Source: a virus
Length of the DNA stretch: 40,494 nucleotides
IMG/VR virus record: IMGVR_UViG_3300006750_000020
Span: 1-40,494 of that record
Direction: 5' to 3' (one strand)
The notes under the pieces: generated by a model
The model's input: only the letters and a program-made list of their open reading frames with translations
Told to the model about the DNA's origin: nothing
Databases searched by the model: none
Made by a program: the position numbers and the translations under genes
In this document: piece by piece, positions 1 through 40,494 of the stretch
Layout of the letters: every line of letters starts with the position of its first letter
How positions within the stretch are numbered: the first letter of the stretch is position 1

Positions 1-238
1 ATAGCTATCAGCACGCGACGCCTTGAAACGTAGGCCGGCCGGGGATCCGGGCCGGGGGGCTATTTTCGCGCGACCGGGCGGCCTTAGCTACAATTGCAGG
101 GACTCAGAAGCGCGATTTCCGAATTCTGTGAAAATCCGGTCAATGGATCTGCGGAAATTTTCCCGCGAGCTGACCGCGTAAAGCACCAAGCACAAAGCTC
201 CAAATGCCAAAAAATATTTTCCGGCTAAAAATGCCGAC
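1..238. other. Left-edge non-coding region
   Basis: No convincing gene is seen. It begins with a very GC-rich stretch (about 32-60, many GGCC/CCGG) and becomes AT-richer towards the promoter at 239. An open frame runs to a stop at 179-181, but it has no good start or Shine-Dalgarno site, so I do not call it. It may belong to the same early regulatory block as the right edge if the genome is circularly permuted or terminally redundant. Confidence 0.5.
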
Positions 239-267
239 TTGACAACTGGATATCACTGTGATATACT
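239..267 (+). promoter_or_regulatory. Strong sigma70 promoter with embedded operator
   Basis: TTGACA at 239-244 and TATACT at 262-267 are separated by exactly 17 nt, a near-consensus bacterial promoter. The spacer holds the 13-bp palindrome TATCACTGTGATA (251-263), which overlaps the -10. The same core recurs at the promoters at 29254 and 38657, so this is probably a regulated early promoter rather than a chance match. It drives the 69-aa gene at 324. Confidence 0.85.
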
Positions 268-323
268 AGCCGTTCAGACGGGGATTTTCCCGGCTGCGTT
301 CTTTAAAAATCAGGAGAACCACA

Positions 324-533
324 ATGTCAGGTTCAGTACGTGAAGGCGGCTTTTACGCCGTGCAAAACAGTACCCTCGACGGTAAGCCGATCAAAGAGGG
401 GGTGGCGCAGGTTATGGAAGTTATCGATCCAAAACCGGATCCCCTTGGGCGAATTCACTGCGAAGTGCTGTTCCCCGGCCTCGGAGAAAGGCCTACCGAA
501 CGATGGGTGTACCCTAACGACAAAGTGAAGTGA
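324..533 (+). CDS. Small 69-aa protein, probably early expressed
   Basis: The function is not recognised. The product is short, with alternating hydrophobic residues (VAQVMEVIDP, IHCEVLFPG, RWVYPNDKV), so a small beta-barrel is possible. The start is secure: ATG 324 follows AGGAGAACCACA, the same ribosome-binding cassette used by the leftward small genes at 37.7-40 kb. It is transcribed from the promoter at 239 and followed at once by a terminator, so it is probably monocistronic. The shared promoter core and cassette tie it to the early small genes rather than to the structural genes downstream. A second frame open over the same span (340-528) is a shadow. Confidence 0.8.
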   Translation: MSGSVREGGFYAVQNSTLDGKPIKEGVAQVMEVIDPKPDPLGRIHCEVLFPGLGERPTERWVYPNDKVK

Positions 534-540
534 GGCAACA

Positions 541-570
541 GGCGCCCGGCGGTTTCGTCGGGCGCCTTTT
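541..570 (+). terminator. Rho-independent terminator after the 69-aa gene
   Basis: GGCGCCCG on the left pairs with CGGGCGCC on the right around a short loop and is followed by TTTT. It lies just after the stop at 533 and separates the short early unit from the structural genes that begin at 610. Confidence 0.8.
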
Positions 571-609
571 ACGTATAGACTCCGGGCTAGGCTTTAGAGG
601 TATAAATCA

Positions 610-1914
610 ATGTTCGGAATTCCTATAGTTGGCGGTGACGAAACCTATTTGCGACTTGACGCTAGTAACGGCCCGCTGGACGGGGACTTGTTAGCGCAAT
701 CGGTAAGTCCACGCGGATCGGACAGCTACAATCTCGGAACGTCGTTAAGCCGATGGTCAACAGCAAATATAAACACGATCACCTGCAACACTTTAGTTGA
801 TGGCACCGCATTAAATTTTCGCAATACCCAAGACGTTGAATCGGGCATCGTAATCGACGATGACGTAAGCGCCGGTACTCGGATGGAAAGTTGGAACCTC
901 CTCGGCGAGATAGGGCCGGCTTTTACCGGCGGAACGCAAACCATCGATTATTCGTCGGTCGGACAATACACCGCGCCTAACCTTAATATGGTCGGACTGT
1001 CGGGGGTAGGTAAGGGAGCGCCAACATTAAGCATCGTTAACTCTGGCAACGGGGCCATATTCGCACCCACTTATTACAGCCCATGGGCGAACACCGGAAC
1101 CACCGTCACCATGTCTAATAGTAATTGGGGCAGCCTGCTTTTAGGAGTTGCCGCCGACCGGTACGACGACTCCGAGTTGACTCTCTCATCTACTAACGGT
1201 TTTGCTGTTGGAGGAAATATCACTGGCGGGTTTGTCACGACGCCGGCAACGAGTGGCACGTCAAAGGTGGCTAATAACAACGCCGGTTTTTTAACCGGCG
1301 GATCCGTCACTTTTGGTTTCGCGAACGGCAGCACTATCGAAACGACAGCATCAGGCACGTTCTGCACAGGGTACGCGACGGCGAGCGCTTCGCTCCGCAC
1401 CACAGCACCCGGAGCGTTCACCACCGGGTATGCGAACGGCAGCGGGTCGGCGGTGCTGGCCTCCGGACAGGGGGCCATGGCAACCGGCGAGTGTAACGCC
1501 GGCGGCACCATCACCGCGTCCGGCGCCGGTAGTTTTGCTCACGGATCCGTAGGTGCCGCCAGCGCGTGCACTGCCAGCGCCGCCAACTCGGTGCAATGGG
1601 GGGTCGGGGTGAATGCCGAGGCGGACACCGTATCGGCCGGCACCATGATACGGATCAAGGGCACGGCCGGCGCTCCCGGCGTACCGCGCAATGGTGATGT
1701 GTATGTTACAGCCGGCGGGTTTGTTACAGCGCAATCGAACGCTAAGGCCGTGCAGTTGAACACCGGCGCGGCCGCGTGGACGGCCGGCACGTATGCCACT
1801 CGGCGCAGCTTCGCCGGTTTGTTGGCTGACGGCACCGCCGCAGCCGACGCCGAGATACTGGAACTACTCGAAACTCTGATTGACGAATTGCAGACAGCCA
1901 ACCATATAAACTAA
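610..1914 (+). CDS. Fibre/appendage protein with YadA-like repeats
   Basis: 434 aa, Gly/Ala/Ser/Thr-rich and low in charge. The middle (about residues 190-345) has loose repeats of roughly 20-24 residues of the form A-S/P-G-x-F-x-T-G-Y-A (for example SGTFCTGYA, PGAFTTGYA, GQGAMATGE, GAGSFAHGS), like the beta-roll heads of YadA-type trimeric adhesins. The C-terminus (LADGTAAADAEILELLETLIDELQ) looks helical and could trimerise. A trimeric virion fibre or host-recognition protein is the best inference. AGAGG precedes ATG 610 at good spacing. It lies upstream of small structural genes and lysis genes, far from the tail-fibre cluster at 22.4-27.1 kb. Confidence 0.65.
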   Translation: MFGIPIVGGDETYLRLDASNGPLDGDLLAQSVSPRGSDSYNLGTSLSRWSTANINTITCNTLVDGTALNFRNTQDVESGIVIDDDVSAGTRMESWNLLGEIGPAFTGGTQTIDYSSVGQYTAPNLNMVGLSGVGKGAPTLSIVNSGNGAIFAPTYYSPWANTGTTVTMSNSNWGSLLLGVAADRYDDSELTLSSTNGFAVGGNITGGFVTTPATSGTSKVANNNAGFLTGGSVTFGFANGSTIETTASGTFCTGYATASASLRTTAPGAFTTGYANGSGSAVLASGQGAMATGECNAGGTITASGAGSFAHGSVGAASACTASAANSVQWGVGVNAEADTVSAGTMIRIKGTAGAPGVPRNGDVYVTAGGFVTAQSNAKAVQLNTGAAAWTAGTYATRRSFAGLLADGTAAADAEILELLETLIDELQTANHIN

Positions 1915-1923
1915 GGTAGCAAT

Positions 1924-2268
1924 ATGAGTATTGAAATTAGCGACCCAAACCACACCGTCACCGTGCCAATACCGGGGGAAGCTCCGACTACGCACGTCCG
2001 TATCATCAGTTTTCAGATGGGCCGACCGCCGGCACCGGAGTTTGGTGAAATTACCGTGACCGTGGGTTACGTGTTTTGTGACGAGTCCGGCCCATCCCCG
2101 GTGATTGTGAAGCAGGAAGATATCACCGTAAGAGGCACCGAGGCGATAAACTTTTTATCGCAAGAGGTTAAAGATAATCTCTGTAAAGACATCGATCAGG
2201 CGGCACTCGACGGTTTGCGATCACTTGGTAAGTTGCCTGCGGGTAATGTCATCGAGGATGTAGAGTAG
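1924..2268 (+). CDS. Hypothetical small structural-cluster protein (114 aa)
   Basis: Not recognised. It follows the fibre gene by 9 nt with an AGGTAGC ribosome site. The N-terminal two thirds alternate in a beta-strand pattern (THVRIISFQMG, GEITVTVGYVF) and the C-terminus is helical (QEVKDNLCKDIDQAALDGLRSLGKL). Position suggests an accessory virion protein or chaperone for the fibre at 610, but the sequence gives no direct support. Confidence 0.7.
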   Translation: MSIEISDPNHTVTVPIPGEAPTTHVRIISFQMGRPPAPEFGEITVTVGYVFCDESGPSPVIVKQEDITVRGTEAINFLSQEVKDNLCKDIDQAALDGLRSLGKLPAGNVIEDVE

Positions 2269-2274
2269 TAAGTT

Positions 2275-2706
2275 ATGGCTAATGAACTGAATATCGCGAT
2301 CACGACGGACGGGCTATCGGATATGGTCGCGCGGATATTTGATGACGATTGGGTTCAGGTCGGCAGTGATATCGCCATGGTTGAGAGCGGCAGTACCGGG
2401 CGGTATACCGGGGACGTCCCGGTAGCTACGCTCGCTTCGCAGCAGTACAACGTCAGCTTTTACACCACAGGTGAAACTCCGGATCTGCTACGCGGTACCG
2501 GTACGCTGGTATGGGATTCAGCCGGCGATAAAGAGGTTAAGCCCGGTGAAATGCTCACCGAAGCGTGGAAAGATAGGGGCCTCGATCCTGACGCCATTAA
2601 AACAATCACCGAAGTTGCGGAAGGCAGCGACTATGACGAAGCGGTGGACGGCATTACAAAAGACGTTACTAAAGTAGGTGCCGTAACGACAATAGACCGC
2701 GCATGA
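2275..2706 (+). CDS. Putative beta-sandwich virion protein (143 aa)
   Basis: The first 90 residues read as alternating beta-strands with a G-x-Y-T-G-D-V-P turn and a YNVSFYTTGETP strand. This pattern is common in small Ig-like or jelly-roll domains attached to phage fibres. The last 50 residues are acidic and mixed helical. Its stop overlaps the next gene's start (ATGA at 2703-2706), so the two are translationally coupled. A role as fibre-associated or decoration protein is inferred from context only. Confidence 0.65.
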   Translation: MANELNIAITTDGLSDMVARIFDDDWVQVGSDIAMVESGSTGRYTGDVPVATLASQQYNVSFYTTGETPDLLRGTGTLVWDSAGDKEVKPGEMLTEAWKDRGLDPDAIKTITEVAEGSDYDEAVDGITKDVTKVGAVTTIDRA

Positions 2707-2948
2707 TCTTCGATCCCGTTTCGATTGCTACCGCCGGCTACGTTGGCCGGAGCGGCCTTATGCGGCCGCTGGCAATCGGTTCCGATGGATACATAAAATT
2801 CGACGCCGACACACGGCCCGGCGGGGGCGGCGCGGGCCACGGCGCGTATATACCGTTACCGGGGGTGGACAAATTAAGCATTTCAAGTGATGATGACGTA
2901 GACTTGGGCATCCTCGCTGTCGTGTTTATAGATCAACTGGACGACTGA
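2703..2948 (+). CDS. Hypothetical 81-aa protein
   Basis: Not recognised. Its ATG overlaps the stop of the preceding gene (ATGA) and its TGA is followed directly by the ATG of the next gene (TGAATG), so it sits in a tightly coupled run. It contains a GGGGAG linker near residue 40 and an acidic, hydrophobic C-terminus. The overlaps are the main evidence that it is expressed. Confidence 0.6.
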   Translation: MIFDPVSIATAGYVGRSGLMRPLAIGSDGYIKFDADTRPGGGGAGHGAYIPLPGVDKLSISSDDDVDLGILAVVFIDQLDD

Positions 2949-3365
2949 ATGGGCACGGTAAAGGCTAAAATACGTGATAATCCAATGGTTTATTTAATAA
3001 GTTCGGTGATTATAGCAACGGGGCTAGTCACCGGCACTGTCGCGGCTATCAATGAGATCGATCAGCTTATTCTCACGCACGCTGAACACGCGGCCGATAT
3101 GAAACCTATAAAAGCGGCGATGATCGCCAGCGAAAAGGCAATCAGCGAGCTGCAAACATGGAATAAGTGTGCGCGGCTAGAACAGCGCATGGATACGCTC
3201 GAAGATAGGCTATTTAACCAGATTCAAAGCGGCTCTAACAGTTCGTTACGCCATGACACCAAAATAGAGTTAAGCAAAGTAGAACGTCAGTTTAACGCGC
3301 ATAACTGCGCTCGGGTACTCGCATGGATTTTCACTCGTTCGGCGCCAAGTCTCGCGCGAAATTAG
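2949..3365 (+). CDS. Membrane-anchored coiled-coil protein of the lysis cassette
   Basis: 138 aa. Residues about 13-35 (MVYLISSVIIATGLVTGTVA) form one strong transmembrane segment. The remaining 100 residues are largely helical and charged (SEKAISELQ, ARLEQRMDTLEDRLF), consistent with a coiled coil. It directly precedes the endolysin, and the endolysin start lies inside its 3' end. The topology fits an inner-membrane spanin, a holin partner or an XhlA-like lysis accessory. The sequence does not decide between these, and no outer-membrane spanin lipoprotein was found. Confidence 0.6.
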   Translation: MGTVKAKIRDNPMVYLISSVIIATGLVTGTVAAINEIDQLILTHAEHAADMKPIKAAMIASEKAISELQTWNKCARLEQRMDTLEDRLFNQIQSGSNSSLRHDTKIELSKVERQFNAHNCARVLAWIFTRSAPSLARN

Positions 3366-3769
3366 ATAATTGCCACCCCGCCTTAACCGAAATAGCCGAA
3401 TTGGCGCTGCGGATATCGCCGTATGACTTCACCATCATTCACGGCTACCGCGACGAAGAACTGCAGAATGCGCTGTACAACTCCGGTGCCAGCACCAAGC
3501 AATATCCTGATTCTCGCCACAACAAAACCGACGATCCGACGTACCTGCATACCGAGTATTTCAGCGACGCTATCGACTTCGGCCCATGGATCGACGGCGA
3601 CGTGCCGTGGGATGACACGCACATATTCGCCTTGATTGCCGGCTGTTTCATCGCGGCTGCGGCGCACTACGGCCTTACTTTACGTTGGGGCGGTGATTGG
3701 GATAGCGACGGTTCAACCACCGATCAAAAGTTAATGGATTGGGGCCACGTGGAGCTTGTCCATGTTTAA
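3323..3769 (+). CDS. Endolysin, M15-family peptidase
   Basis: 148 aa, matching L-alanyl-D-glutamate/D,D-carboxypeptidase endolysins that cut peptidoglycan stem peptides using zinc. Likely zinc ligands are H66 (in SRHN), D85 (in SDAIDFGP) and H142 (in DWGHVEL); WGGDW at 122-126 is also typical. In most members the first ligand His is about 8-10 residues before the Asp. Here the gap is 19, filled by an acidic/aromatic insert (about 67-80). There is no signal peptide, so release depends on the holin downstream. It overlaps the gene before by 43 nt and the holin by 8 nt. Confidence 0.85.
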   Translation: MDFHSFGAKSRAKLDNCHPALTEIAELALRISPYDFTIIHGYRDEELQNALYNSGASTKQYPDSRHNKTDDPTYLHTEYFSDAIDFGPWIDGDVPWDDTHIFALIAGCFIAAAAHYGLTLRWGGDWDSDGSTTDQKLMDWGHVELVHV

Positions 3770-4277
3770 AATAGATAAACTGAAAAAACTCGTTAGCACG
3801 GTCGCGCCGCTGGCCGGCATGGCCCTCGGCGGCCCCCTCGGCGCGACGGCCGGCAAAATGATTCAGCAGGCGCTAGGCGTTGACAGTGACGACGAAGCGT
3901 TGAAGATGCTACAGACCGATCCTGACGCCTTGCTAAAACTGAAAATCGCCGAGGCGGACTTTGAGGCGCGTATGCGCGAGCTGGATATCACTGAGGCTGA
4001 GATCGAGGCCGGCGACCGTAACAGCGCTCGCGATATGATAAAGACAACCGGAATGGGTTTTCAGGCGCTCTTGACAGCCATCTTTTTAACCGGTTACATG
4101 ATTCTAATCGCGCTCTTTTTCACTGGCGATATAGATGTCACCGATGACTGGCAGAAAGGCCAGCTCGGCATACTGATCGGCGTGCTCACGGCGGCCGTGC
4201 CGCAGATGCTCAATTTCTGGTTTGGTTCCAGTCAGGGGTCGAAAAATAAAACACAGCTAATAGGTAAAAAGCCGTAA
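3762..4277 (+). CDS. Holin, GTA 3-TM type
   Basis: 171 aa. It has an N-terminal glycine-rich hydrophobic segment (about 15-40, TVAPLAGMALGGPLGATAG), a charged middle with helix-forming Leu/Glu/Asp, then two clear transmembrane segments (about 96-121 and 132-154). This order matches the GTA_holin_3TM family, which forms the membrane lesion that frees the endolysin. I start at ATG 3762, because GGAG at 3751-3754 is 7 nt upstream. An upstream TTG at 3756 is too close to that site. The start lies inside the endolysin stop region, so the two are coupled. Confidence 0.8.
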   Translation: MFKIDKLKKLVSTVAPLAGMALGGPLGATAGKMIQQALGVDSDDEALKMLQTDPDALLKLKIAEADFEARMRELDITEAEIEAGDRNSARDMIKTTGMGFQALLTAIFLTGYMILIALFFTGDIDVTDDWQKGQLGILIGVLTAAVPQMLNFWFGSSQGSKNKTQLIGKKP

Positions 4278-4280
4278 ACG

Positions 4281-4988
4281 ATGAAAAACCCCCAAAACAA
4301 GCGAGCGCAGGCGCGAATGGCGGCAAACCGGCCCGCCCCTGTTGAGCATGGCGACCCTTCGCCGGCGCCGCTAAGGGATACGCTGGTTCCGATGGCGAAT
4401 CCGAGCAAACCGAATCATAAAGGGAAGATTCGCGGGATACCGCCGCCGGGCACCTTTAAAAACGAAGCGAAGTTTTTAACGGAAGAAGGCACAAAGATAA
4501 CCCGGCGGCATAATAGTAAATACTCGCTGCCGATGGCCCGGCGTATCTGCGAGCAGATCATGGCGAAAAAGACCCTGACGGAAATTTGTCAGGATCCGCG
4601 TATGCCTAATCTGCAGACCGTCACGCGCTGGTTCTCGAACCCTAAAATGTACGAGTTCCGTGAAATGTACTACTTCGCGCGGCGGGTGCAGGCTGAAATG
4701 TTGATCGATGAGATCCTGACTATTTCCGATGACGTGGGCGGCGACTGGAAACGCACCTACGACAAAAAAGGACTGGCGAACGGTTGGATCCCTGACACCG
4801 AGGCGATACAACGTAGCCGGGTGCGGATCGATACCCGCAAGTGGTTCGCGGCTAAGATGGTGCCGCGAATCTACGGCGATCAGGTGCAGGTGGATCTCGA
4901 CGTGACCGGAGATCTGGCAGAAATGTTAAAAAACGCGTCTAATAACGATGATGGTTTACCCGACGCTATAGACGTGACGCCTAGCTAA
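4281..4988 (+). CDS. terS: Terminase small subunit
   Basis: 235 aa. After a basic, disordered N-terminus (about 1-75) comes a helix-turn-helix-like region (ICEQIMAKKTLTEICQDPRM, LQTVTRWFSNP). It is followed by a helical oligomerisation region and the characteristic ending RIDTRKWFAAKMVPRIYGDQ, as in Sf6/BPP-1-type small terminases. It recognises phage DNA and directs the large subunit to start packaging. It lies just upstream of the large subunit. An internal ATG at about codon 38 is a possible alternative start, since the Shine-Dalgarno before 4281 is weak. Confidence 0.85.
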   Translation: MKNPQNKRAQARMAANRPAPVEHGDPSPAPLRDTLVPMANPSKPNHKGKIRGIPPPGTFKNEAKFLTEEGTKITRRHNSKYSLPMARRICEQIMAKKTLTEICQDPRMPNLQTVTRWFSNPKMYEFREMYYFARRVQAEMLIDEILTISDDVGGDWKRTYDKKGLANGWIPDTEAIQRSRVRIDTRKWFAAKMVPRIYGDQVQVDLDVTGDLAEMLKNASNNDDGLPDAIDVTPS

Positions 4989-5101
4989 TGGCTCTCTATC
5001 GAGAGCCAAATAAGTTATTCGTGCGGGTTGCTGCGGCTACGTGCGCAGCATTCTATTGCGGCGCTGTTTGGTTTATGTTGTTTGAGTGGTTAATGAGATA
5101 A
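4988..5101 (+). CDS. 37-aa membrane peptide between terminase genes
   Basis: A short ORF whose ATG overlaps the TerS stop (TAATG at 4986-4990), so it is probably translated by reinitiation. The product has a basic N-terminus (MALYREPNKLFVRV) followed by about 20 hydrophobic residues (ATCAAFYCGAVWFMLFEWLM), i.e. one transmembrane helix. It fills the whole gap between TerS and TerL. Its function is unknown; a small lysis or membrane regulator is possible because the lysis cassette is adjacent. The 5' end of the ORF also forms a hairpin (GGCTCTC/GAGAGCC, 4990-5007), which could instead be the functional element. Confidence 0.5.
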   Translation: MALYREPNKLFVRVAAATCAAFYCGAVWFMLFEWLMR

Positions 5102-5114
5102 ATCGTATTTATAA

Positions 5115-6698
5115 ATGAATGACCCAATCGCAACTAATAACCTTTCCGACCCTTGGTGGCGGCTTAACAATCTTTATAAGATCAAAAATAAAGAGGGTAA
5201 GGTCGTCACGTTTAAATGGAATTGGGCGCAGGAAATTTTCTACAAGGATATGTGGTATCTCAATATTATATTGAAGGCCCGCCAGCTCGGTATTACCACG
5301 GCCATACAGATATTCATGCTCGACCGGACGCTGTTTAACGACAACACGAACTGTGGTATTGTTGCGCATAATAAGGAGGATGCCGAGGCGTTTTTCAGTG
5401 ACAAAATTAAGTTCGCTTATGACAATCTGCCAAACGATCTTCGCAAGGCCCGTAAAGCCACCAGCGACTCGAAACGCTCGCTTATATTCTCAAACGGTTC
5501 AAGCATACGAGTCGGCACGTCGCTCCGCTCAGGAACCTATCAGTACGTCCATATCTCAGAGTTCGGCAAGCTCTGCGCCAAGTTCCCCGAAAAAGCAAAA
5601 GAGGTTATCACCGGCACCCTGAACACGGTCGCGCCCGGTCAAATGGTATTCATTGAGTCTACGGCCGAGGGGCCGTTCGGTAACTTCTACGATATGTGTC
5701 AGGCGGCGCGCGCCATGCTATCGGCAGTGACCGCCGGCGACATATCATTAACGAAGATGGATTACCGGTTTTTCTTTTTCGCATGGTGGAAACATCCCGA
5801 TTACGTGTTGAATGAAAAAGTGGCGATTTCCGATGATATGGCGTCGTACTTCAAGGAACTGCGCGAAGAACACGACATAGATTTAACGCCGGCGCAAAAA
5901 GCATGGTACTGCAAAAAGAAAGAAGAACAGGGCGATAAAATGAAGCAGGAGTATCCTGCCACGCCCGATGAAGCGTTTGAATCGACAGGTGAATTGGTTA
6001 TATACGGTAAGCAATTACGGCAGGCCCGCGAAACCCGGCGGATAGGTAACTTTCCTATGGTGCGCGGCGTGCCGGTGAACACCTATTGGGATCTTGGCCG
6101 TAACGATATGAACTCGATCTGGTTCCACCAGCACCTTGAAGGTTTCCACCGGTTTAGCTACTACATGGAAGATCGGCTCGAAGATCTGACGTATTACGTC
6201 GATCAACTATTCGAGCTGAAACGCCTGCACGGCTGGATATACGGTAAACACTACCTGCCGCATGACGTGAAGGTGACGGATATATCGTCGCGTAATCAGG
6301 AATCACGTGAAGAAATATTACGTACCGCCGGCCTTACCCCAATAATTGTTGTGCCAAAGATCCCTCGGGTGAATGACGGTATCGAGCTGACCCGGCGGAT
6401 ATTCAGTCAGTGTCAGTTCGACGCGGAAGGGTGCGAGGTGGGCCTACGGGCGCTGCATAACTACCAATGGGCGTTCGATGATCTACACGGCATACCCCGC
6501 GACACGCCGGCTAAAACTTGGGGGCGCAATGGGGCCGATGCTTTCAGACAATTTTCACAAGGTTATCGCGGTAAGGGTGGCGGATTCAAGGCACAACAGG
6601 TACAGTTCGGTATAAACGGGGGTGGTGGACGGAAGTACGCTAGGGAAGGTAAACGTCAGGACACCCTCACTGACCCTGATACTAAGCACGTGGTGTAA
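5115..6698 (+). CDS. terL: Terminase large subunit
   Basis: 527 aa packaging motor. The ATPase half has a Walker A-like motif ARQLGIT (55-61), Walker B VHISEF with catalytic E149, and coupling motif STAEG (182-186). The nuclease half (RNase H fold) has TYWDLGRND (D326), a LPHD segment (381-384) and a C-terminal acidic residue in RNGADAFR. Length is typical. It docks on the portal encoded next and cuts concatemers. The ribosome site before ATG 5115 is weak; coupling from the small ORF upstream may help. The C-terminal 30 residues are Gly/Lys-rich and probably flexible. Confidence 0.92.
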   Translation: MNDPIATNNLSDPWWRLNNLYKIKNKEGKVVTFKWNWAQEIFYKDMWYLNIILKARQLGITTAIQIFMLDRTLFNDNTNCGIVAHNKEDAEAFFSDKIKFAYDNLPNDLRKARKATSDSKRSLIFSNGSSIRVGTSLRSGTYQYVHISEFGKLCAKFPEKAKEVITGTLNTVAPGQMVFIESTAEGPFGNFYDMCQAARAMLSAVTAGDISLTKMDYRFFFFAWWKHPDYVLNEKVAISDDMASYFKELREEHDIDLTPAQKAWYCKKKEEQGDKMKQEYPATPDEAFESTGELVIYGKQLRQARETRRIGNFPMVRGVPVNTYWDLGRNDMNSIWFHQHLEGFHRFSYYMEDRLEDLTYYVDQLFELKRLHGWIYGKHYLPHDVKVTDISSRNQESREEILRTAGLTPIIVVPKIPRVNDGIELTRRIFSQCQFDAEGCEVGLRALHNYQWAFDDLHGIPRDTPAKTWGRNGADAFRQFSQGYRGKGGGFKAQQVQFGINGGGGRKYAREGKRQDTLTDPDTKHVV

Positions 6699-6702
6699 TT
6701 AA

Positions 6703-9099
6703 ATGGCGCGAGGTGGCACAACCGGCGGTAATTCTAACCGCAGCACTCAATCATCGCTACAACGTGGCGGCGGGCACGCCCGACGCGACGGTTCTAAGCA
6801 CTCGACCGGGCGCAAAAAGAATCAGCAAATGTCTGATGAGCAGGTGGTCGGGTTCCTTGGCAATAAAATACGCCGGGCGATGAACAGCGAAGATGGTGAT
6901 CTGGCAAAAGTCCGGCAGGAGAATTTTAACTACTACATGGGCGACGAGTACGGTGGCGAACGCGAGGGGTACTCCAAGTTTGTTACACGTGAAACACTTG
7001 AAACTGTCGAGTGGGTGCTGCCGTCCGTTTTGAAAGTTTTTCTATCAGGCGACCGGATCGTATCGTTTGACGCTGTTAACGCCGAAGATGAACACGCAGC
7101 CCGACAGGAAACGGATCTGGCGAACTACTTTGTAATGCGCGCCAACAACGGCGGGCAAGGCGGATTCTTACCGCTGCATCACTGGATGAAAGATTGCCTG
7201 ATGTACCCGAACGGGTATGTCAAAGTTTACATGGAAGAACGCAAGCACACGGACGTCGGCGTTGTGAAAGGCGTTAACGCCATGGGCGTGCAGATGCTCG
7301 AAAATGACCCGGAAGTGGAAATACTTGAACAGCGCACCCGGCCAAGTCAGCTAGAGGCTGAGGGTAACGTAGTCGATATCGAAGTGTACGATCTGCGCAT
7401 ACGCACCACTAAAGACATTATGGAGCTGCGTATCGTACCGGTGCCTCCCGAAGAAGCATTGGTGGATAACGATTGCACGTCACTGAATTTAGACGAAGCA
7501 GATTTTGTATGTCACCGGGTCAGAAAAACGTATACGCAGTTAGTGCTCGAAGGGCACCCCCCCGAAGAACTGGATCAGGTCGGCAGCGCTGAAACTCCCC
7601 TGTGGAATGATGAGCGGGTTAACCGGTTGTTTTATGAAGATGAAGATCCGGACGCCGAAGGCGATGACGACGCCAGTATGCGCCAGTTTTGGGTACATGA
7701 ATGTTACGCATGGTTTGACTACGACGGCGACGGCGTAGCAGAGCACCGCATGGTGACTATGATCGGCGACCGGGTGTTCTCTAACGAAGAAACTAACTAT
7801 CAACCGCTGATCGCAATGTCCGCAATCCTGATGCCGCATAAGCACAACGGCATGAGCTACATAGATATTATGAAGGATCTGCAATTGCTACAGTCGATTC
7901 TGACGCGGCAGATGCTTGATAATATCTACAAACTCAACGTGCGGAAAAAGTTTATCAGCGAGGACTCGCTAACAGAAGATGGCTCTACCATGGAGGCCAT
8001 GCTTAATACTCAAGCCGAATTCATACCGGTGCGAGGCATGGCGGCTAACGCGGTTATGCCCGATCAAGTGCCGAGTATGGTTGGCGAGATCCTGCCAGTG
8101 CTGCAGTTCTTTAACGAACAGCAGATGCAGCGAACCGGCGTATCTCCCGAGGCAACCGTTAGCGGCAATGACTTGCAAGAAGTGCGTCAAGACGTGATGG
8201 CGAACGCCCTCGACCGGGCCAGTCAGCGTATTGAAATGTTGGTGCGCATATTCTCCGAAACAGGCTACCGACAGTTAATGCTAAAAACGCACCAACTGTT
8301 ACGTTCTCACTGGGATATCGAAAAATCGGTCAAGCTGCGCGGCGATTGGGTGGAAGTGGATCCGCAAGGGTGGCGTGATCGAACCGCTATGAGTATCAAC
8401 GTCGGCCTCGGTTACAACACTAAGCAGACACAACTCGGGCTGTTAACATCATTGCTCGAAATACAAAAAGAAGCGTCGGGAGTGGGCATGGCCGACGGGA
8501 GGCACATTTACCACACGGCTGAGAAATTGGTAGCCGCTGCCGGTTTAGGCGATCCGAGCCAGTATTTCATCGATCCTGATTCTCCTGACTTCCGACCGCC
8601 TGAACCCCCGCCGCCAGATCCAAATATGATTATGGCGCAGGCACAGGCGCAGGCACTCGGGCAGGAGCAGGCGCGCAAAGGTCAGGAAATGCACATCAAC
8701 GCGCAGCATGACGCGCAGAAATTACAGGCCGATCAAGCTGGCAAGCAAATCGATAATCAGCTCAAGCGAACCGATCAGCAAATTAAACTACGCGAACTGG
8801 CGCTGAAAGAGAAAGAAATGATCGCTAACGGCCAGCTCAAAGATGGCGAGATCGCCGAACTGGCTGCGAAGATATCCAATATCGAAGCTGACACGTTGCT
8901 AAAACACGCCAACGCTGATAAGACTATGGCCGAAGCTACTGTGACGGCCATCGAAGGCGGCGAAACGTACAATAAGGCGCTTGAGATCGTAAGTGAGAGC
9001 GGCGAAACTGCCGACGGCGGCGGTGGCCCAACGGCAGAATTTGACAGTGAGGATAGCGACAATGGGCGACGGATTGAAGAAACTGACCCCCCCGAGTAA
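6703..9099 (+). CDS. Portal protein, P22-like
   Basis: 798 aa, in the size range of P22-type portals. After a low-complexity Gly/Ser/Arg N-terminus (1-40), the body starts with an aromatic, Gly-rich helix-loop (NFNYYMGDEYGGEREGYSKF) and ETVEWVLPSVLKVFLSGD, which is typical of this family. The region around 480-510 (NEQQMQRTGVSPEATVSGND) matches the wing/stem of related portals. The C-terminal 150 residues follow a proline stretch (PPEPPPPDP) and form a long Gln/Lys/Glu helix likely to build a barrel inside the head. It forms the dodecameric ring through which DNA enters and leaves. Confidence 0.9.
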   Translation: MARGGTTGGNSNRSTQSSLQRGGGHARRDGSKHSTGRKKNQQMSDEQVVGFLGNKIRRAMNSEDGDLAKVRQENFNYYMGDEYGGEREGYSKFVTRETLETVEWVLPSVLKVFLSGDRIVSFDAVNAEDEHAARQETDLANYFVMRANNGGQGGFLPLHHWMKDCLMYPNGYVKVYMEERKHTDVGVVKGVNAMGVQMLENDPEVEILEQRTRPSQLEAEGNVVDIEVYDLRIRTTKDIMELRIVPVPPEEALVDNDCTSLNLDEADFVCHRVRKTYTQLVLEGHPPEELDQVGSAETPLWNDERVNRLFYEDEDPDAEGDDDASMRQFWVHECYAWFDYDGDGVAEHRMVTMIGDRVFSNEETNYQPLIAMSAILMPHKHNGMSYIDIMKDLQLLQSILTRQMLDNIYKLNVRKKFISEDSLTEDGSTMEAMLNTQAEFIPVRGMAANAVMPDQVPSMVGEILPVLQFFNEQQMQRTGVSPEATVSGNDLQEVRQDVMANALDRASQRIEMLVRIFSETGYRQLMLKTHQLLRSHWDIEKSVKLRGDWVEVDPQGWRDRTAMSINVGLGYNTKQTQLGLLTSLLEIQKEASGVGMADGRHIYHTAEKLVAAAGLGDPSQYFIDPDSPDFRPPEPPPPDPNMIMAQAQAQALGQEQARKGQEMHINAQHDAQKLQADQAGKQIDNQLKRTDQQIKLRELALKEKEMIANGQLKDGEIAELAAKISNIEADTLLKHANADKTMAEATVTAIEGGETYNKALEIVSESGETADGGGGPTAEFDSEDSDNGRRIEETDPPE

Positions 9100-9472
9100 G
9101 CCGGAACCGGCACAGGTCGGGACTACCATCCAGATGAACCCGCCGACCGTTAAGGTTGGCGCTCCGCAGGTGACGGTGAAAGTGCCGGAGATTAAGATCC
9201 CGGCGATTAACATGGGTGCTCCCGATATGACGGCGATTGCCGGTAGTATTAGGGAGCTTGCCAGTGTGGTCGGCGCGCTGATGACTCAAAATAGCGACTT
9301 GATATCCGCCGTAAACGATCAAAACGCGCGGATCGAAAAACTCGTAAACCGTGAAATTACGGCGCCGCACGTAACTATGCCCAAGCGCCCCGGCGGATAT
9401 GACGTGGAGTTGGTGAAGGATGCCGACGGCGATACCGTCGGGATGCGTATCGACGCGATAGCAACCCACTAG
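9062..9472 (+). CDS. Small virion-cluster protein with beta repeats and coiled coil
   Basis: 136 aa. I use ATG 9062 (GAGGA 8 nt upstream) rather than the earlier in-frame start at 8993, which lies deep inside the portal gene. It overlaps the portal by 38 nt. Residues 15-60 are short Val/Ile/Pro-rich strand repeats (VKVGAPQVTVKVPEIKIPAI). About 65-100 is a coiled coil (ELASVVGALMTQNSDLISAV, NARIEKLV). The C-terminus (GGYDVELVKDADGDTVGMRI) is a beta-hairpin-like tail. Not recognised; a head-associated or portal-assembly role is inferred from position. Confidence 0.65.
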   Translation: MGDGLKKLTPPSKPEPAQVGTTIQMNPPTVKVGAPQVTVKVPEIKIPAINMGAPDMTAIAGSIRELASVVGALMTQNSDLISAVNDQNARIEKLVNREITAPHVTMPKRPGGYDVELVKDADGDTVGMRIDAIATH

Positions 9473-9523
9473 CCGTGGTGACTCTAATAGGGTAATCTTC
9501 TAGCAATTTAGAGGCGTATAAAA

Positions 9524-9838
9524 TTGAGTGGAGCGGATACAAAAAACTCTCACGTGCGAGGTAAATCCCGAAGGGAAGCGACCACTGTGCTTGCGGACGC
9601 CGAGCGTCTAGTTAACGATCCGGCGTTTCAGCGCGGTTTTGACACTGTACGTGACGGACTGATCCGAATGCTGGAAGATACTAAGCATGATGGGCAGCCT
9701 GAAACAGATGCCGTAGAGCGTGAAGTTTGTAGGTCACTCCGCACGTTAAAAAGTTTACGCAGGTCTATAAGCATGGCCTCACAGAATCAAACCCTGAAAC
9801 TCGCCACCGCTAACACCGAAGCGGACGCCTTAGAATAG
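9524..9838 (+). CDS. Hypothetical helical protein (104 aa)
   Basis: Starts with TTG at 9524, preceded by AGAGG at suitable spacing. The sequence TTTAGAGG before it is the same as before the fibre gene at 610. The protein is basic at the N-terminus, then amphipathic helices (FDTVRDGLIRMLEDTKHDG, EVCRSLRTLKSLRRSI). Its place between portal and scaffold suggests a head-assembly factor. No family is recognised. Confidence 0.6.
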   Translation: MSGADTKNSHVRGKSRREATTVLADAERLVNDPAFQRGFDTVRDGLIRMLEDTKHDGQPETDAVEREVCRSLRTLKSLRRSISMASQNQTLKLATANTEADALE

Positions 9839-9848
9839 GTAAAAGAAC

Positions 9849-11087
9849 ATGGATAACGACTCACCACCTGTTAACGAAAGCCCGTCCACACCTACAAGCG
9901 GCCCGCAGGGGTCAGATCTAAGGTCGGTTGCCGGGCAGATCGAGGGTTTACTCGACGGTGACGGGCAGTTTAATCCTAGACCGGATGCGCCTAGCAGGGC
10001 GCATCCGGATTATGATGAAAGTTCCGACGGGCGCGCAGCCGCGCCGGAAGCGGAACGTGACGAAAGAGGGCGTTTTAAAGCTGCAACGCCCGAAGGTGAG
10101 GATGAAAATCCCGCCGTCGAAGATGATACCGTCGAAGGTGGCGACTTATCAGCAGCAAGCGATGATCCAAACGAGGACACTGGCGAACCCGGTGACACCG
10201 ACGAGGGTTTAGCGACATCGGCAGATGACGCCGCAACTAACGACGAAGAAACCGCGAACCTTGAAACGCTTGAACAATTAGCGGCTGGCCTTGATATCCC
10301 TATACAGGATTTAAAGGACTCAATCAGCCATACGTTTAAAGCGGCAGATCAAGAAGTAACGGTCACACTTTCAGAATTGGAAGCTGGCTACCAGAAAGAT
10401 GCCGATTACCGACGCAGTACCGCGAAACTTGCAGAAGATCGCATAGCCGCAGAAACGGAGATTTCACAACGCAATCAGGCGTTCGAGCAGCACTTTGCAG
10501 CGGTTCAGCAAAATCTGAACTTTGCAGAGCAAATGATCGGCGCTGAGTTGAATGATCCCCGTTTCGCCCAACTACGTGAGAGCGACCCCGCAGAATGGAC
10601 AGCTCGGCGCGAAGAAGTAGGGCAGCGACTAGGTGCACTCCGGCAAAATCGTGAAAGGGTGGCAGCAGAACTTAGTCATTACCAGATAGGGCAGCTTACT
10701 CAGTTAAAGGAAAGGGAAACACACGCGCTGCAGACAGCGGTACCGGATTTCAGTAACGAAAAACGGGATACAGCAAGAAGCACGCTTGCGAATCTAGGCT
10801 ATACGGAAAATGAAGTCGGGCAAATGTTCGATCACCGAGTTGTTGTAGCTGTTCTCGAATTGGCGGAACTCCGAAAGGAAAACGCTGAATTGAAAGCATT
10901 ACAGGAGTCGGCGACCGAAACAGTTAAGCGTGTCAAAAAAGACGTGCCGAAGCTGACTAAGCCCGGTAAACAACGTAGAAGCGGGGCGCGCGTGAAACAG
11001 GATAATTTAACTAAGTTACGACAAAGAGCGGCGAAGTCCGGAAAGATTGAAGATGCGGCTGCGGTAATCGAAGCACAAATGAACTAA
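9849..11087 (+). CDS. Scaffolding protein
   Basis: 412 aa, directly before the capsid gene. The N-terminal 150 residues are very acidic and disordered (Asp/Glu/Gly/Pro-rich). The middle is long helical coiled coil (KLAEDRIAAETEISQRNQAF and onward, then ALRQNRERVAAELSHYQIGQ). The C-terminus is strongly basic (VKKDVPKLTKPGKQRRSGAR), as expected of a capsid-binding tail. Scaffolds line the inside of the procapsid and leave before or during packaging. Order, composition and helical content all fit; sequence identity alone would not identify it. Confidence 0.82.
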   Translation: MDNDSPPVNESPSTPTSGPQGSDLRSVAGQIEGLLDGDGQFNPRPDAPSRAHPDYDESSDGRAAAPEAERDERGRFKAATPEGEDENPAVEDDTVEGGDLSAASDDPNEDTGEPGDTDEGLATSADDAATNDEETANLETLEQLAAGLDIPIQDLKDSISHTFKAADQEVTVTLSELEAGYQKDADYRRSTAKLAEDRIAAETEISQRNQAFEQHFAAVQQNLNFAEQMIGAELNDPRFAQLRESDPAEWTARREEVGQRLGALRQNRERVAAELSHYQIGQLTQLKERETHALQTAVPDFSNEKRDTARSTLANLGYTENEVGQMFDHRVVVAVLELAELRKENAELKALQESATETVKRVKKDVPKLTKPGKQRRSGARVKQDNLTKLRQRAAKSGKIEDAAAVIEAQMN

Positions 11088-11100
11088 AGGTAGCAAAACA

Positions 11101-12123
11101 ATGAGCACAGCAAACTTTGACCGTTATGATTTAGCCACTTCCGGCGACAACGTGCGGGAAGATCTGACCGATGTTATTTATAACATCAGTCCGACCGAAG
11201 TTCCCTTTCAGGCGAACGTAGGTCGAGGGTCATCCAAATCGACGTTGCACGAATGGCAGATCGATGAGCTGGCAGCGGTGGATACGTCCAACGCCGCCAT
11301 TGATGGTGCCGATTTTGGCACAGATGGAAGTGACGAATCGCAGCGCATCGGAAACTATATGCAGATATCCATCAAGTATCTGGCCGTTTCTCGACGTGCG
11401 AATATTGTCAACAAGGCAGGCCGAAAATCCGAGTTAGCGTATCAAATCGCTAAAAAGGGTAAAGAGCTTCGACGGGATGTGGAAGCGATTGCCACACTTA
11501 GCGGTACAGGTAGTCATGGCGTTGTCGGCAGTAGCTCGGTCGCCATGGAAACCGCCGCGTTAGGTGCTTGGGTCGCAACCAACACTAACCGGGGGGCTAC
11601 AGGCACCGATCCGGCGTTGTCCAACACTACCTACGGGTATCCGGACACGTCAGCAGGTGACGGTACAGCGCGCGCACTATCGGAAGCTACACTGTTAGGA
11701 ATCATTAAAGATTGTTACGTAGCTGGCGGTAATCCAAACATGATAATGGTAGGGCCGACGGTAAAACAACGGTTCTCAACTTATATGTATGGTTCCAGCG
11801 CTCGTATAGCGACGCAGTATCAGGATCAAGGTAAGAACCCTCGCGGGGGCGTTACCGTGGTCGGTGCTGTTGACACATACGTATCCGACTTTTCCGTACT
11901 GGACGTGGTGCCAAACCGCTTCCAGAGGGAACGCGACGTGTGGGTTCTCGATACTGAGTATTGGGAAATCTCATACCTTGACGGGTACAAAACGGAAACT
12001 ATCGCGAAAATCGGTGATGCAGAACGCCGGCACATTCTCGTAGATTGGGGCATATGCTCTAAGAACGAAGCTGCCAGCGGTACGGTTGCAGATATCGACG
12101 AAACAACTGCGATGGTTGCATAA
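11101..12123 (+). CDS. Major capsid protein, SU10-like (DUF5309 type)
   Basis: 340 aa. The start DLATSGDNVREDLTDVIYNI, then SPTEVPFQANVGRG, and the mid-protein hallmark AYQIAKKGKELRRDVEAIAT match the SU10/DUF5309 group of HK97-fold capsid proteins. C-terminal beta-rich parts (VDTYVSDFSVLDVVPNRF, VWVLDTEYWEISYLDG) also fit. It starts at ATG 11101 after AAAGGTAGC. A strong hairpin follows the gene, which may help set its expression above that of downstream genes. Confidence 0.9.
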   Translation: MSTANFDRYDLATSGDNVREDLTDVIYNISPTEVPFQANVGRGSSKSTLHEWQIDELAAVDTSNAAIDGADFGTDGSDESQRIGNYMQISIKYLAVSRRANIVNKAGRKSELAYQIAKKGKELRRDVEAIATLSGTGSHGVVGSSSVAMETAALGAWVATNTNRGATGTDPALSNTTYGYPDTSAGDGTARALSEATLLGIIKDCYVAGGNPNMIMVGPTVKQRFSTYMYGSSARIATQYQDQGKNPRGGVTVVGAVDTYVSDFSVLDVVPNRFQRERDVWVLDTEYWEISYLDGYKTETIAKIGDAERRHILVDWGICSKNEAASGTVADIDETTAMVA

Positions 12124-12142
12124 GCAATCCCTAAACAGGGGC

Positions 12143-12174
12143 AATACCCCCCGGCATTTTGCCGGGGGAGTATT
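12143..12174 (+). terminator. Hairpin after the capsid gene
   Basis: AATAC(C)CCCCCGGC and GCCGGGGGAGTATT pair around an ATTTT loop, giving a long, stable stem 20 nt after the capsid stop. There is no clean U-run, so it is more likely a partial terminator or an mRNA 3'-end stabiliser than a full stop. The next gene begins at 12196. Confidence 0.6.
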
Positions 12175-12195
12175 CAATCCTACAGGAGCAGTAAA

Positions 12196-12711
12196 ATGCC
12201 GCGCATAAAAATTAAACAGTTGGGAAATAAGGTCGCTACAAAGGCCATCCACTTCGGCGGAGCGCCTGAACGGCGTCGGCTGGAAGTGGGTGAAGTTGTC
12301 GAGGTTCCGGAAGATGAATCATTGTCGGACGGGCGTAACCTGCTTGAAGCGTTTAATGCAACGGGGGTGATTGAAGTGACCCTCGACGCCGTGACGCGAC
12401 CGCTGGATTACGCGCACCCTCGCGAAGCGAAACTATGTGCCCCTACGTTTAAACCGCGTGGCCCCGATGAAGAACGCGAACGTGACGCCGCTATGGCGGC
12501 CGTTGCGGCGCGTATGGCTAACGATTCAGACGTGCCCGAGGGATTGGGATCGCCCACCGAAGATGAAATAGCGGCCACTTCGTCAGCACCGGTTAACGGT
12601 GGGCCGGATCCTGTAGATACCAAGGATCCCCCTCCCGCTACTAATCGACGTGCTGCACGCAGAGCGGCCGCTGCGGCGGGTAACAGTGGGCAAGAAAATA
12701 TCATTAGGTAA
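12196..12711 (+). CDS. Head-cluster protein, hypothetical (171 aa)
   Basis: Follows the capsid gene with AGGAG before ATG 12196. The N-terminal 60 residues look like a small beta domain (RIKIKQLGNKVATKAIHFGG, EVGEVVEVPEDESL). The C-terminal half is disordered and Ala/Pro/Arg-rich (TNRRAARRAAAAAGN). This two-part layout resembles head-decoration or head-completion proteins found next to capsid genes. Its 3' end overlaps the next gene. Confidence 0.7.
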   Translation: MPRIKIKQLGNKVATKAIHFGGAPERRRLEVGEVVEVPEDESLSDGRNLLEAFNATGVIEVTLDAVTRPLDYAHPREAKLCAPTFKPRGPDEERERDAAMAAVAARMANDSDVPEGLGSPTEDEIAATSSAPVNGGPDPVDTKDPPPATNRRAARRAAAAAGNSGQENIIR

Positions 12712-13030
12712 TTCTCCGACCGGAGTGCAGCATTACGTTGATGTAGACGACGATGCTATGCACACCGTCGAATTCACTCCTACCAGCGTTGAGAGTGAGA
12801 TCCTAGATTCATGTGCGGAACTGCGCAGCCTGCACCAAAATAAAGGAGGCGGTTTCCGCCTTGCTGCGCGTACACCTATCAACACTCACATGATGTGGTT
12901 GAAAGAGTGGCAGGAGAATTTCTCCGATAAGTACACATGGATGCAGTTCAAGGTGATGAAATTGAACAGCGCCGACAACAAGAATTTACGCACCGGGCGT
13001 AAGGTTGGCGGGGGTGCCATGCGACTGTGA
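12686..13030 (+). CDS. Hypothetical head/neck protein (114 aa)
   Basis: The reading frame opens at 12650 (GTG), but I prefer GTG 12686, which gives MGKKISLGNSPTGVQHYVDV and a shorter overlap (26 nt) with the gene before. Neither start has a strong ribosome site. The protein has an acidic beta-like N-terminus and a Trp-rich helical part (MMWLKEWQENFSDKYTWMQF). Its stop overlaps the next start (GTGA), so they are coupled. Position suggests a neck or capsid accessory protein; no family is recognised. Confidence 0.65.
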   Translation: MGKKISLGNSPTGVQHYVDVDDDAMHTVEFTPTSVESEILDSCAELRSLHQNKGGGFRLAARTPINTHMMWLKEWQENFSDKYTWMQFKVMKLNSADNKNLRTGRKVGGGAMRL

Positions 13031-13683
13031 CTACCTTATCGCAGCTTAAAACGAGTGTGGATAGCTGGATGGCTCGCGACGACGTGGCCGTTACCAACAC
13101 CGAATTTCCGCAGATAATGCTGGTATGTGAATCGCAGCTCGCGCGTAACTTGCGCCTGTCTATACAGGAAACGTCCGTTACCCTATCGTTCGACGGCCGC
13201 GAAGAAGATCTACCGGCGGATTTCCTCGAACTGCGTAACGTGTTCATCGACGACAACGTGCGCCACACTGAATACATGACGCCGCAAGCCCTACGCGAAT
13301 CCGCAGCGTGGAGCAGTGGCCGGGTCGGTCAGTTTTACACGCTGGAAGGTAATCCGACGGTGCCGACTGACGCCCGTACTAAAATGGTGCTCGCTAATGA
13401 AGGCAGCGCGACGGCGCCTACGAGCGTCGAAGTGCTTTACTACGCACGCCTGCCGGCACTCGTTGATGACCCCGACACGAATTGGTTGTTGGTTAATCAC
13501 TACGACGTCTACCTATACGCCGCGCTGCGCGCCGCGTGCGAGTGGATTCAAGAAGATATCCTCGAAGATCGATACGCCGGCAAATTGGCCGCCGCAATCG
13601 AGGAAATGTCTAAGTATGAAAACCGTAAACGCTACGGCGCGGTGCCTAAGCAGAGTTACGCTGACCCGCGAGGTGTTGTATGA
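13027..13683 (+). CDS. Phage adaptor / head-tail connector protein
   Basis: 218 aa. The N-terminal helices (DVAVTNTEFPQIMLVCESQL, ARNLRLSIQETSV), the motif LPADFLELRNVFID, and the late helical segment (NWLLVNHYDVYLYAALRAAC, ILEDRYAGKLAAAIEEMS) are the usual layout of podoviral adaptor proteins that bind under the portal as a ring. It starts with GTG 13027, overlapping the previous TGA. It ends with a 4-nt overlap (ATGA) with the next gene. Confidence 0.82.
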   Translation: MTTLSQLKTSVDSWMARDDVAVTNTEFPQIMLVCESQLARNLRLSIQETSVTLSFDGREEDLPADFLELRNVFIDDNVRHTEYMTPQALRESAAWSSGRVGQFYTLEGNPTVPTDARTKMVLANEGSATAPTSVEVLYYARLPALVDDPDTNWLLVNHYDVYLYAALRAACEWIQEDILEDRYAGKLAAAIEEMSKYENRKRYGAVPKQSYADPRGVV

Positions 13684-15152
13684 GTACGATACCCGAAATC
13701 GTGCCCTTTGGTGAGTGGATGCCGGATGCGCCTAGCTTTATGAGCGAGGGTGCTATGGAAGCTAAAAACGTGGTGCCGCAGGCTAAGAGTTATCGGTCAC
13801 TAAATTCACTCAACGCGTTTACGAACGCGCTGAGTGATGCGTGCCTAGGTAACTTTTGGGCGCAGGATGAAAATAACGTCGTTTTTAACTTTGCCGGTGA
13901 CACGGATAAGCTGTACGAATTACAAAACACTGACACGTGGACGGACGTTAGCGGCCCGAGTGCGCCATACGCGGCGTCGTCATGGGATTTCACTAAATTC
14001 GGCAACCGCATTATAGCGACGGCCCTCGAAGTGGATCCGCAGTATTGGGATCTAGGGGCCAGCTCGGCGTGGGCCGATTTACCTGCCGCGCCGTCGGCGA
14101 AAGTTTGCGCCACGGTTCGCGATTTTGTGATGTTCGGCGACGTGAGCGGGCAGGGGCCGAACTTTGTGCAATGGTCGGGTTACAACAACTCGGAGCTGTG
14201 GACGCCGAGCTTGGCAACGCAATCGGATTATCAGGAACTATTCGGTCGCGGCGGTCGGGTGCAGCGAGTAGTGCCCGGTGACTACGCCACGATATTTTTA
14301 GAGCACTCAATATTCAGGGCCGACTATGTAGGGCCGCCTGTTATATTCCAGTTCGACGAAGTAGAACGTAATCACGGCACGCCGGCACCGTGGTCGGTTG
14401 TTTGGTCTGGTGGGCTTACGTATTACTACGGGTGGGACGGGTTTTACGCTTTCGACGGCACAGTATCAACACCTATAAGCGCTAACCGGGTGGCTAAATG
14501 GGTCGAGGGTGAAATGGCCTCGGATGCCGTCGATAAAATGCGTGGAGTGGTAGACCGCCAAAACAGATTGATTATATGGGCGTTCCGCACAACGTCGTCC
14601 CTCGACTACAACAACAGGATAGTTATATATAACTGGTCAGCGGATCGATGGAGTTACGCGGAAGTCGATACGCAGGTTTTCAGCGAAGTTGTATCATCCG
14701 GAGTATCCCTCGACGGTTTGGACGTACCGCTGCCTTTAGGCATCGACGTCGAATCTATACCTGTAGATTCTAGTGAATTTGCCGGAGGGGTTTTGTCGAT
14801 ATCGGCGTTCGACGCGGATAATAAAGCCGCGACGTTCAGCGGAGCGCCCTTAACGGCCGTGCTGGATACCGCCGAGATTGCCGGGCCGGATAACAGACGA
14901 CTGTTTACTAACAGCGTGCGCCCCCTTGTGGAAGGTACCGGCGGTACGAATGTAACTATGCAAATAGGTACTCGTAATCAGCTACAAGACAACGTAAGTT
15001 TCTCGGCGGTAAAGTCGTTAAACGGTATTAACGGCGAGGTGTCCGTTAGAGCGGACTCCCGTTATCAGCGTTTTCGCGCGAATATTGGCGGCGGTTTTTC
15101 ACACGCTGACGGTGTTAAACCACAAGCTCGACCGAGCACAGGCAGGAGATAA
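13680..15152 (+). CDS. DNA stabilisation / tail nozzle protein (P22 gp10-like)
   Basis: 490 aa. It opens with PFGEWMPDAPSFMSEGAMEA, a typical start for the packaged-DNA stabilisation family, followed by repeated Trp/Tyr-rich beta strands (FGNRIIATALEVDPQYWDLG, DFVMFGDVSGQGPNFVQWSG, LTYYYGWDGFYAFDG) that fit a beta-propeller. Such proteins form a hexameric nozzle below the adaptor and close the portal. Its place after the adaptor gene, with a 4-nt overlap, agrees. The C-terminal part (from about 330) is a separate beta-rich domain. Confidence 0.78.
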   Translation: MSTIPEIVPFGEWMPDAPSFMSEGAMEAKNVVPQAKSYRSLNSLNAFTNALSDACLGNFWAQDENNVVFNFAGDTDKLYELQNTDTWTDVSGPSAPYAASSWDFTKFGNRIIATALEVDPQYWDLGASSAWADLPAAPSAKVCATVRDFVMFGDVSGQGPNFVQWSGYNNSELWTPSLATQSDYQELFGRGGRVQRVVPGDYATIFLEHSIFRADYVGPPVIFQFDEVERNHGTPAPWSVVWSGGLTYYYGWDGFYAFDGTVSTPISANRVAKWVEGEMASDAVDKMRGVVDRQNRLIIWAFRTTSSLDYNNRIVIYNWSADRWSYAEVDTQVFSEVVSSGVSLDGLDVPLPLGIDVESIPVDSSEFAGGVLSISAFDADNKAATFSGAPLTAVLDTAEIAGPDNRRLFTNSVRPLVEGTGGTNVTMQIGTRNQLQDNVSFSAVKSLNGINGEVSVRADSRYQRFRANIGGGFSHADGVKPQARPSTGRR

Positions 15153-15155
15153 ATT

Positions 15156-16139
15156 ATGTCTACTATAGGCATCTTCAACACTGGAAAAATACATAACGGG
15201 CTGGCCAATGCTTTGCGGGGGACTGCAGAAAAACCCCCTGTAACTCTGCTTAAACCGGGCGAGGGGCAGGCGCCTTATTCAGCTCCGCCGTTTTCAACTA
15301 CCGCCCCGCAGTTTGGCGCCTACAATCATCTAGTGCATAACATGGCGCGCGGCCTCGATCCTCGAATGTTTTCGGTACCGGCTGGCACTTTCGGCGGCAG
15401 CATGGGCGGCTATGGCGGCTATGGCGGCAGCATGGGCAGCAGGGGCGGCTACGGCGGCTATGGAGGCAGTATGGGCAGCAGGGGCGGCTACGGCGGCTAT
15501 GGCGGCAGCATAGGCGGCTACGGCGGCAACATGGGCGGCTATGGCGGCAGCATGGGCGGCTATGGCGGCAGTATGGGCGGCTACGGCGGCTACGGCGGCT
15601 ATGGCGGCTACGGCGGCGGCGGTTTTAGCGGGAGCTTGGGCAACATGGGCGACGCCAGCCAAAACGGTGTTGGCGGCGGCAGCATGGGCGTCCGCCAAAG
15701 CGGTGTTGGCGGTAGCAGGGGCAACATGGGCAGCATGGGCGGCTACGGCGGCATCGGTTTTAGCGGGAGCTTGGGCAACATGGGCGACGCCAGCCAAAAC
15801 GGTGTTGGCGGCGGCAGCATGGGCGTCCGCCAAAGCGGTGTTGGCGGTAGCAGGGGCAACATGGGCAGCATGGTACGACAAAGCGGTGTTGGCAGCAGCA
15901 TGGGCGGCTACGGCGGCTATGGAGGCAGCATGGGCAGCAGGGGCGGCTACGGCGGCTATGGAGGCAGCATGGGCGGCTACGGCGGCTATGGAGGCAGCAT
16001 GGGCGGCTACGGCGGCTACGGCGGCTACGGCGGCAGCATGGGCGGCTATGGCGGCTATGGCGGCAACATGGGCGGCTATGGCGGCTACGGCGGCAGCACG
16101 GGCAACATGGGCGGCTTCGGAAGGAGGATGGGCTACTAA
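15156..16139 (+). CDS. Gly/Tyr/Ser/Met-rich tandem-repeat protein
   Basis: 327 aa. Residues 1-75 are ordinary sequence. From about residue 78 almost everything is built from GGYGGYGGSMG-type units, with MGSRG and GGNMG variants. Inside lies a 39-residue block (GFSGSLGNMGDASQNG..., ending RGNMGSM) present twice nearly verbatim. It lies between the nozzle and ejection genes and its stop overlaps the next start (TAATG), so it is probably a virion protein. Such Gly/Tyr composition occurs in silk-like, adhesive and condensate-forming proteins; none of these roles is shown here. The DNA repeats will favour length changes by recombination. Confidence 0.75.
   Translation: MSTIGIFNTGKIHNGLANALRGTAEKPPVTLLKPGEGQAPYSAPPFSTTAPQFGAYNHLVHNMARGLDPRMFSVPAGTFGGSMGGYGGYGGSMGSRGGYGGYGGSMGSRGGYGGYGGSIGGYGGNMGGYGGSMGGYGGSMGGYGGYGGYGGYGGGGFSGSLGNMGDASQNGVGGGSMGVRQSGVGGSRGNMGSMGGYGGIGFSGSLGNMGDASQNGVGGGSMGVRQSGVGGSRGNMGSMVRQSGVGSSMGGYGGYGGSMGSRGGYGGYGGSMGGYGGYGGSMGGYGGYGGYGGSMGGYGGYGGNMGGYGGYGGSTGNMGGFGRRMGY
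15393..16130. repeat. Coding tandem repeats of the Gly/Tyr-rich gene
   Basis: About 740 nt of short direct repeats based on GGCGGCTATGGCGGC and GGCAGCATGGGC, plus two long near-identical copies of a roughly 117-nt block (near 15624-15740 and 15753-15869). All periods keep the reading frame. Several other frames stay open by chance across this stretch. Confidence 0.9.
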
Positions 16140-16618
16140 TGTCGGCAGCAGCAAAAGATCGGGAACGCTTTGAGGAACTGCGCGCAGAACACGTAGTAGA
16201 AGATACGCGAGCGGCGATAGGCGCCGTCGCGGCTGAAAACGTGATGAAAGTGTGGGATAGGGTTGAACCTATACTGCGCCGAGTAGTTACCCCCGAAACG
16301 GGGCACACTCTGGATTCGGTGCTGAATGAGTTACAGTACGGCTATGCGCAGCTATGGGTCATCGACGATTTTAAAGCGGTAGCTGTTACTAAAGTAATTA
16401 CACGTCCGCTTAACAAGGCGCTGTGGACTCAGTTTATGGCCGGCGAAGATATGTCTAGTTGGTTGGGTGATTGGGAAGAAGTGCTAGGAGATTATGCGCG
16501 GCTTAATGGCTGCGAATTTATTGAATTTATGGGTCGTAACGGTTGGCATAAAAAAATGGCTAAACATCCGGGCTTTAAAGCGACGCATACCATTTTTCGT
16601 AAAAATGTGAAGGTGTAG
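16139..16618 (+). CDS. GNAT-like internal virion protein
   Basis: 159 aa. From about residue 60 the strand-helix order (YGYAQLWVIDDFKAVAVTKV, SSWLGDWEEVLGDYARLNGC, EFIEFMGRNGWHKKMAKH, GFKATHTIFRKN) resembles N-acetyltransferase folds found in podoviral virion clusters, including T7 gp13. Whether it acetylates anything is unclear; the structural role in those phages does not need catalysis. The N-terminus is a charged helix (KDRERFEELRAEHVVEDTRA). Its ATG overlaps the stop of the repeat-protein gene. Confidence 0.6.
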   Translation: MSAAAKDRERFEELRAEHVVEDTRAAIGAVAAENVMKVWDRVEPILRRVVTPETGHTLDSVLNELQYGYAQLWVIDDFKAVAVTKVITRPLNKALWTQFMAGEDMSSWLGDWEEVLGDYARLNGCEFIEFMGRNGWHKKMAKHPGFKATHTIFRKNVKV

Positions 16619-16621
16619 GTT

Positions 16622-18091
16622 ATGGGCGGTGGTAGCGGTGGCGGTACACAAGAGACTAAGAGTACGCCGTGGGAAGGGCAACAACCTTACTTAGAAGATA
16701 TTTTTAAGGAAGCTCAGAGTCAATACGCAGGCGGCGGCGCGCAATATTATCCACATGATACGGTCGCGCCTTTCAGCCCGCACCATGAGGCGGGTTTTGA
16801 CGCCATGACGGCGCGCGCCACGGGCGGCTCGCCTCAAGAATATGCTATGGGTAACTATTTATCGAATACGATGAATATGCAAAATCTGAATCCTTACCAG
16901 TTAGGCGATTACGCTAATCAGGCAATGGGCGGGATAAGTGCCGGGCAGCATATGTTGGGTCAGGCCGGCCAGCCGATGAACCCGTACGCGGCTCGCAATA
17001 TGGCGGGCGTCGGTAGTACGGTACAGAACGCGGGTAGCGCTGCAAATCCTTTCCTTAATTCCCTAGAGGGGATGTCCGGCTATGGTGGGTTAGGCGAGGC
17101 CCGCGATTTTGTCGGTAACGGGACGGGTGGAGTGGCGTTGCCCGTTTCCCAACAGCAGTTAGTTTCATCGACGGAGGGGGATTACCTCGGCGCGAATCCG
17201 TACCTTGATGATATGTACGGAGCGGCGGCGCAATCCGTCACCGACAGCTTCAAAGAAGATCTCCTGCCCGGTATAAACGCCGCGTTCGGTGCCGCCGGAC
17301 GTACCGGCAGCGGCGCGCAGGCTCTAACAACCGGGCGGGCTACCGGTGATACGGTGGCCGAGCTAAGTAACTTGGCTACAAATATATACGGCCAGAACTA
17401 CGAGCAGGAACGCGCCCGGCAGGATCAGGCCGCCGGTTTGCTCGGCCAGCTCGGAATCCAAAGCGGAGATCAGGATATACAGCGCACCGGGTTAGCCAGT
17501 GACTTGTATCTCGGCGAGCGCGATCTCGGGCAATCGGCGGCAAGTTCCGGCGGTAATATCGGCATAGGTTACGGTAACTTAACATTAGGCGAAGGGGAGC
17601 AGGATCTAATGGCGCGCGGTATGTGGTCGGATCTCTACAGCGGTGATCGTGACCGACAGTTTAACGCGGGTAATGCCCTCGGTACCCTTGGCTTAGGCGG
17701 GATGGAAAATTACGGCGATATGTACTCCGATATAGGCACGCAGCAACGGTACGCCGCAAGCATGACGCCGGATTACAGCGCCCTTGAATATGGCAACATC
17801 GACAGGCTACTCGGCGTTGGTGACGCGATGAATTATCATACACAACAGCTTATAGACGCCGAACGTGCCCGTTGGGATTTTGCGCAGGAGGCGCCCGCAC
17901 TGAACTTGGGTGACTACTCCAACATTGTTAACGGTTTACCTTCCGGGCTTGGAAATACGGTATCTACCGGCAGCGGTGGCGGCGGTAACTTTTTACAGGG
18001 CGCAGCGGGCGGCGCGGCGTCAGGCTATGCCGTCGGGGGGCCGTGGGGTGCAGTAGCCGGCGGAATATTAGGAGGAGTGTCATCACGATGA
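16622..18091 (+). CDS. Ejection protein with C-terminal glycine zipper
   Basis: 489 aa, Gly/Ala/Gln-rich. The N-terminus (GGGSGGGTQETKSTPWEGQQ) and repeated Asn/Gly/Tyr segments are typical of internal virion proteins of podoviruses. The C-terminus (FLQGAAGGAASGYAVGGPWG, then AVAGGILGGV) is a glycine-zipper hydrophobic stretch able to insert in membranes. I infer a role in forming the DNA-injection channel across the cell envelope. The ATGA overlap with the next gene indicates coupled translation. Confidence 0.7.
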   Translation: MGGGSGGGTQETKSTPWEGQQPYLEDIFKEAQSQYAGGGAQYYPHDTVAPFSPHHEAGFDAMTARATGGSPQEYAMGNYLSNTMNMQNLNPYQLGDYANQAMGGISAGQHMLGQAGQPMNPYAARNMAGVGSTVQNAGSAANPFLNSLEGMSGYGGLGEARDFVGNGTGGVALPVSQQQLVSSTEGDYLGANPYLDDMYGAAAQSVTDSFKEDLLPGINAAFGAAGRTGSGAQALTTGRATGDTVAELSNLATNIYGQNYEQERARQDQAAGLLGQLGIQSGDQDIQRTGLASDLYLGERDLGQSAASSGGNIGIGYGNLTLGEGEQDLMARGMWSDLYSGDRDRQFNAGNALGTLGLGGMENYGDMYSDIGTQQRYAASMTPDYSALEYGNIDRLLGVGDAMNYHTQQLIDAERARWDFAQEAPALNLGDYSNIVNGLPSGLGNTVSTGSGGGGNFLQGAAGGAASGYAVGGPWGAVAGGILGGVSSR

Positions 18092-18597
18092 ATACGTTAA
18101 CACAACCAACAGCAACAGGAGCGGGCGGTTTCTTAGGGCAGAATTGGAGTATGTCCCATCTCGGAGACAAGCTAAAAGGTCTTACGAATCAGGACGGGTT
18201 TAACTCTCTCAATGAAAACCCCCTGTTTAACGTGGGTATGGGCTTACTGTCATCGAACTACGACGGTAGTAATCCGTATAAGGCGGTAATGGGTGGACTC
18301 TCTAATGCCCGCACGGCCGGCAACACGCAGAAAGATCGGGAACGCATTGAAGAATTGCGTAAGGAACTAGCCCATCTCATAGCGCAGCAAAGTATGGGCA
18401 GCACTGAGCAGTTAGTGCCTGACGCTAATCAATTGCTAAATCAGCCGTCGCAGGTAACGCCCTCGCAAGGAATGGGTCAACCGGCAGGCGGGCCTATAGG
18501 AAGTGCGGCGCTTAACCCGGCAGGTACGCCGGGGGTTTTAGGTGCGAACTCAGAAACCGCTCGACTACTGCGCGCGAATCGAATGCGTTTGGGGTGA
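18088..18597 (+). CDS. Putative ejection-cluster protein (169 aa)
   Basis: Starts at ATG 18088, overlapping the stop of the gene before, with AGGAGGAG upstream. The longer frame opening at 18043 lies inside the previous gene and is not used. The N-terminal half contains NENPLFNVGMGLLSSNYDGS, a motif seen again in variant form at the start of the next gene (NPLFQANAGLLATAENPQDA), so the two may be related. The middle is a charged helix (KDRERIEELRKELAHLIAQQ) and the end is Pro/Gly-rich. A virion or ejection role is inferred from context. Confidence 0.65.
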   Translation: MNTLTQPTATGAGGFLGQNWSMSHLGDKLKGLTNQDGFNSLNENPLFNVGMGLLSSNYDGSNPYKAVMGGLSNARTAGNTQKDRERIEELRKELAHLIAQQSMGSTEQLVPDANQLLNQPSQVTPSQGMGQPAGGPIGSAALNPAGTPGVLGANSETARLLRANRMRLG

Positions 18598-18600
18598 TAT

Positions 18601-19920
18601 ATGTCAGTCCGTGATTACCAGCAGTTAATGGCGAACCCGCTGTTTCAGGCAAACGCGGGGTTACTTGCGACCGCCGAAAATCCGCAGGACGCGTTAACAG
18701 GATTACTCGGTGTGGAAGCGGATCCATTAGCAACTGCGCGTAACGCCGGCGCGCAAGAAGCGCTGTTAGCCGGCTTAGGGCCGCTAGGTTACGGTGGCGG
18801 GGGCGGGGGCGGACAGCCCGGCCCTAACTACATGACGCCAGTGCGCGGTGCTCCGTCAGCGTCAGTGCCGGCGGATCCGAACGGGGGTGCTCCTATAGAA
18901 GCGCGCCGGCAAGGGTTGCTGTCAAAACCACAAATCGCCAGTGACCCTACCGCTCAGGGATTCCAAGGCGGCAACCAAAATATGCGTGAAATGTACGCCT
19001 TGATGGCGCGGTACGCCGATAACCCGGCGGCCGTGGGTCAGGGGTACGTTAAAGCGACTCAAGCGCAGCAGCAGATTGATCGATGGGACGACCCTGACGA
19101 ACAGTATTTAAGACTGTACGGTAATGTTAATCCTTTCGACTTCACTGCAGAGTCGCTGGACAAGTTTCACAAACGCTACACCGGTACCGGCGACATAGAT
19201 TTCAGTTTGCTACAACGTCGTGAAACCATGACGTCGGTAGAACAGACAGTGCTGCGCGACGCTATAGCAGATTCGCAGAAAGCAGAATCGCAAGTAGGGC
19301 GGTTCGCTAACATGGCAGACAGGTTTGACGAATTCGCTCGACAGGGCATCCCGGCCGGTCGTTTAGCGGGCGGACTCAGTGAGTGGATGAAAGGCGTACT
19401 CGGAAATGAAGATGGCGTCACCGCACTGCGCACGGAGTACAACGCACTTAAAAATAGCGAAGTGATACAGAGCCTTCCGCCGGGTGTCGCGTCAGATCGC
19501 GACATAGAAATCGCCATGCGCGGCTGGCCGGGCGACACCGCCGATCCGGCGTATCTGGCGTCGTTTATTCGCGGTATGCAGAAAATGAGCATCGTTAAAA
19601 TGGCTCAGTCAGCGCACGCCGCAGATTACGTAAGCCGTTGGGAAACGCAAGCGGGGCAGCTAACCGATTGGGGTACGCAGAAAGAATGGTGGGTTATGAA
19701 AGCACTCGACCGAGTGGGCGGTGTTTACAATCCTGTCGGCCCCGACGGTAAACCTTTGAACGCCGAAGAAGCGGCGCGGTTACGCTACGAAAGTTTGCAG
19801 GGCGGTGTCGGTGGTTTGAACACCCTCACGCCCGGCGGTAACGGCCCGCTAGGCGGAACTCCCGATAACCCGCTCGGGCTACCGGGCGGAACTACCAATA
19901 ACCCGCTCGGGCTACCGTGA
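18601..19920 (+). CDS. Ejection / internal virion protein (439 aa)
   Basis: It opens with NPLFQANAGLLATAENPQDA, similar to the preceding protein, then a glycine-rich linker (GGGGGGG near 63-69). From about residue 150 a long helical domain follows (SVEQTVLRDAIADSQKAESQ, FANMADRFDEFARQG, GVTALRTEYNALKNSEVIQS) of the kind found in phage ejection proteins. The C-terminus has two near-identical NNPLGLPGG/NPLGLP units. It lies in a run of similar genes between nozzle and fibre. There is no catalytic motif. Confidence 0.65.
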   Translation: MSVRDYQQLMANPLFQANAGLLATAENPQDALTGLLGVEADPLATARNAGAQEALLAGLGPLGYGGGGGGGQPGPNYMTPVRGAPSASVPADPNGGAPIEARRQGLLSKPQIASDPTAQGFQGGNQNMREMYALMARYADNPAAVGQGYVKATQAQQQIDRWDDPDEQYLRLYGNVNPFDFTAESLDKFHKRYTGTGDIDFSLLQRRETMTSVEQTVLRDAIADSQKAESQVGRFANMADRFDEFARQGIPAGRLAGGLSEWMKGVLGNEDGVTALRTEYNALKNSEVIQSLPPGVASDRDIEIAMRGWPGDTADPAYLASFIRGMQKMSIVKMAQSAHAADYVSRWETQAGQLTDWGTQKEWWVMKALDRVGGVYNPVGPDGKPLNAEEAARLRYESLQGGVGGLNTLTPGGNGPLGGTPDNPLGLPGGTTNNPLGLP

Positions 19921-19937
19921 CCAAGGTGATATGAGCT

Positions 19938-21992
19938 ATGAGCAGCAATCTTACTAAGTTACAAGAGTTTCGTTCAGAATATCCGGTCTACGATTCATGG
20001 TCGGATGAAGATCTGTTGGCCGGTTTACACGCCAAATTTGACCCGGATATGGACAGGCGCGACTTCGACTCTCAAATGGGCGTCGATACGACTAGCAATT
20101 GGGCGTCGGCCGCGCACGGCATAGGGCAGGGGGCCACGTTCGGTTTTTCCGACGAATTGATCGCAGGCGGCAGGGCGGCCCTCGACCAATTCGCCGGTGA
20201 CGCGCCGGGTTTTAACAAAAGTTATGAGCAAAATTTAGACGACGAACGCCGCAAGTTGGAACGTGCCCGTCGCGATGACCCATGGATAACGGGAATTGGT
20301 GAGGTGGGCGGCGGCCTAGTAACCGGCGGTTACGGAATGGCGAGGTCAGTCGGCGGCCTCGGTCTACGGGCGGCCATGGGTGCCGGCACTAAAACCGGTC
20401 TAAAGCTCGGCGCTTTAGGTGGTTATGGTTACGGTGAAGGTGATCCGCTTATGACAGGTGTATCGAAGCTAACCGGCGGTGACGCTACGCTTGAAGATCT
20501 GCAGCGCGAAGCGCTGGAAGCTGGCACGAACGCCGGTACCGGCGCCGTAGTAGGCGGAGCGCTCGGCGGGGCTTTACCAGTAGTCGGAACGGGTGTAAAG
20601 AAAGTGGCGCAATTTGTGGCGCGGCCGTTCACTAAAAAGGCGCAGATGAATGAAAAAGGGCGACAGGCCATACTGCAGGCGTTAGATGACGACATTGCAC
20701 AAGGGCACATGACGCTGGATCAGGCTAAACGTGAGCTGGCAAGCACTCCCGGTATGCACGTTTCAGATCTCGCGCCGGGGTTACGTGACGCGATGGAAAC
20801 AGTCGCCAACACAGCGACGCCGGCAGGCCGTGCAGCGCGCGAAAATTTAACAGCACGTAATAAAGAACAGTGGAAACGTATTTTTCCGGCGCTGGCTAAA
20901 GCAGTGGGCGGCGAGGATAACTTCGGCGTGGCGCGGCGTAAACTTGTGGCCGGCATGAAAACCCGCGCCGACAAGTTATACGGTATCGCTGACGAAGTAG
21001 ATATCCGCTTAACGCCTAATATGTCTAGGATACTGAAAAACCCCGAATTTAAGCAGGCGATTAAGTTCGCCAATAAGCTGCGGGTACTGGAAGGCGCGAA
21101 GAAACTTCCTAAAAAAGAATTGCTCATCCCCGGTAAGATTTTCAAAACTTCCGAGATGGATCTTGTTGTGCAAGGCATGGATGATCTCGTAACTAGCCTT
21201 TACAAGTCGGCGCCTAAAGTGGCGGACAAGGTGAAGGCGATGCGCGAAGAATTCAAAGATGAATTGTTTGGGCAGAATCCGGCACTTAAAGCGGCGCGTA
21301 AAGCGTGGTCAGGTGACGCGTTAAACAACGACGCCATGGATAAAGGTCTGCGGTTGTTCGCCGACGACGCGGATTTCACGGTGGATATAATTCGCAACAT
21401 GGGCGAGAGCGAGCGGGCCTTTTTTAAGATCGGCACATTGCGCGCTATCTCCCGTAAGCTAGGCAGTAAATCCGACACGTCGGATCTGACTAAGGGGTTA
21501 TTCGATAAGCCGAACACTCGCGAAGCGTTAAAACTGGCGTTCGGAGGTAAAAAGAACTTTGAAGAATTTATGGACTTCATCGGCCGCGAACAAAAAATGT
21601 TTGAGACTTTCAAACACGCTGTAGGTAACTCCGCGACCGCGCGCCGATTGGCGCAGGCGGGTGACGATTCAGCCGGCGGTAAGCTGGCCGGCTTACTCGG
21701 TTTTGTCGGCGCCATGGCGACGGGAATGCGAATCCCGCCGTCCGTTGGCGGCTACGCGGCCCGTAAAGGCTACGAGAGCGTTGCGCAAGCCGGCGGGCGT
21801 ACTACCCGCTTCAACGCGCTGAATGAAGCTAAACGCCAGTTATTGCAGAGCAATGACTTATCGAAGATAACAACTCCACCGAACGCGTTGGGCGGATTAC
21901 TGGTTGCAGGTGCGCCTAATTTACCTACGGCGGGCGGTAATGCCTTACTACAGTCGGGGTTACTGCACACTCGGGATGAGTACGGACGATGA
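19938..21992 (+). CDS. Large ejection / internal virion protein (684 aa)
   Basis: The N-terminus (LQEFRSEYPVYDSWSDEDLL, AGLHAKFDPDMDRRDF) is a segment common to internal virion proteins of many podoviruses. It is followed by glycine-zipper regions (AAMGAGTKTGLKLGALGGYG, TNAGTGAVVGGALGGALPVV) likely to enter membranes. Residues from about 230 are mainly helical. It probably helps build the trans-envelope tunnel with the products of the preceding three genes. No lytic transglycosylase motif was seen in it or its neighbours, so peptidoglycan opening at entry may rely on another factor. Confidence 0.7.
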   Translation: MSSNLTKLQEFRSEYPVYDSWSDEDLLAGLHAKFDPDMDRRDFDSQMGVDTTSNWASAAHGIGQGATFGFSDELIAGGRAALDQFAGDAPGFNKSYEQNLDDERRKLERARRDDPWITGIGEVGGGLVTGGYGMARSVGGLGLRAAMGAGTKTGLKLGALGGYGYGEGDPLMTGVSKLTGGDATLEDLQREALEAGTNAGTGAVVGGALGGALPVVGTGVKKVAQFVARPFTKKAQMNEKGRQAILQALDDDIAQGHMTLDQAKRELASTPGMHVSDLAPGLRDAMETVANTATPAGRAARENLTARNKEQWKRIFPALAKAVGGEDNFGVARRKLVAGMKTRADKLYGIADEVDIRLTPNMSRILKNPEFKQAIKFANKLRVLEGAKKLPKKELLIPGKIFKTSEMDLVVQGMDDLVTSLYKSAPKVADKVKAMREEFKDELFGQNPALKAARKAWSGDALNNDAMDKGLRLFADDADFTVDIIRNMGESERAFFKIGTLRAISRKLGSKSDTSDLTKGLFDKPNTREALKLAFGGKKNFEEFMDFIGREQKMFETFKHAVGNSATARRLAQAGDDSAGGKLAGLLGFVGAMATGMRIPPSVGGYAARKGYESVAQAGGRTTRFNALNEAKRQLLQSNDLSKITTPPNALGGLLVAGAPNLPTAGGNALLQSGLLHTRDEYGR

Positions 21993-22390
21993 GTTTAACC
22001 GGAGCGGCCCACGCACAGGGCGAACTGTTATTACAGGTGAAACCGGCCGTGACCACGGCGGTTACGCTGTTTCAGGCGAGCCAGTTACGCACAGAAATTA
22101 CGCTCTTAGTAGCATCCCTTATAGAAAGTTACAGTGGCGGCGGGGTGAGTATCGTTCTGTATCACGACGACAGCGGCACGACGTATGATGACACCACGGT
22201 TATATGGACAGCGACACGCGCTACTACTGACGTTGATATGCTTTTTCAGGCGCAACACGCCGGATCAGGTATATTTATTAAGCCCGGCGGATCGCTAGGT
22301 GTTAAGATAGACTCCGCTGACGATGTAAATTTTAGCTTATACGGTATCACCGAAACACTCGCGGATATTACTCAAAGCTCGCTAAGGTAA
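21989..22390 (+). CDS. Small virion protein before the tail fibre (133 aa)
   Basis: The start overlaps the stop of the gene before (ATGA). The sequence is largely beta-strand (AVTLFQASQLRTEITLLVAS, VSIVLYHDDSGTTYDD, IFIKPGGSLGVKIDSADDVN) and ends FSLYGITETL. It resembles a small jelly-roll or beta-sandwich attachment protein that could link fibre or spike to the tail. Function is inferred from position. Confidence 0.65.
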   Translation: MSLTGAAHAQGELLLQVKPAVTTAVTLFQASQLRTEITLLVASLIESYSGGGVSIVLYHDDSGTTYDDTTVIWTATRATTDVDMLFQAQHAGSGIFIKPGGSLGVKIDSADDVNFSLYGITETLADITQSSLR

Positions 22391-22396
22391 AAGACA

Positions 22397-24013
22397 ATGG
22401 CAGAGATAAACGATTGGGATATAGCGGCGGGTAACAACAACGACGCTCCGCCGAACGGGTGGCCCGAAAATACGATGCAGTATTCGGAAGTGAACAACAC
22501 TGCTCGCGAGGGCATGGCCGTTGTCGCTCGGTATTACGGAGACATTAACGGCGCGCTCACAACGGCCGGCGTCGCTAACGCTTACACATTGACGCTGAAT
22601 TCTAGCTATTCAAGTTACTTCGCGGGGATGTATATAGCCTGTAAATTTACAGCTACTAACACCGGCGCGACCACTATCAATGTTAACTTTATCGGTGTGG
22701 CGAGTGTTGTAGATCGCGCGGGCAACGCGCTGACCGCCGGCGAGATTCAATCCGGCGGTATATACGAAATGCGTTACGACGGTACCAACTTTCAGCTTAT
22801 GGGAACGGTGGCCGGAACTATATCGGTAACGCAAGCGGACGTGACGGGTGTTGATCCAGTCGATCTGGTAGACGTAAATAATGCCCTCAACGTGGGCGCT
22901 CCGGATCCGTCGTCAGCACAGCACATCGCAATTTCCGGCGATCAGATACAGGGTAAAGATGACGCCACCAATCACAGCCGGCTTTATATAAACCCCCTCG
23001 GCGGCAGAGTTGATATAGGCGCTAGTGACAATACCGTTACAACTATCAATAACACCCTGCGGGTCGAAAACTCGTCGAACGCCAATCTTAGCGGCATTAT
23101 AAACGCGCTGAATATCGGCGGAGCTGACCCGGATAGCGACCCGCACATGGCGTTCGATGCCAACACCATACTGGCTAAATCAGACGCCAACACTGCGGCC
23201 ACACTTAATTTAAACCAGTTTGGCGGGTTAACCACAGTCGGCGGTGGTTTAGACGTGACGGGCGCACTCGATGCTACGGGCACCATCACCGCTACGGGCA
23301 CCATCACCGGCGGCACTTTAGAATCTACTGCGGGTTTAACGCTCGCCGGAGCCATAACCGGTGCGACGACGATCACCTCCGGCAGCGCAACCATTAACGG
23401 CCTCGCGACGGTAAATAGCCTTACGGTAGACACTGGCGCAACTAACCTATTAGCGACCAACATTGTCGGTACCACAGACATAACCGGGGCGCTCGACGTA
23501 TCAACCACGTCCACCTTAGACGGTTTGATTACTGGCGGGGCCGGTATGAACCTTACCGGGCTACTGGCAGTGACCGGGGCGGCTACCGTATCTACCACAC
23601 TCGATGTTACGGGGCAACTTACCGGAAATGACGGCGTATTTAACGGTAGTCTCACGGTAGATGATTATTGGGCGATAAATAGGAATGTAGCGTATCTGCA
23701 ACCGCCGAACGCCAGCATAACTGGCAACGTATCCGTTGACGATATATACGTTAACACGGTGCGCTTCATTACTGCCGCCGCCATTCTCACCGCTGAATCA
23801 GCGACTTTAGGTAATTGGGCGCAATTCCATTGCCTATATGATGGAGCTGTTACGGTGGAAGAAGATACCGGCGTAAACTTATTTCTTATGGAAAGCGGCG
23901 CTGTATCCGCTATCACGACAAGTATCACCGTCGCTCTTGGCGCTTCATTCACTTTGTACTGGCGAACTACTACCGATGTTTATGCGTTCGGTTCGGGCCT
24001 TTCGGTGACTTAA
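22397..24013 (+). CDS. Tail fibre protein
   Basis: 538 aa. The N-terminal domain (NDWDIAAGNNNDAPPNGWPE, FQLMGT near residue 140) is a common tail-fibre attachment module. About 150-260 contains two spaced copies of an NNALNVGAPDPSS/INALNIGGADPDS motif. About 265-420 is a run of short strand repeats (TGALDATGTITATGTITGGT, ATTITSGSATINGLATVNSL) of the kind that folds as a triple beta-helix shaft. The last 110 residues are a globular tip. It is likely trimeric and receptor-binding, or an adaptor for the spike encoded next. Confidence 0.8.
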   Translation: MAEINDWDIAAGNNNDAPPNGWPENTMQYSEVNNTAREGMAVVARYYGDINGALTTAGVANAYTLTLNSSYSSYFAGMYIACKFTATNTGATTINVNFIGVASVVDRAGNALTAGEIQSGGIYEMRYDGTNFQLMGTVAGTISVTQADVTGVDPVDLVDVNNALNVGAPDPSSAQHIAISGDQIQGKDDATNHSRLYINPLGGRVDIGASDNTVTTINNTLRVENSSNANLSGIINALNIGGADPDSDPHMAFDANTILAKSDANTAATLNLNQFGGLTTVGGGLDVTGALDATGTITATGTITGGTLESTAGLTLAGAITGATTITSGSATINGLATVNSLTVDTGATNLLATNIVGTTDITGALDVSTTSTLDGLITGGAGMNLTGLLAVTGAATVSTTLDVTGQLTGNDGVFNGSLTVDDYWAINRNVAYLQPPNASITGNVSVDDIYVNTVRFITAAAILTAESATLGNWAQFHCLYDGAVTVEEDTGVNLFLMESGAVSAITTSITVALGASFTLYWRTTTDVYAFGSGLSVT

Positions 24014-24015
24014 CC

Positions 24016-27000
24016 GTGTACTTTATTAGCACGGCTTTTCTTACTGAGGTGCAAGAAACCTACGAGGATGTAGTGTTTAACTTCGTCGCGGACGGCCCGG
24101 ATGGTTATTATACATACGAAGGTTACGGTCAAATGTACCCTCGTAACATCACTGGCAGCGGCGGCACAAAAGCGTTGGATGATCCCGGTGATCCGGTCAG
24201 GCCGAACATATACGGCCCCCAATATTTAACCGCCATATTTTACATTGATAATGGTAGCCTATTCGACGGGCAATTGGCGTTAGGGTTTAGCAACTACTAC
24301 GCAGACCCCGCTTTAGGGGCTATTTTCACCTATAGCGTGGCAATTCAAGGCGTCACAGATACCAATTATTATGAGTTACACACCTTTACTAATCCACAGT
24401 CCCTTTTTGTAATAAATGACGATTTTTTTGTATCGGGCACGTCTATTGCCCCCTTGGTGGACGGCGACGAATACGAAGTAACAATCGTTCGCCGGCCCGG
24501 ATGGCCTGTCGGCGGCTCCGTGTGGAACGCCGTTCTGGACTTCGGGGGTAACGCTTCCGAACGCGGTTTTTCTGACGTGTCCGGCGGGCCGGATATCGGA
24601 TCCATTGTAGACGCTCAGAATAAAGTCGCCGGCGTAGCTCTTAGGGAATTCACCGTAGATAACCTCGGCGATTGCACGTTGAAACTCAAAGGCGATGTGG
24701 CGTCGTCGGTCGCGTTTGGTTCCGCTGATGACGCTTACGCATTAACGCTTCGTTACGGAAAGGACAACGCGCTGACTTCCCTCGGGTATTCGCCTTTCGA
24801 GTATTTAGGCGGATACAACAACAACGCGTCCGGTACGTACACCCCCGAAACCGATACAACAGACTACACTTTTTCCCTCGGCGTGTTCGATACTTCTAAT
24901 GAAGAATACTGCCTAATTTCTAACGCTCACTACGAAGGATACCCCGAGCCGGCCAGATCGACGGCGATTGAAATCACGGCGGCGGACTTACAAGACTTAC
25001 CCATTGTAGGGTACGGATACAACAACAACGGGGCGGCTGATCTGTTAAACGGCGGGTCGATAACCGACAATGACTTCTTAGGTACGACAGTTTTAGCGAT
25101 GAATTCTTGGCGCGATAATGACGGCGCCGCTACTACCCACTTTGAAATATCGTTATCTTGTACCGCCGCACAGGTTCCGAGTTTTGCCGGCGTGCGCATA
25201 TACGGATTAGACGCCTCTGAACCCCTGAAGGATTGGTGGTTTTTAGACGTGTCGGATTTCACTGTGGACGAATGGACGCCGGGCACGACCACCCTTAGAA
25301 CTGTCCGAGTGACTGACGTACTCACAGCGTCGAACGATTATCGGTGTGTAATCGTCCCCGCGATAGTGAATACTGTCCGATTCCGCGCTAATCAGCCCGA
25401 CTGGAACTCTCCGAAGGGTCATATAATAGTGGTAGATGTGGTCACGTCCGGCACTAATGGTACGGAGGCGAAGCGCGACGAAGATTTAGACCAAGCACTA
25501 GGTCTGGATTCCACTTGGGCGGAAAACGAGAAAATGTCCGGTGTGGGGCGTAAGGCCGTGTGGGCTGACTTAGATGACAGTAGCACATTTGAAGAACCTA
25601 ACTATACGTTTGACGATATCGAGGCTTGGTGTCAGACAGCAGCAGACGCCGGTAAAGTGTGCTGGATAGGTGTTATATGGCGGAGCTTTGATCGGGTTGA
25701 AAGTATGCCCCCTTGGTTAGCCAGTGATACCTACCGTAGTTGGGAGGAGATCGGAACTACCGGATACGGTACTACGTGCGCAAGGATGGAGAAGGCAGAC
25801 GTAGCTGGTTACTACATGGACTTGCTGACGGCTCTTGGTGAGCACATGACGGGTAAACCCGGATTCGCGGGGGTTATCACAAGTGAGACTGCACTACAGC
25901 ACGGCGGCGAGCTAACCTCGACCACGGGGCCGCAGTTCAGAGACAATCTAAAGGATGTGTTCTACCATACGTGCGAAACAATGCCTGACTACAACCACTT
26001 CACTTTAGGAAACTTTCTAAACTACCCTAATTCGGTTGATGGTGGGGGTATATCCTCTGGCGAGTTGTACGACGTATTCACTGAAACGTATGATGCTTTG
26101 GCTCTAATCGGGCAATCGAATATGATACTCTGTAGCCCTGATATCATACCTTACCAGAAGGCATTGTCGCTTACCAATAAAAACGATTCTTACAGAACAG
26201 ACCGACTCTACGCCACATGGCGAGAGATAAATAAGACCCACCCAAGCCTAAAAATGTCTAGCTGGATACAGTACAACAGCTTTAAGATAAAACCCCACTA
26301 CGTCACGAACAAAACTGAAGGTGCTTGGGGACTACCCGATACAACACACGCTGGAGATGTTGCCGATCTATGGTCGATGGAGGAAGTTTTCCTTTGGTAC
26401 TTAGAGCAGAACTTCCACTCGGAATGGGTACTCTGGAACTGGTTAGATTACGGCGCGCAGCACTTAGAAAGAGCTAATCAAGGTGGACAGGTAATACGAG
26501 ATTACCCATCTTGGGAACGTCCAGTTAACCTTATCGACTGTAACGTAGCTAAGAACTTCACTACTGGATGGACAGCAACAGGTATTGACTCTGTAGATGA
26601 GGATAACGATAACTACGATGCGCAGTACCAGAAACGAAAAGGTTCGCATGGATGGGTAGAAGATACTGCGACATCCCAACACAAGTATGTATACACCATT
26701 CCAGCAGCAGACTTTCAAGTTGGCGAGGTATACACCGTGGCGTGGTTTGTCCACCAGATACCCGGTGAGGAAACTCGCAGGTTCCGCCTTGAGGCTACAT
26801 CAGCATCGGGAGTTGGAGCGGACATCTCAAGCTGTACGTTTAACGTAGCCACCCTTACCTTCGATAGAGAGTATAACAACGCGGCCGACCCCCGCTACCA
26901 AGAGGCTTGGGCTGTGAAGGATTATGTTCCTGCGACTGGTGCCTCAGTAGATACCGGTCACTTAGAATACTACTACGTACAGATGGACTTTATTCCGGTA

Positions 27001-27141
27001 GCTGATGCGGCCGACACTAACGACATCAGTATCCACTTCAAGTTGGCGGACGCTACTAACGATATAACAGATTGGGTAGGTTCAGGTAGCGCTAACGCTA
27101 AAATCGGAGAATGTTCAGTATTTTACAAGAACAGAAAATAA
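24016..27141 (+). CDS. Tailspike with probable TIM-barrel glycoside hydrolase
   Basis: 1041 aa, starting with GTG two nt after the fibre stop. Residues 1-460 are beta-rich domains. From about 465 comes a barrel-like alternation: GRKAVWADLDDSSTF, DDIEAWCQTAADAGKVCWIG, VIWRSFDRVESMPPW and FAGVITSETALQHGG. The Glu in TSETAL is a candidate catalytic acid. The last 200 residues read like a carbohydrate-binding jelly roll. It probably degrades or binds a surface polysaccharide. The DNA from about 25.5 kb on uses fewer GGC/GCC-type codons and CCGG runs than the rest of the window, suggesting a swapped module. The enzyme family is not identified. Confidence 0.68.
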   Translation: MYFISTAFLTEVQETYEDVVFNFVADGPDGYYTYEGYGQMYPRNITGSGGTKALDDPGDPVRPNIYGPQYLTAIFYIDNGSLFDGQLALGFSNYYADPALGAIFTYSVAIQGVTDTNYYELHTFTNPQSLFVINDDFFVSGTSIAPLVDGDEYEVTIVRRPGWPVGGSVWNAVLDFGGNASERGFSDVSGGPDIGSIVDAQNKVAGVALREFTVDNLGDCTLKLKGDVASSVAFGSADDAYALTLRYGKDNALTSLGYSPFEYLGGYNNNASGTYTPETDTTDYTFSLGVFDTSNEEYCLISNAHYEGYPEPARSTAIEITAADLQDLPIVGYGYNNNGAADLLNGGSITDNDFLGTTVLAMNSWRDNDGAATTHFEISLSCTAAQVPSFAGVRIYGLDASEPLKDWWFLDVSDFTVDEWTPGTTTLRTVRVTDVLTASNDYRCVIVPAIVNTVRFRANQPDWNSPKGHIIVVDVVTSGTNGTEAKRDEDLDQALGLDSTWAENEKMSGVGRKAVWADLDDSSTFEEPNYTFDDIEAWCQTAADAGKVCWIGVIWRSFDRVESMPPWLASDTYRSWEEIGTTGYGTTCARMEKADVAGYYMDLLTALGEHMTGKPGFAGVITSETALQHGGELTSTTGPQFRDNLKDVFYHTCETMPDYNHFTLGNFLNYPNSVDGGGISSGELYDVFTETYDALALIGQSNMILCSPDIIPYQKALSLTNKNDSYRTDRLYATWREINKTHPSLKMSSWIQYNSFKIKPHYVTNKTEGAWGLPDTTHAGDVADLWSMEEVFLWYLEQNFHSEWVLWNWLDYGAQHLERANQGGQVIRDYPSWERPVNLIDCNVAKNFTTGWTATGIDSVDEDNDNYDAQYQKRKGSHGWVEDTATSQHKYVYTIPAADFQVGEVYTVAWFVHQIPGEETRRFRLEATSASGVGADISSCTFNVATLTFDREYNNAADPRYQEAWAVKDYVPATGASVDTGHLEYYYVQMDFIPVADAADTNDISIHFKLADATNDITDWVGSGSANAKIGECSVFYKNRK

Positions 27142-27166
27142 GGCTATAAACGACAGGAGTAACATT

Positions 27167-27373
27167 ATGGAAGGTTTAATCGCAACCCTCGTTATCGCCC
27201 TCGCCGGCGCTCTTATGTTCGCGGTACTCGCCACCAAAGGCGAAAAAAGGAAAGAGAAGCAGATCAGAGAAATGTACGATCAGTTGGCCGCTAAATCGGC
27301 CGAAATAAATTCTCTTAGGCAACGACTGGCTGACACGCAGACAGCACTTGATACGTGTCAGGCTAATATCTAA
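27167..27373 (+). CDS. Membrane-anchored coiled-coil protein, spanin-like (68 aa)
   Basis: One N-terminal transmembrane helix (LIATLVIALAGALMFAVLAT), a basic stop-transfer segment (KGEKRKEK), then a 40-residue coiled coil (MYDQLAAKSAEINSLRQRLA). ACAGGAG precedes the ATG. The layout fits a short inner-membrane spanin (Rz-type) or another small envelope protein. It lies at the end of the tail module rather than with the endolysin, and no partner lipoprotein is seen, so the spanin call is tentative. Confidence 0.6.
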   Translation: MEGLIATLVIALAGALMFAVLATKGEKRKEKQIREMYDQLAAKSAEINSLRQRLADTQTALDTCQANI

Positions 27374-27391
27374 CTAGACAGGAAACTCGCC

Positions 27392-27583
27392 ATGGAAAAC
27401 AACACCCCCGCACCCACCGTAACGGTAGTGTCAACACCGAACGTGTATATCGATGTAGTCATAGGGAATGAGAAGCAAGTTTATCCCGTTGAAATCGCGC
27501 GTGCACTGCACGCACAACTCGGTGAATCTCTTGCAGCTCTGGACGCTCAGATAAATTTAGATAAGCCTGCAGCAACAGATTAA
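27392..27583 (+). CDS. Hypothetical 63-aa protein
   Basis: AGGAAACTCGCC precedes ATG 27392. It has a beta-like first half (PTVTVVSTPNVYIDVVIGNE) and a helical second half (EIARALHAQLGESLAALDAQ). Function unknown. Its last 125 nt overlap the 3' end of the leftward VRR-NUC gene in a tail-to-tail arrangement, with no terminator between them. Confidence 0.55.
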   Translation: MENNTPAPTVTVVSTPNVYIDVVIGNEKQVYPVEIARALHAQLGESLAALDAQINLDKPAATD

Positions 27584-27839
27584 ACTGATCGAACGTATCC
27601 ACCAGCGCGACCGGGTACTGCTTTGCTTCTAGCTTGGCGTGCCGGGCGAGCTGTTGGGTGCGGGCATCTTCACCTAAGCGTTTGAACTCCACGATCAGGG
27701 GTACGCATGGCGTGAAGAACATCCTATCCGGCCAGCTTCGAGCGGCGAGATCCATTTTAATGCTGTCCACGCCGAAGTCGCTCGCGTGAATTACGCAATC
27801 GTTTTCTAGTTTACGTTCAAGCTGCCGCCTCGACGTCAT
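27459..27839 (-). CDS. VRR-NUC family nuclease
   Basis: 126 aa from ATG 27839 (GGAAG upstream); a longer frame reaches 27884 inside the helicase gene but is less likely. Motifs of the VRR-NUC branch of PD-(D/E)XK nucleases are present: an early Glu helix (RRQLERKLENDCV), an Asp in SWPDRMFF, then VEFK as the E-x-K core, and QLARHAKLEAKQYPVALVDT as the conserved helix-strand ending. Phage members pair with SNF2-like helicases, exactly the neighbour here, and probably process branched or recombination DNA. The start lies in the last codons of the helicase gene, indicating coupling. Confidence 0.78.
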   Translation of the reverse strand: MTSRRQLERKLENDCVIHASDFGVDSIKMDLAARSWPDRMFFTPCVPLIVEFKRLGEDARTQQLARHAKLEAKQYPVALVDTFDQFNLLLQAYLNLSERPELQEIHRVVRAVHARFQRDKLASHSL

Positions 27840-29205
27840 CGAGAAATTCTTCCATATCGGATAACTTCCCGGTAACGGTATCATAAACTTCGTGATCGAC
27901 GGTGTTATCGAACAGCGCCGTCCACACGTTCACGTGATCGGCGATCTGCCCCCGGCGAGCCAGCCGGCCGGTAACTTGCTTAAACATCCCCCCGCTCCAC
28001 GGTATTGTCAGGAACGCGATGTTATGCGCTCCGGACTTCTGCAGGTTCAGGCCGTGGCCGGCACTGGCCGGGTGCAGCGCCATCTGTGGTAACTCGCCGG
28101 CGTTCCATGCGGCGATGTGCTTACGCTTGTTAGCTGTGCTGACACCGCTTCCAAGGTGCGCTATATCGGGGTGCCGCCGTTTCAGTTCGGCTAGTTCCTC
28201 CTTGAAGTGGTAGAACACCAATATCTGTTCATCCGAGCCGTAATACAGATTGTCATACCAATCGAAGCGTGCTTTCGAGTGCCATACGGCCTCGCTGGTG
28301 CCGTCAACGTAACTAAAGCCGGCACAGATCTGTTGCAGCTTACCCTTGAGCACGGCAGCGTTAGCCACATCGACTTCGCGTTTATTGCCCTTAGTATCTT
28401 CGAGGATCAGGTAAAATTCATCTTCCAAAGTTTTATAGTGTTTGCGGATCTCCGTAGGTAATTGCATCGAGTATGCCGGCCGGGGGATGACCGGCGGAAT
28501 GTTCGTCGCCTTTAATCGGAACGTCAGATCCGAGATCGAATCGATGATCGTTTGCCGGGTGTCAGGGAACGGCGCCCACTTATGTTGTTTGTAGTCGGTC
28601 GGATAAAAATACTTGCGCCGCCATTCGTAAAAGCTGCGCCCGAGTGAGTGCCCGCCGTCCACTATATAAGTGGATCCCCAAACTTCGGTTAACTTGTTAG
28701 GGGTAAGCGTGCCGGTCAGGCCGACGCGTTTCTTGAGGTAAGGTATGCGGCCGCGCAGATCCTTGAACCGCTCCGAGCTAACTTCTTTTAGCTTATCGAT
28801 CTCATCGCAAATCAGGCCGTCGAACGGCAAAGTGTTTTTGCCCGGCGCGCGCGGGTAGCGGTTCAGCAACCACTGCAGATTCTCGTAGTTTATGACGACG
28901 ATATCAGCGTCGGATTCCAGCGCCTCGATACGCGCATCTTCGGTGCCGCAGGCGATGGCTTGTTTAAGGTGTCTCAGGTGCGCCCATTCGCCCGGTTCCG
29001 GCCCCCATGTGTCCGTTGCTACTAATAAGGGTGCAAGTACCAGCCAGCGCGTTATACGGCCGTCCTGCAGCGCCATATCGGCCGCTGTCAGGCTTATAAC
29101 GGTCTTACCGGTGCCAACGTCGGCGCACACGAGCGCGTCCTCCCCGCTGTCTATAAAGGCTATACAATCGAGCTGATCGGGTTCGAGTTCTGAATATTTA
29201 AGCAT
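27817..29205 (-). CDS. SNF2-like DNA helicase/translocase
   Basis: 462 aa, superfamily 2. Walker A DVGTGKT (29-35), motif Ia LAPLLVATDTWGPE, motif II DEID (134-137), motif III TGT (164-166), motif V ASAGHGLNLQ and motif VI QVTGRLARRGQ (in the last 70 residues) are all present, so it should be an active ATPase. The short length is usual for phage versions, which act in recombination-dependent replication. AGGTGGAG precedes ATG 29205. It is read leftward from the control region at 29206-29321 and forms an operon with the VRR-NUC gene. Confidence 0.88.
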   Translation of the reverse strand: MLKYSELEPDQLDCIAFIDSGEDALVCADVGTGKTVISLTAADMALQDGRITRWLVLAPLLVATDTWGPEPGEWAHLRHLKQAIACGTEDARIEALESDADIVVINYENLQWLLNRYPRAPGKNTLPFDGLICDEIDKLKEVSSERFKDLRGRIPYLKKRVGLTGTLTPNKLTEVWGSTYIVDGGHSLGRSFYEWRRKYFYPTDYKQHKWAPFPDTRQTIIDSISDLTFRLKATNIPPVIPRPAYSMQLPTEIRKHYKTLEDEFYLILEDTKGNKREVDVANAAVLKGKLQQICAGFSYVDGTSEAVWHSKARFDWYDNLYYGSDEQILVFYHFKEELAELKRRHPDIAHLGSGVSTANKRKHIAAWNAGELPQMALHPASAGHGLNLQKSGAHNIAFLTIPWSGGMFKQVTGRLARRGQIADHVNVWTALFDNTVDHEVYDTVTGKLSDMEEFLDDVEAAA

Positions 29206-29253
29206 CGCCGCTCCACCTTTAAGTCGCTGTTTTTACTCACAATAAGGTTATCC

Positions 29254-29291
29254 TTGCATTTCACTGTGATATCACTGTAACATCACGTTCT
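29254..29291 (+). promoter_or_regulatory. Replication-module promoter with three 11-bp operator repeats
   Basis: TTGCAT (29254-29259) and TAACAT (29278-29283) at 18 nt form a plausible sigma70 promoter. Over it lie three direct repeats in 11-bp phase: TTTCACTGTGA (29259-29269), TATCACTGTAA (29270-29280) and CATCACGTTCT (29281-29291). The TCACTGTGATAT core is identical to that at 250-263. The next gene encodes a ribbon-helix-helix protein, a class that binds short repeats about one helical turn apart, so autoregulation is likely. The leftward helicase promoter must also lie in 29206-29321 but is not clear. Confidence 0.75.
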
Positions 29292-29321
29292 GAATTGAGC
29301 AATGCCTAAGGATCTCGCCAC

Positions 29322-29570
29322 ATGAATACGAGAACAAAACGCCGACTGTATAAAGTAGGCCCCCCCAGTACCCCACTTAATGATCGCAAGCAACGCGATC
29401 CTGATTACGTGCGCGCCGTCGTTCTTAAAATGGGGGAAGAATTCATCGAAGCGCTGGATAAACTGTGCGACGTAAATCAGCGCAGCCGGCGTGAGCTAGT
29501 TGAGATATTCGTCGCCGAAGCTATCATGGAATTTAATGAAGATAACAACGCGCGGATCACTCCGCTATGA
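29322..29570 (+). CDS. Ribbon-helix-helix DNA-binding regulator
   Basis: 82 aa. The C-terminal half shows the RHH pattern: a strand (RAVVLKM), helix A (EEFIEALDKLCDVN), turn (QRSRR) and helix B (ELVEIFVAEAIMEF). The N-terminus is basic and flexible (MNTRTKRRLYKV). Such dimers insert a two-stranded sheet into the major groove. It is the first gene after the phased operator repeats at 29259-29291, which makes it the best candidate regulator of the three related promoters in this window. Its stop overlaps the next start (ATGA). Confidence 0.72.
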   Translation: MNTRTKRRLYKVGPPSTPLNDRKQRDPDYVRAVVLKMGEEFIEALDKLCDVNQRSRRELVEIFVAEAIMEFNEDNNARITPL

Positions 29571-29914
29571 GTAAACAATTAACTATGGATTGCATTGTTA
29601 TCGGCGGCTGCGCTGACGGTGTGCTACTAAAAGATATGCGCGCCGATGCACAGTTTATCGAACTGAAACGGCCCGACCATATAAAGCCTATCGAGGACAG
29701 TAATCAAGTCGCGCCCGAAGTGATCCATGAAAAAGATCAGTACGAAATACACCCTATCGGCCTACGCAATACTGATGATGCGGGGACGCGATTGTTCGGT
29801 ATGGCCGTTCTTAAAGGGGAAAGTTTAACGGCGGGAATGTCGGAGCTGATTATCGGCTACGTCGAGAGCGTCACCACCAAAATGATCGCCGCCGGCGTCA
29901 TAACCACCAACTAA
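29567..29914 (+). CDS. Hypothetical early protein (115 aa)
   Basis: Coupled to the RHH gene by a 4-nt overlap. The sequence is mixed alpha/beta (MDCIVIGGCADGVLLKDMRA, QYEIHPIGLRNTDDAGTRLF, SELIIGYVESVTTKMIAAGV). No family is recognised. Membership of the replication operon suggests a role in DNA metabolism or its control. Confidence 0.65.
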   Translation: MSKQLTMDCIVIGGCADGVLLKDMRADAQFIELKRPDHIKPIEDSNQVAPEVIHEKDQYEIHPIGLRNTDDAGTRLFGMAVLKGESLTAGMSELIIGYVESVTTKMIAAGVITTN

Positions 29915-29929
29915 CGGAGCACCCTCGCC

Positions 29930-31138
29930 ATGCCAGATAAGCATAGTCACGTAATGGGCGGATCGACCGCCCCCCGCCGTATCAACTGCCCCGGTAGTTT
30001 GGAAGCTGAAAAGGCCGCGCCCGAGCCGCCTGAATCAGAATTTGCCAAACGCGGTTCAATGTTGCACGCGGCTATGGAACTGCTAGTTACTGCGGATCCT
30101 GACGGTGAAGTAGCGCTCGAAGATGCGCTCGGCGAATTGCTCGGGCAGGATCTAGGTTTCGGTGAGGATTTCATCATCACGCAGGAACTTATCGATACTA
30201 AACTGCGCCCGGCCATGCTGTGCTGGTTCGACGTGCTCGACGAATACGTTATCGATGACTGGTTTATAGAACAACAGGTATCGCTCGAAACGGTCATCCC
30301 CGGTGCGTTCGGCACCGCTGATATTATAGCCAAAGATGCCGAGCGGCGCCTGCACGTGCTCGATTGGAAATTCGGCGATGGTGTGACGGTGGCCGTTGAA
30401 GGTAGCATGGCGCTCGGTTTTTATACGGCTGCATCTATGTACGACGAGGCGCCCGAGTTAGTAGCGTTTTGCGAAGATATTACCGGCGTCGTTATGCACA
30501 TCGTACAACCGCGCGTTGGTGCCGACATAATCCTGCACTCATGGGAAACCACCGAAGAATGGATCGAGCAGTTCGTCGATCAGGCCGCCGTTGCTATGGA
30601 TCTGGCGATTAAACCCAACGCACCTTTAAAGGTCGGTGACTGGTGTAAATTCTGTAAGGCTACCGTGACGTGCGAAGCGCTCAACGCCATGGCCGCAACC
30701 GCACTGTCAGCGACGCCTAAGAGCATGACAGCGGTAGAACTTGGCAATGCGCTGACCATGGCAACACAGTTAAAGTCGTGGGTGGCCGAAGTGTTCAAGC
30801 TGGCGCAGGCCGAGCTTGAGGGCGGCGCGGCTGTGCCCGGTTTTAAACTGGTACAGAAACGCCCTTCCCGCGCATGGACGGCCGACGTAGAATTTATCGA
30901 AGGTCTTTTAAAGAAAAAGAAAGCGCGGATCGCCGACACGCACACTCGTAAACTTAAATCGCCGGCGCAACTTGAAAAAGTAAATAAGAAATTGTATAAA
31001 AACACCCTCGCTGAATACGTCGCTATGATTTCTACCGGTCTAACACTTGTACCCGATTCAGATAAACGGCCCGCTGTTAGTGACAGCGTGCAGCTACTTG
31101 CTACGGCAATGGACACTGCAAAGATTGAGAAAAAGTAA
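29930..31138 (+). CDS. DUF2800-type RecB/Cas4-like nuclease with Fe-S cysteines
   Basis: 402 aa. It shows the PD-(D/E)XK core: H46 in RGSMLHAAME, D131 in FGTADIIAKD, then DWK (145-147). Four cysteines are placed as in AddB/Cas4-type iron-sulphur nucleases: C20 at the N-terminus (RINCPGS) and C239, C242, C248 (WCKFCKATVTC). The combination predicts a 5'-3' exonuclease with a 4Fe-4S cluster acting in phage recombination, probably with the protein encoded next. The family assignment is from memory of DUF2800 members. GGAGCACCCTCGCC precedes the ATG. Confidence 0.78.
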   Translation: MPDKHSHVMGGSTAPRRINCPGSLEAEKAAPEPPESEFAKRGSMLHAAMELLVTADPDGEVALEDALGELLGQDLGFGEDFIITQELIDTKLRPAMLCWFDVLDEYVIDDWFIEQQVSLETVIPGAFGTADIIAKDAERRLHVLDWKFGDGVTVAVEGSMALGFYTAASMYDEAPELVAFCEDITGVVMHIVQPRVGADIILHSWETTEEWIEQFVDQAAVAMDLAIKPNAPLKVGDWCKFCKATVTCEALNAMAATALSATPKSMTAVELGNALTMATQLKSWVAEVFKLAQAELEGGAAVPGFKLVQKRPSRAWTADVEFIEGLLKKKKARIADTHTRKLKSPAQLEKVNKKLYKNTLAEYVAMISTGLTLVPDSDKRPAVSDSVQLLATAMDTAKIEKK

Positions 31139-31144
31139 GAGATC

Positions 31145-31201
31145 AACAGCAAACATAAACAGCAAACATAAACAGTAGACATAAACAGTAGACATAAACA
31201 G
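31145..31201. repeat. Four 13-bp A-rich tandem repeats in a leader
   Basis: AACAGCAAACATA occurs at 31145-31157 and 31158-31170, and the variant AACAGTAGACATA at 31171-31183 and 31184-31196. A fifth partial unit becomes the Shine-Dalgarno (AACAGGAG, 31197-31204) of the gene at 31212. The transcript would be unstructured and purine-rich, which could be a binding site for a single-strand-binding protein. Open frames on the opposite strand here are repeat artefacts. Confidence 0.9.
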
Positions 31202-31211
31202 GAGCATTATT

Positions 31212-32006
31212 ATGAACGATATAGTGAAGTTTTCCGGCGGCGTACCTGCCAACCCTGAAGATCTTATCGCAGGGCTTGCCAATGTCGGCCAAAGCATAGT
31301 ATCCGGTGGCGTGCCCTATTTGCGCCTGATGAAATCCGGCGCATGGGCTTACGGCGCGGAAAAAATTGAGCCTGAACCTGATTCTGAGTGGGCTGTTAAC
31401 CCTACCAGTATCGAGCACGGTTGGGCCTGTTGGGATGACGGCGAATTACTCGGTGAGCAGATGGTGCCGTTCAATCAGGCAGTACCGCCGCGCGGTTCGC
31501 TGCCGGATTACGGTGCCGAATGGTCGCCACAAATGGCCGTCGTTATGCAATGCCTTAACGGTGAAGATACCGGTGTCAGCGTAATGTACAAAGGTACGAG
31601 CAAAGGTTTGCTGTCGGCCATGAAGGATCTTATTAACGCGCTGGTCAGCCAGTTGCAAACGGATCCCGGTCACTACGTGCCTGTAGTTGTGTTCGATCAG
31701 GACAGTTACGATCATAAACAGTATGGGCAGATATTCACGCCTATTCTGGATTTAAAACGCTGGACTAGCTTCGACGGCGTTGATGCCCCCAACGAAGATA
31801 AATCTATTGCGCAAGAACCCGATGACGAAACGACTGGCGAAGGATCCGAAGGTCAAACCCCGGATTCGCCCCCTCGCCGGCGCCGCCGCCGTGCTGCCGC
31901 CGCCGATGCCTCCCCGGCTGACGACGACAGCGATAACGACGGCGAAAAAACCTCGACGTCAAGAAAAAAAGCCGGCCGTAAAAACCGGCGCCGTCGCGCT
32001 TCGTAA
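31212..32006 (+). CDS. Possible ssDNA-binding / recombination protein (264 aa)
   Basis: The N-terminal 185 residues form a compact beta-rich domain (GVPYLRLMKSGAWAYGAEKI, SIEHGWACWDDGELLGEQMV, YVPVVVFDQDSYDHKQYGQI). The last 80 residues are disordered, with an acidic stretch and two strongly basic clusters (PPRRRRRRAAA, GRKNRRRRAS). Genes of this type recur between a DUF2800 nuclease and a DNA polymerase in phages, which suggests an SSB or annealing function; the sequence alone does not prove it. The C-terminal charge pattern would suit nucleic-acid contact. A tandem-repeat leader precedes it. Confidence 0.6.
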   Translation: MNDIVKFSGGVPANPEDLIAGLANVGQSIVSGGVPYLRLMKSGAWAYGAEKIEPEPDSEWAVNPTSIEHGWACWDDGELLGEQMVPFNQAVPPRGSLPDYGAEWSPQMAVVMQCLNGEDTGVSVMYKGTSKGLLSAMKDLINALVSQLQTDPGHYVPVVVFDQDSYDHKQYGQIFTPILDLKRWTSFDGVDAPNEDKSIAQEPDDETTGEGSEGQTPDSPPRRRRRRAAAADASPADDDSDNDGEKTSTSRKKAGRKNRRRRAS

Positions 32007-32017
32007 TCGGTAGAGTC

Positions 32018-32043
32018 CCCGGCTGTACCCCCATGCAGCCGGG
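32018..32043. other. Intergenic hairpin
   Basis: CCCGGCTG pairs with CAGCCGGG around a 10-nt loop, 12 nt after the stop of the preceding gene. No U-run follows, so it is a weak terminator or an mRNA-processing or stabilising element. Confidence 0.45.
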
Positions 32044-32076
32044 CGCTCGACTTTAACCTACTTTGAGAGAACCCTG

Positions 32077-32649
32077 ATGAATATACCCAAAAATCACGAC
32101 ATCGATAACAATGCCTGCCCCCTTAACTGGCACCCTGACGACCGCCCGCCGGATCACGTTAGGTGTCTGTGCCGGGCTACCCTTACCCTCGCGGCGGTAA
32201 CAAGTCCTAACCCGAAGGACGCTTTGTATGTGTATGCCAACCAATTACACACTCTCGTTAAAATTCTGCAGCGGCCGGTTGTTAGTAGAGGTGATATTGA
32301 GGAATGCGTGGGCAGGGTGCTGACAATACTTCATAAGCCGGCCAAGGTAATGCCGCCGCACGGCGAGGGGTGTAACTGCGTGTTCTGCGAACGTGACAAA
32401 CTGCGCATTGAACGTGACGAACTGCGCACTGAAAACACTGCGCTACTGTTAAAGGTCAGTGATATACCGGCCGACTCGCATGATCGCGCAGATATGCAAG
32501 CGTTGAACGCTGAAAAAGATGCTTACGACAAGGAACGCGGTGAGCTGCGTGAACTGTTAAAGCATTACGATCACTGCAATACGCTAGGATGTTTCCCGCC
32601 TGATAAACCGTGCGAGTGTTGCAAGCAAAGGACTAAGTTCGGACTATAA
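32077..32649 (+). CDS. Cys-rich coiled-coil protein (190 aa)
   Basis: Not recognised. There are cysteine clusters near the N-terminus (CPLNWHPDDRP, CLC), in the middle (GCNCVFC) and at the C-terminus (CNTLGCFPPDKPCECC), enough for two zinc sites. A charged coiled coil lies between them (RDKLRIERDELRTENTALLL, EKDAYDKERGELRELLKH). Its place between the possible ssDNA-binding gene and the polymerase suggests a replication accessory or regulator, by context only. Confidence 0.6.
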   Translation: MNIPKNHDIDNNACPLNWHPDDRPPDHVRCLCRATLTLAAVTSPNPKDALYVYANQLHTLVKILQRPVVSRGDIEECVGRVLTILHKPAKVMPPHGEGCNCVFCERDKLRIERDELRTENTALLLKVSDIPADSHDRADMQALNAEKDAYDKERGELRELLKHYDHCNTLGCFPPDKPCECCKQRTKFGL

Positions 32650-32669
32650 ACTTTTAACGGAGAACCACC

Positions 32670-34799
32670 ATGCCCTATCTCGCCTTTATAGATGCCGAAA
32701 CCCGTTCGCCGGCAGATCTAACTCGCGTCGGCGGGTACAAGTACGCGAGCCATCCTGAAACTGATGTATTAATTTGGGGGTATGCGTTCGACGACGGTAC
32801 GCCGGCCGTATGGTCGCCTCGCCAGTATTGGGGTAACACTGCCGAATCTACCCCCGACTTACCTAAGCCGGCGGCGTTGCTCGATCACGTTAATGAAGGC
32901 GGCTATGTGGTCGCGTGGAACGCGTTTTTCGACCGTTGGATATGGAACGCGGTCATGGTGAAGAAATACGGGTGGCCGCCTTTAACGCGCGATCAAACTC
33001 TTTGTGCGATGGCACAGGCAGAAGCGAGTAATCTGCCGGGCAAGCTGGAAAAAGCGTGTGAAACGCTAGGCACGCAGTTTAAAAAGGATCCGGCCGGCAC
33101 GCGACTAATACAACAATTGTGTATGGGTACGCGTGACAACTGGCAGGGTGAGTTATTTGAAGTGCCGGGAAGGATGGGCCACTTCCGAAGCTACTGCGCC
33201 AGCGACATAACTTCAATGCGGGCCGTTTTTCAGGGCACGCGGCCGCTAACCGTTCCCGAGTGGGAGGAATACGCAGCCAGCGAGGCGGTCAACGACCGTG
33301 GCGTAATGATCGATGCTGAGTTCGCCTTTGCTGCGCAGAACTACGCCGAGGCCGAGTTTGCCGACATAAACGGCCAACTATCCGAACTGTGCGATGACGT
33401 GAAGATGACCGTCACAAACCATTTACGTAAAGCTAAGTGGTTGCACACTGAGCTGTGGCCTGACGAAGAACTGCAGACTGTAGTAGAGCGCCCGGAAAAA
33501 GAAGAAGGTAAACCGCGCTACTCTGCCGACCGCAGTACGCGTGAAGCGGTGCAGGAAATGTTACTGCAGCCAGAACACGCCGATCTGTTTAAGCCCGAGC
33601 ACCTTAATAAGATTACTGACTTTATCGAACTGATCGAGGCCGGCAACTCCGCCGCCGTGCGTAAGTTCACGGCCATGGTGAACCAAGTCACGCCGGACAG
33701 TAGGATCCGTGGCCAGTACGCATTCAACGGTGCCGGCCAAACCGGCCGATTCAGTTCGCGGGGCGTACAGCAGCACAATATGCTTCGCTCGCCGGTTGAA
33801 AAATATAAGCCGAACCGCGCTATCGACGCCATGGAAATGATACTCGACGGCGCCGAACCCGAAGCGCTGGTGGCCGAGTTTAAATACCCGGTGTCCCGGC
33901 TACTGGCTCGGTTGATCCGGCCGACGTATGTAGCGCCGCCGGGTAAAATTCTGGTATGGGCTGATTGGGATCAGATCGAGGCGCGGGTGCTGCCGTGGAT
34001 ATCTAAAACGCCCGGCGGCGACTCTAAGCTAGATCTGTTTCGCGACGGCCGGGATGTTTACAAGTACGCCGCCGAACCCATCTTTAAGAAGCACGTCGAG
34101 GATATAAACGACCATGAGAGACAGGTCGGCAAGGTTGCAGAGCTGGCATTAGGGTTTGGGGGCGCTGTGGGCGCCTTTACAGCGATGGGTCGCGGCTATG
34201 GCGTCATCGTGCCAGAAGAACAGGCGCTCGAAATTGTAATGGCGTGGCGTGCGCAGAATTCGTGGTGCGTTAACTTTTGGGGCGAGCTGTGGGAAGCGGC
34301 CATAGCTGCACACGGCAACCCCGGCACATGGTTTTCTGCCGGCAGGGTGCGCTACCTGTTTCACCCTGCACTGATGAAAGGTACTTTAATCTGCGAGCTA
34401 CCCGATCAGCGTTGGCTAGTGTATCCGCAGTTCAAGCGCGAGTATAAAGAATACACTCGCAAGGATCTGCGCACCGGTAAAGAAATCAGCGGCGAGAAAT
34501 GGTTTACCACTTTCCGCAAGGGATTCGGATCCGGATCTGCAAGGGTGGATCTGTGGCACGGTATGCTGGCCGAGAACATTACCCAAGGGTACGCTGCCAG
34601 CTACCTAAGAAACGCCATAGTCGAACTGCAGGATTACGCGGTACTGCACACGCATGATGAGATCGTATGCGAAGTGACGGAACGCCATGATCGTTATATG
34701 GCCGTGCTGATGAACGAAGTAATGACCGATATCCCCGAGCACGGCGAGGGGCTGCCGCTGTCAGTCACGGTGGAGTCCGGGCCGTTTTATACTAAATAG
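32670..34799 (+). CDS. Family A DNA polymerase with 3'-5' exonuclease
   Basis: 709 aa replicative polymerase. Exonuclease motifs: DAE (8-10), N84/D88 in AWNAFFDRW, and YCASD (175-179). Polymerase motifs: TGRFSSRGVQQHN (358-370), motif A ADWDQIEAR (431-439), motif B with KVAELALGFGGAVG (488-501), and motif C HTHDE ending at 664. All catalytic carboxylates are present, so proofreading and synthesis should both work. There is no 5'-3' exonuclease domain, as in other phage Pol A enzymes. GGAGAACCACC precedes the ATG, a near copy of the ribosome cassette used by the early small genes. Confidence 0.93.
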   Translation: MPYLAFIDAETRSPADLTRVGGYKYASHPETDVLIWGYAFDDGTPAVWSPRQYWGNTAESTPDLPKPAALLDHVNEGGYVVAWNAFFDRWIWNAVMVKKYGWPPLTRDQTLCAMAQAEASNLPGKLEKACETLGTQFKKDPAGTRLIQQLCMGTRDNWQGELFEVPGRMGHFRSYCASDITSMRAVFQGTRPLTVPEWEEYAASEAVNDRGVMIDAEFAFAAQNYAEAEFADINGQLSELCDDVKMTVTNHLRKAKWLHTELWPDEELQTVVERPEKEEGKPRYSADRSTREAVQEMLLQPEHADLFKPEHLNKITDFIELIEAGNSAAVRKFTAMVNQVTPDSRIRGQYAFNGAGQTGRFSSRGVQQHNMLRSPVEKYKPNRAIDAMEMILDGAEPEALVAEFKYPVSRLLARLIRPTYVAPPGKILVWADWDQIEARVLPWISKTPGGDSKLDLFRDGRDVYKYAAEPIFKKHVEDINDHERQVGKVAELALGFGGAVGAFTAMGRGYGVIVPEEQALEIVMAWRAQNSWCVNFWGELWEAAIAAHGNPGTWFSAGRVRYLFHPALMKGTLICELPDQRWLVYPQFKREYKEYTRKDLRTGKEISGEKWFTTFRKGFGSGSARVDLWHGMLAENITQGYAASYLRNAIVELQDYAVLHTHDEIVCEVTERHDRYMAVLMNEVMTDIPEHGEGLPLSVTVESGPFYTK

Positions 34800-34808
34800 G
34801 ATAACCTT

Positions 34809-34961
34809 ATGGATTGTCGATACATAGTCCCTAAACTGGGGCACTGCTACGCTGGACGTTGCCGTGCGTGCGAACGAGAACGGCCGATTGAGGCGGCTGC
34901 GGAGATCCTGACGCGCATAGACGAAAAAATAACGCTTTTACTTAGTCATCTGCTAAGATAA
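34809..34961 (+). CDS. Small Cys-rich 50-aa protein
   Basis: Lies 9 nt after the polymerase stop, with AGGATAA upstream, and ends at the terminator that follows. C3, H12, C13, C18 and C21 (the last two in GRCRACERERP) could bind one zinc. The second half is an amphipathic helix (IEAAAEILTRIDEKITLLLS). Function unknown. Tight fit between polymerase and terminator, plus the cysteine pattern, is the evidence for a real gene. Confidence 0.55.
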   Translation: MDCRYIVPKLGHCYAGRCRACERERPIEAAAEILTRIDEKITLLLSHLLR

Positions 34962-34962
34962 A

Positions 34963-34986
34963 AAAACCCCGCCGAGGCGGGGTTTT
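34963..34986. terminator. Bidirectional-type terminator after polymerase unit
   Basis: AAAACCCCGCC and GGCGGGGTTTT form a GC-rich stem flanked by an A-run and a T-run, directly after the 50-aa gene. It should stop rightward transcription between the polymerase and the primase-helicase gene. Confidence 0.85.
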
Positions 34987-35003
34987 CAGGGGTTCGGCGA
35001 CGC

Positions 35004-35014
35004 GGAGAACCACC
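35004..35014 (+). promoter_or_regulatory. Orphan copy of the ribosome-binding cassette
   Basis: GGAGAACCACC, the cassette found before eight genes here, occurs after the terminator but is followed by AACACG rather than a start codon. The primase-helicase instead uses GGAG at 35043-35046. This may be a remnant of a lost gene, or a decoy or control site. Confidence 0.5.
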
Positions 35015-35053
35015 AACACGCCGCCTTAACTCAGATATAACCGGAGTCATGGA

Positions 35054-37369
35054 ATGAATGATATCACACAGAGAGCCACCTTACGCAAGCAATTACTGGA
35101 TAACGGATACCGGCCACTACCCTTGATCGACAAGGGCATACGGATAAAGGGTTGGGTACGTGATGACATAACGCCGGAGTGGGTCGCACGATTCGACCGC
35201 TCGGCACAATACCCCAATACAGGCATACGCTGCGACGATCTAATCGCGTTCGATATCGATGTGCTCGACGGAGAAATGGCCTACGCCATCGATGAGCACA
35301 TTAGCAATCGTATCGGTAAATCGGATCTGTGCCGCGTCGGCCAGTGGCCGAAGCGCTTAGTGCTTTACCGGGTGAAGGGTAGGCTGCCGGATACGTCGAG
35401 TCGCACCGGCAAGTACGAGCAGGGTGAAGATAAGCACCAAGTCGAATTGTTGTGCACGCGTGGCCGGCAGTTCGCCGCCTACGGCATTCATCCCGGCACA
35501 AAGAAACCTTACTATTGGGACGACTACGGCGATCCGCTATCAGTTCCTTTCAAAGAACTGCCAACTGTCACGGTCAAAATGGCATTGAAGGTGCTCGAAG
35601 AAATCGACGAAATGTTTAGCCAACGGTGGAACCTTACAAAGTACGCCCCCGGCGGCGAGCGCGGATTAGGCGGCGAGTCAGAGTACGATCTAACCGACCA
35701 TACCAAGCTAGAGTATGAGGGCGAGCTGACGACGTGGGGGGATCTGAAAGGTTCTCTCACGTCGGACGGCGGCTTCGGCAACTTAATGCGCGAGCAGGGT
35801 GAAATGGGCGACAGCGGTTCGATACATTTCTTTGTGGCCGGTGGATCCGGGGCACCGTGCGCGCATGACTTCCCGCGTGACTGTACCCATTGGGAAAGTC
35901 TCTACAACGAGGATCTGGCTACGTTGTTAACGACGGCCGTGCTGGACGCGCCGACTGCGGCGGTGGATAACCTGTTCGTGCCGGGGGAGTACCGGGATCT
36001 GTTAAACGACCATATCCTGCTAAACGATAAGACCGTGCGCCGGCTCAGTAATCCATTACGCGCCTATTCCATTGACGGGTTCAGGGGCAACCGCAAGCAC
36101 CTGACGGTTCAGCATCCCGAGGATCCAAAGAAAACAATCCCCATGGTTAGTTGTTGGGAAATGGATCCGGACACCTTGCGGGCCGACTACGCGGCCATGC
36201 GGCCGGACAAACCGCGTGACGACATTATCCGCGAGCGTAAAGATAAGATATTCAACACCTACTTTCCGCCTGACCATCCGACTGCGGGCGGCGAGGCCGA
36301 CACGGCATTCGAGTTTATAGAGCATTTAATCCCTGACGCTACCGACCGGGATCTGTTTATCCAGTGGCACGCATTAAAGGTAGCGCATCCCCATTACCGT
36401 ATGCACGGTCTGGTGATGGTGACACCGGCATACGGCACCGGGCGCGGTACGTGGACGCAGATACTCCAAAAGCTGTTCGGCTCGCAGTACGTGCGGGAAA
36501 TCTCCCTGTCACAGCTCATAGGCCATGACGGGCAATCACAGTTCAATGATTACATGGCCGAGTCGCTGATTGTGTCGGTGCCGGAGGCATTCGAGGAACG
36601 TGAGGATCAAAGCAAGTGGGCCACCCGCCATGCGGCCTACGAACAATTGAAACTGGTATGCGAACCGGTATCCACCGAGCAACTAATTAAACGGAAATAC
36701 GGCCATAACTCAACCGAGAAAGTGTTCGCATCCATTCAGGTGTCGAGCAACCATTTAGACGCATTAGCCATAGAATCAGGCGACCGCCGGCTACTGGTTA
36801 TCGACAACACCGAAACACCCTTAGTAAACGCGCCGGATGATCTGTATAGCCGCATTCAGGTGTGGAAGGATTCGCCGGCTAACATAGGCGCGCTTTACCA
36901 TGAAATGTTAACCATAGCGGCCGAAGGCATTGACTATCAGCCATTCGGCCAGCCGCCAATGACACCGGCCAAGCGCCGCATGATTGAGTCGAGTCAATCC
37001 GACGCGGACAAGGCATTCGACTACATGGTAGATGAGGCGCGAGGCGCCGTTGTAACCCCGTCACAGTGGCGCCAGTTCGCCATTAAGGCCCGTACAGACC
37101 TACAGCTCGATCTACCATTAGGCGAGCGATTAGACGCTGTGCTAACGGCCGTGCTGCAGAAGCGCGGGCGGCGGATTGACGCGCTGGCCGGGCGGCAGCT
37201 AAAGGTTAAAGCTACTCCGGTGCGGCCGTGGATTATTAGGGATTTTGCACGCTGGAAAGGTAACACCGATTTAGCAGAAATACGTGCGGAAATTTTGAAA
37301 AACGGGGATCCGGGCGGCGGGGTGGTGGCGTTTCCCGGCGCGGGAAAAAATCCGGGGGTATCCCCCTGA
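35054..37369 (+). CDS. Prim-pol / D5-like helicase (DUF5906 type)
   Basis: 771 aa, a fused primase and helicase. The N-terminal 180 residues resemble bifunctional prim-pol domains: GYRPLPLIDKG, the catalytic-type AFDIDV (D67, D69), and RVGQWPKRLVLYRVKG. From about 430 an SF3/D5-like ATPase follows: Walker A-like GTGRGT (461-466), Walker B-like VSVPEA (507-512), sensor SSNH (564-567) and arginine finger GDRR (576-579). The usual Walker A lysine is Arg464 here. It would unwind and prime phage DNA for the polymerase upstream. GGAG lies 7 nt before ATG 35054. The C-terminal 30 residues are Gly-rich. Confidence 0.85.
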   Translation: MNDITQRATLRKQLLDNGYRPLPLIDKGIRIKGWVRDDITPEWVARFDRSAQYPNTGIRCDDLIAFDIDVLDGEMAYAIDEHISNRIGKSDLCRVGQWPKRLVLYRVKGRLPDTSSRTGKYEQGEDKHQVELLCTRGRQFAAYGIHPGTKKPYYWDDYGDPLSVPFKELPTVTVKMALKVLEEIDEMFSQRWNLTKYAPGGERGLGGESEYDLTDHTKLEYEGELTTWGDLKGSLTSDGGFGNLMREQGEMGDSGSIHFFVAGGSGAPCAHDFPRDCTHWESLYNEDLATLLTTAVLDAPTAAVDNLFVPGEYRDLLNDHILLNDKTVRRLSNPLRAYSIDGFRGNRKHLTVQHPEDPKKTIPMVSCWEMDPDTLRADYAAMRPDKPRDDIIRERKDKIFNTYFPPDHPTAGGEADTAFEFIEHLIPDATDRDLFIQWHALKVAHPHYRMHGLVMVTPAYGTGRGTWTQILQKLFGSQYVREISLSQLIGHDGQSQFNDYMAESLIVSVPEAFEEREDQSKWATRHAAYEQLKLVCEPVSTEQLIKRKYGHNSTEKVFASIQVSSNHLDALAIESGDRRLLVIDNTETPLVNAPDDLYSRIQVWKDSPANIGALYHEMLTIAAEGIDYQPFGQPPMTPAKRRMIESSQSDADKAFDYMVDEARGAVVTPSQWRQFAIKARTDLQLDLPLGERLDAVLTAVLQKRGRRIDALAGRQLKVKATPVRPWIIRDFARWKGNTDLAEIRAEILKNGDPGGGVVAFPGAGKNPGVSP

Positions 37370-37398
37370 TATCAAAGTCCTAAAAATAGCCATTAGGG

Positions 37399-37584
37399 TG
37401 TTACCTTGTGTTACCTGCTAAGTGTTTGTCGCAGCAGGAGAAACACTAAAAAGGTAACAGGTAACACCCTAACACAGAGTCTATTTTGATATTTAATAAT
37501 GTGTTTTATAGCGCCGTCGATAAAACAGGGGGGTGCGGGGTGATTTAGGGCTACTATAGGCGGGGTGTTACCTGTTACCTTTTT
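37399..37584. repeat. Iteron-like TGTTACCT repeats, direct and inverted
   Basis: Direct pair at 37399-37406 and 37409-37416 (10-bp spacing); inverted pair at 37452-37459 and 37459-37466; direct pair at 37566-37573 and 37573-37580 (the last two pairs have 7-bp spacing). The arms 37448-37469 and 37563-37584 are perfect 22-bp inverted repeats 93 nt apart. 37393-37406 and 37459-37472 form another perfect 14-bp inverted pair. Confidence 0.85.
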
Positions 37585-37622
37585 GCGGTGCATACATTGA
37601 AGTGTAAACCTTAAAGTAGAAT

Positions 37623-37650
37623 AAAAAACGCCCGCCATTAAGGCGGGCAT
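37623..37650 (-). terminator. Terminator of the leftward small-gene operon
   Basis: GCCCGCC (37630-37636) pairs with GGCGGGC (37642-37648) around ATTAA. Read leftward the stem is followed by TTTTTTAT. It lies about 75 nt beyond the last leftward gene. Confidence 0.85.
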
Positions 37651-37722
37651 AAAGGCCATTGTCATAACCACCAAGCAAAGGCCGGCAGGATCCGCTCTTG
37701 GTGGCGGTACCGGTTCAGGATC

Positions 37723-38310
37723 CTAGGCATAGCCGGCATAGGTGGCGCGCCGGCCGACCGGGCAGGCAGCCATTAAGGCGGCCATGCGGTCATTATCTTG
37801 TTGGTGCGCGGTATCGCACGCGTGCCTCAGGGCCTTTTCTGCCTCTTGTTGCGCGTACTCATAGCCATAGATACCGCCAAGTGTGTCGCCTGTTTCCCCG
37901 TCGCTATAGGTGACTTCATAGCAGTACACCGAGCCATTACACCAGTCTGTTACCGACTCGCATACGCTGGCCGCGTACTTGGCAGGATCCGGGCACTCGG
38001 CCGGGTTCACCAGAATATAGCCGGCCTGCCATGAATCCCAAGGGCAGGAAAATCCTGATGTGGCATATTGCACAAGGCCGTGCTCATATTTAAATAATGG
38101 CATACATAACCATTTATTGTCTTTTGACCATTGCAGCGCCTCGGCAGGATCATCGAAGGGGTGCATATCGGTCAGTATGCTCTCGCGCTCAAAGGTGGCG
38201 AAAATAACGGCACCTTCCGACCATTCCAAAGGGCACTCATGGTCGAACATATCGATGAGTATGTTAACGGTTATACCGTCGCGGTCAATTGTGTCTATTA
38301 CATCATTCAT
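37723..38310 (-). CDS. Early small-operon protein (195 aa), YxHGL..PWDSWQ type
   Basis: The start is set at ATG 38310, preceded by AGGAGAACCACT; an upstream in-frame extension to 38379 is rejected. The central pattern YEHGLVQYATSGFSCPWDSW, then QAGYILV, resembles proteins I recall from phages and conjugative elements that lack a known function. The second half is acidic with several cysteines (CESVTDWCNGSVYCYEV). It is the last gene of the leftward operon. Candidate roles (host takeover, anti-defence) are inferred from operon type only. Confidence 0.75.
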   Translation of the reverse strand: MNDVIDTIDRDGITVNILIDMFDHECPLEWSEGAVIFATFERESILTDMHPFDDPAEALQWSKDNKWLCMPLFKYEHGLVQYATSGFSCPWDSWQAGYILVNPAECPDPAKYAASVCESVTDWCNGSVYCYEVTYSDGETGDTLGGIYGYEYAQQEAEKALRHACDTAHQQDNDRMAALMAACPVGRRATYAGYA

Positions 38311-38335
38311 AGTGGTTCTCCTGATTAGGTTTAAG

Positions 38336-38599
38336 TTATTCCTTGCAACAACAATCCGGGGTGCAAGCTTCCAGACCATTGCGCGATATGTCGCGCACTT
38401 CTTGCATTACTGAATCCCAAAATGCCGGCTTACCGCCGGGCACTATAAATTCGCTTACGACAAGGCCGTGTAGATCCGGTTCTATACGTTTACCGTCCGG
38501 CGCCTGTACTTCTATGTCCCAAGTATATGCGGCGTCATTTTCTATCAGTATTAGACCGGCCGCGGTGGCGGCCTTGGTTACTTGTTGCTTTGTTGCCAT
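38336..38599 (-). CDS. Early small protein (87 aa)
   Basis: ATG 38599 carries the cassette AGGAGAACCACA and begins MATKQQVTKAATAAGLILIE. The frame extends upstream to 38638, but that part overlaps the promoter at 38629-38657. The protein has a helical N-terminus, a beta middle (YTWDIEVQAPDGKRIEP) and a Cys tail (CTPDCCCKE). It is the first gene after an internal operator-bearing promoter, so it and the 195-aa gene can be expressed separately from the rest of the operon. Confidence 0.75.
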   Translation of the reverse strand: MATKQQVTKAATAAGLILIENDAAYTWDIEVQAPDGKRIEPDLHGLVVSEFIVPGGKPAFWDSVMQEVRDISRNGLEACTPDCCCKE

Positions 38600-38628
38600 T
38601 GTGGTTCTCCTGCTCAATGTCAGGTTAC

Positions 38629-38657
38629 AGTATATCACATTGATATCATTATTGCAA
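38629..38657 (-). promoter_or_regulatory. Internal leftward promoter with the shared operator core
   Basis: On the minus strand, TTGCAA (38652-38657) and TATACT (38629-38634) are 17 nt apart. The spacer plus -10 read GATATCAATGTGATATACT, differing by one base from GATATCACTGTGATATACT at the promoter at 239. It drives the genes at 38336-38599 and 37723-38310. Confidence 0.85.
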
Positions 38658-38668
38658 GTGCGGGTATT

Positions 38669-38911
38669 CTAGCATTCCACTGCAATTTCCAGCTCATCAA
38701 GACACCGGACGCCATTAGGCCATGTAAACGCGTCGATATCGGTTAGACGTTCGACGTTGACGCCATTACGGATTTTGTCCGGCGTTAGGTTTACGTTTTT
38801 CGATCCCTCGCACGCATACCAGCGCGTGCCGTCGCGGTTTTCGTATATGAAAACTTCACACGGATTTAGCGCGGGGCCATAGGTGCCTGATACTGTTTTA
38901 AGTTCTGACAT
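38669..38911 (-). CDS. Early small protein (80 aa)
   Basis: ATG 38911 follows AAAGGAGAACCACA. The product is a small mixed beta protein (NPCEVFIYENRDGTRWYACE, DAFTWPNGVRCLDELEIAVE), possibly a compact fold with two Cys pairs. No family is recognised. Its 5' end overlaps the small ORF upstream by 14 nt. Confidence 0.72.
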   Translation of the reverse strand: MSELKTVSGTYGPALNPCEVFIYENRDGTRWYACEGSKNVNLTPDKIRNGVNVERLTDIDAFTWPNGVRCLDELEIAVEC

Positions 38912-39071
38912 TGTGGTTCTCCTTTGGGGGTTTATTGGGTATTAGTGCCGGGTGCCGCCAGCTATGCCCGCACAGCGCACAGTGCACAGTGACCACCGCG
39001 CGCAATGGCTCGGGATATGTAGCTTGTCGGTGCCAGTACGCGGCGCTGCATTTACAAGGTGATTCAGCCAT
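38898..39071 (-). CDS. Small zinc-ribbon-like protein (57 aa)
   Basis: The ATG (39071-39069) overlaps the stop of the gene before by 8 nt (ATGGCTGA), so it is likely coupled. The sequence contains CKC near residue 7 and HCALCGHSWRH near residue 35, a C-x-C ... C-x2-C-x-H arrangement that could hold one zinc. It fills the only gap in the operon. The lack of a ribosome cassette, unlike its neighbours, lowers confidence. The frame's 3' end carries the cassette of the next gene. Confidence 0.5.
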   Translation of the reverse strand: MAESPCKCSAAYWHRQATYPEPLRAVVTVHCALCGHSWRHPALIPNKPPKENHNVRT

Positions 39072-39351
39072 TTTCTGCAGCTTTTTTATTCTGCAGTTCT
39101 AGCAGATATCCCGCGGCTTTAGGATTCGCCTCTAGCGCGCGGCACACGGCCAGTATCCGGCATTGCCCGCTCCCCCGGTTATAGTGTTTATCAATACGCG
39201 CGGCGAATTCCGGCCCGGTTAGAGTTTCACCATAGGCCATAAGGTGCCCGAAAGTTTGCGCGGCGTAGCGCTGTGTTTCAGCGCGCCACGGATCACTGTC
39301 CAGTGAATAGCGCCACACGGTTTTAGCGCGGGTTATTTTGAAGTCTGACAT
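39064..39351 (-). CDS. Early small helical protein (95 aa)
   Basis: ATG 39351 follows AGGAGAACCACA. The protein is mostly helical and basic at the start (MSDFKITRAKTVWRYSLDSD, PWRAETQRYAAQTFGHLMAY, CRILAVCRALEANPKAAGYL). Not recognised. Its start lies 19 nt inside the upstream gene, so its ribosome site is within that gene's coding sequence. Confidence 0.72.
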   Translation of the reverse strand: MSDFKITRAKTVWRYSLDSDPWRAETQRYAAQTFGHLMAYGETLTGPEFAARIDKHYNRGSGQCRILAVCRALEANPKAAGYLLELQNKKAAENG

Positions 39352-39551
39352 TGTGGTTCTCCTGCGATTTCTGCATCCGTCATAGGCTTATGATTGAATG
39401 CGCGCATAACGTCATTGTAGCGCGATACCATTGTGTCGTGATCCAGCGCGACGGCGTGCGCAAACGCGCGCGCGGCCATTTGCGCCGCGGCCGGCGTGAA
39501 TCCCTCACGGCGTATGCCGTGACCGAAAATTATAGATTGTATGTCTAGCAT
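39333..39551 (-). CDS. Early small helical protein (72 aa)
   Basis: ATG 39551 follows AGGAGAACCACA. Helical, Ala-rich (FTPAAAQMAARAFAHAVALD, VSRYNDVMRAFNHKPMTDAE). It resembles the neighbouring 95-aa protein in composition, but no common motif is clear. Function unknown. Confidence 0.7.
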   Translation of the reverse strand: MLDIQSIIFGHGIRREGFTPAAAQMAARAFAHAVALDHDTMVSRYNDVMRAFNHKPMTDAEIAGEPQCQTSK

Positions 39552-39564
39552 TGTGGTTCTCCTG

Positions 39565-39963
39565 TTAGTAATTCATTTGTTCGGCCGCGTGATCCCGGTG
39601 CGACGGTTCAAAGTCGCGCGCTTCGGCCGCGGTTATCATTGACATAGCGCACGGCCCTTCGGCCCCGTCGTACATCATTGTTTCAAGATATTCAAACAAC
39701 CGCGGCAGCGCTGTGATGCACGTCACACTATCGCTTTCGTATTGGTCACAGTCGCGGCCCCATTCATATACGTATACCTTGCCATTAACTTGTTTATCAG
39801 CCATTACGGCGGCCATTGCGGCCCGCTCGGCCAGCGGATCCCGGTAGAATTCGCGGATATTTTTACGGCATTGCTCGATGTAAAATTTTCTAGTGGCGGG
39901 ATCCAGTTCACCCGAGCGCAGGCGGGCGTAGATTTTACGTAACATATCGTATTGATTAGTCAT
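39565..39963 (-). CDS. First protein of the leftward early operon (132 aa)
   Basis: ATG 39963 follows AGGAGAACCACA. The N-terminal 60 residues are helical and basic (YDMLRKIYARLRSGELDPAT, FYIEQCRKNIREFYRDPLAE). The second half is acidic (VYEWGRDCDQYESDSVTCIT, LFEYLETMMYDGAEGP). It is promoter-proximal, so probably the most expressed of the group. No family is recognised. Confidence 0.72.
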   Translation of the reverse strand: MTNQYDMLRKIYARLRSGELDPATRKFYIEQCRKNIREFYRDPLAERAAMAAVMADKQVNGKVYVYEWGRDCDQYESDSVTCITALPRLFEYLETMMYDGAEGPCAMSMITAAEARDFEPSHRDHAAEQMNY

Positions 39964-40024
39964 TGTGGTTCTCCTGATTTAGTCCATTAGCCATTAGGCC
40001 ATTAGCCATTAGGCCATTAGCCAT
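39956..40024 (-). CDS. Possible 22-aa repeat leader peptide
   Basis: In the leader of the leftward operon, ATG 40024 opens a 22-codon frame that reads MANGL three times, then NQENHND, and stops at TAA inside the start region of the 132-aa gene. There is no clear Shine-Dalgarno. The 15-bp repeat length keeps the frame. It could be a regulatory upstream ORF or a by-product of the repeat. Confidence 0.3.
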   Translation of the reverse strand: MANGLMANGLMANGLNQENHND

Positions 40025-40028
40025 AAGG
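39984..40028. repeat. 15-bp tandem repeat in the operon leader
   Basis: Three head-to-tail copies of CCATTAGCCATTAGG at 39984-39998, 39999-40013 and 40014-40028, the last with one mismatch (CCATAAGG). Each unit is itself a near-duplicated CCATTAG(G). It lies between the promoter at 40032 and the ribosome site of the first gene. Confidence 0.92.
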
Positions 40029-40031
40029 TGC

Positions 40032-40060
40032 ACTATACAGGATATCCACAGGATACCCAA
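40032..40060 (-). promoter_or_regulatory. Promoter of the leftward early operon
   Basis: Minus strand: TTGGGT (40055-40060), 17 nt, TATAGT (40032-40037). Two near-identical 11-bp repeats, CAGGATATCCA (40038-40048) and CAGGATACCCA (40049-40059), fill the spacer and reach into the -35. The 11-bp phase matches the operator repeats at 29259, although the sequence differs. An A-run (40059-40065) and the AT-rich tract 40079-40096 lie upstream. Confidence 0.7.
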
Positions 40061-40114
40061 AAAAATCGTAAGTCTTTGATTTATATATATATAATCCTTA
40101 TTAGCCCGGTACCG

Positions 40115-40293
40115 CCCTGCTAGCCGCTAGCAGGGCCGGCAGGGCCAGCGGGGCCGCTAGCAGGGCCGGCAGGGCCGGCAGGGCCAGCGGGGCCGCTAGC
40201 AGGGCCAGCGGGGCCGCTAGCAGGGCCAGCGGGGCCGCTAGCAGGGCCAGCGGGGCCGCTAGCAGGGCCAGCGGGGCCGGCAGGGCCGGCAGG
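40115..40293. repeat. GC-rich modular tandem repeat (21/30/39 bp)
   Basis: GCTAGC boxes at 40126, 40156, 40195, 40216, 40237 and 40258 define units of 30, 39, 21, 21 and 21 bp built from AGGGCCAGC/AGGGCCGGC and GGGGCC. All periods are multiples of 3. A minus-strand frame (40120-40317) would encode collagen-like Gly-Pro-Ala triplets, but its only start is a TTG inside a terminator U-run. A 10-bp palindrome (CCCTGCTAGC/GCTAGCAGGG, 40115-40135) opens the array and an AT-rich tract flanks it. Confidence 0.88.
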
Positions 40294-40315
40294 GATATAC
40301 CAGGCGCCCGGCCAC

Positions 40316-40347
40316 AAAAAAACCCGCTAGCGAGGCGCTAGCGGGTT
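40316..40347 (-). terminator. Leftward terminator at the right edge
   Basis: AACCCGCTAGC (40321-40331) and GCTAGCGGGTT (40337-40347) are a perfect 11-bp inverted repeat with a 5-nt loop. Leftward it runs into a stretch of seven Ts. It ends the truncated gene at 40363-40494. The GCTAGC in its stem also occurs in the adjacent repeat array. Confidence 0.88.
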
Positions 40348-40362
40348 CGAGTTGCGCGCGAG

Positions 40363-40494
40363 TCACGCCGCGCTATATGAGGGCGCGTGCGTCTTGATTG
40401 TATAGCCCAGTGTTTTGATTACGGCTAAGTGTTCCGCGGTCAATGTTTTTGCGCCGGTTAATCGTGCAAATTTCCGGGCGGTATCACACGCCGG
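40363..40494 (-). CDS. Truncated leftward gene at the window edge
   Basis: The frame is open from the right edge to TGA at 40363-40365 and gives 43 residues (including ARKFARLTGAKTLTAEHLAV and IKTLGYTIKTH). The terminator at 40316-40347 follows it closely, which supports a real gene end. Its 5' part lies outside the window. Joining the right edge directly to base 1 gives a stop after about 30 codons with no start, so a simple circular join is not supported. Family unknown. Confidence 0.55.
   Translation of the reverse strand, partial: PACDTARKFARLTGAKTLTAEHLAVIKTLGYTIKTHAPSYSAA

Follow-up and report, generated by a model that had tools for sequence, protein, structure and literature searches.

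The window, by which we mean the whole stretch of DNA analysed here, is the IMG/VR record IMGVR_UViG_3300006750_000020 and is 40,494 bases long. A pattern search of the window returned six exact occurrences of a 12-letter ribosome-landing sequence, AGGAGAACCACA, followed by ATG (together the 15-mer AGGAGAACCACAATG). These and the variant copies lie on both strands, in divergent operons:

312-326, plus strand: exact leader, AGGAGAACCACA + ATG, before the gene 324-533
32658-32672, plus strand: leader with two differences, CGGAGAACCACC + ATG (CGGAGAACCACCATG), before the DNA polymerase gene 32670-34799
35003-35015, plus strand: orphan copy CGGAGAACCACCA, no ATG, with a terminator-like hairpin on one side and the primase gene (35054) on the other
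38308-38322, minus strand: leader with one difference, AGGAGAACCACT + ATG (AGGAGAACCACTATG), before the gene 38310-37723 (phrog_6186)
38597-38611, minus strand: exact leader, before the gene 38599-38336
38909-38923, minus strand: exact leader, before the gene 38911-38669, within the 3' end of ORF 39071-38898
39349-39363, minus strand: exact leader, before the gene 39351-39064, within the 3' end of ORF 39551-39333
39549-39563, minus strand: exact leader, before the gene 39551-39333
39961-39975, minus strand: exact leader, before the gene 39963-39565, which opens the leftward accessory operon

Nine matches to AGGAGAACCACAATG with at most three mismatches were found in the window against 0.71 expected, and none of 100 shuffled sequences reached nine or more. 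Eight of the nine copies occupy the ribosome-binding position, directly upstream of predicted ATG starts; all eight end in ATG, and each ATG opens a plausible gene. A sequence-only reading of this DNA had placed the exact leader before the genes at 324, 38599, 38911, 39351, 39551 and 39963, and all six were matched. Its two one-base variants fared differently: the copy at 38310 does carry one mismatch, and the polymerase copy at 32670 carries two. The orphan that it reported is real. This copy is identical to the polymerase copy over 13 nt and is followed by AAC ACG CCG CCT TAA, an immediate stop.

The leader-bearing genes are mostly small accessory genes, and all are non-structural: the leader precedes 8 of the 17 non-structural genes and none of the 26 others (Fisher p 1.7e-4). 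The polymerase belongs to phrog_17 and the product of 38310-37723, a protein of 195 residues, to phrog_6186; no family matches were obtained for the other leader-gene proteins, and no mutual similarity was detected among the eight. Homologues of the seven accessory proteins were absent from the relatives that we fetched, and wider searches for their relatives gave almost no matches. The polymerase genes of relatives carry other leaders. Three leader genes (324, 38911 and 39351) have TCAG in common 3' of the ATG. The restriction to non-structural genes, like the palindromic promoter element described below, did not figure in the sequence-only reading.

When the copies were aligned on the ATG, columns -11 to -2 (GGAGAACCAC) were invariant in all eight, at 2.0 bits each. 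Outside this core, -12 varies once, -1 varies twice and -13 is C in six copies; information drops to background beyond -13 and 3' of the ATG. The AGGAG Shine-Dalgarno sequence thus sits at a constant distance from the start, separated from it by a seven-base spacer, AACCACA, composed of A and C only except for T at -1 in one copy. Among the seven accessory genes, pairwise identity of the spacer was 0.96 versus 0.26 among other genes (permutation p 0.0002), while that of the flanks from -30 to -14 was 0.28 versus 0.26. The usual 16S rRNA 3' end would pair with GUGAUCC after AGGAG. The leader has AACCACA there and not GUGAUCC, so that conservation reaches bases without 16S rRNA pairing.

The spacer is also specific to this gene set. 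In the other 35 genes of the window it was matched at a mean of 2.1 of 7 positions, which is near chance, and four of them (12196, 15156, 27167 and 31212) carry AGGAG at an equal distance with a spacer match of only 2-3 of 7. With the column frequencies of the other genes, the chance of AACCAC at any one gene is about 6e-4. A general start sequence used throughout this phage is ruled out by the spacers of these 35 genes. The predicted unpaired probability of the spacer was 0.77 against 0.50 in other genes (p 2.5e-4); the predicted openness of the Shine-Dalgarno sequence and of the AUG did not differ from that in other genes (p 0.6 and 0.3). A search for the leader as a known structured RNA gave no Rfam match.

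Two copies, 38909-38923 and 39349-39363, overlap the 3' ends of upstream ORFs, in frames unlike each other. From these coordinates the encoded residues differ, which points to conservation and selection at the nucleotide level. The sequence-only reading had claimed that conservation runs past the Shine-Dalgarno sequence into the spacer, that it holds inside upstream coding regions and that it reflects selection on the mRNA sequence. The first two claims agree with what we observed, and the third is well supported by the invariant core, the saturated flanks, the two frames, the restriction to non-structural genes and the low predicted structure.

A second layer of repeated sequence lies upstream of some of these genes:

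239-267, plus strand: TTGACA-17-TATACT, a sigma70-like promoter upstream of the 324 leader that overlaps the palindrome GATATCACTGTGATATA at 249-265
29257-29284, plus strand: two degenerate overlapping copies of the palindrome, upstream of the ribbon-helix-helix (RHH) gene at 29322
29322-29570, plus strand: RHH (CopG-like) protein that may regulate the palindrome promoters by binding DNA
38629-38657, minus strand: TTGCAA-17-TATACT, a sigma70-like promoter upstream of the 38599 leader that overlaps the palindrome GATATCAATGTGATATA at 38631-38647

The common form of the palindrome is GATATCA(A/C)TGTGATATA, with GATATCANTGTGATATA at the promoters at 249 and 38647. Two of the eight leader copies are linked to a palindromic promoter, as in the extended elements (ESAS) of the start-associated sequences (SAS) known from some actinobacterial phages, which suggests that the leader gene set is partly co-regulated. 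The 29322 protein matches RHH_1 slightly under the curated cut-off. It has orthologues in two related contigs, G001 (59% identity) and G010 (48%), and further ones in G028, G034 and G044. In G001, similar boxes, TTGCAA..TATATCAA..TATACTG and TTGCAAACTGTATATCAATTTGATAGACTG, lie between divergent accessory operons. We infer that the RHH protein would bind the palindrome boxes of the window.

Relatives were gathered by polymerase, portal, capsid and helicase searches. They form a group of contigs whose relationship to the window is looser than that within a single phage cluster. The 15-mer AGGAGAACCACAATG was not found in the approximately 35 related records searched; many of these are fragments, and its absence is firmest for the long records. 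At up to three mismatches, G003, G004, G012 and G013 gave unconvincing single matches only, and 24 more related records gave none at up to two. A Megablast search of the window's first half against phages gave no match. The leader as a general trait of the phage group is ruled out by the records without the 15-mer.

Among relatives whose sequence looks complete, G001 is the nearest; G002 belongs to the same virus, and the overlap between the two shows that G001 is circular. After its primase gene, G001 has seven leftward accessory genes, an operon matching that of the window, whose leaders share CACACACAACAGGAAACCnAyACn-ATG to a varying degree. The Shine-Dalgarno, spacer and upstream sequences of these genes resemble one another more closely than do those of other genes (permutation p 0.0002 to 0.0006). 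This shared leader, with its CA tract, differs in sequence from that of the window. The proposal in the sequence-only reading to look for the 15-mer in related phages therefore had a mixed outcome: the 15-mer is absent, yet G001 has a leader of its own that is conserved beyond the Shine-Dalgarno sequence. Together, these two results indicate that the window leader is lineage-specific and repeated within its genome. In G009, AACCGAAAAGGAAAC stands upstream of the start in three genes; no comparable shared leader of their own was found in G028, G034, G044, G045, G046 or G039. On these sequences, shared leaders of the accessory operon are a trait of some group members, with differing sequences, and are not universal. 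The comparison with G001 is useful because it separates the proposition that the exact sequence matters from the proposition that one shared leader matters.

Our preferred reading, to which we give about an even chance, is that the repeat serves in cis as a standardised leader for translation initiation, of the SAS type. AGGAG at a set distance, an A/C spacer predicted to be unpaired and the AUG would provide strong, context-independent ribosome loading on the mRNAs of the polymerase and of the small accessory genes, which are probably expressed early. Both the strong cis-acting initiation and the early timing are what we infer from sequence. Purifying selection on the mRNA would keep the leader identical. 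Copying of the leader when new genes join could explain its origin, with selection explaining its upkeep. Two points are least well explained by a cis-acting leader, the orphan copy and the degree of spacer identity: to be open, a spacer would not have to be fully identical, and such identity would fit a binding protein or recent copying equally. Most relatives with available sequence lack a comparable shared leader, an observation that goes against the cis-acting leader and suggests that such an element is not essential in the phage group. At 12 bases, the leader is easy to test with reporters, and it pins down the start codon in several ORFan genes.

Recognition in trans and recombination or conversion are both live rivals, and either may combine with a cis-acting leader. 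In the former, a phage or host RNA-binding factor would recognise the leader and control the eight genes jointly, the identity of the spacer reflecting binding specificity. We regard this as unlikely, although it accommodates several findings: bases without 16S rRNA pairing are conserved, the polymerase is among the leader-bearing genes, and two copies lie under palindromic promoters. There is a precedent in T4, where the RegB consensus and the RegA sites overlap the corresponding region (PMC3014915). Against it, the G001 leader differs, the leader has no Rfam match, and among the window's non-structural proteins that were scanned against Pfam and PHROGs, none was recognised as a homologue of RegA or RegB. 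A more specific form, in which the leader serves as RNA operator for an undescribed phage-encoded translational regulator that switches the accessory genes and the polymerase together, with a specificity that diverges by lineage, is doubtful. If it were true, the G001 leader would be the equivalent operator for a factor belonging to that relative.

Alternatively, the leader could be a recombination joint or have spread by gene conversion, with ORFan genes joining resident copies and any benefit to translation being secondary. This too we hold to be a minority prospect. In its favour, the genes are unrelated, no homologues of the seven accessory genes turned up among the fetched relatives, and polymerase genes in relatives are preceded by different leaders. 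The polymerase segment is bracketed by two copies identical over 13 nt, one being the polymerase's own leader and the other the orphan, which has no start codon. Leaders are alike within a genome and unlike between G000 and G001, and in the window the leader extends into the 3' ends of two genes that lie upstream. What counts against recombination is that similarity stops exactly at functional borders, from the Shine-Dalgarno sequence to the AUG, with saturated flanks, that twelve identical bases offer little length for homologous recombination, and that every copy but one lies at a gene start.

Convergence of independently arrived genes on a good initiation sequence, or chance, is improbable in the light of a survey in which exact 10-base leaders were counted at all starts by the same procedure for every genome. 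The counts were 11 in TM4, the SAS positive control, 8 in the window and 4 in G001, and at most 3 in T7, lambda, TL and other relatives. Across 120 viral stretches (1.02 Mb in total), which serve as a rough yardstick because they are fragments chosen for containing the window's 15-mer, the maximum was 4, reached by only two. Some sharing does occur elsewhere: among the matches listed, the exact 15-mer stands before many genes of unrelated viruses, always as a single copy per stretch; four AAGGAGAACCAC leaders occur in a single unrelated contig, L043; and T7 has a loose leader family, AAGGAGACACTAT. However, exact sharing by eight genes was not approached in T7, lambda, TL or the roughly 1 Mb of other viral DNA, and the other good starts of this phage use different spacers. 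A chance origin of the leader set is ruled out by the shuffles and the survey counts.

That a duplicated gene family brought the leader along is barely credible and is ruled out as an account of the set, since, the shared TCAG of three genes notwithstanding, the eight proteins have no detectable similarity and their flanks do not align. The spread of a literal gene cassette with its leader, which the sequence-only reading had offered as one option, fails likewise, with dissimilar proteins and similarity that ends at the leader edges; the leader alone may have been copied.

Among known systems, T4 offers a regulatory parallel. RegA is a repressor of about 30 mRNAs and acts at their initiation regions. 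RegB, together with S1, cleaves GGAG within early Shine-Dalgarno sites and needs an A-rich stretch after GGAG; the consensus of its strong sites is GG*AGRAYARAA (PMC3014915). In both cases one factor acts on many early initiation regions, but the T4 sites are degenerate whereas the window leaders are near-identical. T7 leaders of the type AAGGAGACACTATATG combine a Shine-Dalgarno sequence with a similar spacer in several genes, as in the window, although the resemblance is loose, with at most three exact 10-mers.

The closest likeness is to the SAS elements of cluster K mycobacteriophages such as TM4 and Adephagia, where the motif GGGATAGGAGCCC occurs 11-19 times per genome, 3-7 bp from the start, and the extended SAS of Adephagia has been interpreted as a promoter of SigA-like type that includes an inverted repeat (PMC3203893, PMC11373665). 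The two systems share a short asymmetric AGGAG repeat in ribosome-binding position at ATG starts of unrelated non-structural genes, conservation past the 16S rRNA pairing, absence from most other phages, and a subset of copies under a sigma-like promoter with an inverted repeat (ESAS). They differ in sequence, and in the window the conserved block reaches -2 and usually -1. A further point of difference is that the window copies occupy both strands, in divergent operons. Its eight copies at starts and one orphan fall slightly below the 10-19 of published SAS, and its phage is related, by portal proteins, to proteobacterial podoviruses and not to mycobacteriophages. SAS are conserved across a cluster; among the relatives found, which are more distant than same-cluster phages, the window leader is not.

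Cluster EF Microbacterium phages have ten copies of a lineage-specific 13-bp SAS motif, GGGAAAGGACCCC, at ribosome-binding sites, and their ESAS shows weak conservation around GTAGAG with no clear palindrome (PMC7302621). Their hosts are actinobacterial and their motif is another; both they and the window have ribosome-binding repeats with upstream extended elements. The cluster EF sequence is unlike that of cluster K, so that this kind of element recurs with unrelated motifs. The window leader AGGAGAACCACA is neither GGGATAGGAGCCC nor GGGAAAGGACCCC, and we found no homologous SAS motif. No role is known for SAS elements, which have been puzzling since 2011, and in the literature that we found they are described from actinobacterial phages only. 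That a shorter and simpler case occurs in a podovirus-like phage unrelated to these suggests a general phenomenon that arises with different sequences, and the window leader looks like a third unrelated example of SAS, beside those of clusters K and EF.

The window encodes a ribbon-helix-helix (RHH) protein with orthologues in five related virus contigs (G001, G010, G028, G034 and G044). The palindrome copies preceding its gene are degenerate versions of the one that the 249 and 38647 promoters carry, and the protein is a candidate regulator of the accessory promoters.

29257-29284, two degenerate palindrome copies, overlapping each other, preceding the RHH gene
29322-29570 (+), RHH protein gene
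31143-31200, four tandem copies of the 13-bp unit TAAACAGnAnACA, immediately upstream of the nucleotidyltransferase-like gene 31212
757-775, one extra copy resembling this unit
15156-16139, glycine/tyrosine-rich repeat protein gene
15354-16184, numerous repeats with 9-base phasing, glycine/tyrosine-rich protein gene
40100-40310, GC-rich array built from units of 9 and 12 bases (GCAGGGCCAGCGGGGCCGCTA...)

A promoter/operator identical to the window's, TTGACAAAGCGATATCAATGTGATATACTG, was present in G016 (L172:2804-3496), a virus contig found solely through the palindrome. Its operon also contains a 59-residue ORF, RHH-like by eye, for which a Pfam match was not found.

The 13-bp units at 31143-31200, with the copy at 757, may be iterons. 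The GC-rich array separates divergent accessory operons close to the record end, and G001 carries repeats at ~28250-28510 similar by position to those at 15354-16184.

Four AAGGAGAACCAC leaders were found in the unrelated virus contig L043 (L043:3007-12651), with start contexts CATG (2/4), AATG (1/4) and ATG directly (1/4). In the leftward accessory operon of G001 (L134:7124-10742), the leaders of seven unrelated genes contain a CA-dinucleotide tract and AGGAAACC, a second shared leader, unlike the window's.

Follow-up and report, generated by a model that had tools for sequence, protein, structure and literature searches.

A low-complexity protein encoded after the tail nozzle gene in a clade of short-tailed phages: a possible disordered accessory of the ejection machine

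The tail needle of phage P22, gp26, is numbered right after the nozzle. In SU10, nozzle gp17 is likewise followed by needle gp18 (PMC9509320). Another small partner of the nozzle is T7 gp7.3, six copies of which are anchored to the nozzle subunits in the channel through a C-terminal loop (PMC11784390). In this protein, 83 residues are unstructured around the DNA, residues 84-98 form the anchor to the nozzle, and gp7.3 has been proposed to be the first protein ejected (PMC11784390). Here, the gene slot after the nozzle is described for a virus record from IMG/VR (IMGVR_UViG_3300006750_000020), all 40,494 bases of which make up the window analysed. Its gene set is that of a short-tailed phage (Table 1); a close named phage is absent from the collection, the top nozzle match being 36% identical.

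The open reading frame that fills the slot is a real gene, since its start lies 3 nt past the nozzle stop, an AGGAGA ribosome-binding site is found 6 nt upstream of its ATG, and its stop overlaps the start of the phrog_7642 gene (TAATG). The ribosome-binding site and the overlapping stop and start also imply that it is co-expressed with the virion genes. Because the repeat is free of stops, its other frames contain long open reading frames as well, as a by-product. An earlier sequence-only reading had placed the gene between the nozzle and ejection genes; it does lie beside them, except that the phrog_7642 gene intervenes before the first ejection gene. At the place of this intervening gene, Paracoccus phage KLEP18-1 carries a gene annotated as an acetyltransferase, an annotation without Pfam support for the phrog_7642 protein.

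Table 1. Coordinates of the virion genes in the window and of features within the slot gene.
Feature	Coordinates	Strand	Remarks
SU10-type portal	6703-9099		
Major capsid protein	11101-12123		
Adaptor	13027-13683		
Tail nozzle protein	13680-15152	+	phrog_3287; PDB relatives 8zkm, 8zkk, 9nwi
Low-complexity slot protein	15156-16139	+	327 aa; between nozzle gene and phrog_7642 gene
Non-repetitive N-terminal part of slot protein	15156-15389	+	residues 1-78; predicted disordered
Short motif GAYNHLVHNMAR	15315-15350	+	residues 54-65; proposed docking motif
Gly/Tyr/Met/Ser-rich repeat region	15390-16136	+	residues 79-327 (249 aa)
39-residue block GFSGSLGNMG...GNMGSM, copy 1	15621-15737	+	117/117 nt identical to copy 2
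39-residue block, copy 2	15756-15872	+	
phrog_7642 protein	16139-16618	+	conserved downstream of slot
First DNA ejection protein	16622-18091	+	phrog_4287
133-aa protein	21989-22390	+	found only in the low-complexity-slot clade

Several features outside the slot were also recorded. Close to where the record ends, a GC-rich 21-bp repeat, GCAGGGCCAGCGGGGCCGCTA, occurs in about seven copies (40130-40294) beside a strong hairpin, CCCGCTAGCGAGGCGCTAGCGGG, and the minus strand of the repeat reads as a 65-aa collagen-like GPAGPASGPAGPA open reading frame (40120-40317). Another repeat, of 15 bp (TTAGGCCATTAGCCA), is present in about three copies at 39979-40028, near an AT-rich stretch, and may mark a region of regulation or replication. 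The tail cluster ends with a 1,041-aa open reading frame that starts at GTG (24016-27141); it has no more than a weak hit in PHROGs (phrog_11815) and none in Pfam, and is a possible tailspike or enzyme.

The repeat region of the slot protein is mainly a series of (GGY)1-4-GG[S/N]M units, which account for the autocorrelation of the sequence at periods of 3, 7, 10, 13 and 23 residues (z 4.6 to 8.4 above composition-preserving shuffles). Its 249 residues include 123 Gly (49%), 31 Ser, 28 Tyr, 22 Met and 10 Arg, only two Asp/Glu, and neither Trp, Cys nor Lys. Sequence entropy was compared for 31 window open reading frames; the slot protein stands lowest, at 3.16 bits, and all others come to 3.66 or more. 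The stretch of about 250 repetitive residues and the duplicated 39-residue block picked out by the sequence-only reading were thus both borne out, the duplication being exact (39/39 aa, 117/117 nt; period 135 nt) in a metagenomic short-read assembly, where repeat numbers may be artefacts. An AlphaFold2 model of the protein returned a mean pLDDT of 44 and no secondary structure; this run on a monomer with a shallow nine-row alignment, in which a docked state would not be visible, fits disorder but falls short of proof. No family was matched in Pfam or PHROGs, no match to named phages was returned by tblastn with the N-terminal 80 residues, and a PDB search with the N-terminus gave none either; the open-access literature yielded nothing on a low-complexity family in the nozzle slot.

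The composition had been regarded as rare in phage virions, an impression that the wider viral data correct for GGY repeats in viruses. Viral contigs encode (GGY)3GG in at least 120 stretches, while the stricter DNA pattern for GGYGGYGGSM was matched in no other viral contig. Many of the (GGY)3GG matches listed come from unrelated, larger viral proteins with long GGY arrays, and others are Gly/Tyr/Met-rich proteins resembling that of the window. Two of the latter belong to structural clusters of other podoviruses: one lies with relatives of portal, capsid and adaptor (L279), and one directly precedes a phrog_7642-type gene (L190). As a separate observation, domains judged by eye to be protease-like, of subtilase type, are apparently joined to long (GGY)n arrays in three contigs (L227, 5626-8952; L244, 2386-5667; L269, 2126-4585), and array length varies among relatives of this type.

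Relatives of the nozzle were gathered from viral contigs, and the slot after the nozzle gene was read in each. In a tree of 101 nozzle proteins obtained by a quick search, the low-complexity slot maps to a single clade of 27 members (SH-aLRT 100). The slot of close relatives usually holds a low-complexity protein of about 95-320 residues where complete, and its position is constant across the clade: the nozzle gene directly precedes it, and the phrog_7642-type and ejection genes follow closely. The tails of these proteins are diverse: Gly/Met/Tyr-rich in L037, L113 and L121, Gln/Gly/Tyr-rich in L036 and L139, made of GLQ repeats in L119, and Pro-rich, with no GGY repeats, in L116 and L117. The silk-like repeat, which had been taken as the hallmark of the protein, therefore finds no support as its essence; what the relatives keep is a short motif. 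The window protein belongs to this family by gene position, by its N-terminal motif and by a nozzle that falls inside the clade. In one relative (L130, 7895-8197), an extra Lys/Arg-rich protein of 100 aa is encoded between the nozzle and the low-complexity protein.

The shared motif, GxYNxLAxDMSR, lies near the N-terminus of most slot relatives and takes the form GAYNHLVHNMAR in the window. With a weight matrix built from the relatives and leaving out the window protein, the window motif scored 20.1 bits, ahead of every other among the 1,641 window reading frames (runner-up 14.9), and this score was reached by one of 20,000 shuffles of the first 80 residues of the slot protein. In five clade members (L118, L134, L047, L038, L120), the motif match is weak or lacking, so the motif is widespread without being universal. 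Beyond it, a MAFFT alignment of the whole low-complexity proteins holds few trustworthy columns. The gene is under selection as well, with dN/dS values of 0.07, 0.22, 0.33, 0.35 and 0.40 in five pairs of relatives (nozzle 0.06-0.13), values that are rough where the dS of a pair exceeds 1 or the repeat alignment is gappy. Between L116 and L117, changes in the slot gene at codon positions 1, 2 and 3 number 3, 2 and 23. As judged from these comparisons, the slot protein is constrained by purifying selection, with frequent indels in the tail.

The gene has nevertheless been dispensed with in two clade lineages. In L112, the stop of the nozzle gene and the start of the phrog_7642-type gene overlap, and in L136 and L137 the slot gene is likewise absent; the cassette is otherwise intact in all three. 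Elsewhere in the L136 and L137 contigs, neither a convincing motif match nor another such low-complexity protein was found. The low-complexity protein is therefore accessory and not essential.

Taken together, a predicted disordered tail, a conserved motif and a position between the nozzle and ejection genes are most simply explained by a docked, flexible component. Tentatively, with a probability of roughly 0.4, the slot product is an accessory disordered part of the tail or ejection machine, docked through its motif, with a flexible tail in or near the channel in the manner of T7 gp7.3. The place in the virion, the docking partner, the role at the channel and the ejection that we infer for it would be as follows. 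Produced alongside the nozzle and ejection proteins, the protein would dock through the roughly 10-residue GxYNxLAxDMSR motif on a folded partner in the virion, with the nozzle and the ejection complex as the likeliest candidates; conservation of the motif leaves the partner unspecified, and its docking role is a proposal. The long, almost uncharged Gly-rich tail would then serve, within the DNA exit channel or around it, as flexible filling or as a guide, and the protein would probably exit along with the ejection proteins. Only flexibility and broad composition would matter in such a tail, and its sequence and length could therefore drift by repeat slippage. Among the three roles offered by the sequence-only reading (head filler, linker around the ejection complex, sticky surface layer), the linker fares best, given the predicted disorder and the virion operon, and its location is a point that we infer.

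The same gene placement, between nozzle and ejection genes, together with the tolerated loss of the gene, would also suit an assembly factor, that is, a disordered chaperone or scaffold that mounts the nozzle or ejection proteins and is absent or residual in the mature particle. Neither sequence nor structure hints at a chaperone function, however, and this explanation is considered somewhat unlikely.

A further explanation, which is doubtful, starts from the folded protein that the slot holds elsewhere. Outside the clade, the slot is usually occupied by a protein of about 105 aa (alignment A6), modelled by AlphaFold with a pLDDT of 82 as a helix plus a beta-sandwich; its top Foldseek matches, which are weak, are the receptor-binding domain of the Pam1 tailspike (E 0.002) and an R2-pyocin fibre (E 0.06). 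Of 21 records outside the clade, 16 have it; none of the 12 clade records searched does. The slot protein might accordingly be a substitute for the needle or tip, forming or tethering the distal end of the tail as a flexible external adhesive, perhaps together with the 133-aa protein: it occupies the place of the needles right after the nozzle (SU10 gp18, PMC9509320, and, as general background, P22 gp26), and the protein missing from the clade records searched folds like tailspike and fibre tips. On the other hand, neither a coiled coil nor a folded tip emerges from the prediction for the slot protein, and a profile comparison with the 105-aa protein gave no sign of homology between the two. 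The gene for the 133-aa protein was found in 12 clade records and in 0 of 21 outside, the clade records that lack it being solely fragments of 11-23 kb. Its product and the tip-like protein are thus mutually exclusive. A profile comparison between them detected no similarity, and the product has no PHROG, Pfam or convincing PDB match. By gene content, it looks like a substitute for the 105-aa protein that left the slot to the low-complexity protein. Since L136 and L137 have neither slot protein yet retain this gene, it is the better candidate for a replaced tip, and the idea that the slot protein is needed as a tip is weakened.

The composition of the tail invites a quite improbable alternative, in which Tyr/Arg stickers and Gly/Ser spacers form a condensate or hydrogel, either as a cohesive plug of the channel or head or as an assembly condensate that concentrates virion proteins. 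The 28 Tyr and 10 Arg over 249 residues, with two acidic residues, would suit this, and the Gln/Gly/Tyr-rich relatives resemble eukaryotic prion-like domains in composition. Conversely, Pro-rich proteins with no GGY repeats occupy the same slot in L116 and L117, so that any need for cohesive Tyr/Gly repeats is not conserved. A special form of the idea, to which we give little credence, is a Gly/Tyr plug, cohesive yet deformable, that sits in the nozzle or the ejection channel, in principle like the FG gel of the nuclear pore, with the motif as its sole anchor; if true, the DNA exit would be sealed while ejection proteins could pass, and the protein would evolve by composition rather than by sequence.

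In an independent podovirus lineage, the interval between nozzle and phrog_7642-type genes encodes a Pro/Met/Gly-rich protein (L214, 6968-7987). At its C-terminal end, 82 aa match tape-measure-type proteins of Caulobacter phages at 56%. Tape-measure proteins are internal parts of the virion, and this sequence match points inward, away from a surface coat and in favour of the docked component of the tail or ejection machine. A role away from the tail, as head filler or surface coat, which the composition of the slot protein would allow, is very unlikely, as the gene sits with the nozzle and ejection genes and not beside the capsid gene. Least credible of all is a neutral, slippage-prone filler with no function, which the two lineages without the gene and the rapid indel turnover would fit, but which purifying selection in five pairs and the conserved motif disfavour.

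In the slot after the nozzle, the clade thus has a protein under selection that is predicted to be disordered, in the place that a folded, tip-like one fills in its relatives. Disordered parts of the ejection machines of short-tailed phages are difficult to see by cryo-EM, and the series of tails found here (Gly/Tyr/Met, Gln/Gly/Tyr, Pro-rich, absent) lets the role of such proteins be asked. Gly/Tyr/Ser repeats with almost no charge are typical of eukaryotic hnRNP/FUS-type glycine-rich low-complexity domains and silk-like proteins, which the slot protein resembles by composition only. The (GGY)n arrays of L193, L227 and L269 share its triplet repeats, but form part of longer, folded proteins whose genes lie in different surroundings. 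Like the tail needles of P22 and SU10 (gp26 and gp18), the slot gene directly follows the nozzle gene; unlike the needles, with their coiled-coil shaft and folded tip, its product has no predicted secondary structure (pLDDT 44, monomer, shallow alignment). The 105-aa outgroup protein occupies the identical slot, but is folded where the slot protein is predicted to be disordered. T7 gp7.3 is, like the slot protein with its predicted disorder, a small and mostly unstructured podovirus protein; it differs in its length of 99 aa, its mostly positively charged N-terminus and its C-terminal anchor, whereas the motif of the slot protein lies near the N-terminus. By analogy, the slot protein may work like T7 gp7.3.
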